Below, one piece after another: positions 1 through 64,000 of a stretch of DNA of 64,000 nt. The notes below the pieces were generated by a model. That model was not told the DNA's origin, made no database searches, and saw nothing but the letters and a program-made list of their open reading frames with translations. This stretch comes from Pegea sp. RAD2-039. Taxonomy: Eukaryota > Chordata > Thaliacea > Salpida > Salpidae. How positions within the stretch are numbered: position 1 is the stretch's first letter; each line of letters starts with the position of its first letter. The stretch spans positions 62,001-126,000 of the forward strand of contig JAQGEQ010000244.1 of the NCBI GenBank assembly GCA_034620365.1, given 5' to 3'. Both the position numbers and the translations under genes were made by a program.

Positions 1-625
1 TCTCATTTAGGAAAAATAAAAAAGTGTAAGTAAATAAACTAAAAATGAACAAATTCTTTTTTAATTCATAACTTTATTTTTGCTCTATTTAAAATTGTTG
101 CAATTAAGTAATTATTTTTATAGCTTGTACTAAAAATACACAAAGAAGAAAATTTGTAAAATTTTGAAAAGTCTAAAAACCGGTTGTTGACATTTTACAT
201 GTTGAACTGCATTTGTTGACAAAATTAAAAAATTAAATTTGTTGAAGAATTAAATTGACAAAATTAAATTTATCAAAATAATTCTAAATTAAGTTATCAA
301 CTTCTGTTGTTTAAAAAACAGTTTAACAAATAACGTCTCAGTTTAACTCAAGTTAACATTAAAATAACGCTTTTTAATTTGCTGTACAATCACAAATTTG
401 ACGGTACAATATTTTTAGATTTACAGTTTAATTTTGCAATAATTTTGTAAAGGTAGTTTCATCTTCATTTGTTTTGGAAATTTTCTAATATAAAGCATTT
501 TTGATTTATTTCATTGAAAGAAGATTAATTAACAAAGAATGGAGATAAGGAAATAACTCTATTTCAATAAAATTATTACTAATAACAAATGATAAGAATA
601 ACAAATTAGAATGAAACCTTTTTTA

Positions 626-700
626 ATGGCACTAATTAAATATAGAAGAAAGTTAGATTATAAACTGGTTAATTACTATAATCAAATTACAACTTTCTAA
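626..700 (+). CDS. 24-codon conserved short ORF, copy 1
   Basis: ATG to TAA in exactly 25 codons, reading MALIKYRRKLDYKLVNYYNQ and four more residues. Copies at 46,654-46,728 and 52,921-52,995 keep the same start, length and stop despite base changes. It is embedded in a shared repeat of about 330 bp (about 385-715). It may be a last exon or a relic; alone it is too short to classify. Confidence 0.3.
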   Translation: MALIKYRRKLDYKLVNYYNQITTF

Positions 701-799
701 TTACATCACCGACAATAATGTTGATTTCCTATCGCTAACTTATAGTAATTTTGCTTTTAAATCATTTTGCTACCCAATGAATTAATTAAATTGTTTAAA

Positions 800-1690
800 A
801 AAATTAGATTAGCATGTAATCATCGTAAGTTTTTTTATCAAATCAGGATTCCAATTGAATACAACGACAAACCACATTTTTTTCAAAAATCAAAAACTAT
901 AATATCGACAAATATTTGATGTCAAATTAATACTCACAGCAATTAATTTTATTAATTAAACTATTCAGGCAGTTTTAAATTTAAAATTTTGCTGTTATTT
1001 GTACTTGTTAGATTATTTTATCGACAAATGGTCGATAACAAAAATTGTGATTCAATATTGATTTCTTTTGTAAATAATCTTCTAAATACATGAGTTCCTA
1101 CTTCTTGGTGCGTTTTAAATTTTAGTTTTAAAGTTTTAAATTATTTTTCAAAATTAAAATTATTGCATTTACTTTTTTGTAAAGGTAATTGTATGAACAA
1201 AAAAAAAGCTTATCGATATCAAAATTTAAACTGATATTGGTATAATTTATATAAACGTTGAAGAACATTTCTTGATATAAAAAAATCTTCTCGTCTAGTA
1301 TTCGTCAGGAACAAGTGAATTTCTTAGAATTTTATTTATCTTTAAAATCTGGATTTATTTAAAACTGTGTAACGATTTTTTTTGGTTTGCTATCAATCTT
1401 ATAAAAAACAACTTTCTACTTTTTCGTTCATAAAACATTTTAGTTTTAAACTTTATAAGTTTACAAAATATAAACATAAAACTTTTATAGTGACATCTTG
1501 TTACTGAAAAATAGACAGTAAAATGCAACCGAATTTTACAAAATTGTCATTTTAAAGTTTAATTGACTAAACTTTAATACAAGTAAGACAAATCGCAAAG
1601 ACCAGGTTTATGCTGAAGTGTAATGAACTGAGAAGGTAAAATTTGTTTGAACTTTATTTGTATAATTTGAGTTTTTGTTTTTCTTAACAT
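800..1690 (+). repeat. Cassette-bearing repeat (family A), diverged copy
   Basis: Shares with 39,295-40,140 and 53,130-54,030 the order TTGAATACAAC, ATCGACAAATATTTGATG, cassette, AAAACTGTG, TATAGTGACATCTTGT, AGACAAATCGCAAA. It is rearranged within the cassette. Confidence 0.5.
1211..1311 (-). ncRNA. Cassette M1 (half inverted repeat)
   Basis: Element GACGAATACTAGAC (two changes), TATATC at 28, variable segment about 1,228-1,251, T4. Only one arm of the inverted repeat remains beside it. A complete inverted repeat (1,019-1,035) lies 180 bp further on, as if a second partial copy was inserted. The element-to-arm distance is nevertheless kept. Confidence 0.3.
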
Positions 1691-2891
1691 TTTTAAGTTT
1701 TATAAAAACAGTTGAGTAAAATTACTTTATACCAATAATAAAAATTTGCTTTTAATTTAGCGCAACATAAACATAATTCAATTCTTTTAAGGTTAATAAT
1801 AAAATTATAACAACGCGTTGTTTCCAAAATAATATTGAAATACAAATCGTTTAGAACTAGAAATCCAATATTTCATTATTTTTTTTTACAGAACATAAAA
1901 TTTATATTTATTCACAGAATATTTTTCTAAATTTGTCGTAAAATATGAAAATAAATAATTAAAAATTAAAATCTTAAAAGTAAAAAGCAGTTGAAACTCA
2001 AAGTGAAAATCATAAAACACCGCAAAAAACGCTTTTCAAAACTGTTAAACCGTTGTTACAAATAAATAACTATGATAAATGTTATGCTAAAGTCAATCAA
2101 TAGCTGTGAAGTTTCATGGTCACTTTCATGATTTGTAACAAAAAATATATTTATAATAGAACTCAATTCTTAAGAAGTTTCAAGTCTTCAATAGATTGGT
2201 GATTCCATTAATGACGCTGAGCTTAAATATCGTTAACTAGAGATTAAATAAAAAGGTTAAAAAGGATAATTATATAAAAATTATCAAAGAAATTATAAAA
2301 TATATACTTGTGTATTACATTTTACTTACAATGAAGTTTAAAACTTATTTATTTCTTATGTGAAAAAAGTGATTTATTTATAAATTAACATGTTTGTCAG
2401 TACAAAAAGAGAAAGCTTAAAATTTTTTTAAATAAATTAAAATTGAAAACACTTGTAATTCGCAGTATCTGCCAAAGTAATAGTGATAGTAGGTAGTTTG
2501 TTAGTTTTTTATTAAACCAAAATGAAAGCTTTAAGCAGAAATGATTTTATACGCAAAAATGTTAAAAAGCTTTTGAATTAAAGACAGTTAATATTCTAGA
2601 ATTTCAGTCGTTGAAAGCAAAACAAATCTTAAAAGTTGATGTTTTTTAATAAAACATATTTTGTGCCATTATTATTGCAAATAAAATGTTTTAGTTTTTT
2701 ACCCATTAAAGTTTTTCTTGAAATTCTTTTTCTTATTTCTTATCCAAGCAAACTTATAACTTAACAAAAATTATTTAAATAGTGTAAACAATTCTTCTCT
2801 AAGACAATAGATGATAATTTAACCAAATTACTATTGATACTAAACATATAAATTCGCGTTTAATGCCAAAAATATTTTCATTAGTAACCAC

Positions 2892-3009
2892 ATTCTTTCA
2901 TCAAAACTAGCATCATCAAATTGTTCTTCAGTAATTACGTCACCATCATAAACTAATTTTTGTTGAGTAACCTCTATTAGATTAGAAATAAAATGTGAAC
3001 ATCAAAATG
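2892..3009 (-). pseudogene. 118-bp exon-like block (DGDVIT), copy 1
   Basis: The minus strand shows ATGTTTTCAG, then exactly 118 bp, then GTGG. The frame reads FISNLIEVTQQKLVYDGDVI and then EEQFDDASFDERM. Unlike the other two copies it continues past ERM with TGG (Trp) into LLMKIFLALNANLYV before a stop. It has a TGA near its 5' end that the others lack. Coding-like acidic composition and an equal length in three places argue for a real ancestral exon. Family unknown. Confidence 0.4.
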
Positions 3010-3689
3010 CTGAAAACATTAAAGAAATATAAACGAACAACTTTCATAAGGGCAATTGTATAAAGTTTCGTTCGACATTAAAAGTCAATCACAAGTTTTA
3101 AATTTAACAAAATATTGAAATATTACTATTCGCCCATAGATAACGTAAAAAGGAAACAACAATTTTTGTTGTTTTTAACTCTTCTAAAATAAAAAAGATT
3201 GTTTAACTTGTAAAAAACTTTAATTATTGATCAAATAGATTATATCCGTAAAATATAGCGTAAATAACTGAAAATTTTTATCTTAAGGTCTTACCTGCTT
3301 TGAATTTTTATAGAGTTTTACTCATGAAATATTATAATTTTGTTAATTAGCAAATTATTTTGATATCACTAAATATTTATGGAATCATACATTCAGCATT
3401 TTTCTTCAAAAACTTTTGACGTTTTTACTTATGTTTAAAATTAATTAAATGATCAAAATATTTGAATTTTAAAAATTAATGTAAAATCTTCAGCTAATCA
3501 GTTGAAGTTAAAAAGAGTTAAAATAATAAATTTTACATCTTGTGTAATTAGAACTAATTAAAAAATGATTATTGAGAACCACATAAAATATAATAAATTA
3601 AAGCAAAATTGATTGTTTTGGTAAGTAAAAATGTTTTTATAACAATCTTATTAATGATTTTTGAGTTTTATGTTTCTATAGTAGAAAAA

Positions 3690-3765
3690 GTTGACGCTAG
3701 ACGTCGCTGAAGATAAATAATTTTGAAATCCTTGTATTGCTTTAGGCTATGTTTTTGTAAGTGAT
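3690..3765 (+). other. GACGCTAGACG core, copy a
   Basis: Reference copy of a dispersed motif of about 75 bp. GACG-CTAGA-CGTC can form a hairpin. CTGAAG and a later CTTCAG (CTTTAG here) can pair around a conserved middle (TTTTGAAATCCTTG). The motif ends GGCTATGTTTTTGTAAGT, which holds both a T5 and a splice-donor-like GTAAGT. It may be a small structured RNA or a short exon with donor. Lies 600 bp from cassette M2 in the same orientation. Confidence 0.4.
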
Positions 3766-4286
3766 ATTTGATAAATTGAATTTTAAGGTTTACTTTTAAA
3801 CTTTATTGAAATTATGAATAATTAAGTTTAAATTGAAAACAGAACAATTTTAACTACTAATTTTTCGTATCAATAAAAAAATAAAATTTTAAAAACAAAT
3901 TATTTATTTAACTTTGAATTCAGAAGTAAATTTAAACGTTTTAACATACTTTCTTCCTCTTATCAGTCAGACAAATAATTTTTTTCACTTATTTGACCTT
4001 ACAAAACATTCAAACACTTTTTTCAATAACTCTTGTGCTGAAATCTTCCAATAAAAACTAATTGACGGTTACAAAAATTTGACTCAACTTAGCGACTATG
4101 AATTTCCAAAGCATAAATTTTAAAAAATATCCTGAAAAAATAACGACCCTAATTAAAAAAATCCCTAATAAGTTAAATAAATTTCGCAAAAGCAATTTGT
4201 TTTTATTGTCAATATATAAAACTATTCTTATGATTCTAAATAATTTAAATTTTTTAATTGACTAATATTTTTCAAAAATAATTTTT

Positions 4287-4397
4287 CTCCGGACAAATAC
4301 TGGATGAAACAATGTTGTTATAATGAAAAACATTTTTCGTTATCATTATAATACACTGTGAACAGAGTAAATTTTTGTTATCGACTACTCGTCGATA
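4287..4397 (+). ncRNA. Small-RNA-like cassette M2
   Basis: Reference example of the family. Upstream element CTCCGGACAAATACTGGATG; TATAATG beginning at nucleotide 28 counted from the G of GACAAATA; about 27 bp later a variable segment (about 4,347-4,370); T5 at 4,372-4,376; inverted repeat TATCGAC-TACTC-GTCGATA at 4,379-4,397. The layout matches a PSE + TATA (U6-type) small-RNA gene ending in a T-run. Expression is inferred, not shown. It could instead be a conserved piece of a dispersed repeat. Confidence 0.4.
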
Positions 4398-5092
4398 GAT
4401 TATTCCGAAAAAAAAACTAACAAAATTAAGTTTACTTTCAAAGTTAAATCTGCTTGGATGTTTCTATTAATAGAATTACATGGCGTGAATATCATTTAGA
4501 CATCAAATATTTGTCAATTTTGTTTTTTCATTACATCTATTATTTTATTTATTTATTTATTTTTTTTAAGCTTTATCTTTATATACTGACAACCATGTTA
4601 ATATTTAAATAAATCACTTTTTTCACAAAAGAATTATGATTAAATTTGAAAATTCATAATGTGTAAAATGTTTCACGCAAGTATATAATTTTTTATAAAT
4701 CGCAATTTAATATGTAAGAGTGAAAAAAAAAATCTTAAGTTTAAAATTTTAATAATATTAATTTTATAGCTCAATATTGCTAGTTTTTACTAAAACGTTT
4801 TATTGACTTTTTTGCTATCCACTAAATTCCATCATAGATTTACTGGAACAATTGGAAATGTTTGCGATATTCTCCAAGAAAAATAAATGAAATGTTTTTA
4901 TGTAGTGTACTCATCATAAGTGTTTGTAAATCAAATCAATAAAAAATTACAAATTTCAAAAACTTTAATATTCACAAATATTTGGAGTTATATTGAAAAT
5001 TTCCTCAAGTATTCTTACCAAACGAAATAATCAAGCAATTTTTAATTTGAAAGTTTGCTTGTTACTTGTTAGTTGTATTTGTCGAATTATTC

Positions 5093-5203
5093 TATCGACA
5101 AACGGTCGATATCAAAAATTATGTTTATTTGTTTCATTTCACGATTAAGATTAAAGATTATTTCTTTATATAAAAAATCTTCTCATCTAGTATTTGTCAG
5201 GAG
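5093..5203 (-). ncRNA. Cassette M3
   Basis: Element CTCCTGACAAATACTAGATG, TATATAAAG at 27, variable segment about 5,120-5,143, T5, inverted repeat with loop CGTTT. Duplicate of M7, sharing most of its variable segment. Confidence 0.4.
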
Positions 5204-6017
5204 AACATGAGTTTTTCTGAATGTTACTAAGAAGATAACAATGCATTGTTTCTATAATAATAAAGAAATAAAAATCTTTTGCAACTACAAATTGCATTTA
5301 TATTTTTTTTAACTAGGCATAAATAGCTAAGCTCAAACTCTTTTATTCAAAATTCCAAAACACAGTTATTAATATCTAAAATAATAACTATACTTTAAAA
5401 TAAAATCTTAGAAGATAAGCAGTTTATAAGCTTCATTGTAAAAATCACAAAACAAAGCAACAAAAATGCTTTACAAAAAAACAGTGAAATAGTAAATCCA
5501 ACTCAATTAATTAGTTAAATTCGTACCAGTGGTGTATTAAAAGTAGATACTCGCTACTAACAAAGTTTTTATTGAAATTTGCCTAATTGCTAATGGTAGC
5601 TAAGTTAGAATAAAGAGTTTTGATATATTTCAGTTTCAAATTTAAATATGTTTGTTTAAGTAAAACAATGATTTGTTTACATATTAACATGTTTTCTAGT
5701 AAGAAAATAGGAAGCTTAAAATTTTTGAAATAATAAATCGAATAAAATGAAGATAAAAAATGTTTTCAATCAGCAGCATCTGGCAAGATAAAATAGTAAT
5801 TAGTTTGATAATTTCTGTATTACACAAGTAAGCATATTAACAAGATTTAATTTTCTTTAAATATAAAAATAAACAAAAATAATTTGCTATAAAAATTTTC
5901 ATTTTTTTAAACGAAAATCTACTTGTTAAGATAGTTTTGTTTTCAATTTAAACCTCAATATTCATAATTTCCACAAAGTTTGAAAATAAGGCTTGAAATT
6001 CAAGTTATTAAATATAA

Positions 6018-6089
6018 CTTACAAAAACATAGCCTGAAGCAATACAAAGGTTTCAAAATAATTTATCATCAGCGACGTCTAGCGTCAAC
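6018..6089 (-). other. GACGCTAGACG core, copy b
   Basis: Full copy with GTAAGT kept. A more decayed partial copy lies at about 6,541-6,575 (AACGACATCTAACGACATCT on the plus strand). Confidence 0.4.
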
Positions 6090-8101
6090 TTTTTCGACTA
6101 TAAAAATCAAAAACTCATTAAACATTAGTTTGTTTTTATGATATTGAATAAAAAGCAATATTACTTACACAAAACAAACAATTTTGCTTAAATTTAATAT
6201 ACATTATAAAGTAAAAATTAATATTTTCTTAAAACTACTTAAATTAGAAAATAAATAATGAATGTGTTAGAGAAGATAATTCTATATTGTTATTTTTTAT
6301 GACAGTAAAATAATAAAAATATATGTTGTCATTCGGGTAACAGTATGTGCAACATAAAAACATAAATTATATAACAAACTTATTTTGACATCGGCTATAT
6401 GTTGAATATGAGAAGCTTTAACTCAAAAAACGTCTTGAATTCAGTCACTATATAGCTTGCAGCAACAAAAGATCATCTTAACGATTAGATTTTTGACTGA
6501 TGTCGTTAATAAAAGTATTACAATCATACTTATCATTTATCATCAACGACATCTAACGACATCTACCGTTAACTTGTTCAACTATAAATACAAAAATCAA
6601 CAAAGTTTGATTAGTATTTTATAATTTTATTTAAAAAAATGGTTACTTACGCAAAACAATTACTTTTTCTTAAGTTTGATATAATTTATGAAGCACTATA
6701 AACTATATTATTTTCTTTAATTTATTTAGGTTTAAAAGTAAACAATCAATGTTTTCGAATACCACGAATTTATAGTTATTTTAATTATCACAAAAAAAAA
6801 GGAAAAACATTCTGCTGTCATATGAGAGTGGATTCAGTGGAAAACTGTTTGAACTGATTTTTTATTTAAATAAATAATTTAGTTTCAAAATTGAATTTTT
6901 AAACAATTGAATTTCTTTAGCTATCAATACTCAAATTATTTAGCTTTAAATTTGTATTTATGTTACAATATCAAAAAAACAAAGAAACAATTTTTGAATT
7001 TTTACAACTGGTTAGTAAGGTTTAGAAAATTCTCCTTTTTTTTTAAAACTATAATTTTGTTTCTTTGTGATAAATTCTAAAGACGAAAATAATCTAAAAC
7101 TGAGATCGATAGTATGATATGAGTTATGCATAAGAAAGGTTATTAAAAAAATTTAAAATCAATTTTTAAAATATATCTGACAACAATCATTCAAATAATT
7201 GATAACTTCAGTAAAATGAAATCTTTTGTTTATAATCCTACATTTGTTTTTATCAAAAGTTTACAAAAATTTTTGATTTTAAAATTTTAGAAATGAAAAA
7301 GTTGCAGTTAGATGTTTTTTGCTTAAATTGACAACACAAAAATTTATTTTCTTAGAAATTGCTCGTCATTTCTGCATCAACCTTCTTGCTGTGCATGTCA
7401 TCTAACAATAACAGTAGGAAGTTATGGTACTTTTATCAACGTCAACCTGTTCGATTACGTCATTAAGAAATGGAGTGTTGTTGAGTGATGAAATAAATTT
7501 CACCTAAATTTGAATTTCAAAATTCTGTTTATAATTTAATTGTGATTATCACATTTTAAAAAGACGTAAGAAATACAATTTTCTTATCCAGGCCAACGTA
7601 GAAAAAACCAACCTTATAAATTAGCCATTACAAGACTTACAGTTTTGGGTTCAACATAGAACAAACAAAAATTCTTAAAACCAAAGCAGATATTTATAAC
7701 AACTTTATTTTGACATCGGTTATATGTTGATTATCAGAATGTTTAAGCAGAAAAAAGTTTTTAATTTCACTCATTATATAGCTTACAGCTTCAAAATATC
7801 ACCTTAACATTTAGATTTTTGACGAATGTTATTAACAGAAATATTACAATGATACTTAGTTTAAGATATTTTTATAATATTCACACATATTATTTTGTTT
7901 ATTTTTCAGCCAAAGTAAATAATTAAACAAAATAATTATATTTTAGACACTTACTTCTAAACCATTATTAAGTTTATGGTCTTGCGAGTTTAGCCTTATA
8001 TAAAAGTTACCAGAAATAGCTTTTCAACTTGTTTAATTCGTTTTATTTATAATATTAAGAAATATTCTTCTTATTCAAGTTTTCATTGGTTGTTGCAATG
8101 A

Positions 8102-8297
8102 TGTTTGAACTTATTAAAAAATCCTAAACTATCCTATCGGCAAACGAACATGTTTTTAGCAGTTATACAACTATTCTGAATTTCATGAAGTTTTCAGAGA
8201 CAAGTTTACTAACCAACTTCAACTAATTTGTTTTAAGGACATCGACAAGGTTGTCGACTTCAAAAAAATTGAATGCAATCGCAAGAAAAACTGCTAA
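8102..8297 (+). pseudogene. Coding relic (YNYSEFHEVFRDK), frameshifted
   Basis: Homologous to 44,986-45,180. The first part reads CLNLLKNPKLSYRQ, then a one-base length difference shifts frame. The second part reads YNYSEFHEVFRDKFTNQLQL and ICFKDIDKVVDFK. Its 3' end lies over the minus-strand cassette at 8,240-8,356, so IDKVVDF is encoded by the cassette's inverted repeat. No family recognised. Confidence 0.35.
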
Positions 8298-8356
8298 AGT
8301 TTCTTTAATTTATTCTTAGATTTATTAATTTCTTTCGGTCTAGAATTTGTCCGGAC
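8240..8356 (-). ncRNA. Cassette M4 (diverged)
   Basis: Element GACAAATTCTAGAC, TAAATC at 28, variable segment about 8,273-8,296, T7, inverted repeat with a 6-nt loop. Lies antisense to a coding relic. Related to M14. Confidence 0.3.
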
Positions 8357-10023
8357 AAACCTGACTTTCCAAAGATCAATTTTCCGTATAAGTTTGATCT
8401 ATTTTAAACAACAAAAACATGTATTCTATTAAAAAAAATGTAAATTATGTTTTTTTTATTTGCTATTAAACAATTTTTCTAAAATCAGTTTCAAAAGATT
8501 TCTTTTTACTATAAATATAAAATTATGTTTTGTGTAAAAATGACCGTAATAATTTTTAATTAATTTTTTTCTAAGTATTTGATAGAAATTCTTTTTAAAT
8601 TTTTAATAAGAGTTTAGTTTCAATTATAAAAAAGTTTAATCTCAAGTTTTAATTTTCTCAAAATTACAGCTTACAAAAAAGATCTTGTAAAAGTGAATAT
8701 AAAATAAAAAATTATCTAGTTGACTCAAATATTGATTATATTATAGAACAGTTATTGTTGATTCTAAAAAAGGTTTTCATGTTTTTCAAATTATTTTATG
8801 GACAATAAAAAATATCTCAAAAAACTGCAGCTAAATATAGATCTACATATAGATCTTACAAGATTATTTTCCCTTTTTTCTTGAGATACATTGTTAACTA
8901 ATACATTGTTAAATTGTTACTTTATGAGTCAAAATTCTACATTGTACTTAATGATATGTAAAATAATAACTATACGTAAGCTATCTAAGTCAGCATTAAA
9001 AACATACTATTAGCAGCTTTAGTTAAGATATTAGAATTAATGTTTACAAGATCATTCATAAAAAAAGGCTTTGCTTATTAAGATAGATTTCAACCATTTC
9101 AAGTCCAACTTAAGAAAGCATGATAATTAAAATGTAATTCTTAGCTTCAAACATTTAGTTTTTGGAGCTTTTTTTATTTAATTAGTTAAATAACTACCAG
9201 TAATGGCTTAGAAATAAGTACTCAATACTATCAAAAATTTCATTCAAACTGCTTAATCATTAACAGTAGTTTTTTTTATATAAATTAATTACCATAGAAG
9301 TTATAAACGTTATAAGGGATTAATTAATCTGTGTATTTTATCTTTTTCCGTTAAATTAGTTAATATTTTATTTATTCAATTGAAAACTCAGGACAACTAT
9401 GAATTCTGTTTTTGATTTTAATTTGATTTTTAGCCAAAACTATATCGCAAAAGTAAATGAAAGTTCTTATTATTCAATTCAATTTATCATAAATTTTTTA
9501 TATATTTTAGTTTCAGATTTATTGAAATTTGCTTAAGTAAAAATAGTTAGAATAAAGAATTTTGAAATTTCAGTTTTAGAATTATTGTTTAAGTAAAAAA
9601 GGTGATTTATTTCTATATTAACATGTTTGTCGGTAAAAAAGTAAAAAGCTTAGTTTTTATAGATTCATTTGAATACAATGAAAATAAATAACACTTTTAA
9701 TCAGCAACATCTGCTAAAGTTGAATAGTAAATACTTTGATAGATTTTTTTACATAAAAAGTTATGTTAAAAAGTTTCAATTTATTTAATTCTAAAAATGA
9801 AAAAAAAAATATTTTTAACTTTTGTCTTGTATGATATGAAAAGCTACTTGTTAAAATAGTTTTGTTTTCAATTTAAACTTAGTTATTCTTAATTTCCATA
9901 AAGTTTAAAAGTAAGTCTTAAAATTGTCGCTGAATCAAGTTTCTAGTTCCGGAGCCACAAAATTTTAGTTAATTATTTTAGGAATTTTTAGCTCTATAAT
10001 CATCTAATATTAGGTTTGCCTTC
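8357..10023. other. AT-rich repeat remnants upstream of the tRNA
   Basis: About 9,530-9,935 is a diverged relative of 5,630-6,000 (TTTATTTCTATATTAACATG, CAGCAACATCTGC, AAAGTAAGTCTTAAAAT) that breaks off inside the GTCGCTGAA of a core. The remainder shows no gene. Confidence 0.4.
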
Positions 10024-10095
10024 AGCAGAGTGGCGCAGCGGAAGCGTGCTGGGCTCATAACCCAGAAGTCGATGGATCGAAACCTTCCTCTGCTA
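10024..10095 (+). tRNA. Initiator-type tRNA-Met (CAT)
   Basis: The 72-nt sequence begins AGCAGAGTGGCGCAGCGGAA and folds as a cloverleaf. The acceptor stem is AGCAGAG/CTCTGCT, the anticodon stem is CTGGG/CCCAG, the loop is CTCATAA with anticodon CAT, and the T arm contains the B-box core GATCGAAA. The A-type acceptor start and the GGG/CCC anticodon stem are hallmarks of animal cytosolic initiator tRNA-Met. Two points are odd. Base 33 is T, where animal initiators I know of usually have C. The T stem (GATGG/CCTTC) has one T-T mismatch where CCATC would pair. No T4+ run lies directly 3' of the gene; the first is 83 bp downstream. It may be functional, or a decaying copy, or the head of a tRNA-derived repeat. 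The identification is secure; its activity is not. Confidence 0.9.
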
Positions 10096-10182
10096 TGTGC
10101 ACTGTAATCATTTAATGACAGTTACCTGGTGTTGTGATCATGCTAACCTACGTTCAAATCCTGGCTAAATCATTATATTTTT
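10096..10182 (+). other. tRNA trailer with second B-box-like motif and T5
   Basis: Between the tRNA and the first T5 run (10,178-10,182) lie 83 bp with no Pol III stop. They include ACGTTCAAATCCTGG at about 10,150-10,164, which resembles a tRNA B box (GTTCAAATCC). I could not fold this segment into a second complete tRNA. It may be a degenerate neighbouring tRNA, or the body of a tRNA-derived SINE-like element. A Pol III transcript starting at the tRNA would be expected to run about 150 nt through this trailer. Confidence 0.35.
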
Positions 10183-12579
10183 AATGTTTGATTTATTCGT
10201 TTTCACGCAATTCATTTATATACTCTACTCCAATCTGTTTATATCCAAAATGTTTGAGCTTATCTTACAATATTTTTGTATTAACTTCTGAATGGTTGTC
10301 TAAACATAAAATAAATTTCAGTTTTAATATAAATGAATACAAAAACTTACAAAAAAGTGATTAGTGATTTAAGCAACTGTTATAAATTATCTTTACTTAT
10401 TTCTATTTTATTTGATTCAAATTTAAATCAAAGTTTATTAGTTTATTTATCAATATTTTTTTATTAGCTATGTTGAGTTTGTATGTAAAATACAATTGCT
10501 ATCTGAAAATTCATTAAATATAAAATAAAAACTAAATAACTTTAATTGAATTAAAACAGATAATAAATCAACTTGAGATTAAGTAGCTCTTGAAAAACAA
10601 TTTCAATGAAATTTAAGGTTTGAACATAATAGTGACGTACAGAATACTGAAAAAAAATACAAGAAAACTTGTTTGCTTGTAAGCACGTTACTTGCTCTAA
10701 AAATAGGTTTGAAAGTTCAATTTAAAAAAAAACCTTTCTTAATTGCATCATCTACTGGTTGGCTGTTTTCAGATTTCTTTAAATGATTTAAATCTGATTT
10801 ATAAAAGCTTGTCATTTGAAACTCTAAATATTCACTTGGTTCCAAAATACAAAATAATAGTTATCTGCTTTTACTAGATCATAAGAAACTATATTGATAT
10901 TTGTTCATTTTTTATAGTTTTCCTGATTAAAGAATTCCTTATCTCAACTTTTCAATAATATCATTCTACTAAAAGGTTTGAGAATTCAAAATGACTCTTT
11001 TCATCGATAATAGAATTTATAATTTTTTCACCATTATCTTCTTTGGTACTTTAAGTTTTTTGTGTTTTGGTATTGGTTGTTAATAAACCTAATTTTGAAT
11101 AAAACGATATTCATTTGCTTAACGAAGAAAAACAAACTAAAATCATGTACTTCCACAAATATTAAGATGAAATTGTTTAAGATGGATGTAATATCAAATT
11201 TAAAGTTTTCTACTAACATTTTTTAACTAACATTTTTACTTACTTATTAAGCTAATTAATTAAAAATTAATTCATTAAAAAAATTTAAGTCTTAGTAATT
11301 CAAACAAAGCTTACTTGTTTAAAATACTTACGTTGAAAGTTTTATACTTTTAAAAGTTATATAATTAAAGATAAATTGTCAAGTCTAACGGTAAACACAA
11401 AGTTGGACTTAGCACAGGAAGACAAAACTTGTATTCTCTAACTTAATATTAGGAGTGACTTCAAGTAATTTTAAAACAACAACAATAATGAATGAAAATC
11501 AAACATTATTATGAATAGCTCTGTAACAAAAAAGTCAAAATTTTGATGAAAACTCTAAATTCAAAGTTGAAATAATTATTTAACAAGACAAATCTAGAAA
11601 AAGTTCTATTTTAATAAATATAAGATTGTTTACAAATTACATTAAATTTAGATGTTGAAGATTTGTCATTTGAAACCATAAACACTCACTTAGTTCTTCT
11701 ATACAGATTTACAATTATGTTTTTTCTTCGAAATTCTATTGAACAATTCTCATTCTAGCATTATGTGTAGCTTATTCTTTTTTATATCATTTCCGATCAA
11801 AAGTTTGTTCTTATTATTTTTTTATTTTCAGATCAAACATTTCACAAGCACACCAGCTACTGGTTGATTTATTTTATACTTATTCAAAAGACTTAAAAAT
11901 TAAAAATCACATTTTTCGGAAAAACTTACAAATAGAATTATAAATTCTTAATTGATTCCTCAATACGCAATCAGCTATCAATATATTTAATATCTCCAAA
12001 CTAACTGCTGTCATCGTCATTCTAAACATTTACTATTAGAAATTTTATTTATTTAGTTAATTATTATTTAAAACAATCCTAAGACTATTATGACGATCTC
12101 TGGAAATGCTAAGTAACTGAAGATCATTATTTAACTTTTCCCATGTTTTCTTTTACTACATATTACTTTATTTTCATTGATGGTTTTTATTTTAACTATG
12201 CCTGTTTTATGTTCAAAACATGTATACATTGATTTTAAAATGTTGTACTCAACACATTTTTATTATCGTTTTGATTTTCATTAAAACATAATTTTAACCT
12301 TTTACCTGATCATTTCAAGAAAGTTTAATAACTACTTAAAGTAAGCAATATTATTTTCTTTTATTTTTCAGTACATTTTGTTATATTAAGTGGCAAAAGG
12401 AGGGTCACTTAGAGAAAACTAAAACTGAAACACAAAACAAACAAACGTTGGAAAAGAAGTATGACATTCATACATGTTATACTTATGTTACGCTATAAGC
12501 ATATACTACTAAAACACTTTACAAAAAACAGACAACAAATTTTACTTTTGATAAACATTAAAAGAGACAGAAGTCTATT
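10183..12579. other. 2.4-kb AT-rich stretch, no gene recognised
   Basis: No supported reading frame. A 61-codon minus-strand frame at 11,034-11,219 has no distinguishing feature. One imperfect direct repeat of about 40 bp (GTCATTTGAAAC) occurs at about 10,812 and 11,667. CAAAAGGAGGGTCACTTAGA near 12,395 stands out in composition but was not identified. Confidence 0.45.
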
Positions 12580-14916
12580 TTAGACAAATAAAAATGGCAT
12601 TGTAGGTAGTTCGTTGAGTTTACTTAAAATATTTTTAAAGGTAATTTTTTTTCTATTTATTTTAGAGATATTTTCTAAGATTGATAAGTATTCATTCAAC
12701 AAATTGGTCTTCAAATTGAGAGCATAGCTCTGATTAAAATTTCTGCATACTTTTGCAACAGTTACTTGAATGCAAGTTATTAGTTTAAAAAAACATTCTT
12801 CATTAGATGGAGTAATTCTATCATCCAACAAGGTAGGCAAACTCTTCAAAAAAAAGAAGAAACTTTGTAAAATTTGTATTATTAAGTCAGCAGAATTTGA
12901 AATGTTTCTCATCAAACTTCTTATCATTATCAGCCGTCCTTCAAAATTTATCATACTTAAATTATTCCATCCAATACAACAATGGAAATTTTTTCCAGTA
13001 AGAAAAAATTCTTGCATTAGTATAACAGCTCTTTCAGGTTCTTTAGTATAATCGATAAACTTAGGAACTAGCAATGTAAACAGCCAAACTTTTCGTTTTA
13101 GTAAAAATATTGAATCAAAAATTGATTTAATTTCATCTTTATTATTGCTTGATTGCTGTTGAAATTTCAGGATTATATCCTTTTTCAAATCATCTATTTT
13201 TTTTGATTCTGTAGTAATAAAATCTACAAGCAACCTTAAGAAACCATTCTTTAAGATAGAACTGATAAGACCAATTACACGATGTTTTTCTTTATCAAAG
13301 TATAAAAAAAAGTCTAAATAGTTTTGTGATGATCCTGGTTTTTCAATTTGGAAATTTGTGGATTCAAACGGAAATTCTGCAAAATCAAATAACTCTAGAG
13401 TAATTTTAGATGGTGATAAGAGCAATTGATGCAATAAACAATCGAAAAACGTTTTAAGCATCACGTCTTTTACAAACAAGTTGTCATATTTCTTTGTTTT
13501 ATCAAGAATCTTATAAAATATTTTATCTAAAAGTTGACATTTTTCACCACTTGAGTATTCTTTCGTAATTTTTCTATTTAAAAAGAAATCCTGCGACTTT
13601 TTCCTAGCAATATTAATCAGAAATTTTACTAAACAAATATTCAGTTGTTTCTTTAAAGCAAAAGCTAGAGTAACTAACAACAATATAATCCTCAGACTTT
13701 TAGAAATAGACCGGTATGTGTTTTGATCTCTAAAGCATTTTAAAACCGTTGAGTTTAATACTGAAAACAAAAAAACATCACTCGTAAGAGAAATTAAACG
13801 TTCATTGCTAAGATAAACTTGTTTTTCTTTTTCTTCAAGAATTTCTCCCAGTTTGTAATCATAATGACTGAAGTGTAAGCTCTTATAGATACTTCTGTTT
13901 ACATATAAACCGTTTGCAATCTTCTTCAATTCATTAGATTTAAAGCCTGGAAGTTTGTAAGAACAAACCAACTGTATTAACCAATCAAAACAAACTAAAG
14001 CTGACGAAAGCGTAGTAGTCAATGATTTCTCAGTCTCAATTACATGCTTGGTAAACTCAGTTTTGCATAATTTGCGAATCTCTTTTGAGCAAAAAGTTTG
14101 TCTAAAAACATATATTTGATTTGCATTTGATAAATGGACAAATAAAAGCAAGTCACAATACATTACAAGTTCTCTAATAAATGTGGCTGTTTTCACATAA
14201 GCTGAAGAGTAATAAAGTTGGCACTGATGAAAACATATAGATTTGTGAGCATACCCATCTAAAAATGACAATTATGTTTGCAATTTATTTAACCCAGATT
14301 GAAAATATGATCTTTTTGTCGGGAATGAAGAGAAAGAAAAGTATTTTATTAACTCAGCAAATCTCTCATTAGTTTGTTTAAAGTTTGTGTTTGAAGTTGT
14401 TATAAACACGTTTAGAATTTGTGACAAAAAACATGAAAAAGCAATTGTCTTAAAGTTCAGCAAAGTTTTAGATGAATCCAAATCTTCAGCAATTATCAAA
14501 CAATGTTTCAAAAGTTCCAAACAAACAAAATGTTCTTTCACTGATTTATCTTTATTTAAGGAATATGCCACTCCAAAGTGAAAAAATAGTGTTACTAAAA
14601 CCATTTCATATGAAAAGTTACTAACATTGAAATCTTTTAGCTTAAATACCCTAACAAAATTATCATCTTGATATATCCAATAAACGCATCCAGGTAAAGC
14701 AATTTTGTTTCTCATAAAAAGATGAGACATGCAATCAAGTTTATCGGTATCAAAATTATCACGATTGTATTTATGTTGAAGTTCTAAATTATTTTTGAAA
14801 ACTTCATTTGTAAAAATAAATTGAAACATTCTACCTTGCAAAATGTAGAACTTGTTTTCTTTTATCTTGTACTGTTTTACAAACTCGAAAAACTTATCAG
14901 CTTTTAAACTAGACAT
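12580..14916 (-). pseudogene. 778-codon single-exon gene, copy 1, one in-frame TAA
   Basis: This is a long minus-strand reading frame of about 779 codons from ATG (14,916) to TAA (12,580). It is interrupted only by TAA at 14,274-14,272, codon 215. The other two copies have TAT (Tyr) there, so this is a single T-to-A nonsense change. I do not recognise the family. The product is rich in Leu, Phe, Lys and Ser and looks all-helical, with no clear signal peptide. One hydrophobic patch (RIILLLVTLAFAL, near residue 405) is short for a membrane span. No catalytic motif is visible. There are no introns. Its upstream 2 kb is shared with copies 2 and 3 and separates it from a divergent zinc-finger gene. 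The frame is open on both sides of the stop, so the damage is recent, or is read through, or is a sequence error. This is the only copy with the full C-terminus, which ends in LPTMPFLFV. Confidence 0.7.
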
Positions 14917-16894
14917 TTTTATGGATTATCAGTCTGTAAAAATGATTTGTACATCTTTAACATGTGCAGAAGTATATAAAGAAACTATAAGGAAAATATA
15001 AAAATCAGTATCTTATACTGATTTGTTTAGCTTTACCCAAAGCATGAATAATTCAAATTAGTTAAATCTTAAATAATAGATAATGTGAGAACTTTTCAAA
15101 ATACATCTATGCACTTCTCTTTTATTACTTCATAGACTTAAAATTAACAATAACAACATAAAGGACAACAACGTTGTGGATATGTAAATAAATAATAGTA
15201 AATAAAACATTAAAACTTCTACAAACACTTGAAAATATTTTTAAGTTATTGCTAAAAGGTATTTATTTATAAAAACTTGTAAAAAATCTTCAAAGTTTAG
15301 TTTTAAACTAATATCTAAACTTATTATAATATTGTTTTTTAGTTTACCACAAATTGTTGAAAAATATACAAAATATGAGAAAAAACAGTTGCTAAATAGA
15401 AATTAGAAAAAAATAAAATCCTACTGTAAAATCAAACATAAAAGTGTTTGTAAATATCTCCAAAGTTTTATAGTACTTTTATATAAAACAGTTGATTAGT
15501 TTCATGTACAGTAAAAATAAACTATCAAAGGTTGTAGAAATTGATAGATTTATTAAAATTATTCCCTGTTATCGGTTTCTACAATGATTTTTCAGTTTTT
15601 TCTAAATGATATGTTGACTCAAAAGTGTATTTTTAATTTAAGAATACATTTTAAAACTTACTGTTTCTAAACTGGGTTTTAAAATAACATTTTTCTCTAT
15701 TTACATTAAAGTAGTATATATATAAAGCTTTTTCGTAGTGAACTTTTACTTATTTCTTCAATTTTTATAGCAGTTGAGCAATTAATAAACACATTAGATA
15801 CAAAAGTTTATTTATTTAATAACAACTTTAATATTAGCCCAAAATAAGAGAAAGCTGCTGATAAGATAACAACAAACACTAAAATTCAGCAAAATTATTT
15901 TATTAAAAAACAAAATCTGTGTCAAACAGGTTTTGTTTGTTAAAATCTAAACTTATTTTATTGTTCTTTTTTCATATACATGAGCTCGTAGAATAAATTA
16001 CAATGAATAATTTGTTGATTTGTATTTGTTAAGGATAATGAAGTATTGAATTATTTATGTAAATTGGTGTCAGATAAAAATAACAAATTTTTTAATAATT
16101 AAATTATAAAAAAGAATATATCTTTGGTTACTATTTTAAAAAAGTTTTAGAAATTTGGTATCTACAAATTATATCTTAATTAATGAAAACATGCAATATT
16201 GAAAAAATTGGTCTTAGTCTTGAACTTGGTATTGGTATTTTAATTTAAAAATATTTTTACTCAGAAGACTAAGGCTTTTTTTTCAATATTCATGTTAACA
16301 ACAACTGGAATTTTAAAAATAAAGACATTAACAACTTATTCAATTACCACAAAAATTACGATTTTGCTCGATTAAACTTATTTTTATCAGGAATTAAAAT
16401 ATAATAAGTATAAGTTGTCTTAAGACTTTTTGTAACTAATCAAATTTCAATTTAAGAATTTAATTTTGTTTTTGTAAGCTCTTTGAAATCTTCATTTGTT
16501 TGTAATAGCAAAAACTAACTTAACATTTGTAATTAATAAAATGTGTTTTAAATGAATTCAGTTTTAAACTTTTTAAAAATAGTTTATTTCAAACAATTAT
16601 AGAGCTAGTCAGCAAAAACAGAAAGAAAACCTTAATTAATTGTTAATTAAACTGTAAAATAGAAATGTCGTACCAAACAACAATTACAAAATTGAAACAT
16701 TGACACTCAACGTATGCTAGTATAAGGTTAGTTGAATTTACTTAACCAGGTTATTCAAATATATTTTTTAATATTCTTGGCAACAAAATAATTTGCTTAA
16801 ATTTTGAAAAAAACTTTTACTTCCTTCATATCATAAAATGATCAACTTTTTTTTGCTTAATAAAAATTATCAGAACTGATTTATTTCATAAATT
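14917..16894. other. Shared intergenic between copy 1 and zinc-finger gene
   Basis: About 2 kb between the divergent starts of the 778-codon gene and the zinc-finger gene. Most of it aligns with the upstream DNA of copies 2 and 3 (29,854-31,995 and 35,565-37,700). Differences are a block of about 550 bp missing here at about 16,182 and a stretch of about 320 bp at about 16,373-16,690 found only here. I see no reading frame or RNA gene. It could hold a bidirectional promoter, but no element is recognisable. Confidence 0.55.
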
Positions 16895-17633
16895 TTGTAT
16901 TTTGTAAAGTTTGATGGACAACAAAAAATTTATCGGAAGCGAAAGTTGTTATCAACTGAAAGTAACATCGACAATGTAACATCAAAAAAGAAACATTCAA
17001 ATAAATTATTTAATGCAGAGGATGGTTGGAACGAAATTATCGTTGATGAAATTAATTGTAACAATGAAAGAGAAAATATAACAAAGAAGAGTAATTCGTC
17101 AACCAAAAGTAATCAATCAGCAGAAGTAGTAAATGAAGAAAAAAAAATGTTTGCTTAAAAAAGTTTCAAATTGCAAAAACAAATATGAATGTTTGATTTG
17201 TTGTAGACAATTTAATTTCAAATCTCAACTTGTCAATTATGAAAGAACTCATACTGGTGAGAAACCATATGAATGTGTTGTTTGTTGAAGAAAGTTTGCT
17301 ATAAAATCAAGTCTTAAAAAACATGCAAGAACTCATACTGGCGAGAAACCATATGAATGCATTGTTTGTGGAAGAAGGTTTAGTCAAAGTTCAACCTTTA
17401 TAACACATGAAAGAAAACATACTTGTGAGAAACCATATGAATGTGTTGTTTGTGAAAGAAAGTTTGCTATAAAGTCAAGTCTTATAAAACATGCAAGAAC
17501 TCATACTGGCGAGAAACCATATGAATGTCTTGCTTGTGGAAAACAATTTTGTCATAAAGCAAGTCTTTCGTACCATCAAAGGGCTCAAAATAATCAGAAA
17601 CAAAATAATTTTTTTAAACCATACTGTAAATAA
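16895..17633 (+). pseudogene. C2H2 zinc-finger protein gene, damaged
   Basis: An 87-codon lysine- and asparagine-rich leader (16,895-17,158; includes KIYRKRKLLSTESN) is followed, in another frame, by five tandem C2H2 fingers (17,184-17,570) joined by [12 protein letters not shown] linkers. This would be a nuclear DNA-binding protein. Damage visible: an A9 tract near 17,138-17,146 puts leader and fingers out of frame by one base; finger 2 has TGA at 17,286-17,288 where other fingers have GGA or GAA; finger 1 has Tyr in place of the first His; finger 3 has Cys in its linker; finger 5 ends RAQ, lacking the last His. Fingers 2 and 4 are near duplicates (RKFAIKSSL). The finger frame ends with TAA at 17,631-17,633. 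An exon start just before FDGQQ (after GTAAAG) is possible. The gene is divergent from copy 1 of the 778-codon gene. Loss of function is likely unless the indel and TGA are errors. Confidence 0.75.
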
Positions 17634-19272
17634 AACAACTGATTTTCGGTATTTTATTATTTTATTATATTATAGAATATTAGTTTCATGGTACAATTAT
17701 TTCAGGTAAATTTCTGCATCAAACTTTCTTAAAGCAATTTTAAACTTGAAAACATTCAGAGATTCATGACAACCTAATGTTGATTCAGCTAAATAAAAAA
17801 AGATTTTTACAAAGTTTACAAATCGAAAAAAGAAATTAATATTTGTAAATCTATGAACTAAAAAATATAAAAACTGCAGAAAATTAGCTGATTAAAATAA
17901 TCAAAATGTTAAAATGTTAGAATGAGTTTCAACTTTCCAGTTTTGTGATTCAGAATATTTTAGATGCATAGTAGAATTTCTACAAATAGGAATTCCTACA
18001 GCTTTATTAATAACAGTTTAAAAATACAATTTAACAATATTTTTTTAAATCATCAAATATTTATCCACCAGTACGACAAAGTACGTTAAAAATAGTGCTT
18101 TCAAAAAAAGTGCTTTAAAAACGTTTGAAAGAAAAGATGAAAATTTAAAGAAATTTAAATGTCTTTACAAATGACACCACTTGGTGTTAGACAATATTTC
18201 TATTACTTGCAGTTGTAACTAAAAATTATTTAAATAATTCATCAAAAACCTCCAAATAATATAATTTTTGCAACTAGATACTGAAAAGTTGATAATGGAA
18301 TAATATTTTGTAGGTCAACTTATTTGGAAAAATATCATTATTTTAAAAATAGTTTTGATTTTTATAATATAATTTTACAATGATAAATTCTTTTTTTTTT
18401 CATATCTCAGTTAAATTTATTTATTATTTCTAAACTCATCAACTTTGAGCACAAGCGTAAAGTTTTTTTTTATTACAATAAGTAGTTAAAGTTTGTGTTT
18501 AAAATTAAGATCACTGGGAATCAAAAAAGTTCATTTCCATGAAGTTAATTTCCGACTGCTGGTTAGTTTACTTCATGTATTTTAATAAAGTTTTCGATTA
18601 AAGTATAAACAAATATTTTATTAAGATCTATAGTTTAGTATAAATATAATAAACCAATTTACTCTTAGATTCTCTTACTGTAAATTAGGTTTAAATATAT
18701 AAATTATTCTAAAGAAGTTTTGATACCAGCTGTATTTTGCTTGAATTAATTTTTACTATTATAATACCTAAATTTAAAAAAACATCATAGTCTACCATAA
18801 AAACATCAAAATCTTCTGCGTTTTGAAGAAGTAATAGGTCTAATATTTCTTTTACTATCATCTCTTTCGATCTAAAAATTGTCAAAACAAAAGTCAGTTT
18901 TATTAATCACATTCTCCTTTATAATGTTGGTTTTCTTAGAACTGTTAGAAAATGTTTTCCTTTGACAACAATTTTTAAATATTTTTATTCCATTTGGATG
19001 GTTATCACTTTTTAGATTATAATTTTCAAAATTCATGATTACAAGTTGCTGTGAATATATTTTTCAATTCTGAATAATTTTAATCAAAACGTAGTGAAGT
19101 ATTGTAAAAATAACTCATTTAATCTAGTTTCTATTTTTTTTGAAAAATAGCTTTTAATTTAATGCAGAATAAACATTTATTTATTTTTTACAAACAGTTT
19201 ATAGAAGATTAGAAATAACAAAACTTTTATAAAACAACTAATTGAAATAATAAATTTATTACAAAATAACAA
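17634..19272. other. AT-rich stretch, nothing recognised
   Basis: About 1.6 kb downstream of the zinc-finger gene. I see no supported reading frame, RNA gene, cassette or copy of the dispersed repeats. Confidence 0.5.
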
Positions 19273-19536
19273 ATGGTAAATTTTCATTGTAAAAGTTCGG
19301 CCGAAATCGGTGATATAGGATGTGCTATAAGTGATGATATTAAAAAAAAAGTAAAAGAAAATGAGACGAAAGTAACTAATCGAGCAACACAAAGTGAAAT
19401 GCAAAATAAAAAGCTGTTAAAGTTTTTCTCTTTTTTTGAAAGTAGTTTTTCGTCTCTTCATTTTATTTCAGAAAAGAAACCACCGCTTAGAACAAGAAAA
19501 TATGATATATTTCATCTATTAAATACGTTGTGCTAA
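19273..19536 (+). CDS. Exon-like ORF, 87 aa, unknown
   Basis: An ATG-initiated open frame whose base composition stands out from its surroundings, with local GC-richer codons (TCGGCCGAAATCGGTGAT). The first half is hydrophilic and coding-like (SSAEIGDIGCAISDDIKKK, then RATQSEMQNKKLLKFF). The last part, after a TTTATTTCAG at about 19,461-19,470, reads KKPPLRTRKYDIFHLL and could be a separate exon with the preceding Phe/Ser-rich stretch as intron. I do not recognise a family. It is isolated, with only another coding-like island 270 bp downstream on the other strand. Confidence 0.35.
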   Translation: MVNFHCKSSAEIGDIGCAISDDIKKKVKENETKVTNRATQSEMQNKKLLKFFSFFESSFSSLHFISEKKPPLRTRKYDIFHLLNTLC

Positions 19537-19808
19537 TTAATATATCTTCATATGTTAGTATTAAATTTTCACTTAAATAATTTGGGTTTTCTTTTAAACC
19601 ATATAGTAAGTTAGTTTTTTAATCTTATTCCAAAGTTTATAACAAAATGTTTTTACAAAATGTTAATTCTTACAAGCAGACAGAAAGATATTCATTTCAA
19701 TTTTCACAAAACGCTTTTCAGTTTAAACATTTTTACCACAAAATATTAATAATTAATTTTCAATAATTTGACTATTCGATATAGTTATGACTTTTAATAA
19801 AACTTTGT

Positions 19809-19964
19809 TTAACAAATGTTGATCATCAAAAAAACTTTATTCAATTCTTGAACAAGTGTCACCGTAGAGTTCTTTTTAAAGAGTTTCGAAGCTGTACATT
19901 GAGATTCAACTTTCTGAGGCATGTCCTTTACAGTTTGGATTTTGTGAAAAGTTTTTGAACGATT
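19809..19964 (-). CDS. Exon-like ORF, 51 codons, unknown
   Basis: A minus-strand open frame, with its only ATG at 19,922, of balanced composition. It contains MPQKVESQCTASKLF and KKNSTVTLVQELNKVF. The plus strand of the same stretch is also open and protein-like (RRVLFKEFRSCTLRFNFLRH), so the coding strand is uncertain. The local GC is clearly higher than in the flanks. It could be an exon or a relic of a transposon gene. No motif was recognised. Confidence 0.3.
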   Translation of the reverse strand, partial: NRSKTFHKIQTVKDMPQKVESQCTASKLFKKNSTVTLVQELNKVFLMINIC

Positions 19965-20108
19965 TTATTCAATAATCTACCTAAACCTAAATACGAAAAA
20001 AGCAGATTATGAATAAGAAAAATATAACAAAAAATGAGAAAAATATTAGATATAAGTTTTGGCTTGTACAAAAATAAAGTTTGTTAATCGAATTATGTTT
20101 GTATAATC

Positions 20109-20315
20109 TTGTCTGGTAGCTACTTCAAAATTATATTTTTTTATATTTATAGTTTTATTAGTCATTTTATTCACAAACCAACTATCTCAATTGAAGAGGG
20201 GATTTCCCGTTTAGTTAACTTTCTTGTATCAGGTAAGTCGGATGCAGTCATGTGGAACGAGTTAGTCGATATGACTTTGACCTTGCTGCAATTTACTAAA
20301 CAAAAAATACTCTAA
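20109..20315 (+). CDS. Conserved exon-like ORF (SIEEGISRLVNFLV), copy 1
   Basis: The 68-codon frame has a coding-like second half (KPTISIEEGISRLVNFLV, then KSDAVMWNELVDMTLTLL). Compared with its inverted copy at 52,113-52,319, nearly all amino-acid differences fall in the first 20 codons. The last 45 codons have a single change (Gly to Arg). A TTTATAG before the conserved part may be a 3' splice site, so the true exon may begin near 20,153. An internal CAGGTAAGT looks like a donor, but the second copy has changed it to CACGTAAGT. The family is not recognised. It overlaps nothing else but lies head to head with the 20,325-20,570 frame. Confidence 0.4.
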   Translation: MSGSYFKIIFFYIYSFISHFIHKPTISIEEGISRLVNFLVSGKSDAVMWNELVDMTLTLLQFTKQKIL

Positions 20316-20324
20316 AACAACTCC

Positions 20325-20570
20325 CTAATAGAAATTTGAGCTTTTTATTTGCTGTAGTAATTTGATGAAACAAATCTCAGCTATTGTAAACAAGGCAAGA
20401 TTGAAAATAAAACCTTCAAGTTTGTAATGTACTTTTTTATATTTGGTTAACATCCTTACATAACTGATGCATATTTTTATAATTAAATAATTATTATTTA
20501 AATAGTTTAAACAATTCTTCTCTAAGACAACAGATGATAAATCAACCAAATTACTATTGATACTAAACAT
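20325..20570 (-). CDS. ORF beginning MFSINSNLV, copy 1 (81 aa)
   Basis: An open frame starting at ATG, rich in Leu, Ile, Asn and Lys, with a coding-like middle (KYKKVHYKLEGFIFNLALF). It is almost identical to 51,858-52,166. A shorter relative at 47,998-48,195 keeps only the first nine residues (MFSIKSNLV) before diverging. It lies just downstream, on the same strand, of the 118-bp exon at 20,615-20,732 and in a different frame, so a splice or frameshift would be needed to join them. No domain recognised. Confidence 0.3.
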   Translation of the reverse strand: MFSINSNLVDLSSVVLEKNCLNYLNNNYLIIKICISYVRMLTKYKKVHYKLEGFIFNLALFTIAEICFIKLLQQIKSSNFY

Positions 20571-20614
20571 ATATATTCACGTTAAGTGACAAAAATACTT
20601 TCATTAGTAATCAT

Positions 20615-20732
20615 ATTCTTTCATAAAAACTAGCATCATCAAATTGTTCATCAGTAATTACGTCACCATCATAGACTAATTTTTGTTGAATAATCTCTAT
20701 TAGATTAGAAATAAAAAGTGAACGTAAAAACA
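20615..20732 (-). CDS. 118-bp exon-like block (DGDVIT), copy 2
   Basis: Same 118-bp unit with an intact TTTTCAG-type acceptor and an open frame (QQKLVYDGDVITDEQFDDAS). The donor-like GTGATT of copy 3 is ATGATT here. Lies inside the left 2.9-kb element, upstream of the MFSINSNLV frame. Confidence 0.35.
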
Positions 20733-21423
20733 CTGAAAACATTCGAGAAATGTAAATGAACAACTTTCACGAGGTATTTGTTTAAAGTTCCATTCGACAT
20801 TAAGAGTCAATCACATGTTTGAAATTTAACAAAATATTGAAATATTACGATTCGCTCATCGATTTCGTGAAAAGACAACAAAAATGTTTGTTGTTTTTAC
20901 CTATTTCTAAACTAAAAAAGATTGTTTAACTTGTAGAAAAGTTCAATTATTGATCAAATAGATTATATCCGTATAATATAGCGTAGATAACTGAAAAAAT
21001 TTATCTTAAGGTCGTAAATGCTCTGATTTTTCTATACAATTTTATTCATGAAATATAATGGTTTTGTTAATTAGCAAATTATTTTGATATTACTAAATAT
21101 TTATGGAATCATACATTCATTTTTTTTCTTCAAAAATTTTTTGACGTTTTTACTTATGGTTAAAAATAATTAAATGACCAAAATTGTTGAGTTTGACAAT
21201 TAGAAAAAAATCTTCAGATAATCAGATGAAGTTAAAAAGAGTTAAAATAATAACCCAAACATCTTGTGTAATTATAAATAATTAAACAAAGATTATTGAG
21301 AACCACAAAAAAAATAATTAATTAAAGCACAATTGATTCTTTAGTGTAAGTAAACATGTTTTTGTAAAAATCATAAAAATCTAACTAAATATTTTTCAGT
21401 TTTATGTTTCTATAGTAGAAAAA

Positions 21424-21500
21424 GTTGACGCTAGACGTCGCTGAAGTTAAATAATTTTGAAATCCTTGCATTGCCTCAGGCTATGTTTTTGTAAGTGATA
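21424..21500 (+). other. GACGCTAGACG core, copy c
   Basis: Full copy, with CTCAGG in place of CTTCAGG. In the left 2.9-kb element, about 600 bp upstream of cassette M5 in the same orientation. Confidence 0.4.
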
Positions 21501-22025
21501 TTTCATAACTTGAATTTTAAGACTTACTTATAAACTTTGTTTAAATTATGAATAATTAAGTTTAAATTGAAAATAAAATTATTTTAACTAGTCACTTTTC
21601 GTATCAATAAAAAAATACAATTTTAAAAGCAAATTATTGATTTAGCTTTGAATTTAAAAGTAAATTTAAACTTTTTAACATACTTTCTTCCTCTTATCTG
21701 TCAGACAAATAATTTTTCTCAATGACTCTGACCTTACAAAACATTCAAACACTTTTTTCAATAACCCTTGTATTGAAATCTGTCAATAAAAACTAATGGA
21801 CGGTTACAAAAATTTGATTCAACTTAGCGACTATGAATTTCCAAAGCATAAATTTTAAAAAATATCCTGAAAAAATGCGACCCTTATTAGAAAAATCTCA
21901 AATAAGTTAAATAAAATTAGCAAAAGTAATTTATTTTGTTTTTATTGTCAACGTATAAAATTATTCTTATGATTCTAAATAATTTAATTTTTTTAAATGA
22001 CTAATAATTTTCAAAAATAATTTTT

Positions 22026-22136
22026 CTCCGGACAAATACTGGATGAAACAACGTTTTTATATTAAGAAATATTCTTAGTTATCATTAAGAACCTAACTAA
22101 CCCATGTGAACTTTTGATATCGACTACTTGTCGATA
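22026..22136 (+). ncRNA. Cassette M5
   Basis: Element CTCCGGACAAATACTGGATG, TATATTAAG at 28, variable segment about 22,086-22,109, only T4, inverted repeat with loop TACTT. Inverted-duplicate partner of M17, with a nearly identical variable segment. Confidence 0.4.
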
Positions 22137-22935
22137 GATTAATCCGAAAATAAAAACTAACAAAATTAAGTTTACTTTCAGATTTAAATCTGCTTGGATG
22201 TTTCAATTAATATAATTACATAGCGTGAATATCATTTAAACATCAAATATTTGTCAATTTTCTTGTTTCATTTTGTTTATTATTTGATTTATTTATTTAT
22301 TATTTAAGCTTTATCTTTTTATACTGACAACCATGTTAATATATCAACGAATCACTTTTTTCAATTAAAAATTATTAATAAATTTGAAATTTCATTATGT
22401 GTAAAATGTTTCACGCAAGTATATAATTTTCTTATCTCATTGATAACTTTTCTATAATTATCTTTTTTCAAATTTTTATTTAATTTTTCTTGTCAATTCA
22501 TTAAGATTCGGTGTAAACCTGACTTAAACAAACTATTTTCATTTTGTCTCACTTTTATTAAAGTTTATTACATTAAAATATAAATTATAACTTTTGAAAA
22601 ATTTAATTGAATTTTACTATTTAGTTTTCAGTCACAAGATTTATTTATGATAGTTTTATATTTTTATTTTATAAACTTATAAACGTTGTATCCTCCTATC
22701 TGTCAGTAAAAAAGTGTTAATGAGTGACTTTGAGCACAAAGAAGTATATGTATTTCATATAAATGTTTTTTATTTTAGTGTAAATTATATGAATGAATTC
22801 AGTGAGAAGATTTGAATGATTTTTAGTAAAAATAATTTTATTTCAAACTTAATTTTGTAGTGAAAAAAGTGGATTTAACTCATTCGAAGTTTTTTTACTA
22901 GCTTTTAATTTCTTGCAATTTAATTATCAAGAATA

Positions 22936-23538
22936 TTTTTTATAAAAAGTAATATTAGACTATCTTAAGAATGTGATGAAAAGAGTTTATATATTATATA
23001 TATACTCAAAAAGTAATTTTTAATCAAAAACTTTAAGAACATCTTACAAACAAATTAGATTTTACTTTTACTTTTACTTTTTTAGGGTTAGTAACATTCT
23101 TTTAAATAATTTCAAAGCCTTAAAATGACAAAGAAGCTTAATAATATGCCAAAGCAGTTTCTTTAAAAAAAACAATTTTATTTATAGCTTTACAGATAAA
23201 AATTGATGATTTTTTAATCACAATTAAATATTTGTTTTTACCTCTAAAATATTTATATTCTCAAATAAATTAAAATAATTTGTTTTTATAATTTAACCCG
23301 ACAGCTTTTCAATAGTTAAAATGAAGAAATGTAATTTGATCTTTTTGACAAATCAGTTTTTAAAAACTACAATTTATACATTTTTTGTTTTCGGTCAATT
23401 TGTTAATTTGAAAATTACTAGTTGTTTACGAACAAAGGAAAAAATATATTTTCTTAAGTAATTATAAATTCATTTTATTTCAAATATGAGAAATTTAAAG
23501 AATGCTGTTAATTTTTAGTTCTTATTATCAGATTCTTT
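22936..23538. other. AT-rich stretch, nothing recognised
   Basis: Holds a (TTTTAC)3 run near 23,060-23,080 and otherwise nothing I can support. Confidence 0.45.
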
Positions 23539-23648
23539 TATCGACATGTGGTCGATATCAAAAATTTCTATTGTTATCATGCCATAGGTAAAAGCTAGAA
23601 AACATTTCTAAATATAACGATATCTTTTCATCTAGTATTTGTCAGGAG
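23539..23648 (-). ncRNA. Cassette M6
   Basis: Element CTCCTGACAAATACTAGATG, TATATTTAG at 28, unique variable segment about 23,565-23,588, T5, inverted repeat with loop CACAT in sense direction. Confidence 0.4.
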
Positions 23649-24922
23649 AAAAGTAAGTTTCTAAAAAATCGTTAAAAATTTGATTTTTTAAAAACTTTAA
23701 TACAAATTTTCTTTCTTTTACTATCAGCCTTCTAAAGAAATTATTTCCTACTTTTCAGTGCATAACACGTTTTAGTATTAACATTTTAAATGTATTTTTC
23801 AAAACTAAAACGACTGCGTATACTTATGAGATTGGAAAAAAACTGATTTAAATCTTGGAAAATAATATTTGTAATCTAAAAGTCACTGAGCAATACTGTT
23901 TCAAGAACAGATCTTAAGACACAACATTCATAAGTTTATAAAATATGAAAATACAACAACTATAGTGACATCTTGTGGTTGAAAAATAAATAGTAAATTT
24001 GCAATCATATTTTAAAACATTTTTCAATTTAAAGTTTAACAAAAATATTGAAACAAATTTTGGAAAATTTACAAATAATCTAAATTCAGTTTTACTCTGA
24101 CTCCAAACAAATTTATCCAAACAATATTATTCATTGTTTATTTTCTAAATTAAGTAGCTTTAAGAAAATATTGAATTCTACTTCATAAAATTTAACATAA
24201 TAAAACTAACTTAACAAGTAGATTCCGTATAAAAAAAATGAAACTTTAAAGCAAATTATTTTTTAAACTAATTAAAAAAATTGTTAATATGCTTACTTGT
24301 GTAATACAGAAATTAGCAAACTACTCTTTATTATACTTTGGCAGATGCTGTAGATTGAAAACATTTTTTATCTTCATTTTATTCGAATTCTTATTTCAAA
24401 AAATTTTAAGCTTCCTATTGTTTTACTAGAAAACATGTTAATATGTAAACAAATCATCGTTTTACTTAAACAAACATATTTAAATTTGAAACTGAAATAT
24501 ATCAAAACTCTTTATTCTAACTTAGCTACCATTAGCAATTAGGCAAATTTCAATAAAAACTTTGTTAGTAGCGAGTATCTACTTTTAATACACCACTGGT
24601 ACGAATTTAACTAATTAATTGAGTTGGATTTATTATTTCACTGTTTTTTTGTAAAGCATTTTTGTTGCTTTGTTTTGTGATTTTTACAATGAAGCTTATA
24701 AACTGCTTATCTTCTAAGATTTTATTTTAAAGTATAGTTATTAATTTAGATATTAATAATTGTATTTTGGAATTTTGAATAAAAGAGTTTGAGCTTAGCT
24801 ATGTATGCCTAGTTAAAAAAAATATAAATGCAATTTGTAGTTGCAAAAGATTTTTTTTTTCTTTATTATTATAGAAACAATGCATTGTTATCTTCTTAGT
24901 AACATTCAAAAAAACTCACGTT

Positions 24923-25033
24923 CTCCTGACAAATACTAGATGAGAAGATTTTTTATATAAAGAAATAATCTTTAATCTTTAGCGTGAAATAAATAAAATA
25001 AACATAATTTTTGATATCGACCGTTTGTCGATA
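24923..25033 (+). ncRNA. Cassette M7
   Basis: Element CTCCTGACAAATACTAGATG, TATATAAAG at 27, variable segment about 24,983-25,006, T5, loop CGTTT. Homologous to M3. Confidence 0.4.
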
Positions 25034-25716
25034 GAATAATCCGACAAATACAAGTAACAAGTAAACTTTCAAATTAAAAATTGCTTGATTATTTCGTTTG
25101 GTAAGAATACTTGAGGAAATTTTCAATATAACTCCAAATATTTGTGAATATTAAAGTTTTTGAAATTTGTAATTTTATTGATTTGATTTACAAAAACTTA
25201 TTACGATAACTACATATAAACATTTTATTTATTTTTCTTGGAGAATATCGCAAACATTTCCAATTGTTCTAGTAAATCTATGATGGAATTTAGTGGATAG
25301 CAAAAAAGTCAATAAAAAGTTTTAGTAAAAACTAGCAATATAGAGCTATAAAATTATTATTTTTAAAATTTTAAACTTAAGATTATTTTTTTCACTCTTT
25401 CATATTAAATAGCGATTTATAAAAAAAATTATATACTTGCGTGAAACATTTTACACATTATGATTTTTCAAATTTAATCATAATTTGTAAGTGAAAAAAG
25501 TGATTTATTTATATATTAACATGGTTGTCAGTGTGAAAGGATAAAGCTTAAAAAAAATAAATAAATCAAATAATAAACAAAATGAAAAAACAAAATTGAC
25601 AAATATTTGATGTCTAAATGATATTCACACTATGTAATTCTATTAATAGAAACATCCAGGCAGATTTAACTTTGAAAGTAAACTTAATTTTGTTAGTTTT
25701 TATTTTCGGATTAATC

Positions 25717-25827
25717 TATCGACGAGTAGTCGATATCAAAAAATTATTCAGTTGATAGTGTACTACAATGATAACTAAAAATGTTTATCATTATAAAAAC
25801 GTTGTTTCATCTAGTATTTGTCCGGAG
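25717..25827 (-). ncRNA. Cassette M8
   Basis: Element CTCCGGACAAATACTAGATG, TATAATG at 28, variable segment about 25,744-25,767, T6, loop TACTC. Positional homologue of M2; its variable segment differs from M2 more than the flanks do. Confidence 0.4.
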
Positions 25828-26356
25828 AAAAATTATTTTTGAAAATCATTTGTCATTTAAAAAATTTGAATTATTTAGAATCATAAGAATAGTTTTATAT
25901 GTTGACAATAAAAACAAAAATAAATTGCTTTTGATAATTTTATTTAACTTAATAGAGATTTTTCTAATTTCGGTCAAAATTTTTTCAGGTTATTTTTTTT
26001 ACTCTATACTTTGGAAATTCATAGTCGTTAAGTTGAGTCAAATTTTTGTAACCGTCCATTAGTTTTTATTGACAGATTTCAGCACAAGGGTTATTGAAAA
26101 AAGTGTTTGAATGTTTTGTAAGGTAAATGTCATTGAAAAAAATAATTTGTCTGACAGATAAGAGGAAGAAAGTATGTAAAAAAGTTTAACTTTACTTTTA
26201 ACTTCAAAGCTAAATAAATAATTTGTTTTTAAAGTTTTAATTTTGTTTGATACGAAAAGCTACTAGTTAAAATAATTTTGTCTTGAATTTAAACTTAAAT
26301 ATTAAAAATTTTAACAAAGTTTAAAAGTAAGTCTTAGAATTCAAGTTTTCAAATAT

Positions 26357-26428
26357 CATTTACAAAACATAGCCTGAAGCAATGCAAGGATTTCAAAATT
26401 ATCTATCTGTAGCGACGTCTAGTGTCAA
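26357..26428 (-). other. GACGCTAGACG core, copy d
   Basis: Full copy with GACACTAGACGTC and GTAAAT in place of GTAAGT. Near cassette M8, same orientation. Confidence 0.4.
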
Positions 26429-27334
26429 CTTTTTCTAATATAGAAACATAAAACTCAAAAATCTTTAATTAGATATTTTGAAAAACATTTCTACTTACCC
26501 AAAACAATCAATTTTGCTTTAATTTAATATATTTTATGTGGTTCTCAATAATCTTTATTTAATTAAATCTAAATACGCAAGATGTTTAGGTTATTATTTT
26601 AACTCTTTTTAACTTCAACTGATTAGCTGAAGATTATATTCTAATTTTCAAACTCAACAATTATGGCCATTTAATTATTTTTAAACATAAGTAAAAACGT
26701 CGAAAGCTTTTTGAAGAAATAAATTAAATATATGATTCCATAAATATTTAGTGATATCAAAATACTTTATTATCAAAGTATCACGATACTTTATTTTCAT
26801 GCAAATTAAGTATCAGTAATGTTGTTTTACAAAAAATATTTTTCAATGGTTTTCAAGAATGATAATATTATGAAAAAGTAGAAATAAACAAAATAAATAA
26901 AATTATTAAGAAATAAATATAGTAGATTTTATTAACAAAATTAAAGTTAAAATTATATAAATAATCAAATTTCATAAAAACAAAGAATATTTTGGGAAAT
27001 TATAAAAATTTTTTTTTATGTTTTGTTTTTCTCTTTTAGTAGTTTTCCGAAAATAAATTTTAGATATGCTAAGATTTTAAATAAACAAATTAAGGATTTT
27101 CCAAAAATATTGAAAATAATACACCTCTATTCTAATAAAAAAATTTGTTAAATGTTTTTATAAAACATTTTTAAAATGTTCAGAAGTAGTTTTAATTAAA
27201 ATTAGAGAAATTCAAAATAAGGTAATCAGAATTAATAAAAGTATTTTTTCTTCATTGTCAAAAATCAATTTTTTTTTATGATTATGAATAAATGAAAGTT
27301 ATGAAAAAATAATAATTTTCGAAAAATAATTTTT

Positions 27335-27444
27335 CTCCGGAGAAATACTATATCAAAAGTAGTTATTATATTGAAGAACATTCTTTACAGAACAAACTTT
27401 TTTTCTGATAAACATTTATTTTTGGTATTCGTCTATGGTCGATA
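27335..27444 (+). ncRNA. Cassette M9 (degenerate)
   Basis: Element GAGAAATACTATAT, TATATTG at 28, variable segment about 27,395-27,418 containing an internal T7, T5 at the end, inverted repeat damaged. Probably decayed. Confidence 0.25.
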
Positions 27445-28039
27445 AACTAATCCTAATTTATTACTAAGAAATCTTAACAAGCATTCAAAATGAAAACTGC
27501 TTGAATGTTTCAAAAACAATAATTATTTGGCGTGAATCACAGTTTGTCGTTGTAGTCATCAGGATAGTGATTTAATTTACAAAAACTTACGATGATTACT
27601 ACCTAAAGATATTTTTCTGTAAAGAATTTGATTCATTTTAGCAGGTAGCAAGATAGTCAATACAAGAAGTTAGAAATAAGTAGCGATAGTGAGTTACAAA
27701 GTCATATTTTTATATTTTAGCTTAGATTTTCATTTTTCATTATTTCAAATTATTAAGCAATTCATAAAAAAACTTAATAATTTTTAGTTTTTTATGAAAA
27801 TTTTATATTATAAAAAGTTAAAAATATTTTTTGATTTTGATTTTGATTTTATTTTTTTAGTTTTCCTTCATGCAATGTCTCTACAAGAGTTTTATTTCCA
27901 TATTTTGATAAATTATAATTATTGTGCTTTTATATCTATTAGACAAATATTGTTGCTCAGTGACTTTAAGATTCCAGTTCGTTTTTTTTTTATATTTATA
28001 TCAGTTTTATTAAAACTCATACAATCAGCAATATATAAA

Positions 28040-28130
28040 AATTATATTTAGCAATTATATAGCAATTATATTATATATATTATATAATTATATTTATTAG
28101 CAATATATATATAGCAATTAGCATTATGTG
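28040..28130. repeat. TA-rich low-complexity tract
   Basis: Repeated AGCAATTATATTATATATATTA-like units just left of the breakpoint that truncates copy 2 of the 778-codon gene. Confidence 0.7.
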
Positions 28131-28155
28131 AAAATTATCTGTAATTATTTTACTT

Positions 28156-29853
28156 TTAAGGAATTCTTGGAAGGTTTAAAACTTTCTGTAAGATAGAACT
28201 GATAAGACCAATTACACGATGTTTTTCTTTATCAAAGTATAAAAAAAAGTCTAAATAGTTTTGTGATGATTCTGGCTTTTCGATTTGAAAATTTGTGTAT
28301 TCAAACAGAAATTCTACAAAAGCAAAAAACTCTAGTGTAATTTTAGATGGTGATAAAAGCAATTGATGCAATAAACAATCAAAAAACGTTTTAAGCATCA
28401 CGTCTTTTACAAACAAGTTGTCATATTTCTTTGTTTTATCAATAATTGTATAAAACATTTTATCTAAAAGTTGACATTTTTCACCACTTGAGTACTCCTT
28501 TGTATGTTTTATATTTAAAAAGCAATCTTGTACCTTTTTCCTTGCATTATTAATCAGCAATTTTACTAAACAAATATTCAGTTGTTTCTTTAGAGCAAAA
28601 GCTAAAGTAACTAACAACAATATAATCCTCAGACATGTAGAAATAGGCCGGTAGGTGTTTTGATTTCTTAAGCATTTTAAAATCGTTGAGTTTAATACTA
28701 AAAAAAGGAAAATGTTACTTATAAGAGAAATCAAACGTTCATTGCTAAGAAAAACTTGTTTTTGTTTTCCTTTAAGACTTTCTCCCAGTTTGTAATCATA
28801 ATGACTGAAGTGTAAGCTCTTATAGATACTTCTGTTTACATATAAACCGTTTGCAATCTTCTTTAATTCATTAGATTTAAAGCCTACAAATTTGTAAGAA
28901 CAAACTAACTGTATTAACCAATCAAAACAAACTAAAGCTGACGAAAGCGTAATAATCGATGATATTTCAGTCTCAATTACATGCTTGGTAAACTCAGTTT
29001 CACATAATTTGCGAATCTCTTTTGAGCAAAAAGTTTGTCTAAGAACATATATTTGATTTGCATTTGATAAATGGACAAATAAAAGCAAGTCACAATACAT
29101 TACAAGCTCTCTAATAAATGTTGCTGTTTTCTCATCAGCTGAAGAGTAACAAATTTGGCACTGATGAAAACAGATAGTTTTGTGAGCATACCCATCTAAA
29201 AATGACAGATATGTTTGCAATTTATTTAACCCAGATTGATTATGTGACGTATTTGTCGGGGATGAAGAGAAAGAAAAGTATTTTATCAACTCAACAAATC
29301 TCTTATTAGTTTGTTTACAGTTTGTTTTTGAAGTTGTTATAAACACGTTTAGAATTTGTGACAAGAAACATGAAAAAGCAATTGTCTTAAAGTTCTGCAA
29401 AATGTTAGATGATTCCAAACCTTCAGCAATTATCAAACAATGTTTCAAAAGTTCTAAACCAACAAAATGTTCTTTCACTGATTTATTTTTCTTTAAAGAA
29501 TATCCCACTCCAAAGTAAAAAAAAAGTTTTACTAAAACCATTTCATATGAAAAATTACTAACCTCAAAATCTTGTAGCTTATATACTTTAACAAAATTAT
29601 CATCTTGAGATATCCAATAAACGCATCCAGGTAAAGCAATTTTGTTTCTCAGAAAAAGATGAGACATGCAATCAAGTTTATCGGTATCAAAGTTATCACG
29701 ATTGTATTTATGTTGAAGTTCTAAATTATTTTTGAATACTTCATTTGTAAAAATGAATTGAAACATTCTACCTTGCAAAATGTAGAACTTGTTTTCTTTT
29801 ATCTTGCACTGTTTTACAAACTCAGAAAACTTATCAGCTTTTAAACTAGACAT
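28156..29853 (-). pseudogene. 778-codon gene, copy 2, 3'-truncated (565 aa)
   Basis: Starts at the same ATG context as copy 1 (ATGTCTAGTTTAAAAGC) and is open through the position where copy 1 has TAA (Tyr here). Similarity to copy 1 stops at 28,176-28,177, after GLISSIL. The last nine or so codons (KVLNLPRIP) come from unrelated AT-rich DNA. About 200 C-terminal residues are missing. Protein identity to copy 1 over the shared part is high, with many conservative changes. Product unknown: soluble, helical-looking, with Cys-rich patches such as HQCQICYSS around residue 235. Its 2-kb upstream DNA is that of copies 1 and 3. It could still make a shortened protein. Confidence 0.7.
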
Positions 29854-31995
29854 TATTATGGATTATCAGTCTGTAAAAATGATTTGTACATCTTTAACTT
29901 ATGCAGAAGTATATTAAGATAATATCTTATACTAATTTGCTTAGCCTTACATAAAAGCATGAATAATTCAAATTAGTTAGATCTTAAATATTAGCGAAGA
30001 TGAGAACTTTTCAACATATATCTATGCACTTCTCTTTTAATACTTCATAGACTTAAAATTTACAGTAACAAAAAAAAGGACAACAACGTTGTTGATATGT
30101 AAATAAAGAATAAGAAATAAGAAATTAAAACTTCTACAAACACTTGAAAATTTTTATAAATTATTACTAAAAGTTATTTATTTATTAGAGCTTGCAAAGT
30201 AATTACAAAGCTTAGTTTTAAACTAATACCTAAAGATATTACAATATTGTTTTTTAGTTTAACACAAATTGTTGAAAAAATATGCAAGACATGAGAAAAA
30301 ACAGTTGCTAACAGAAATTAGAAAAAAACAAGATCCAACTGTAAAATCCAACATAAAAGTGTTTGTAAATATCTCCAAAGTTTTATACTACTTTTATATA
30401 AAACAGTTGATTAGTTTCATGTACAGTAAAAATAAACTATAAAAGGTTGTAAATATTGATGGATTTATTAAAATTATTCCCTGTTATCGGTTTCTACAAT
30501 GATTTTTCAGTTTTTTTTAAATGATATGTTGACTAAAAAGTGTATTTTTAATTTAAGAATACATTTCAAAAATTACTTTTTTTAAACTTTGTTTTAAATA
30601 ACATTTTTCTCCATTTACATTAAAGTAGTAAATCTTTTAAAGCTTTTTGTAGTAAACTTTTACTTACTTCTTCAATATTTATAACAGTTGAGCAATTATT
30701 AAACACCTTAGATACAAAAGTTTATTCGTTTAATGAAAACTTCACTAATAATACAAAATAAGTGGAAGTTGCTGATAGGATAAAAACAAACAGTAAAATT
30801 CAGCAAAATTATTTGATTAACAAACAAAACCTGTGTTACATAGGGATTAATTGTCAAATTCTAAACTTAGTTTATTGTTCTATCTTCATATACATGAGCT
30901 TGTAGACCAATTTACAATTAATATTTTGTTGATTTGTATTTTAAAGGATAATGAAGTATTGAATTAGTTTGTAAATTGGTGTCAGATAATTAAGTATCAT
31001 GGGCTACTATTTTTAATAAAGTTTCAAAAGTTTGGTATCTACAAATTATATCTTAAAATTTTATTTTATTCAATAACAGAGTTTTAGTAATGTTATGATT
31101 AAACATGATTAAACCGGTGCCAAGTTGCTTTATTAGTCAACATTTATATAAACAACCAGTTTGATCATATTAATCTACCAACTAAAAAAATAATCCTAGT
31201 TATTGACTCAATAAAAAGGCAATTAGCGCCACATAGCAGAAACAGTTAAAATGGCCAAATTAATTTTTAAAATAACATTTTTCTAGTTGTTACAATTTTT
31301 AATATTCTTTTTTTATTAATTACCAAATTTCTACACAAAAGTGGAGAAATTTAATCCATTTGAATTGTGAAATGTAAAACTTTTTTTTCAATAATTGATA
31401 TATTACATATGTAGCTAATATTTCACTTTAATATGATATTTCAATTATTTATTAATATAGTTAACTTGATATAATTAATAAAAAGAATAATGTTACATCA
31501 TTAAAAGAACTTCAATTAAATTTGTCATAAGTGTGATTATAGAGTCCCAATCTTGTCAAGATGAATATTAAAGTATATTTAACACTTAAATATATTCATT
31601 ATGAAAATATGCATTATTGAAACACTTGGTCTTAGTCTTGAACATGGTATTTATATTTTAATTTAGAAATATTTTTACTCAGAAGACTTAGGCCGTGTTT
31701 TCAATATTCATGTTAACAACAACTGAAATTTTAAAAATAAAGAGATTAACAACTTAATCAATTACCACAAAAATTAAGATCTCGCTTAACATGGCAATTA
31801 ACACGTGCAACTTAAATTTACTGAGCCTGGTTATTAAAATATATATTTTAATATTCTTTGCAACAAAATAATTTACTAAATATTTGCAAAAACTTTTACT
31901 TCCTTCATATAATAAAATCATCAACTTTTTTTTGCTTAATATAATTTTTCAGAACTGATTTATTTCATAAATTTTGTAATTTCATAAAATTTGAT
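29854..31995. other. Upstream DNA of copy 2, shared among three units
   Basis: Matches 14,917-16,910 and 35,565-37,705. It includes a segment of about 550 bp (31,057-31,608; AACCGGTGCCAAGTTGCTTT within) present in copy 3's unit but absent from copy 1's. No gene seen. Confidence 0.55.
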
Positions 31996-33166
31996 AAATA
32001 AATATTAACAAATAGTGTAGTAAAATGAATTGAAAAATAGTTTTGAGTAAATTTTAAACATTAAACTTAAAAAAAAAACCTTTTTTCAGTAATTTTAGCT
32101 GTTAATCAATTTTGATCAGTTAGTAATGGATGTGAAAATTGTAAAAGTTCAAAACTTTAAAATTACTAGTTGCTTAACAATTTCTGTCGTAAAAATATGA
32201 ATGAAGTATCTGAAGTGTATGAAAGTGATTGAATAATCTCTGTAGCAAGAAAAATATAATTCTGATATTTTATTCATTTTCTCCATTGATATTCAACTAT
32301 TAAATAATAATTAAGATTTGCTTATGATTTCGCAAACTTTCTATTTTCTTAATTTTTCTTTAATAATATTTGTTCTATAGAGCTATTTGCGTACTTTTGC
32401 AATCAGTATTAAAAGAATAGATGTTTTATTCGGAAAATATAGTTGACTAAGTTGGTTTCTACAATTAAATTGACCAAAATATATCTAAAATTTTTCAAAG
32501 TTTTTGTTTTAAAAAACTTTTTTTAAAATAATCAATTTTAAATAGAAAACAACGTTTTTAGCCCAGAAAATAATTTGTTGGTATTGTATTATTAAAACAT
32601 AATTTTTTTTTATTCAAGAAAACGTTAGTTGCTAAATTTTGATCAACTTGTTTAAGGACACGGTTTAGTAATTTAAAAATTGTATTTTTCAGTTTTTATT
32701 TACGAATCAAAAAAAAAATAAATCATCATGCTCGAAATATAATATATAAAGGCAAAGAACTTAAAGGAAGGACAGAAAGGTCAGCAGCTCAAGTGAATAA
32801 TTTCGAAAAATGTTTAACAAAAAACTTTAGAAATAAAAGTTAATGTTAAACACTTTTTGTGAAATGTTGTTTGGTAGAAAGTTCTTGAAGAAGCTTCAGT
32901 AATTTTTTTTTTATTGAATGTATTTTGCAGGATTTGAACAAAGAAACAGAATATATATTTTTTTAATTTTCTAAAATTATTATTTTTGTTAAAAGAGTTT
33001 TAAGAAACTATATTTTTAAAAAAACCTAATTTTTTTTTCATTAAATTAAAATCATATATTTAGCCAATATATATTAATATTAGAAACTGTTTGCTTTTTA
33101 AAAAATACTTTATTTGTTTATCATCTTTTTAAGTGAAGTATGCATGTATTTAATTAGATTGAAACT
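31996..33166. mobile_element. 1.17-kb insertion with 9-bp flanking repeat
   Basis: In unit 1 the sequence TTTGAT runs straight into GGACAACAAA. Here AAATTTGAT (31,987-31,995) is followed by about 1.17 kb of unrelated DNA, then AAATTTGAT (33,167-33,175) and GGACAATAAACAAA. This is what an insertion with target-site duplication looks like. I see no terminal inverted repeats or transposase. The one coding-like stretch is at 32,699-32,843. Unit 3 carries the left 165 bp of the same insert (37,706-37,862). AT-rich 9-mers can match by chance, so the target duplication is tentative. Confidence 0.4.
32699..32843 (+). CDS. Coding-like relic in the insertion
   Basis: The open frame ending at TAA 32,841 reads NHHARNIIYKGKELKGRTER, then SAAQVNNFEKCLTKNFRNKS. 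The composition is basic and helix-prone, unlike the AT-rich surroundings. It may be a remnant of the inserted element's protein. No family recognised. Confidence 0.25.
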
Positions 33167-33266
33167 AAATTTGATGGACAATAAACAAATTTATCCGAAG
33201 CGAAAGTTATTATCAACCGAAAGTAACATCAACAAAGAACCATCAAAAAAGAAACATTACTTAAAA
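33167..33266 (+). pseudogene. 5' fragment of zinc-finger gene (unit 2)
   Basis: About 100 bp matching 16,910-17,000 (GGACAA..AAATTTATC.GAAGCGAAAGTT, then CATCAAAAAAGAAACATT). The similarity ends exactly where copy 3 of the 778-codon gene begins, so all fingers are missing. Confidence 0.6.
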
Positions 33267-35564
33267 GAGTTTACTTAAAATATTTTTAAAGGTAATTTTT
33301 TTTCTATTTATTTTAGAGATATTTTCTAAGATGATAAGTATTCATTCAACAAATTGGTCTGTAAATTGAGAGCATAGCTCTGATTAAAATTTCTGCATAC
33401 TTTTGCAACAGTTACTTGAATGCAGGTTATTAGTTTAAAAAAACATTCTTCATTAGATGGAGTAATTCTATCATCCAACAAGGTAGGCAAACTCTTCAAA
33501 AAAATGAAGAAGTTTTGTAATATTTCTACTATTAATTTAGCAGAATTTGAATTGTTTCTCATCAAACTTCTTATCATTATCAGCCATCCTTCAAAATTTA
33601 TCATACTTAAATTATTCCATCCAATACAACAATGGAAATTTTTTCCAGTAAGAAAAAATTCTTGCATTAGTATAACAGCTCTTTCAGGTTCTTTTGTATA
33701 ATCGATAAACTTAGGAACCAGCAAAGTAAACAACCAAACTTTTCGTTTTAGTAAAAATATTGAATCAAAAATTGATTTAATTTCATCTTTATTATTGCTT
33801 GATTGCTGTTGAAATTTCAGGATTATCTCCTTTTTCAAATCATCTATTTTTTTTGATTCTGTAGTAATAAAATCTAAAGGCAATCTTAAGAAACCATTCT
33901 TTAAGATAGAACTTATAAGACCAATTACACGATGTTTTTCTTTATCAAAGTATAAAAAAAGTCTAAATAGTTTTGCGATGATTCTGGTTTTTCAATTTGG
34001 AAATTAGTGTATTCAAACGGAAACTCTACAAAAGCAAATAAGTCTAGTGTAATTTTAGATGGTGATAATAGCAATTGATGCAATAAACAATCAAAAAACG
34101 TTTTAAGCATCACGTCTTTTACAAACAAGTTGTCATATTTCTTTGTTTTATCAATAATTGTATAAAACATTTTATCTAAAAGTTGACATTTTTCACCACT
34201 TGAGTACTCCTTTGTATGTTTTATATTTAAAAAGCAATCTTGTACCTTTTTCCTTGCATTATTAATCAGCAATTTTACTAAACAAATATTCAGTTGTTTC
34301 TTTAGAGCAAAAGCTAAAGTAACTAACAACAATATAATCCTCAGACATGTAGAAATAGGCCGGTAGGTGTTTTGATTTCTTAAGCATTTTAAAATCGTTG
34401 AGTTTAATACTAAAAAAAGGAAAATGTTACTTATAAGAGAAATCAAACGTTCATTGCTAAGAAAAACTTGTTTTTGTTTTCCTTTAAGACTTTCTCCCAG
34501 TTTGTAATCATAATGACTGAAGTGTAAGCTCTTATAGATACTTCTGTTTACATATAAACCGTTTGCAATCTTCTTTAATTCATTAGATTTAAAGCCTACA
34601 AATTTGTAAGAACAAACTAACTGTATTAACCAATCAAAACAAACTAAAGCTGACGAAAGCGTAGTAATCAATGATTTCTCAGTCTCAATTACATGCTTGG
34701 TAAACTCAGTTTTGCATAATTTGTGAATCTCTTTTGAGCAAAAAGTTTGTCTAAAAACATATATTTGATTTGCATTTGATAAATGGACAAATAAAAGCAA
34801 GTCACAATACATTATAAGTTCTCTTATAAATGTTGCTGTTTTCTCATCAGCTGAAGAGTAACAAATTTGGCGCTGATGAAAACAGATAGTTTTGTGAGCA
34901 TACCCATCTAAAAATGACAGATATGTTTGCAATTTATTTAACCCAGATTGAGAATGTGACGTATTTGTCGGGGATGAAGAGAAAGAAAAGTATTTTATCA
35001 ACTCAACAAATCTCTTATTAGTTTGTTTACAGTTTGTTTTTGAAGTTGTTATAAACACGTTTAGAATTTGTGACAAGAAACATGAAAAAGCAATTGTCTT
35101 AAAGCTCTGCAAAATGTTAGATGATTCCAAACCTTCAGCAATTATCAAACAATGTTTCAAAAGTTCTAAACCAACAAAATGTTCTTTCACTGATTTATTT
35201 TTCTTTAAAGAATATCCCACTCCAAAGTACAAAAAAAGTTTTACTAAAACCATTTCATATGAACAATTACTAACCTCAAAATCTTGTAGCTTATATACTT
35301 TAACAAAATTATCATCTTGAGATATCCAATAAACGCATCCAGGTAAAGCAATTTTGTTTCTCAGAAAAAGATGAGACATGCAATCAAGTTTATCGGTATC
35401 GAAATTATCACGATTGTATTTATGTTGAAATTCTAAATTATTTTTGAAAACTTCATTTGTAAAATAAATTGAAACATTCTACCTTGCAAAATGTAGAACT
35501 TGTTTTCTTTTATCTTGTACTGTTTTACAAACTCAGAAAACTTATCAGCTTTTAAACTAGACAT
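33267..35564 (-). pseudogene. 778-codon gene, copy 3, three frameshifts
   Basis: Homologous to copy 1 from its ATG (35,564-35,562) almost to its end, but cut about 12 codons short by the duplication junction at 33,266/33,267. Three one-base losses relative to copies 1 and 2 break the frame: near 35,464 (after GRMFQFI), in an A/T run near 33,955 (after NYLDFF), and near 33,331 (after NEYLS). The longest open pieces are 33,925-35,379 and 33,326-33,883. Most of it is closest to copy 2, but about 34,660-34,760 matches copy 1, a mosaic suggesting gene conversion. Homopolymer positions mean at least two of the shifts could be sequencing errors. Function unknown, as for copies 1 and 2. Confidence 0.7.
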
Positions 35565-37862
35565 TATTATGGATTATCAGTCTGTAAAAATGATTTGTAC
35601 ATCTTTAACTTATGCAGAAGTATATAAAGATAATATCTTATACTAATTTGCTTAGCCTTACATAAAAGCATGAATAATTCAAATTAGTTAGATCATAAAT
35701 AATAGCGAAGATGAGAACTTTTCAACATATATCTTTGCACTTTTCTTTTACTACTTCATAGACTTAAAATTTACAGTAACAAAAAAAAGGACAACAACGT
35801 TGTTGATATGTAAATAAATAATAGTAAATAAAACATTAAAACTTCTACAAACACTTGAAAATAATTTTAAATTATTGCTAAAATGTATTTATTTATTAGA
35901 GCTTGCAAAGTAATTACAAAGCTTTGTTTTAAAATAATACCTAAAGATATTACATTATTATTTTTCAGTTTACCACAAATTATTGAAAAAATATGCAAGA
36001 CATGAGAAAAAACAGTTGCTAACAGAAATTAGAAAAAAACAAGATCCAACTGTAAAATCCAACATAAAAGTGTTTGTAAATATCTCCAATGTTTTATACT
36101 ACTTTTATGTAAAACAGTTGATTATTTTCATGTACAGTAAAAATAAACTATAAAAAGTTGTAAAAATTGATGGATTTATTAAAATTATTCCCTGTTATCG
36201 GTTTCTACAATGATTTTTCAGTTTTTTCTAAATGATATGTTGACTAAAAAGTGTATTTTTAATTTAAGAATACATTTCAAAAATTAATTTTTTTAAACTT
36301 TGTTTTAAATAACATTTTTCTCCATTTACATTAAAGTAGTAAATCTTTTAAAGCTTTTTGTAGTAAACTTTTACATACTTCTTCAATTTTTATAACAGTT
36401 GAGCAATTATTAAACACGTTAGATACAAAAGTTTATTAGTTTAATGAAAACTTCACTATTAACACAAAATAAGTGAAAGCTGCTGATAAGATAAAAACAA
36501 ACGGTGTTATTCAGCAAAATTATTTGATTAACAAACAAAACCTGTGTTACATAGGATCTGTTTGTCAAATTCTTAACTTAGTTTATTGTTCTATCTTCAT
36601 ATACATGAGCTCGTAGATAGAATTACATTGAATATTTTGTTGATTTATAATTTTTAAGGATAATGAAGTATTGAATTAGTTGGTAAATTGTTGTCAGATA
36701 ATTAAGTATCATGGGCTACTATTTTTAATAAAGTTTCAAAAGTTTGGTATCTACAAATTATATCTTAAAATGTTATTTTATTTAATAACAGAGTTTTAGT
36801 AATGTTATGATTAAACAAGATTAAACCGGTGCCAAGTTGCTTTATTAGTCAACATTTATATTAACAACCAGTTTGATCATATTAATCTACCAACTAAAAA
36901 AATAATCCTAGTTATTGACTCAATAAAAAGGCAATTAGCGCCACATAGCAGAAACAGTTAAAACGGCCAAATTAATTTTTAAAATAACATTTTTCTAGTT
37001 GTTACAATTTTTAATATTCTTTCTTTATTAATTAACAAACTTCTACACAAAAGTGGAGAAATTTAATCCATTTGAATTGTGAATTGTAAATTTTTTTTTC
37101 AATAATAGATATATTACATATGTAGCTAATATTTCACTTTAATATGATATTTCAATTATTTATTAATATAGTTAACTTGATATAATTAATAAAAAGAATA
37201 ATGTTACATCATTAAAAGAACTTCAACTAAATCCGTCATAAGTGTGATTATAGAGTCCCAATCTTGTCAAGATGAGTATTAAAGTATATTTAACACTTAA
37301 ATATATTCATTATGAAAATATGCATTATTAAAACACTTGGTCTTAGTCTTGAACTTGGTATTGATATTTTAATTTAGAAATATTTTTACTCAGAAGACTA
37401 AGGCCGTGTTTTCAATATTCATGTTAACAACAACTGGAACTTTAAAAATAAAGAGATTAACAACTTAATCAATTACCACAAAAATTAAGATTTCGCTCAA
37501 TATGACAATTAACACGTGCAACTTAAATTTACTAAACCTGGTTATCAAAATATATTTTTTAATATTCCTTGCAACAAAATAATTTACTTAATTTTTGCAA
37601 GAACTTTTACTTCCTTCAAATAATAAAATCATCATTTTTTTTCTTAATATAATTTATCAGATCTGATTTATTTCATTAATTTTGTAATTTCATTAAATTT
37701 GATAAATAAATATTAACAAATAGTGTAATAAAATGAATTGAAAAATAGTTTTGAGTAAATTTTAAACATTAAACTCAAAAAAAAACTTTTTTCAGTAATA
37801 TTAGTTTTTAATCAATTTTGATCAGTTAGTAATGGATGTGAAAAGTGTAAAAGTTCAAAACT
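35565..37862. other. Upstream DNA of copy 3
   Basis: Matches 29,854-31,995 closely, including the 550-bp segment (about 36,760-37,318) and the left end of the 1.17-kb insertion. At about 37,863 it switches to family-A repeat sequence (GAAACTTTCAAGCAATT) carrying a lone inverted repeat at 37,937-37,955. No gene seen. Confidence 0.55.
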
Positions 37863-37936
37863 GAAATTGAAACTTTCAAGCAATTTTTAATTTGAAAGTT
37901 TGCTGTTATTTGTTAGTTGTATTTGTCGGATTATTC

Positions 37937-37955
37937 TATCGACAAATGGTCGATA
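37937..37955. repeat. Lone cassette inverted repeat (M10 remnant)
   Basis: TATCGAC-AAATG-GTCGATA, with no upstream element or TATA at the expected distance. A truncated cassette at the edge of the duplicated gene units. Confidence 0.6.
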
Positions 37956-38251
37956 TTAAAAATTAAGTCTCTCTTATATTCTAAATAAAGATTAATTTTT
38001 TTATGTGACCTTCAATGTTTAATAGGTTCTTAAGTAATTTTTAGTTATTTTTGACAAGTCGTTGATTGATGCTTATTTTTAGTAATTCTTCGATCTTCTA
38101 ATTTAACTCACTAATATTTTTAAATTCTTTTTTTTTAATTGAAAAAGCAGAAAAAAGCCAGAAAGAAAAAATCTGAAATGATTTGTTTCTTTAATCAGTA
38201 TAAGTCAAAGTATTTTACTAATATTTACCTAATGTTTTTTTTTGTCCGACT

Positions 38252-38443
38252 TCATAAGTAATAAATTGTATAGATTCGATCAAATAAACTTTTTTTTTCA
38301 ATAAGCTTTATATTGAAAAATTCAAATAAACTTTTACAAAGATTTTCATTTTTAAACATAACAAAACATCCATGATAAAACCATTTAATGAAGATATCAA
38401 ATGGGTTCAACAATGAATCAAATGATAATTGTAGTTCTGGTTT
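38252..38443 (-). CDS. Exon-like ORF, 63 codons, unknown
   Basis: The minus-strand frame begins after a TTTACCAG (possible 3' splice site, overlapping TAA) and reads KPELQLSFDSLLNPFDIF, then IKWFYHGCFVMFKNENL, and on to TGA. Composition is coding-like, but in DNA this AT-rich a 60-codon frame can be chance. Only one copy is seen in the window. Confidence 0.25.
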   Translation of the reverse strand, partial: KPELQLSFDSLLNPFDIFIKWFYHGCFVMFKNENLCKSLFEFFNIKLIEKKSLFDRIYTIYYL

Positions 38444-39294
38444 TTACTGGTAAACTTCTAGCAAAAATTGTGATAAAATAATTTACATATCATATGATTA
38501 TACAACTTTATGAAAAATTACTGATAAATTTGTTTATGGTTTAATTTTTGTTTAACGGTTTTATTAAGTGTTTGATACACTAAATGCAGAGCTTTTTATT
38601 ATCTAAAATAAATTTTTTAATAAATGATAAATATTAAAAAATAGTAATAACATTTTGATTAATTAATTCAAATAATAACTTTTTGAAAAGAAGTTTTATT
38701 CATAAATTTTAAAGTTTATTTCAATCAAATCAAATGAAGTGTAGTGTATTATTAATTCTATTTAAACAAGTATTTCTATCTTTTGTTTGGTCTTAGTATG
38801 GTTATGTTTTAAACAAGTTTTCCTTAGTTACATTTAATAAAGAGCTTCTTTATACAGTTTTATTAAAAAAAATATTAATTTGTCTGTATTTACATTGATT
38901 AAGCAAGTTTGGGACTTTTCTCTTCAAATAGGTTTTTCTATTTGATTTTATCAAAGTTCATTTTTTTTAAATGATTGTTAAATTTTAGAGTCAAATAATA
39001 GTCCAAATTTAAGATTATTACAATGTATAGATTGTGAACGTTCAAAAGTGTTGATTGTCTAAAATATCAAAATGCAATTATTCGTATTATATCTTTAACA
39101 CAATTTTCAAACTATTTATTAAGAATATTAAAAAGTTAACTGTGGAATTAACAGCTTTTAGATTTTAATGACAACTTTTTCCAACTAGTTTATTTCAGTC
39201 TTTAAATAAACATATAAGATTTACATAAAGTTAAATGAAAACATTTGCAAAACAAATTAAACTGTTTTTTTATTTTGTTAAATTACAGTATGTT

Positions 39295-40140
39295 TTTGTA
39301 ACTCAAATCATTATCCTGTTGATTAAGAATTTCAAAAACTTGAATTTTGACTAATATTTGACGTCAAATTGAAAATCCTACCAATTAATATTATTAAATA
39401 AAACATCCAATTAGTTTTACAATTAACATTTTCTAGTAATTATCCAATTATTCTATCGACAAATAGTCGATATCAAAAAATTACGAGACCAACGAAATGA
39501 TAACTAAATGTCAAAGAACATTTCATTATTTAAAATAATCTTCTCATCTAGTATTTGTCAGGAAAAAGTGTTTTTTTTAATTTTTTAGCTATCTTTAAAA
39601 GTTTGATTTATGTAAAACTGTGAGACAATATTTATTTCTTTTGCTATCGATCTTATAAAAACATATTTGGTACTTCTTAGTCCATAAAACATTTTAGTTT
39701 TAAACTGCTTAATGATTTTTTAAAACTAAGATTATTACAAATACTACTTATATAAATCTAATTGTATGAGTATGAATAAACCTTGTATGAATATTAATAA
39801 ACAATATTTTGTAAACTTAAAGTCACTGAGTAACACTATATGTCTGACAGATAAGAGGATACAACGTTTATGAAATTATAAACATAAACATAAAACTAGT
39901 ATAGTGACATCTTGTGACTAAAAATAAATAGTAAAATGCAAGTTAATTTTACAAAAGTTTCAATTTAATGTTTAATGTACTAAACTTTAATAAAAGTGAT
40001 ACAAATCGCAAATAATTTGTTGAAGTCAGGTTTACTCAGAATCTTAATGAATTGACAAGGTAGAATATGATTGAAATTTTTTCTTAGTATATTTTAAGTA
40101 ATGTTTTTTTGTAACTTATTAAAGTATCATAAAAACGGTT
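39295..40140 (+). repeat. Cassette-bearing repeat (family A)
   Basis: Direct relative of 53,130-54,030 (about 85-90% by eye). Contains the cassette 39,454-39,564 and the TGTCTGACAGATAAGAGGA motif at about 39,841. Confidence 0.55.
39454..39564 (-). ncRNA. Cassette M11
   Basis: Element TCCTGACAAATACTAGATGA, TAAATAATG at 28, unique variable segment about 39,481-39,504, T6, inverted repeat with loop TATTT. Confidence 0.4.
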
Positions 40141-40649
40141 GATTAAAATTAGTTTGTTAGACTAAAAAAGATTTGGTTTTAATTTAACGCAACATAAACA
40201 TCATTCTACAACATTAAACATGTTATTATGTAGATAACAGCACATTGCTTCAATAAAAATTAAGAAATGATAATCTATTAGAACTTTAAAGCGTATTTTT
40301 TATTGTTTTTTTTAAGAAGCATAAATATTTTTATATACACTAGAAATTTTTCTAAACTGGTGGTAAAACCTGAATATAAATATTTGAAAAATAAAATCAT
40401 AAAAGACATGCTGTTATTAAAATTCATCTTAGAAATTATAAAACCAAGCAAAAGACACTTTACAACGCTAAAGCCTGAAAACGCCAAAATCCACTCATTT
40501 AATCAGTTAAATATGTACTAATGGTGGCTTAAAATTAAAAAGTGAGTATAATCAACAATTGAAACTTACTTAATTGCTAAAAGTAATCTTTTTTAATAAG
40601 CTAAAACATAAATATAGTCTTAATAGGGTTATATTATTTGATTTATTTA

Positions 40650-41115
40650 TTATTCAAGCGTTATCATTTTATACTGACAACCATGTTAATATATCAACAA
40701 ATCACTTTTTTCACTTAAGAATTATTAATAAATTTGCAATTTCATTATGTGTAAAATGTTTCACGCAAGTATATAAGTTTGTATCTGATTGATAACTTTT
40801 CTATAATTATCTTTTTAAACTTTTTATTTAATTTTTCTTGTCAATTCATTAAGATTCGATGTAAACCTGACTTGAACAAATTATTTGCATTTTATCTCAC
40901 TTTTATTAAAGTTTAGTAAATTAAACTTTAAACTGAAACTTTTATAAAATTTCATTGGATGAAAATGAAAAGATTTGTTTATATGTGAAATGTTCTTTGA
41001 CCTTTAAAAGTAATGATTAAAGATTTAGTTTTTATTAATAATTCTTAATTGAAAAAAGTGATTCGTTTATATATTAAAATGGTTGTCATTATAAAAAGAT
41101 AAAGCTTAAATATTA
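40650..41115. repeat. Foldback: inverted arms of about 85 bp, loop about 300 bp
   Basis: The arm at about 40,650-40,735 (with TACTGACAACCATGTTAATA) is the reverse complement, with mismatches, of about 41,030-41,115. It is produced by head-to-head joining of two copies of the same repeat. Confidence 0.55.
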
Positions 41116-41276
41116 TATAAATAAATCGAATAATAAACAAAATGAAAAAACAAAATTAACAAATATTTGATGTCTAAATGATATTCACGCCATGTAATTC
41201 TATTAATAGAAACATCCAAGCAGATTTAAATTTGGAAGTAAACTTAATTTTGTTAGTTTTTATTTTCAGATTAATC

Positions 41277-41385
41277 TATCGACGAGTAGTCGATATCAAA
41301 AATTAACGTTTCAACATTGTTATTCAATGATAACTAAGAATATTTCTTAATATAAAACGTTGTGTCATCTAGTATTTGTCCGGAG
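41277..41385 (-). ncRNA. Cassette M12
   Basis: Element CTCCGGACAAATACTAGATG, TATATTAAG at 27, variable segment about 41,302-41,325, T5, loop TACTC. Flanks are nearly the same as those of M5, M8 and M17, but the variable segment is different from all three. Confidence 0.45.
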
Positions 41386-41916
41386 AAAAATTATTTTTGA
41401 AAATTATTAGTCATTAAAAAAATTAATATTATTTAGAATCATAAGAATAGTTTTATATGTTGACAATTAAAAAAAAATTAAATTGATTTTGATAATTTTA
41501 TTTAACTTATTTGAGATTTTTCTAATTTCGGTCAAAATTTTTTCAGGATATTTATTTTATTCTATGCTTTGGAAATTCATAGTCGCTAAGTTGAGTCAAA
41601 TTTTTGTAACCGTCCATTAGTTTTTATTTACAGATTTCAATACAAGGGTTATTGAGAAAAGTGTTTGAATGTTTTGTAAGGTCAGAGTCATTGAGAAAAA
41701 TTATTTGTCTGACAGATAAGAGGAAGAAAGTATGTTAAAAAGTTTAAATTTACTTTTAAATTCAAAGCTAAATAAATAATTTGTTTTTAAATTTTTAATT
41801 TTGTTTGATACGAAAAGTTACTAGTTAAAATAATTTTGTTTTGAATTTAAACTTAATTATTCATAATTTAAACAAAGTTTAAAAGTAAGCCTTAAAATTC
41901 AATTTATCAAATATCA

Positions 41917-41988
41917 CTTACAAAAACATAGCCTGAAGCAATACAAGGATTTCAAAATTATTCATCTGAGCGACGTCTAGCGTCAACT
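41917..41988 (-). other. GACGCTAGACG core, copy e
   Basis: Full copy with a small deletion after the first hairpin (GTCGCTCAGATG). GTAAGT kept. Near cassette M12, same orientation. Confidence 0.4.
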
Positions 41989-42660
41989 TTTTCTACTATA
42001 GAAACCTAAAACTCAAAAATCTTTAATTAGATTTTTTGAAAAACATTTTTACTTACCAAAACAATTAATTTTGCTTTAATTTAATATATATGTTGTTCTC
42101 AATAATATTTTCTAATCAGTTCTAATTACACAAGATGTTTAGGTTATTATTTTAACTCTTTTTAACTTCATCTGATTTGCTGAATAATTTATTCTGATTT
42201 TCAAACTCAACAATTTTGTTCATTTAATTATTTTTTAACATAAGTAAAAACTTCAAAAGCTTTTTGAAGAAAAAAACTTAATGTATGATTCCATAAATAT
42301 TTAGTGATATCAAAATAATTTGCTATTTAACAAAACTATAATATTTCATGAATAAAACTCTATAGAAAAATCAAAGCAAGTAAGATCTTAAGATAAAAAT
42401 ATTCAGTTATTTACGTTATATTTTACTGATATAATCCATTTGATCATTAAATGAAGTTTTTTACAAGTTAAACAATCTTTTTTATTTTACAAATAGTTAA
42501 AAACAACAAAGATTTATTATTTCCTTTTTACGACATCTATGAGCGAATCGTAATGTTTCAATATTTTGTTAAATTTCAAACTTGTGATTGACTTTTAATG
42601 TCGAATGGAACTTTATATAAATGCCTCGTGAAAGTTGTTCGTTTGTATTTCTTTAATGTT

Positions 42661-42686
42661 TTAATAATAATAATAATAATAATAAA
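42661..42686. repeat. (TAA)8 microsatellite
   Basis: An uninterrupted TAA/AAT run at the point where the 2.9-kb-element similarity stops. Confidence 0.85.
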
Positions 42687-43203
42687 CTACATAAAAATAA
42701 CATAATAAAATACAAAAGAGTAGTGGTGAGACCCAATTATCTTTGAAAAGTCTTTGATTAATACTAAGTTATAGTGTTTTTATCGATATTGCAAACTATT
42801 TAACTAATAATTTTAAAATTCTTTTTCATGAATTGCAGGATAGTTTGAATAGATATAAAAACATTAAAAGTAATTTTAAAGTAGAAACAAAGTTTTGTTT
42901 AATTCACTATTTACAGTTTCTTTGTTTTTTCAATACTTTGCTACCAACTAACTTTATTGATCTTCTCTAAAAAATAAATAGAAAAAATAGTTTTAAGTAG
43001 TATTTCTCGCAACTTTTATTAATTCAAATCACTATTCTGTTGATTACAATGACAAATAACAATTTCTTCAAAATTTTTAAAATCGACAAACATTTGATGT
43101 CAAATTGCAATTCACGGAGTTTAATTTTATTAATTGAAACATTCAAGCTGTTTTAACTTCGAATGTTTGTTTGTATTTCTCCATATAAATCTTCGCAATA
43201 ATT

Positions 43204-43316
43204 TATCGACAAATGGTCGATATCAAAAATATTTAGAATACTACAGTTGATGTAATCTAAGCCTGAAAAACATTCTTCATCATAAAAACTTCTTTAAATC
43301 TAGTGTTTTTCCGGAG
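43204..43316 (-). ncRNA. Cassette M13 (diverged)
   Basis: Element GAAAAACACTAGAT, TATGATG at 28, variable segment about 43,233-43,256, T5, inverted repeat with loop CATTT. Confidence 0.35.
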
Positions 43317-44985
43317 AAAATATTTCGAAAATTATTTACTTTTTCACTAATTTGACTTATTCATAATCATAAGAATAGTTTTGTATGTTGACAAAAAAAA
43401 ATAAAATAAATTGCTTTTGCTAATTTTGATTAACTTATTTGATATTATCTAATTTTGACCAAAAGTATTTTTGCATTTTTTTAAAAACGTTTTTTGGAAA
43501 TTCGAAGTCACTGATTTAAGTTAAAATTTGATAACCGACACTAAGACGCAACATTTAACTAAAATAAATAAATAATTTACAAATGAATTTATAGTAGAGA
43601 AATAATGTGATTATAAATTAAATATTAGAACAAAACCATTTTCTTAATAGTTTTAAATTCAATAAAAATTAAAACAAATTACAAATATTTTTTTTAATTT
43701 CATATAGTTTGAAGTTTAATTTTAGAATACTTCATATCAATAGAAAACATATAAAATAAACCTTCAAAATATACCTGATAATAAATATCCAAATAATTGA
43801 TAACTTCAGTAAAATGAAATATTTTGTTTAAAATCCTACAATTTGTTACATCAAATTTAAAAAAACAATTTAAGATTAAAATTTTGGGAACGAGAAAGTT
43901 TTAGTCTGATGTTTTTGCTCATATTAGTAACACAAAAAATTATTTTAGTTTTAATTTTCTAACTGTGTAAGTCATTTAACAATAACAGTAAAACGTTTTA
44001 ATTTTTTGATCATAATCAACTTGTTCGATTACGTCATTATAAATTAAAACATTATTGAGTACAGAAATCAACCTTTAAAATATACCGGATAATAAATATC
44101 CAAATAAATGATTACTTCAATTAATTAAAATCTTTTGTTTAAAATCCTGCAATTTGTTGTATCAAATTTTCAAAAATAGCATGAGTTTACAATTTTGGGA
44201 ATAAGAAAGTTGTAGTTAGATGTTTTTGCTTATATTGACAATACACAATTTCAATTTCAGTTTTAAATTGCTTACGGTGTTAGTCATCTAACAATAAACT
44301 AACAATAAACAATTAAGTAAAACGTTTTCATTTTTTGATCAAAATCAACTTATTCGATTACTTAACTATAAATTGAAGTGTTTTTGAATAAATAAATATT
44401 CTTTAGTAAAATTTAGCTTTCAAAATTATGTTTATAATTCAATTGATATTATCAAATATTATATTGACGCAAGAGATACAAATTTCTTATCCAGGCGAAG
44501 TTAAAAACAATCAACCTTATAAATTAGCCTTTCTTAGACTTACAGTTTTGGGTTAAAAACAAAACAAAGTAAATTTCTTAAAACCAAAACACAATTTGTA
44601 TAAAAAGTTTATTTTGAAATTTGCTATATGTTGATTATCAGAAAGTTTAACTTTAAAAAGTTTCTAATTCACTCATGATATAGCTTGCAGTTTTAAAATA
44701 TCATCTTAAAGTTTAGATCTTTGGCTAATATCATTAACAAAAATATTATGATGATACTTAGCTTAAGATATTTTATAATATCCAAAAATAATATTTTTCA
44801 ATTTTCACCCAAAGTAACTAACTAAATACAATAATTGTATTTTAAACACTTTCTAAAATACTTTTAAATTTATTGGCTAACAAAATTACCAATAAATAAA
44901 AGTTACAAAAACTAGCTATTCAAATTGTTTAATTCCTTTTATCTATAATATTAACAACATTCTTCTTATTCAAAGTTTTCATTGT

Positions 44986-45180
44986 TTGTTGAAATATTGT
45001 TTGAACTTATTACAAAATCCTAAGCTATCCTATCGACAAAATGCATGTTTTCAGCGGTTATACAACTATTCTGAATTTCATGAAGTTTTCAGAGACAAGG
45101 TTACTAACCAATTACAACTAATTTGTTTTAAGGACATCGACAAGTTTGTCGATTTCAAATATGTGATTTTGGACTTGTGA
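44986..45180 (+). CDS. Exon-like ORF (YNYSEFHEVFRDK), intact copy
   Basis: The 64-codon open frame (opening with TTG, so the 5' limit is unknown) reads CLNLLQNPKLSYRQNACFQR, then YNYSEFHEVFRDKVTNQLQL. Composition is coding-like, and it is conserved with 8,102-8,297 at about 90% nucleotide identity. The C-terminal IDKFVDF overlaps the inverted repeat of the antisense cassette at 45,135-45,254. It may be an exon of an unrecognised protein or of a mobile element. Confidence 0.35.
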   Translation: MLKYCLNLLQNPKLSYRQNACFQRLYNYSEFHEVFRDKVTNQLQLICFKDIDKFVDFKYVILDL

Positions 45181-45254
45181 CAAGACCAACAAGTTGTTAA
45201 TTGATATTTCTTTATATATATATTAATTTAGTTCAATCTAGTATTTGTCCGGAC
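45135..45254 (-). ncRNA. Cassette M14 (diverged)
   Basis: Element CCGGACAAATACTAGATT, TATATATATA at 28, variable segment about 45,171-45,194, only T3, inverted repeat ATCGAC-AAACTT... with a 6-nt loop. Antisense to the YNYSEFHEVFRDK ORF. Confidence 0.3.
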
Positions 45255-45959
45255 AAAACTGACTTTTCAAAATTCAATTTTCTGTATAAGCTTGTTTTTT
45301 TTTGGGACAACGAAAACATGTTTTGTATTCTAAAAAAATGTTAATTATCTTTTTACTATTTGGTAATTCTTAATTTCTCTAAAATCAGTTTCAAAACTAA
45401 GTTTTAAAAGATTTCTTATAAATAAAATGAACTAAAAGTATTTTCGATGTGACAAAAATTAGATGATTTTAGATAGAAATGTTTCTTAAAATTTAAATAT
45501 ATTTTCTTGTAAGCTCAAAGTTAGTGAGAAAAACTAAATGTCTACAGATCTCAACACAAAACACTAATTCTATAAGATAAAAATATCGATTGTGATGATG
45601 AAACAGAGACATCTTGTGACTGAAAAAAAGTAGTGAATAAAAGGTTTTTATATATTTCACTGACATATAACAGTATATTTAACATTTATAAAAATTTTTG
45701 TAAAACAACATTACTGATACTTAATTTGCATGAAAATAAAGTAGTAAATAATAATGTTTGATTAAAATATGAAAAATTTGAAACAGAAAATTAAATTAAT
45801 CTTGATTTGATTTTTATTATGATTCGTTTTTTTAAATTTCAAAATCTAGAAGATTTCTATAAAATTGTTAATTTTAAAAGAAAATTGTTTTTATTGTTTT
45901 TTTTACTTAAAGTTGAAACACTAAAATGTCTTTAAAATTGTTATATTTTTCAACTTTAT

Positions 45960-46470
45960 TACAATTGCAACATCTTAAATATTTCTAAAATTAATCTCTA
46001 TTACATACTGAGGTGAAATTTAAAATTGTTAATTCTGTTATTTTAATAAAAGTTTGATTTACTAGTTTTAATGAGATTTCAATTTTAGATAGTCCAAATA
46101 CTTCTTGGCTACAGTAATTTTTAAGCTATCTGTTTTATTTTCATCTCATATTTTATTTATCAAATCAAACTTCATAACAGACTGAGAAAGATCCGGTTCA
46201 CTGATTTTGCTTTTCAGATTTGTTTTTATTTTAAGTATAGCGTCGATTTACTACTTGTTGTGATTTGAATGATTGTTATATACTTTCTATTTGAACTTTA
46301 TAAATTTTCTTCTATTATGATTTTGTTTCATAAAATTTCACATTAGCAAATGAAGCAACTCAACTGTTTTTCAGTTAAAAACAGTAGTTTAACAAAAAAG
46401 CTTTTTAATTGCTTTACAATCACAAATTTTACTTTAGAATATTTTTAGATTTACAGTTTAAGTTTGAAAT
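45960..46470 (+). repeat. 0.5-kb block, one arm of an inverted pair
   Basis: Aligns with 54,040-54,560 in inverted orientation (shared TTTTAGATAGTCCA, GATCCGGTTCACTGA, ACAGTTTAAG). The part around 46,170-46,470 also recurs directly at 52,430-52,740. Confidence 0.55.
46146..46247 (-). CDS. Exon-like block (IDAILKIKT), copy 1
   Basis: The minus-strand open frame reads IDAILKIKTNLKSKISEPDL, then SQSVMKFDLINKI and stop. Copies at 52,410-52,505 and 54,282-54,380 keep the frame through substitutions, suggesting a helical or coiled-coil-like coding ancestry. It is within the repeat 45,960-46,470. Confidence 0.35.
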   Translation of the reverse strand: MDAILKIKTNLKSKISEPDLSQSVMKFDLINKI

Positions 46471-46653
46471 AATTTTGTAAAGATAGTTTCTTCTTCGTTT
46501 GTTGTGTAAATTTTCTAAAATAAAGTATTTTTGATTTATTTCATTGAAAGAAGTTGAAATAACAAAGAATGGAAATAACCAAATAACTCTATTCAATAAA
46601 ATTTTACTAATAACAAATGATAAGAATAACAAATTAAAATGATACCTTCTTTA

Positions 46654-46728
46654 ATGGCACTAATCAAAAATAGGAGAAAGTTACATTTCAAACTGGTTAA
46701 TTACAATAACCATAATACTAGTTTATAA
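46654..46728 (+). CDS. 24-codon conserved short ORF, copy 2
   Basis: MALIKNRRKLHFKLVNYNNH, then four residues and TAA. Same length as the other two copies. It sits in the repeat 46,380-46,750 and is followed by ACATCACCGACAAGTT as in the others. Confidence 0.3.
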   Translation: MALIKNRRKLHFKLVNYNNHNTSL

Positions 46729-47154
46729 CTACATCACCGACAAGTTATCTTACCGACAAGTTGTCGGGACAATTGTTATTGTACAGTTGAAGAAAACAAT
46801 TTTAGTTTACTATCGTTAGTTTATAGTAATTTTAATATTAATCATTTTGATAGCCAATAAATTAATTGATATTGTAAAAAAATATATAAGCTTGTAATTA
46901 TCGTAGGTTTTGTAAGTCAAATCACTATCCCATTGAATACAACAACGAACCACAATATATTCCAAATTCAAAAACTTTAATATCGACAAATATTTGATGC
47001 CAAATTGAACATGACGTCATGCAATTTCATTATGTGAAAAAATCAAAAATTTCTAAAGTTGAAAATTTCCTGTTTTTTCTTAGTTGCAATAACCAGATAG
47101 CAAAAATTCATACAAGGTTTTTTGATACTCATACAATAAAGTCAATATAAACAG

Positions 47155-47620
47155 GTATTTATAATAGTGTTAGTTTTAAATCATTTTAAATTTTAAAACT
47201 GAAATGTATTATGTATTAGGAAGTCGGGAATAATTTTTTTATAATATTGATATCAAAAGAAAAAAAAATGTCACACATTTGTTAAAAATCAAACTTTCAA
47301 ATATAAGTCTAGATTTTAAATCTTTTCTAGACAAATACAAGATGAAAATCTATTATTATATCAAGAAGTGTTTCTTACTTTCATGGCAAGATCTGAAACA
47401 GATTTCTATTTTTGATATCGACTATGTGTCTATAAATTAATCCAATAATTGTATCAAAAAATAACTGCAAACTTTCAAATTTAAAATTGCTTTGAATGTT
47501 TCATTGATAATATTAATTGACTTGATTTTCAATTTTCTTTTGACTTTTAATTATAAAATCTTTGTTTGCATTATGCTATTGTATGTCAGTGAAACATAAA
47601 ACATCTTTTATTTAATTGTC
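47155..47620 (+). repeat. 470-bp block, copy 1
   Basis: Direct repeat of 62,252-62,722 at about 90% identity, including a cassette whose variable segment is the same in both copies. Confidence 0.65.
47325..47434 (+). ncRNA. Cassette M15
   Basis: Element TAGACAAATACAAGATG, TATATC at 28. The variable segment (about 47,385-47,408) contains the hairpin ATCTG-AAA-CAGAT. T5; one stem base of the final inverted repeat is lost (GTCTATA). Same payload as M23. Confidence 0.35.
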
Positions 47621-47703
47621 TTTTAGTTTTGAAACTTTGAACAAATTATTATTTGTCGTTGTAAAAATTATAAGCGATTATTTGATCAGCAATTATTGAC
47701 TAA

Positions 47704-47905
47704 GTCGTTGATGGTGAGGACGTAATTGAAATTGATGACTTCATTGATGTTGATGGAGTTATTGATGTTGATGACATGGTTGATGTTGATGACGTCATTG
47801 ATGCTGGTGAAGTCAAATGTCTATGAAGTCATTAATGTTAATAGGGTCATTGAAGTCGATAAAGTCATTGATGTCGATAAAGTCATTGATGTTTATATAA
47901 AATAT
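47704..47905 (+). repeat. 18-bp minisatellite (GTTGATGACGTCATTGAT-like)
   Basis: About 11 imperfect 18-bp units. One frame reads EIDDFIDVDGVIDVDDMVD until TGA at about 47,823. After a shift a second run reads VINVNRVIEVDKVIDVDK. GC-richer than its surroundings. It may be a decayed low-complexity coding repeat or simply a minisatellite. Confidence 0.7.
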
Positions 47906-48169
47906 AAAAACTATGATCATTAAACATACAAATATTTACATTAAAACCATTTTTGTTTAAAAATTAAATTCTAAAATATATTTTATGAATAAGTATTTCA
48001 TAAATATGAAACAAGCCTTAAGTGATTTCCATAACTGTTTACACCAAATATAATCATATATTTATTAAAAAGTTTTTTGGTAAACTTTAAACTTGACATA
48101 GGAAGATTAATAATAAACAAATAGAAAATTATAATAAAACATATTTTATATATGCTTATAATTTGTGTT

Positions 48170-48420
48170 ACCAAATTACTTTTGATACTAAACATACAAA
48201 TTCACGTTTAATGGAAAAATATTTTCTATTAAATTTGAAATAAAAAGTGAATGTAAAAATGCTGAAAATATTCAAAAAATCTAAATAAACGACTTTCACG
48301 AAGCATCTGTATAAAGTTCCATTCGACATTAAAAGTCAATCACAAGTTTGAAATTTAACAGACTATTGAAATATTACGATTTGCGATTTTCGATTAATTT
48401 GATATTTATTATCAGATATA
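48170..48420 (+). repeat. Partial copy of the 2.9-kb element
   Basis: About 250 bp match the region around 20,545-20,870, including the start of the MFSI(N/K)SNLV frame on the minus strand and the TTCCATTCGACATTAAAAGT block. The 118-bp exon is deleted from this copy. Confidence 0.5.
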
Positions 48421-48845
48421 TTTTAAAGGTTGATTTTAAAGATTTTCTATTAATCTTTTCTAAAAATAATTCATATAATAATTATTAATGTCAATTTAAA
48501 GTTTTTTTCATCTGATTTTATAAGAACAAAACAAAATTGTAAAGTAAAATATTTATTTAAGTAAAAATCCATTTAAACAGTTTTCCACTCATTGGTATTC
48601 TCGCTTGACAACAAATTTAATTTAATTTTACTGTTTTAAAAATATAACTTTTAACTCATCTTTTCACTAATATTCATTGTTTATTTTCTAAATTAAGTAG
48701 TTTTAAGAAAATATTAAACTTCACTTCATAAAATATATTAAATTTATTCGAAATTGTTTCTTTTGTGTAAGTAAAAATATTTAAAAAAGAAATCAAAAAA
48801 ACTAATTAAAGATTTATGAGATTTATTTTTTATAGTTGAAAAAAT

Positions 48846-48920
48846 TTACGCTAGACGTCGCTAAAGATGAACAATTTTGAAACCCTTGCATTGCTTCAGG
48901 CTAAGTTTTTGTAAGTGATA
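48846..48920 (+). other. GACGCTAGACG core, copy f
   Basis: Begins TTACGCTAGACGTCGCTAAAG. The GGCTAAG replaces GGCTATG; GTAAGT kept. Confidence 0.4.
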
Positions 48921-49177
48921 TTTGAAAACTTGAATTTTAAGGCTTACTTTTAAACTTTGTTGAAATTATGAATATTTAGGTTTATATTGGAAACAAAACT
49001 ATTGTAACAGTCTTAGTTTTAACAAATCATTAAACAGTTTAAAACTAAAATGTATTATATACTAAGAAGAAGGAAATAGTTTCACTATAAGATTGATAGC
49101 AAATTAAATAAAAATCGTCTTATAGTTTAAAAAAAATCAAACTTGTAAAGAAAAATAAAACTTTAAAAAACTCTTTT

Positions 49178-49288
49178 TTCCTGATAAACACTAGATGAAA
49201 AGATTTTGATATACCTGGAAATTTTCCTTACCTTCTAATTTAATACTTCCAACAAAACTTAATTTTGGATATCGACCATTTGTCGATA
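49178..49288 (+). ncRNA. Cassette M16
   Basis: Element TCCTGATAAACACTAGATG, TATACC at 28, unique variable segment about 49,238-49,261, T4, inverted repeat with loop CATTT. Confidence 0.35.
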
Positions 49289-50294
49289 GTTTAATCAGAC
49301 AAATACGACTAACAAATAACAGCAAACTTTTTAATTTAAAAATGCTTCAATGTTTCATTTGAAAATATTAATTGGTGTGATTTTCAATTTGACGTCGAAT
49401 ATTTGTCGATATTTATAGTTTTGTAATTTTTAGTTTTTGTATTCTGCAATAACTTCTTTCATCTTCAGATATTCTAATTATACTTTGCGTAAAAATGTTG
49501 TTGATAATTAAATTGCAAGAATTAAAAGCTAGTAAGAAAACTTCGAATGAGTTAAATTCACTTTTTTTCAATACAAAATTAAGTTTAAAATAAAATTATT
49601 TTTACTAAAAATCATTCAAATCTTCTCACTGAATTCATTCATATAATTCATACTAAAATAAAAGACATTTATATGAAATACATATACTTTTTTATGCTCA
49701 AAGTCACTCAGTAACACTTTTTTACTGACAGATAGGAGGATACAACGTTTATTAGTTTATAAAATAAAAATATAAAACTATCATAAATAAATCTTGTGAC
49801 TGAAAACTAAATAGTAAAATGCAATTAAATTTTTCAAAAGTTGTAATTTATATTTTAATGTAATAAACTTTAATAAAAGTGAGACAAAATGAAAATAGTT
49901 TGTTTAAGTCAGGTTTACACTGAATCTTAATGAATTGACAGGAAAAATTAAATAAAAATTTGAAAAAAGATAATTATAGAAAAGTTATCAATGAGATAAA
50001 AAAATTATATACTTGCATGAAACATTTTACACATAATGAAATTTCAAATTTATTAATAATTTTTAATTGAAAAAAGTGATTGGTTTATATATTACCATAG
50101 TTGTCAGTATGAAAAGATAAAGCTTAAATAATAAATAAATAAATCAAATAATAAACAAAATGAAACAAGAAAATTGACAAATATTTGATGTCAAAATGAT
50201 ATTCACGCCATGTAATTATATTAATTGAAACATCCAAGCAGATTTAAATTTGAAAGTAAACTTAATTTTGTTAGTTTTTATTTTCGGATTAATC

Positions 50295-50405
50295 TATCGA
50301 CAAGTAGTCGATATCAAAAATTCACATGGGTTACTTAGGTTCTCAATAATAACTAAGAATATTTCTTAATATAAAAACGTTGTTTCATCAAGTATTTGTC
50401 CGGAG
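50295..50405 (-). ncRNA. Cassette M17
   Basis: Element CTCCGGACAAATACTTGATG, TATATTAAG at 28, variable segment about 50,322-50,345 like M5, T5, loop TACTT. Confidence 0.4.
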
Positions 50406-50935
50406 AAAAATTATTTTTGAAAATTATTAGTCATTTAAAAAATTTAAATTATTTAGAATCATAAGAATAGTTTTATACGTTGACAATAAAAACAAAATAA
50501 GTTACTTTTGCTAATTTTATTTAACTTATTTGAGATTTTTCTAATAAGGGTCGTATTTTTTCAGGATATTTTTTAAAATTTATGCTTTGGAAATTCATAG
50601 TCGCTAAGTTGAATCAAATTTTTGTAACCGTCCATTAGTTTTTTTTGACAGATTTCAATACAAGGGTTATTGAGAAAAGTGTTTGAATGTTTTGTAAGGT
50701 CTGAGTCATTGAGAAAAATTATTTGTCTGACAGATAAGAGGAAGAAAGTATGTTAAAAAGTTTAAATTTACTTTTAAATTCAAAGCTAAATAAATAATTT
50801 GCTTTTAAAATTGTATTTTTTTATTGATACGAAAAGTGACTAGTTAAAATAATTTTATTTTCAATTTAAACTTAATTATTCATAATTTAAACAAAGTTTA
50901 AAAGTAAGTCTTAAAATTCAAGTTATGAAATATCA

Positions 50936-51008
50936 CTTACAAAAACATAGCCTGAGGCAATGCAAGGATTTCAAAATTATTTAACTTCAGCGACGTCTAG
51001 CGTCAACT
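50936..51008 (-). other. GACGCTAGACG core, copy g
   Basis: Full copy in the right 2.9-kb element, with GTAAGT. Partner of copy c. Confidence 0.4.
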
Positions 51009-51695
51009 TTTTCTACTATAGAAACATAAAACTGAAAAATATTTAGTTAGATTTTTATGATTTTTACAAAAACATGTTTACTTACACTAAAGAATCAATT
51101 GTGCTTTAATTAATTATATTTTATGTGGTTCTCAATAATCTTTGTTTAATTAGTTCTAATTACACAAGATGTTTGGGTTATTATTTTTACTCTTTTTAAC
51201 TTCATCTGATTATCTGAAGATTTTTTTCTAATTGTCAAACTCAACAATTTTGGTCATTTAATTATTTTTAAACATAAGTAAAAACGTCAAAAAATTTTTG
51301 AAGAAAAAAAATGAATGTATGATTCCATAAATATTTAAATATCAAAATAATTTGCTAATTAACAAAACCATAATATTTCATGAATAAAACTCTATAAAAA
51401 TTCAAAGCAGGTAAGATCTTAAGATAAATTTTTTCAGTTATCTACGCTATATTATACGGATATAATCTATTTGATCAATAATTGAACTTTTCTACAAGTT
51501 AAACAATCTTTTTTATTTTAGAAATAGGTAAAAACAACAAACATTTTTGTTGTCTTTTCACGAAATCGATTGGCGAATCGTAAAATTTCAATATTTTGTT
51601 AAATTTCAAACATGTGATTGACTCTTAATGTCGAATGGAACTTTAAACAAATACCTCGTGAAAGTTGTTCATTTACATTTCTCGAATGTTTTCAG

Positions 51696-51813
51696 TGTTT
51701 TTACGTTCACTTTTTATTTCTAATCTAATAGAAATTATTCAACAAAAATTAGTCTATGATGGTGACGTAATTACTGATGAACAATTTGATGATGCTAGTT
51801 TTTATGAAAGAAT
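51696..51813 (+). CDS. 118-bp exon-like block (DGDVIT), copy 3
   Basis: Plus-strand copy bounded by GTTTTCAG and GTGATT. The open frame is FLRSLFISNLIEIIQQKLVY, then DGDVITDEQFDDASFYERM, with TGA following if unspliced. Upstream, ATG TCG AAT GGA ACT (about 51,629) starts a short frame seen in all relatives, which may be a preceding exon. Unknown function. Confidence 0.4.
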
Positions 51814-51857
51814 GTGATTACTAATGAAAGTATTTTTGTCATTTAACGTGAATATAT

Positions 51858-52166
51858 ATGTTTAGTATCAATAGTAATTTGGTTGAGTTATCATCTGTTG
51901 TCTTAGAGAAGAATTGTTTAAACTATTTAAATAATAATTATTTAATTATAAAAATATGCATCAGTTATGTAAGGATGTTAACCAAATATAAAAAAGTACA
52001 TTACAAACTTGAAGGTTTTATTTTCAATCTTGCCTTGTTTACAATAGCTGAGATTTGTTTCATCAAATTACTACAGCAAATAAAAAGCACAAATTTCCAT
52101 TCGGGAGTTGTTTTAGAGTATTTTTTGTTTAGTAAATTGCAGCAAGGTCAAAGTCATATCGACTAA
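51858..52166 (+). CDS. ORF beginning MFSINSNLV, copy 2 (102 aa)
   Basis: Inverted copy of 20,325-20,570, extended by 21 codons because the stop differs. Conserved changes are few (Asp to Glu, Ser to Thr). It follows the 118-bp exon at 51,696-51,813 on the same strand. The extension runs antisense to the SIEEGISRLVNFLV frame, which looks more coding-like, so at least the tail is probably not real. Confidence 0.3.
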   Translation: MFSINSNLVELSSVVLEKNCLNYLNNNYLIIKICISYVRMLTKYKKVHYKLEGFIFNLALFTIAEICFIKLLQQIKSTNFHSGVVLEYFLFSKLQQGQSHID

Positions 52167-52319
52167 CTCGTTCCACATGACTGCATCCGACTTACGTGAT
52201 ACAAGAAAGTTAACTAAACGGGAAATCCCCTCTTCAATTGAGATAGTTGGTTTGTGAATTAAATGACTAATAAAATTATAAATATGAAAAAATAGAATTT
52301 TGATGTGGCTACCAGACAA
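52113..52319 (-). CDS. Conserved exon-like ORF (SIEEGISRLVNFLV), copy 2
   Basis: Inverted copy of 20,109-20,315. The C-terminal 45 codons are identical except for one residue, and the stop is in the same place. It has the same proposed acceptor upstream. It is antisense to the tail of the 51,858-52,166 frame. Unknown function; probably an exon or relic of the gene carried by the 2.9-kb element. Confidence 0.4.
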   Translation of the reverse strand: MSGSHIKILFFHIYNFISHLIHKPTISIEEGISRLVNFLVSRKSDAVMWNELVDMTLTLLQFTKQKIL

Positions 52320-52409
52320 GATTATACAAACATGATTCTTTTAACAAACCTTATTTTTGTACAAACCAAAACTTATATCTAATATTTTTCTCATTTTTTG
52401 TTTTTTTTA

Positions 52410-52505
52410 TCAAATCGAATCAAACTTCATATCAGACTGAAAAGGTTCCGGTTCAATGGTTTTATTTTTCAGACTTGTTTTTATTTTAAGTATATCGTCG
52501 ATATA
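52410..52505 (-). CDS. Exon-like block (IDAILKIKT), copy 2
   Basis: Reads YIDDILKIKTSLKNKTIEPE, then PFQSDMKFDSI and stop. It lies directly against the end of the right 2.9-kb element. Confidence 0.35.
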   Translation of the reverse strand, partial: YIDDILKIKTSLKNKTIEPEPFQSDMKFDSI

Positions 52506-52920
52506 CTACTTGTTATGATTTGAATGAAACTGTCTTCAACTTTCTATTTGAACCTTATAAATTTTTTTCCAACTTACTTTTTATTTCACAAAATTTCACA
52601 TTTGCAAATAAAGCAACTCAAATTATTATTTCTCAGTTAAAAACAGTAATTTAACAAAATAAAAAGCTTTTAAATTTGTTTGACATTCGCAAGTTTCACG
52701 TTAGAATATTTTTAAATTTACAGTTTAAATTTGAAATATTTTTCTAAAGATAGTTTCTTCTTCGTTTGTTGTTTAAATTTTCTAGTATGAAGCATTTTTG
52801 ATTTATTTCATTGAAAGAAGAACAATAACAAAGAATGGAAATAACCAAATAACTCTATTCAATAAAATTATTACTAATAACTCATTATTAGAAGGAGAAA
52901 TTAAGATTAAACTTTCTCTA

Positions 52921-52995
52921 ATGGCACTAATCAAAAATAGGAGAAAGTTAGATTTTAAACTGGTTAATTACGATAAACAAATTACAAGTTTCTAA
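52921..52995 (+). CDS. 24-codon conserved short ORF, copy 3
   Basis: MALIKNRRKLDFKLVNYDKQ, then ITSF and TAA. Here the frame is also open upstream to 52,798 (IYFIERRTITKNGNNQITLF), but that extension is not kept in the other copies. Confidence 0.3.
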   Translation: MALIKNRRKLDFKLVNYDKQITSF

Positions 52996-53129
52996 TTACA
53001 TCACCGACAAGTTATCTGTACAATTGTTATTGAAAGTTGAGATAAAAATTAATTTACTATCGTTAGTTTATAGTAGCTTTAATTTTTAATCTTTTTACTA
53101 CCAAATAATTTAATTGATATTACTAATAA

Positions 53130-54030
53130 ACATTCATTTAGCTAGTAACCATCGAACGTTTTTGTAAATCAAATCACAATCCCATTGAGTACAACAATAA
53201 ACCATAATTTCTTCTAGATTTATAAACTATAATATCGACAAATATTTGATGCCAATTTAAAATTCATGCCAATTATTATTATTAAACGAAATAATCAAGC
53301 AGTTGTTAATTTAAAAGTTTGCCGTTACTTGTTAGTTGTATCTTTCGAATTATTCTATCGACAAATGGTCGATATCAAAATTTAATTACATCATCATAAA
53401 TGATAAAAACCATAATGTAAGTCAACGAACATTTCTTTATATAAAAAATCTTCTCATCTAGTATTTGTCAGGAAAAAGTGATTTTTTAAAATCTTTCATC
53501 TATCTTTAAAAGTTTGATTAATGTAAAACTGTGAGACGATTTTTATTTTTTTTTGCTATCAATCTTATAGAAAAATATTTCCTACTCTTAGTGATAAAAT
53601 ATTTTAGTTTTAAACTGTTTATTGATTTTTTAAAACTAAGACTTTTACAAATACTACTGATATAAAGCTAATTGTATGAGTATGAATAAACCTTGTATGA
53701 ATATTAATAAACAATGTTTTGTAAGCTCAAAGTCACTGAGTAACACTATTTCTCTCACAAATAGGAGGATACAACGTTTGTAAGTTAAAAAAAAATAAAC
53801 ATAAAACTGTTATAGTGACATCTTGTGACCGAAAAATAAATAGTAAAATGCAATTAAATTTTACAAAAGTTTCAGTTTAAAGTTCAATTTACTAAACTTT
53901 AATAAAAGTGAGAAAAAATACAAATAGTTTTTTTAAGTGAGGTTTACGCTGATTCTTATTGAATTGATAAGGTATAATTTGTTTGAATTTTTTTTTTTGT
54001 ATAATTTAAGTAATGTTTTTCTTAATGTTA
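53130..54030 (+). repeat. Cassette-bearing repeat (family A)
   Basis: Direct relative of 39,295-40,140, with cassette 53,356-53,474 and the ATAGGAGGATACAACG block at about 53,762. Confidence 0.55.
53356..53474 (-). ncRNA. Cassette M19
   Basis: Element TCCTGACAAATACTAGATGA, TATATAAAG at 27, variable segment about 53,391-53,414 and about 8 bp longer than usual, T4, loop CATTT. Confidence 0.35.
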
Positions 54031-54039
54031 TAGTTAAAA

Positions 54040-54560
54040 CCTTTAAAAAATTAATGCCAACTTAAACTGTAAATATAAAAGTATTCTAACGTGAAATTTG
54101 CGATTTTAAAACAAATTAAAAAGTTTTTTTGTTGTGAAACTCCTGTTTTCGACAGAAAAATAATAGTTGAGTTGATTCATTTACCAATGTGAAAATTTAT
54201 AAGACGAAAAACATATTGGAAGAAAATTTATAAGCTTCAAATAGAAATTGAACGCAGTTTCATTCAATTCATAACAAGTAGTATATCGACGCTATACTTA
54301 AAATAAAAACAAGTCTGAAAAATAAAATCAGTGAACTGGAACTTTTTCAGTCTGATATGAAGTTTTCATTTGATAAATAAAATATGAGATGAAAATAAAA
54401 CAGTTTGCTGAAGAATTACTGTAACCAATAAGCTTCTGGACTATCTAAAATTCAAATCACATCAAAACTAGTAAATCAAACTTTTATTAAAATAACAGAA
54501 TTAACAACTTTAAGTTTCACCTCTGTATGTAATAGAGATTAATTTTTAAAATATTTAAGA
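54040..54560 (-). repeat. 0.5-kb block, second arm of an inverted pair
   Basis: Reverse-complement partner of 45,960-46,470, about 7.6 kb away. Confidence 0.55.
54282..54380 (+). CDS. Exon-like block (IDAILKIKT), copy 3
   Basis: Plus-strand copy: YIDAILKIKTSLKNKISELE, then LFQSDMKFSFDK and stop. Part of 54,040-54,560, the inverted partner of 45,960-46,470. Confidence 0.35.
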   Translation, partial: YIDAILKIKTSLKNKISELELFQSDMKFSFDK

Positions 54561-55414
54561 GGATGCAATTGTTATGAAGTTTAAAAATAAAACTATTTTA
54601 AAGACATTTTAGTGTTTCAACTCTAAGTAAAGAGAACAATAAGAACAATTTTCTTTCAAAAAATAACAATTTTTTAGAAACCTTAAGATTTTGAAGTTTA
54701 AAAAAAATAATAATAGAAACAATCAATTAAAGATAAAATAATTTTCTGTTTCAAATTTTTAAATATTTTCAGCAAACATTATTATTTACTATTTTATCTT
54801 TATTCAAATTAAATATCAGTAATTTTATTTTACAAAAAATCTTTTTCAATGTTTTTTAAGAATGATAATATTATGAAAAAATATAAATAAACAAAAGAAA
54901 AAAATTATTAAGAAATAAAAACAGTAGCTTTTATTAGCAAACCTAAACTTAAAATTATATAAATATAAAAATTTCATAAAAAAAGAGAATATTTTGGAAA
55001 ATTATCTAAACTTTTTTCATGTTTTGTTTTTCTCCTTTAATAGTTTTCCCAAAATAAATTTACTTCAAAATATTTCACATTCAAATTTCTAGTTTTGGAT
55101 ATGTCTCAATTTTCAATAAAATTTACTTTTAAGGAAATTTTAGAATAAAATTTAATATTTTTATTTTTAATAAATACTTTTTATTAGCAGATAAAATTAT
55201 TCTAATTTTGTTGAAATAAAACTAAACAAAAAAGGAGAAAAAGTAATTTATTAACTTTATTTGAGTTATCTATCATATTGAATACTATTAAATCTGTTTT
55301 CTAAGAGATTATTAAAAAAATAATTTTGGTTTTAAGGAATAATTGTATTTTTTTAATGAATAAATTTATGAAGACTCATCATCAAAATCATCAGCATTAA
55401 GATCAAGATCTTAC
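54561..55414. other. AT-rich stretch with an old repeat
   Basis: About 54,770-55,060 is a diverged direct copy of about 26,770-27,060 (TATCAGTAAT, AAGAATGATAATATTATGAAAAA). A short inverted relative lies at about 45,690-45,750. No gene. Confidence 0.4.
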
Positions 55415-55466
55415 CAATATCTGCATTTGATGCTCATCGCCTTTTTTCAAAATCTCTTTTTTCAAA
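55415..55466 (-). CDS. Candidate 52-bp micro-exon, copy 1
   Basis: The minus strand has TTTTTAG, then 52 bp reading LKKEILKKGDEHQMQIL, then GTAAGATC. Both splice consensus sites are strong, and the same arrangement recurs at 58,543-58,582 on the other strand with a different length but matching ends. The parent gene is not recognised. Confidence 0.4.
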
Positions 55467-55537
55467 CTAAAAACCGAACTAATCAATCACTGATGACGTC
55501 ACATGCTGATGGCGTCACCTTTGATCGACATTAGAGG

Positions 55538-55625
55538 TTATTTTGAACTCATCAACTTCCGGCTCATACATCCTTGCCAAAGATCGTGTTCCACTTCACA
55601 GTGAGATCTTGCGGATATTAAACCT
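55538..55625 (-). CDS. Coding-like fragment near micro-exon 1
   Basis: A GC-richer minus-strand frame reading GLISARSHCEVEHDLWQG, then CMSRKLMSSK and TAA. It lies about 70 bp upstream (on the minus strand) of the 55,415-55,466 micro-exon. It may be an exon or relic. No family recognised. Confidence 0.25.
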
Positions 55626-56654
55626 ATTTTTGAAGAGATTATTTAAAAACTATTTTGATTTTAAATATTCATAAAAAAAGAAAGATCCTTGAATAATTTG
55701 GTGAATATTGGTTGATAATGGTTGAATAATTAAACTTCAAATAAATTTATTTTTTACTTACTGATACTTTTTTTTTTGTTATTAAAGTTTCAAAAATAAT
55801 AAAAATACTTTTTGTGTAAAATATATTAACTAATTTTGATGAAATAATCTTGAAGATTTCAAAAGATCATTTTATTCTCATTTTCAATTTTACTTTTCAC
55901 TTTTCAATCATCATTAAGATGTGTCTTTAGTTTCTTTTATGAATTGTTCTATTTTTATCATTTTAGATATTTTAATTGAAGTGTATTTACATCTATAAAA
56001 AAGAAATTCTGCTGAGTGGCTTTAAACTTACAAAACAATCCTTTTAACTATTCATAAATATTTAAATTCTTTTCCATAAAATGATTTCATTTTAATCTTA
56101 AAATAAAAAGATTTCTAGAAATCGTAAATCTAATAATTACCATTTAGTAAAAAAATTTTAGATTATTATCAAACAACAAAGTTGTCCTCAAAATTTCAAA
56201 TAAAAATATATGCAAAAGAAATAATATTTTTGAAAAAAAGTATTATTCACCAAACAAATACTCTATATACCAAAGTAAATTATTACAATGGAAATAATTA
56301 ATACTTTTGTATATATATTTGGTTTGTGATAATAATTATTAATTTTAACATTTATTATAATGATTGATAAAACGAGATATAATAATTATTAGATACATAA
56401 CATATTTTTGCTATTGTTTTATTAAGAAATAAACAAAAATTTCCTGCAAAATTATTCAAATTTTTTTACATAAGAAATAATCCATTTTAAAGCAAATTAG
56501 ATTTCTTAAATTTTTATAATAAAACATAAAATTCAAATCTGAAAAGTAGTAACAACAAAATTAAAATTTAATATTTTATTTTTAAATAGTAAAAATGTTC
56601 AAAAAATTGAATCAAATCTACCGAGAAGGTAATGATGTTAAAAGCTTTGTTTTT
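55626..56654. other. AT-rich stretch, nothing recognised
   Basis: One kilobase of low-complexity AT-rich DNA with no supported feature. Confidence 0.45.
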
Positions 56655-56771
56655 ATCCGGACAAATACTAGATTTAAAAAAGTTTATATAAATTAGGCTT
56701 ACATATCAAAAGTTTGCATATGCAATAACAAACATTGATGTTTTTATTTTGAAGTCGACTAAATGTCGATG
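56655..56771 (+). ncRNA. Cassette M20 (diverged)
   Basis: Element ATCCGGACAAATACTAGATT, TATAAATT at 28, variable segment about 56,715-56,738, T5 and T4 runs, inverted repeat TCGAC-TAAAT-GTCGA. Confidence 0.3.
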
Positions 56772-57060
56772 ACGTTTTCCTCAAACTCCAAACAAGTTTT
56801 AGCTTCACACATTTTGATCGACTTTTTTATGTGGTTGCATTTTCATGACCCTCATTATTTAGTTTACAATTAATTTTGAATATTACTATCAGCGATATGT
56901 TTCATATATGAGTTTGATATATATTGTAATATCTGTAAATTTTTCATATCTTAATTAAAGTGAATTTGTAAATCTTAATAAAATGGTTTCTCATACCGTA
57001 CAATTAATACATTGAATCAGCTGCTATCAAACATTGTAATGTCAGAATCACTCGTGTTGT

Positions 57061-57299
57061 TCAAGCAGAAGTTATAATATTTCCAATATTGTCATTTCCA
57101 AACTGTGAATTTTTCCTTTTTTGCAAGTTTACAGTGTTATATGCTTGGAGGACTACTGAAATGCTAGTGTTACATCCATTGCTTTCTATATTGTTGACTA
57201 AATAGATGTTGTTTGTGAGAATGTGTTACGAGAGGTGCTCTCTTCAGGCAACCATTTCGGATTTATTGTAATGAATAAATGAAATGACAAAATATACAT
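57061..57299 (-). pseudogene. Coding-like island in two overlapping frames
   Basis: One minus-strand frame (57,198-57,299) reads NPKWLPEESTSRNTFSQTTS. It stops, and an overlapping frame (57,061-57,222) carries on with NNIESNGCNTSISVVLQAYN, then TVNLQKRKNSQFGNDNIGN and a stop. The Asn/Ser/Gln-rich tail and the shift by one frame look like one protein region with an indel. It lies just downstream, on the same strand, of the RRM fragment, so it could be that gene's C-terminal part. The plus strand is open too (57,0xx-57,199), so the strand is not certain. A degenerate inverted relative lies at 59,640-59,700. Confidence 0.35.
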
Positions 57300-57316
57300 T
57301 AAAATCAAAATAATGA

Positions 57317-57448
57317 TCAGAATAATTTGAAATTAAATTCTATTATACCGAAACCTGACGAAGCTCTTGTCCTTGGAATTCGTTTTATCTCGCAGTCGTT
57401 AATATCGCCAAATTTCTTGAAACAATCTCTTAGTTTATCTGTAAACAT
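57317..57448 (-). CDS. RRM (RNA-binding) half-domain, exon or relic
   Basis: The 43-codon minus-strand frame reads TDKLRDCFKKFGDINDCEIK, then RIPRTRASSGFGIIEF. This matches the helix-1 / beta-2 / beta-3 part of an RNA recognition motif: LxxxFxxFGxI, then the RNP1 octamer with key residues G-F-G-I-I-E-F. RRM proteins bind single-stranded RNA in splicing or mRNA control. RNP2 (beta-1) upstream and the second half of the fold downstream are missing, so this is either one exon or a fragment. TTTACAG at 57,439-57,445 could be its 3' splice site. A one-base shift breaks the duplicate at 59,951-60,007. Confidence 0.55.
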   Translation of the reverse strand: MFTDKLRDCFKKFGDINDCEIKRIPRTRASSGFGIIEFNFKLF

Positions 57449-58500
57449 ATCTTAAATAGCATTATTACTAACATGATGTGAAAAAGATCTTTTGAGTTTA
57501 TCACAAAGAAACAAACTTATAGTTTTAAAATATAGTGGAGAAATGTTTGAAACTTTACCTTTTAGCTTTAAATTGTTAAAAAAGTTTACAACGTCTTGAA
57601 GATATTTTAGCAAAAGTACAAATTTACAAAATGCATTTGATGTTAGGGAAACAAACTCAGATGACTAAAACGTTATTTTTGGAACAATAATAATTATTTA
57701 AATAAAATCTCGATTCTACAGTTTTCCACTAAATGCCACTCTTATTACCTATAAAAAGATAATTAAAAAATTTTGAGTTAATTTTTTTATAGTCAAACAA
57801 AGTTGACGCTAGACGTCGCTGAAGATAGATAATTTTGAAATCCTTGCATTGCTTCAGGCTATGTTTTCGTAAGTGACATTTAATAACATGAATTTTAAGG
57901 CTTACTTTTAAACTTTGTGGAAATTATGAATAATTATATTTAAATTGAAAACAAAACTATTTTAACAAGTAGAATTTCGTTTCAAAGCAAAATAAAATTT
58001 TAAAAACAAACTATTATTTTAACTTTTAAATTTAAAGTAAACTGAAACTTTTTAATCCACATTTTTGTGTAATAAAAAATTATCAAACTAAATATTATTC
58101 ATTTTTATCACATGCTGCTAATTAAAAACGTTTTTAACCAACTTTTTTTTTATTTCAAACATTTTAAGCTTTCTATTTTTGTAGAGACGAAAATGTTAAT
58201 ATATCAACAAATCACTTTTGTCATATAAACAAATATAAAAAAATCTTTTACTGAAATATATCAAAACTCTTTATTCTTACTTGAATTACAGATCTTTCCC
58301 TCACTTTTGTGTAAAAGTTTTTGTGTTTCTTTAATTCATAAATAATAGTAATTTGCTTGTAGGCGTAAATCATTGACTGATAGAATTTTGAAAAAAAGAA
58401 GAATTTCTGTTGATATTTGTTTTCCTATTTACTAGAAACTGTTACGTAATTTTTAACGACGTAATTATAATAAGTTTGTTGAAATTATAGTGATCATAAA
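57378..58500 (+). repeat. 1.1-kb block, copy 1
   Basis: Direct duplicate of 59,940-61,040 (period about 2.55 kb, about 90% by eye). It includes the RRM exon fragment at its left edge, a GACGCTAGACG core and GTAGGCGTAAATCATTGACT. Confidence 0.65.
57802..57875 (+). other. GACGCTAGACG core, copy h
   Basis: Full core in otherwise diverged flanks. GTTTTCGTAAGT replaces GTTTTTGTAAGT. Confidence 0.4.
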
Positions 58501-58542
58501 ATTTCATAGACGTCATCAGTGATTGATTTGTATATTTTTTAG

Positions 58543-58582
58543 TTTGAAAGAAGAAGATGAGGATAAGATGCAGATGTTAATG
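58543..58582 (+). CDS. Candidate 40-bp micro-exon, copy 2
   Basis: TTTTTTAG, then 40 bp reading LKEEDEDKMQMLM, then GTAAGATG. It is a diverged inverted copy of 55,415-55,466. GACGTCATCAGTGATTGATT lies just upstream in both. Confidence 0.4.
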
Positions 58583-59377
58583 GTAAGATGTTGATCTTAC
58601 TGATGTTGTTCTTAAAGATCAACGATGATTAATGTGCTTATAAACTTAACAATTTAAAAATTTTCATTGTTCTTTTAAAAAATCACTAGAAAACAGATTT
58701 AATGGAATTTAATATAATAGTTAACTCAAAAAAAGTTTTTAAATTACTTTTTCCCTTTTTTATGTTCATCATTTTTATGTTTATCACCATCAAGATGTTT
58801 TTTATTTTCTTTTAAGAATAATTTTATTTTTATCTTTTAAAATATTTTAATTGAAGTTCGCAGTGAGTTTGTAAATAATTTCTTAGAAAACAAATTTAAT
58901 TTAATTTATTCAACATGATATCGTTTTTAAAGAGTAATTAAAAAAAATAAAAGATCCTCCAATAAATGATCTTCAAATTAATTTAGTAAATATTAATTAA
59001 TTAACCATACTAAAACTCACTTCATTAAAAAACCACTAATTAACAATGTTAATGAGGTGATAAGTTTGTTTGTAAAGACATTCATTTATTGATTTAGACG
59101 AGTTAGAAAATTATTCGTTGATTTTAGTAGCATTCTTACCTTTTTCAGTTTTATTTTTTTTCAATTCAGCGGATATTTATTTGATGATGTCGGATAATAG
59201 GTTTGAATTAGAATTATATATTTTTGTTCAATTTTCAAAAAAGTTGTTTACTTGCACTTTGTAAGTGCTTAATTAATACCTTTTTTAATATATTTTATAA
59301 TGAAGTTAATGTGGTTTGACTTTTTATAAGATTTTATTTAATGAGTTTACTCACTAAGTTCAAATTAAATATTAGAT

Positions 59378-59499
59378 CATCGACAAGTTGTCGATTTCAA
59401 AATGTTTACTAAAAGAAAGCATTCCAAAAATACAAATTTCAATAACATTTCTAACAATAATGATTTAAAAACTTCTTTTTATCTAGAGTTTGTCCGGAC
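59378..59499 (-). ncRNA. Cassette M21 (diverged)
   Basis: Element GTCCGGACAAACTCTAGAT, TAAATC at 28, variable segment about 59,416-59,439, T4, inverted repeat ATCGAC-AACTT-GTCGAT. Confidence 0.3.
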
Positions 59500-59950
59500 G
59501 AAAATAAATTCAGAATTTTAATTTTCAATTAAAAGTTTTCTTTTTATTTTATACTGTGAGAAAGTTGCTCTGTTTTGACAAAAATTTTATAATTATTTTA
59601 CTTCCTTTTACTTTTTATTTATTTATTTATATATTTATATATATAAATGCGAAGGAGGGTGCCTAAAGAGAGCACATCTCTCTAAAACACATTCTCAAGA
59701 GTTTTTTATTTTAGATTATAAATTTTCAAATAATTCTCATTATTAATATTAGGAGAAACGCTTTTAATGTAAAATGATTAAAAAGATTTTCAGTGAAATA
59801 TTTTTTAACTATTTAAGAAAAAATGTTTTTAATTCAATCATATCAACTTTTTTCAAACAAACATAACTACTTGTTCAACAGATTCAGGCTCAGCGAATAA
59901 AATTATACAAAAACTTGAGGAAGGTTTTTTTCTTAGATTTTGTCTTATCA

Positions 59951-60007
59951 CGCAGTCGTTAATATCGCCAAATTTCTTGAAGCAATCTCTTAGTTAATCT
60001 GTAACAT
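59951..60007 (-). pseudogene. Broken duplicate of the RRM fragment
   Basis: Matches codons for DCFKKFGDINDC of 57,317-57,448. It has a one-base deletion and an AAA-to-TAA change just before, and stops matching after GACTGCG, before RNP1. Confidence 0.55.
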
Positions 60008-60360
60008 ATCTCAAATAGCATTATTACTGACATGGTGTGAAAATGATCTTTTGAGTTTATCACAAAGAAACAAACTTATAGTTTTAAAATATAGTGGAGA
60101 AATGTTTGAAACTTTACTTTTTAGCTTTTAATAGTTAAAAAAGTTTACAACGTCTTGAAGATATATTAGCAAAAGTACAAATTTACAAAATGCATTTGAT
60201 GTTAGGGAAACAAACTCAATTGATTAAAAAGTTACTTTTGAAACTGAAATAAGTATTTAAATAAAATCTGGATTCTACAGTTTTCCACTAAATGCCACTC
60301 TTATTATCTATAAAAAGATAATTAAAAAATTTTTAGTTAATGTTTTTATAGTCAAACAAA

Positions 60361-60434
60361 GTTGATGCTAGACGTCGCTGAAGATGAATAATTTTGAATT
60401 CCTTGCATTGCTTCAGGCTATGTTTTTTTAAGTG
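60361..60434 (+). other. GACGCTAGACG core, copy i
   Basis: Direct duplicate of copy h with GATGCTAGACG. The donor-like GT is lost (TTTTTTAAGT). Confidence 0.4.
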
Positions 60435-61541
60435 ATACTTGATAACTTGAATTTTAAGGTTTACTTTTAAACTTTGTTGATATTATGAATATTAAGGTTT
60501 AAATTGAAAACAAAACTATTTTAACATTTAAGCTTTTCGTTTCAAAGCAAATTAAAGTTTTAAAAGCAAACATTTTTTTTAACTTTTTAGTTTATATTTT
60601 TTTGTAATAAAGATCTATGAACTAATTACTATTAATTTTTATCACATGCTGCTAATTGAAAACATTTTTAATTTACATTTTATTAATTTCAAACATTTTA
60701 AGCTTTTATTTTTGTAGAGACGAAAATGTAAATATATCAAGAAATCACTTTTGTCACTAAAACAAAAATAAAAAAATCTTTAACTGAAATATATCAAAAC
60801 TCTTTATTCTTACTTGAATTACAGATTTTTTCCTCACCTTTTTGTAAAAGTTTTTGTGTTTCTTTAATTGAAAAATAATAGTGATTTGCTTGTAGGCGTA
60901 AATCATTGACTGATAGAATTTTCAAAAAAAGAAGAATTTCCGTTGATGTTTCTTTTCCTATTTACTTGAATCTTTTATGTAATTTTTAACGGCGTAGATA
61001 TGATAAGTTTGTTGAAACTATAGTGATCATAAAATTTTATTGCTCTTTCTTGCTTGTGTCATAAGGTTTCTAGTTATTTAAATTTAAAAGTTATTTTATT
61101 GTTTTCTTTTTGTAAACTTTTTTTCGGTTTTTTTATGATGTTTAACGAGAGTTTCGAATCGTTTCTCCTTCAAGTATTTAATTTCTAAATTTTTATATTC
61201 AAATGTTTTGATAAATTAATAAAATTGTTTAATGTATATGTACGAGTTGTATGTTAAGTATCCAAAAAAGATTTTATTGATAGTTTTATAACATTTTTAT
61301 TAATCTATAGTTATCGTTACAATTCATTATCTTTTTTTTCAGTTTCATACAATTAGCTTTACATAAAAAGTATAGGTAGCCGTTTTAGTTTTAAAAAATC
61401 ATTTAAGATTTTGAAACATAAATGTATTATGCACTGATAAGTAGGAAATATTTCATTTAATAAGATTGTTTACAAAAGAAATAAAAAATATTACCTAAAT
61501 TATACTATTAAACAAAATACAAATTTAAAAAACTAACTTTT

Positions 61542-61651
61542 CTCCTGACAAACACTAGATGAAAATATATCCTTATACTAAGAAATATTTTCTATCTTCC
61601 ACCAAATCTTTTTTCAAGGTAGAAATTTTTGAGATCGACTATATGTCGATA
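61542..61651 (+). ncRNA. Cassette M22
   Basis: Element CTCCTGACAAACACTAGATG, TATACTAAG at 28. The variable segment (about 61,602-61,625) contains an internal T6. T5 at the end; inverted repeat with loop TATAT. Confidence 0.35.
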
Positions 61652-62251
61652 AATGAATCCAGTAAATACAAACAACAGCGAACCTTCAAATTAAAAACTA
61701 ATTTGAATATTTCATTTGATAATACTAATTAGCGTGATTTTCTATTTTACATCAAATATGTCGATATTACATTTTTTGAATTTTGATGAAATTGTGGTTC
61801 ATCTTTGTATTCAATGTGAAAATGATTTGATTTACAAAAACTTACGATGATTACAAACTAAAAATATTAAAAATTTTTTTTTTAAAGAGTATCAATAAAT
61901 TAAGTCAAAAGTAAAAGAGTCAAAAAATTAGTTTAGCAATATTGAGTTGTAATATTGTTTTTGTTTTTAATTTTATACTTAAATTTATATTTTTCAATCT
62001 TACAAATTATTATGCAATTCATGAAAAATCATATTATTAGTAGAAGTTAAAAATATTATTTTGTTTTTTTCAACTTTTCAGTTGGTAGATGTTTCTATTA
62101 TAGTTTTATTTTTATAATTTTAAAGATTATAACTCTTGTTCTTTTATATCTATTAGACATATAATGTTGCTCAGTTACTATAAGATTCCAGTACGTTCTT
62201 TTTAAATAATTATATCAGTTTGATTAAAACTCAAATAATTAGCAATATATT

Positions 62252-62722
62252 AAAAGGTATTTGTAATAGTGTTAGATTTAAATCATTCTGAAATTTAAAA
62301 CTGTATTTTCCGTGTATTATGTAATAAGAAGTAGGAAATAATTTTTCTATAAGATTAATATCAAAAGAACAAAAATGTCACACATTTGTAAAAAATCAAA
62401 CTTTCAAATATAAATTTAGATTTTAAATCTTTTCTAGACAAATACAAGATGAAAAACTATTACTATATCGAAAAGTGTTTCCTAACTTTCATGGCTAGAT
62501 CTGAAACAGATTTCTATTTTTGATATCGACTATGTGTCTATAAAGTAATCCGATAATTGTATCAAAAAAATAACTGCAAACTTTCAATTTTAAAACTGCT
62601 TTGAATGTTTCATTAATAATATTACTTGACCTTGTTGTCAATTTTCTTTTGACTTTTAATTATAAAATCTTTGTTCGCATTATGCTATTGTGTGTCAGTG
62701 AAATATAAAAAATCTTTTATTT
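62252..62722 (+). repeat. 470-bp block, copy 2
   Basis: Direct partner of 47,155-47,620. Similarity ends abruptly near TCTTTTATTTG. Confidence 0.65.
62432..62542 (+). ncRNA. Cassette M23
   Basis: Near-identical to M15 (direct 470-bp duplication): TATATC at 28, same hairpin-bearing payload with one or two changes, T5, and the same lost stem base. Confidence 0.35.
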
Positions 62723-63001
62723 GCTACTTTTTCCAGTCATAAAATGTCTCTGCTTCATTTTTGAGTTTCATTTTTTTATTTTATAGAACTAATATTTTGT
62801 GTTAACATCTGTTAGACCTGTACTTTGTCTTTTTTAACTTGAGTGTACAACAAACACTTTTTAAATGTTTAGAAATATCAACGAGTAAAGTCATTGAATT
62901 TTTTTTACATCAAAAACAATTTAAACTATAAGAGACTAAACTCTCGTTAATTAAATTAAATTAAGTTTACATGAAAAATTGAATTTTGAAAATTGAGTTT
63001 T

Positions 63002-63117
63002 GTCCAGACAAATACTAGATTAAAGGATATTAATAAATCTAAACAAGTATTAAAAGGCAATTAATTTTTCATCCATTAATTCAATTGAAAGAATTTGAAA
63101 TCGACATCTTGTCGATA
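63002..63117 (+). ncRNA. Cassette M24 (diverged)
   Basis: Element CCAGACAAATACTAGATT, TAAATC at 28, variable segment about 63,062-63,085 containing T5, final run only T3, inverted repeat ATCGAC-ATCTT-GTCGAT. Confidence 0.3.
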
Positions 63118-63965
63118 GCCAAAAATCAAATTAGTCTTAAATAGTTAATAACCTCATTTTTAGAAAATATTATGAACATCTGAGTAAATGCATTATCTAA
63201 AAAAATTTTCAAGTTATTTATTTGTGTCAATAGTATTTACAGGTTTCTTCTTGTAAAGCATTTTTTTGTTTTGTTTATTGATTTTCACTAAGAATTTTGA
63301 TAACTTTATGCTTTTAATATTTTCAAATATTTATTATTAGATTTACAACAAATTTATAAAAATATTCAGTGTATATATATGATTTTTATCTTTAGTATAA
63401 AGGAACAATTACAAATACAATTTTTAGTTCTAACCCTAACCTCAATACTCATAAAATTAACTTAATGTAAAAAGTATTTATAATAGTCCTACTTTTAAAA
63501 AATCATTAAACAGTTTAAAACTAAAATGTATTAAGCACTAAGAAGAAGAAAATACTTTCTCTATAAGGCTGATAGTAAAAGAAATAAAATGCTTCGAACA
63601 GTTTTAAAAAGTCAAACTTTTAAATATATATAAAATTTACAAAAACTCGACAAATGCGAAACTAAACTTATTATTAAAAAAAAATTAGTTTAAACAGTTT
63701 ACCACTCATTGTTAAAAATAATCGCTCGACAACAATTTGTATTTTATTTTACTGTCAATAAAAACAAAACCATAAATTCATATTTTCCATAACATTTATT
63801 GTTTACTTTTTTTAAAGTAGCTTTAAGAATATTCCAAATTTTACTTCATAAAACTTATTAAATTTAAGGAAAATTGTTTGCTCGTTATACGACAAAATGT
63901 CTATATAAAAATTCCTAAGAAGCTAATTAAAGATTTTTGAGTTTAATGTTTATATAGTAGAAAAA

Positions 63966-64000
63966 GTTGACGCTAGACGTCGCTGAAGATAAATAATTTT
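63966..64000 (+). other. GACGCTAGACG core, copy j (cut by window end)
   Basis: First 35 bp of the motif; the window ends inside it. Confidence 0.4.

What the first reader, a model, noticed from the sequence alone, without database searches (positions are those of the whole stretch)
1211..63117. 22 dispersed cassettes with U6-like promoter layout
Seen: 22 segments of about 110 bp on both strands (10 plus, 12 minus) share a core GACAAATACTAGAT and, much further on, TATCGAC-N5-GTCGATA. Counting from the G of GACAAATA, a TA(T/A)A-like element begins at nucleotide 28 in 18 copies and 27 in 4 (M3, M7, M12, M19). M13 reads TATG. This includes copies whose intervening bases are otherwise unrelated (M4, M9, M13, M14, M20, M21, M24). 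Known: rigid PSE-to-TATA spacing is the signature of type 3 (U6-type) Pol III promoters, and SNAPc-type motifs also drive individual nematode 21U-RNA loci. Inference: these are or were individually promoted tiny RNA genes, a dispersed small-RNA gene system in this animal.
Basis: partly seen in the sequence, partly recalled or inferred. Interest (0 to 1): 0.92.

Follow-up and report, generated by a model that had tools for sequence, protein, structure and literature searches.

The report
Hypervariable snRNA-like gene family in animal
The 22 repeated segments look like tiny genes for RNAs built like the cell's small nuclear RNAs, with a constant promoter and tail but a fast-changing front end, members of a large family in this genome whose function is unknown and could be to recognise other RNAs.

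Summary
In detail: 22 copies (10 plus, 12 minus), TATA-like element 28 or 27 nt from the core. They lie in long diverged repeats, but are not just repeat debris. The core matches the promoter element (PSE) of this genome's own U2, U3, U5, U6, RNase MRP and RNase P genes. The TATA spacing is that of the Pol II class (U2, U3, U5: 28), not the Pol III class (U6, MRP, RNase P: 31-35), so 'U6-like' is wrong in class. Genome-wide: 279 exact copies against 0 in the reversed control; a second class with another hairpin, 226 against 0. Best reading: a large family of Pol II, U7-like Sm-class RNA genes with a diversifying 5' end, perhaps a guide. Transcription, Sm binding and targets are untested; no target was found.

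The parts
1182..1311 (-). cassette 1306: PSE and TATA kept, hairpin lost (reads TATCGAT and then a T-rich stretch); probably dead
4287..4397 (+). cassette 4292: PSE, TATA at 28, variable segment, Sm-like site, hairpin
5093..5203 (-). cassette 5198, TATA at 27
8241..8356 (-). cassette 8351
22026..22136 (+). cassette 22031; with up to 2 mismatches its variable segment recurs only in cassette-bearing contigs plus one chance-level site
23539..23648 (-). cassette 23643
24923..25033 (+). cassette 24928, TATA at 27
25717..25827 (-). cassette 25822, complete example
25809..25827 (-). PSE of cassette 25822 (5 bases before the core, and the core)
25790..25795 (-). TATA element of cassette 25822 (+28 to +33)
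25745..25766 (-). hypervariable segment of cassette 25822, from the inferred transcription start (+57) to the Sm site
   Evidence: the start is inferred from U2 and U3 spacing
25736..25744 (-). Sm-type site of cassette 25822
25717..25735 (-). 3' hairpin TATCGAC-TACTC-GTCGATA of cassette 25822
27335..27445 (+). cassette 27340, degenerate (rearranged hairpin)
39454..39564 (-). cassette 39559
41277..41385 (-). cassette 41380, TATA at 27
43204..43316 (-). cassette 43311, TATG in place of TATA
45136..45254 (-). cassette 45249
47325..47434 (+). cassette 47330 (one mismatch in the stem)
49178..49288 (+). cassette 49183
50295..50405 (-). cassette 50400
53356..53474 (-). cassette 53469, TATA at 27
56655..56771 (+). 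cassette 56660 (same cassette in L146); its promoter stretch is the closest of the set to the U7-candidate promoter (33 of 46), but cassettes come as close to a U3 promoter (best 32)
59378..59499 (-). cassette 59494
61542..61651 (+). cassette 61547
62432..62542 (+). cassette 62437 (one mismatch in the stem)
63002..63117 (+). cassette 63007 (same cassette in L147)

Best explanation
Each cassette is, or descends from, a minimal small nuclear RNA gene of the Pol II class. SNAPc binds the PSE and TBP the TATA element 28 nt on; Pol II starts near +57; the RNA of about 50-60 nt consists of a 5' segment of mostly 21-34 nt that differs from gene to gene, a canonical Sm-type site, and a short 3' terminal hairpin. 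The conserved modules would give synthesis, Sm-ring assembly and stability; the exposed hypervariable 5' segment would be the part that acts, most simply by base-pairing as the 5' end of U7 snRNA does. Shown: the PSE match to the genome's own genes, the Pol II-type spacing, the Sm-like site, the hairpin, the accelerated divergence of the 5' segment, two classes with 279 and 226 exact-pattern copies. Inferred: SNAPc and TBP binding, transcription, start site, Sm binding, base-pairing. Open: the target, and whether selection or local hypermutation drives the divergence.
For: PSE: U2, U3, U6 and MRP genes read CACAAACACTAAAC or close, U5 CACAAATATCAAAC, the RNase P gene (94 bits) CACAAACACTAGAT; cassettes GACAAATACTAGAT, some GACAAACACTAGAT. 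TATA: U2 28 with start at 57 in 11 of 12; U3 24-28, start 57 (two genes); U5 26-32, start 54; U6 31-35 in 10 of 11; MRP 33; cassettes of the window 27-28. Sm-like site against the hairpin: RAT3-6GR in 52 of 109 distinct cassettes, a further 42 with T3+GR, 11 weaker, 4 other; this was not part of the class A fetch. 27 different hairpin loops in 109. Hypervariability: 66 pairs from 79 cassettes, flank mismatch about 0.10, PSE 0-0.04, 0.2-0.4 from about +58 to the Sm site, then 0-0.09 in its T run and G, 0.14 at its last base. Disjoint close pairs: segment identity 0.706 against flank 0.916, corrected ratio 4.3, below flank in 26 of 34, in the lowest 5% of same-length flank windows in 20 of 34. 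Class B: PSE, TATA, variable segment, Sm site, hairpin GTTGAA-N-TTCAAC, 226 exact hits of hairpin plus Sm end against 0, and the same valley. Class A hairpins sought without the PSE: 34 of 39 on contig C91 carry the exact 13-nt PSE core upstream (compared).
Against: No expression data exist here. The 109 class A cassettes were fetched and filtered by PSE and by TCGAC/GTCGA, so the low divergence of PSE and stem is partly by design; the 24 taken were also chosen for TAWA at 28. Of four window groups only A shows one clean valley; B shows a weak dip, C several valleys also outside the cassette, D none. In 8 of 34 disjoint close pairs the segment is not more diverged than the flank; for more distant pairs 12 of 18 and ratio 2.2; class B 7 of 9 and ratio 2.6. 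Short spikes of divergence also lie just after the TATA element (+32 to +36, up to 0.39). Within class A the stem hardly varies, so it gives no covariation. No match to a known snRNA family. No target: one segment recurs only in cassette-bearing contigs plus one chance-level site in a LINE-like coding stretch, another matches only itself; local exact matches do not exceed shuffles. Some copies may be uncollapsed haplotypes: 17 of 80 fetched loci have a partner of 98% or more in the set or the window.
Confidence: 0.66

Rival explanations
1. Spliced leader RNA genes with hypervariable leaders: the variable segment is the leader exon, the Sm site and hairpin are the intron part.
For: Hypervariable leaders of 22 nt with an Sm-binding site flanked by hairpins are known in cyst nematodes (PMC6362198, passages). 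Size of the variable segment fits.
Against: A splice donor is needed. GT is absent from the segment in 26 of 109 and from +50 to the hairpin in 17 of 109; GT frequency 0.76 against 0.69 in shuffles, no excess of GTA or GTR in class A; in class B GTR 0.50 against 0.39 but GTA 0.18 against 0.32. No conserved dinucleotide island in the segment. Leaders need not evolve faster than flank.
Confidence: 0.1
2. 21U-type piRNA loci driven by a SNAPc motif, the variable segment being the piRNA.
For: SNAPc-related promoters drive single nematode piRNA loci (PMC6436959, passages); length of the segment; one PIWI-type gene exists here.
Against: No excess of T at +3 of the inferred start (26 of 109). Sm site and hairpin have no role there. 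Three Argonaute loci were found, two AGO-like and one PIWI-like by my reading of the translations, unlike the many Argonautes of clade V nematodes (recalled). [quoted passage not shown]
Confidence: 0.07
3. Pol III U6-type tiny RNA genes, as first read; the RNA ends in the T run and the hairpin is a DNA element.
For: PSE and TATA present; a run of T at a suitable place for a Pol III stop.
Against: Spacing 27-28 instead of 31-35. The G and A after the T run (106 and 97 of 109) fit an Sm site. The hairpin with a free loop, and a different stem in class B, point to RNA.
Confidence: 0.08
4. Non-functional repeat: a piece of a duplicated 2-3 kb unit or mobile element with a captured snRNA promoter, now decaying.
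For: Cassettes sit in long homologous repeats; at least two of 22 are broken (1306, 27340).
Against: Decay would not be expected to keep an Sm site and let only the stretch between start and Sm site run ahead of the flanks, in two classes, nor to keep the exact PSE core upstream of 34 of 39 hairpins.
Confidence: 0.11

Closest known systems
U7 snRNA
   Same: Pol II, PSE promoter, about 60 nt, 5' segment then Sm-type site then one 3' hairpin (recalled). A sub-threshold U7 candidate here (L074, 31.8 bits, cut-off 34) has PSE CACAAACACTAGAT and TATA at 28.
   Different: U7 has its own Sm site (AAUUUGUCUAG in the Rfam consensus) and is one or few genes with a constrained 5' end (recalled); cassettes have the spliceosomal-type site, hundreds of copies and a hypervariable 5' end; no Rfam match.
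Hypervariable spliced leader RNAs of cyst nematodes (Heterodera, Globodera) and Trichinella
   Same: variable 5' part of about 22 nt, Sm site, hairpins (PMC6362198, passages)
   Different: no splice donor signal here; twenty-one leaders in Heterodera glycines against hundreds of copies here; faster than flank evolution here (not tested there)
Nematode SNAPc-related piRNA (21U-RNA) loci
   Same: snRNA-type promoter for single tiny RNA loci, often clustered (PMC6436959, passages)
   Different: TATA, Sm site and hairpin here; no YRNT start
Dictyostelid Class I RNAs
   Same: short RNAs with an upstream element about 60 nt from the start and a highly variable part (PMC7919456, passages)
   Different: there a terminal stem and an 11-nt motif, 18-39 genes per species and perhaps Pol III; no Sm site in the passages I saw
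HSUR RNAs of herpesvirus saimiri
   Same: Sm-class RNAs outside the spliceosome that work by base-pairing (PMC6763288 title and abstract start, PMC12687793 abstract start, in the listing)
   Different: a few viral genes (recalled), not a large hypervariable family

Membership tests
Pol II-class snRNA-type gene (SNAPc/PSE) | PSE as in the genome's own snRNA genes | tested here: met
Pol II-class snRNA-type gene (SNAPc/PSE) | promoter spacing of the Pol II class of this genome | tested here: met
   27-28 against 28 in U2 (11 of 12), 24-28 in U3, 26-32 in U5
Pol II-class snRNA-type gene (SNAPc/PSE) | transcribed by Pol II with trimethylguanosine cap | not testable with these tools
   no RNA data
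Sm-class RNA | Sm site before a 3' hairpin | tested here: met
   94 of 109 with T3+GR against the hairpin; the hairpin itself was part of the filter
Sm-class RNA | bound by Sm proteins | not testable with these tools
   no binding data
U7 snRNA | U7-type Sm site and Rfam U7 match | tested here: not met
   (one class A cassette and four class B loci scanned with Rfam at an E-value threshold; whole window at gathering)
U7 snRNA | 5' end pairs with the histone downstream element | not tested
   -
Spliced leader RNA | splice donor after the leader | tested here: not met
   GT missing in 26 of 109 segments, no clear enrichment
Spliced leader RNA | leader found on mRNAs | not testable with these tools
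   no transcriptome
21U-RNA locus | YRNT start with T at +3 | tested here: not met
   Y at +56 in 74 and R at +57 in 73 of 109, but T at +59 only in 26 of 109; the start is inferred
Type 3 Pol III (U6) gene | PSE-TATA spacing of the genome's U6, MRP and RNase P genes | tested here: not met
Dictyostelid Class I RNA | terminal stem plus 11-nt motif | not tested
   no model search made; definition from passages

The most novel reading that the evidence does not exclude
An animal genome holds a repertoire of hundreds of U7-like Sm-ring RNAs whose 5' ends are diversified by selection or targeted mutation, so that each ribonucleoprotein recognises a different RNA: a germline-encoded, non-Argonaute guide RNA system, possibly against fast-changing invaders.
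Probability: 0.3. Interest if true: 0.96.

Novelty: new variant of a known kind. Interest (0 to 1): 0.82.

Why it matters
Sm-class RNAs are known as a small set of conserved genes (recalled). Hundreds of copies, with promoter and Sm site held and the 5' end racing ahead of its surroundings, would be a new way to make many specific RNAs, and would ask what they recognise. The genome also seems to tell Pol II from Pol III snRNA-type genes by the PSE-TATA distance, with TATA in both, a kind of rule reported for land plants (PMC9841428, passage). Both claims can be tested with one RNA-seq library.

Tried and rejected
Common-descent-only reading: rejected because divergence is uneven inside the cassette. 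Spliced leader: no donor signal. 21U: no start signature. Structure inside the variable segment: mean z -0.3 to -0.4 against shuffles, so hardly a folded domain. Targets: local exact matches in 349,903 bases no better than shuffles (the two longest hits were cassette copies that my filter missed); genome search of two segments gave no convincing target; the site at C240 reads like LINE reverse transcriptase in the sense direction (L192, my translation by eye), about 0.3 such sites expected by chance by my own estimate. Dropped rows: 158 unique records, 109 kept as cassettes (17 window, 68 places, 24 places); the 49 dropped are mainly hits of the opposite-strand motif GACAAATATTTGATGTC with hairpin at 112-120. 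Window cassettes 25822, 56660 and 63007 are in the set through copies identical over 170 bases (L151, L146, L147); 1306 and 27340 are not in it. Literature for such a family: the listings showed none; the library is open-licence PubMed Central only.
Full report
OBSERVATION. The window (22.9% G+C, base counts) lies at C266:62001-126000 of an unnamed 105.7 Mb genome. The 22 segments are present, 10 plus and 12 minus, with the stated TATA spacing. They lie inside long repeats that share descent. The exact composite pattern occurs 279 times in the genome and 0 times reversed.

THE CORE IS A PSE. Rfam finds U6 and U2 genes, U3, U5 and RNase MRP, RNase P (94 bits). Upstream of them stands CACAAACACTAAAC or a near variant; the RNase P gene has CACAAACACTAGAT, and some cassettes read GACAAACACTAGAT. 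By base composition alone, 10 or more of 12 matches to ACAAAYACTARA at a given place have probability about 0.0007.

THE CLASS IS POL II. Counting from the base before ACAAA, TATA starts at 28 and the RNA at 57 in 11 of 12 U2 genes examined (the other has no TATA and starts at 56); U3 24-28 with start at 57 (two genes); U5 26-32 with start at 54. U6: TATA at 31-35 in 10 of 11 (one without), start at 62-63 in 10 of 11 (L020 at 57); MRP 33-35, start at 61; RNase P 32 (read). I examined 11 of 13 above-cut-off U6 hits and 12 of 19 U2 hits. Cassettes of the window have 27-28. Over the 109-cassette set TAWA starts at 28 in 67, and at 27, 29 and 31 in 20-21 each, several of these being runs of TATATA. 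Which polymerase makes which RNA is established knowledge (list in PMC6436959, passage).

SM SITE AND HAIRPIN. Right before the hairpin, 94 of 109 distinct cassettes have T3 or more followed by G and A or G (52 in the strict form RAT3-6GR); 11 are weaker, 4 other. The Sm site was not part of the class A search. The stem was part of it (TCGAC exact, GTCGA with at most one mismatch), so its constancy says little; the loop was free and takes 27 forms. This is the tail of Sm-class RNAs.

HYPERVARIABLE SEGMENT. In five near copies of the window (group A), 20-bp identity lies mostly between 0.8 and 1.0 from -580 to +250, with dips to 0.73 at about -110, and falls to 0.47 at +59. Group B (two copies) shows a weak dip there, group C a valley there and others outside the cassette, group D none. 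Over 66 pairs from 79 cassettes the mismatch rate is about 0.10 in both flanks, 0-0.04 in the PSE, and 0.2-0.4 from about +58 up to the Sm site, where it falls to 0-0.09 (0.14 at the last base); there is a second short spike just after the TATA element. The left edge is the transcription start expected from U2 and U3. With every cassette used once, close pairs have segment identity 0.706 against 0.916 in the flank, a corrected ratio of 4.3; the segment is below flank in 26 of 34 pairs and in the lowest 5% of same-length flank windows in 20 of 34. More distant pairs: 12 of 18 and 8 of 18, ratio 2.2. Class B: 7 of 9 and 4 of 9, ratio 2.6. The segment has 21-34 nt in 108 of 109 and 18 in one; the 109 fall in 53 groups at 75% identity. 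Segments hardly fold better than shuffles.

A SECOND CLASS. The search for PSE plus TATA (432 hits, some of them one PSE with several TATA frames, against 29 reversed) led to contig C92. There and on C102, C134, C64, C23 and others stands another hairpin, GTTGAA-N4-6-TTCAAC, after TTTGGA: 226 exact hits against 0 (this pattern does not ask for a PSE). 25 loci were read, with a PSE-like core and a TATA element in each by eye; 29 pairs of 19 loci on C102 show the same valley of divergence. Its C102 members have the PSE of the U2 and U3 genes or one change from it in most. If the classes are homologous, several stem pairs changed on both sides; if not, the plan arose twice.

ASCERTAINMENT AND COPY NUMBER. 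Most class A cassettes were fetched by PSE and hairpin; 24 of 109 came from one search, which also asks for TAWA at 28. As a check, the hairpin plus Sm end was searched alone (171 hits against 0): 34 of the 39 on C91 end exactly where a PSE-bearing cassette ends. The assembly may hold both haplotypes in places: 17 of 80 fetched 0.6-kb loci have a partner of 98% or more identity among these loci or the window, the others do not (only part of the genome could be compared). So 279 and 226 are copies in the assembly, not a count of working genes.

WHAT IT DOES. The plan is that of U7 snRNA. A U7 candidate (below the Rfam cut-off) has PSE CACAAACACTAGAT and TATA at 28, but the Rfam alignment starts at +42, which does not fit a start near +57. 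Cassette promoters resemble its promoter and that of U3 about equally. The cassettes tested do not match Rfam U7 or other families. I infer an RNA with an Sm ring whose free 5' end pairs with something. No target was found, but pairing as short as that of U7 would not be seen. Selection and local hypermutation both remain open.

ORGANISM. Three Argonaute loci, read as two AGO-like and one PIWI-like, and a C2H2 zinc-finger ORF point to an animal; a clade V nematode is unlikely. No name could be given.

VERDICT.

Noticed in passing
L010-L018, L024-L035, L045, L049, L058, L072: In this genome Pol II-type (U2, U3, U5) and Pol III-type (U6, MRP, RNase P) genes nearly all have PSE and TATA and differ by about 5 nt in spacing; land plants also use spacing, but there Pol II has the longer one (recalled).
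   Followed up: partly
12580-14925, 28156-29862, 33326-35478 (minus): Three copies of a gene-like stretch for a protein of unknown kind (longest ORF 568 aa, two copies split in two ORFs), no Pfam match above cut-off; three relatives at 51-54% identity without name.
   Followed up: partly
17289-17633 (plus): C2H2 zinc-finger ORF of 84-bp repeats.
   Followed up: no
25598, 50176, 41158, 43085, 53237 (plus), 4515, 22255 (minus) and others: A PSE-like motif GACAAATATTTGATGTC faces the cassette from about 115-125 nt beyond the start of the hairpin on the other strand, weakly conserved, without TATA at 28 by eye.
   Followed up: partly
L075 (C191), variable segment: The variable segment of this lone cassette is G+C-rich and contains a stretch resembling a tRNA D arm (my reading); with up to 3 mismatches it matches only itself in the genome.
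   Followed up: partly
10024-10095 (plus): tRNA-Met gene.
   Followed up: no
47702-47893: 18-bp tandem repeat, about 11 copies.
   Followed up: no
L036/L085 (C1), L047 (C12), L062 (C35): PSE plus TATA before sequences without Rfam match at the thresholds used; possibly other small RNA genes.
   Followed up: no
G000:C95:3639-7553 and C103:514-4428: Two cassettes at the same spacing on two contigs in opposite order: recent duplication or uncollapsed haplotype.
   Followed up: partly
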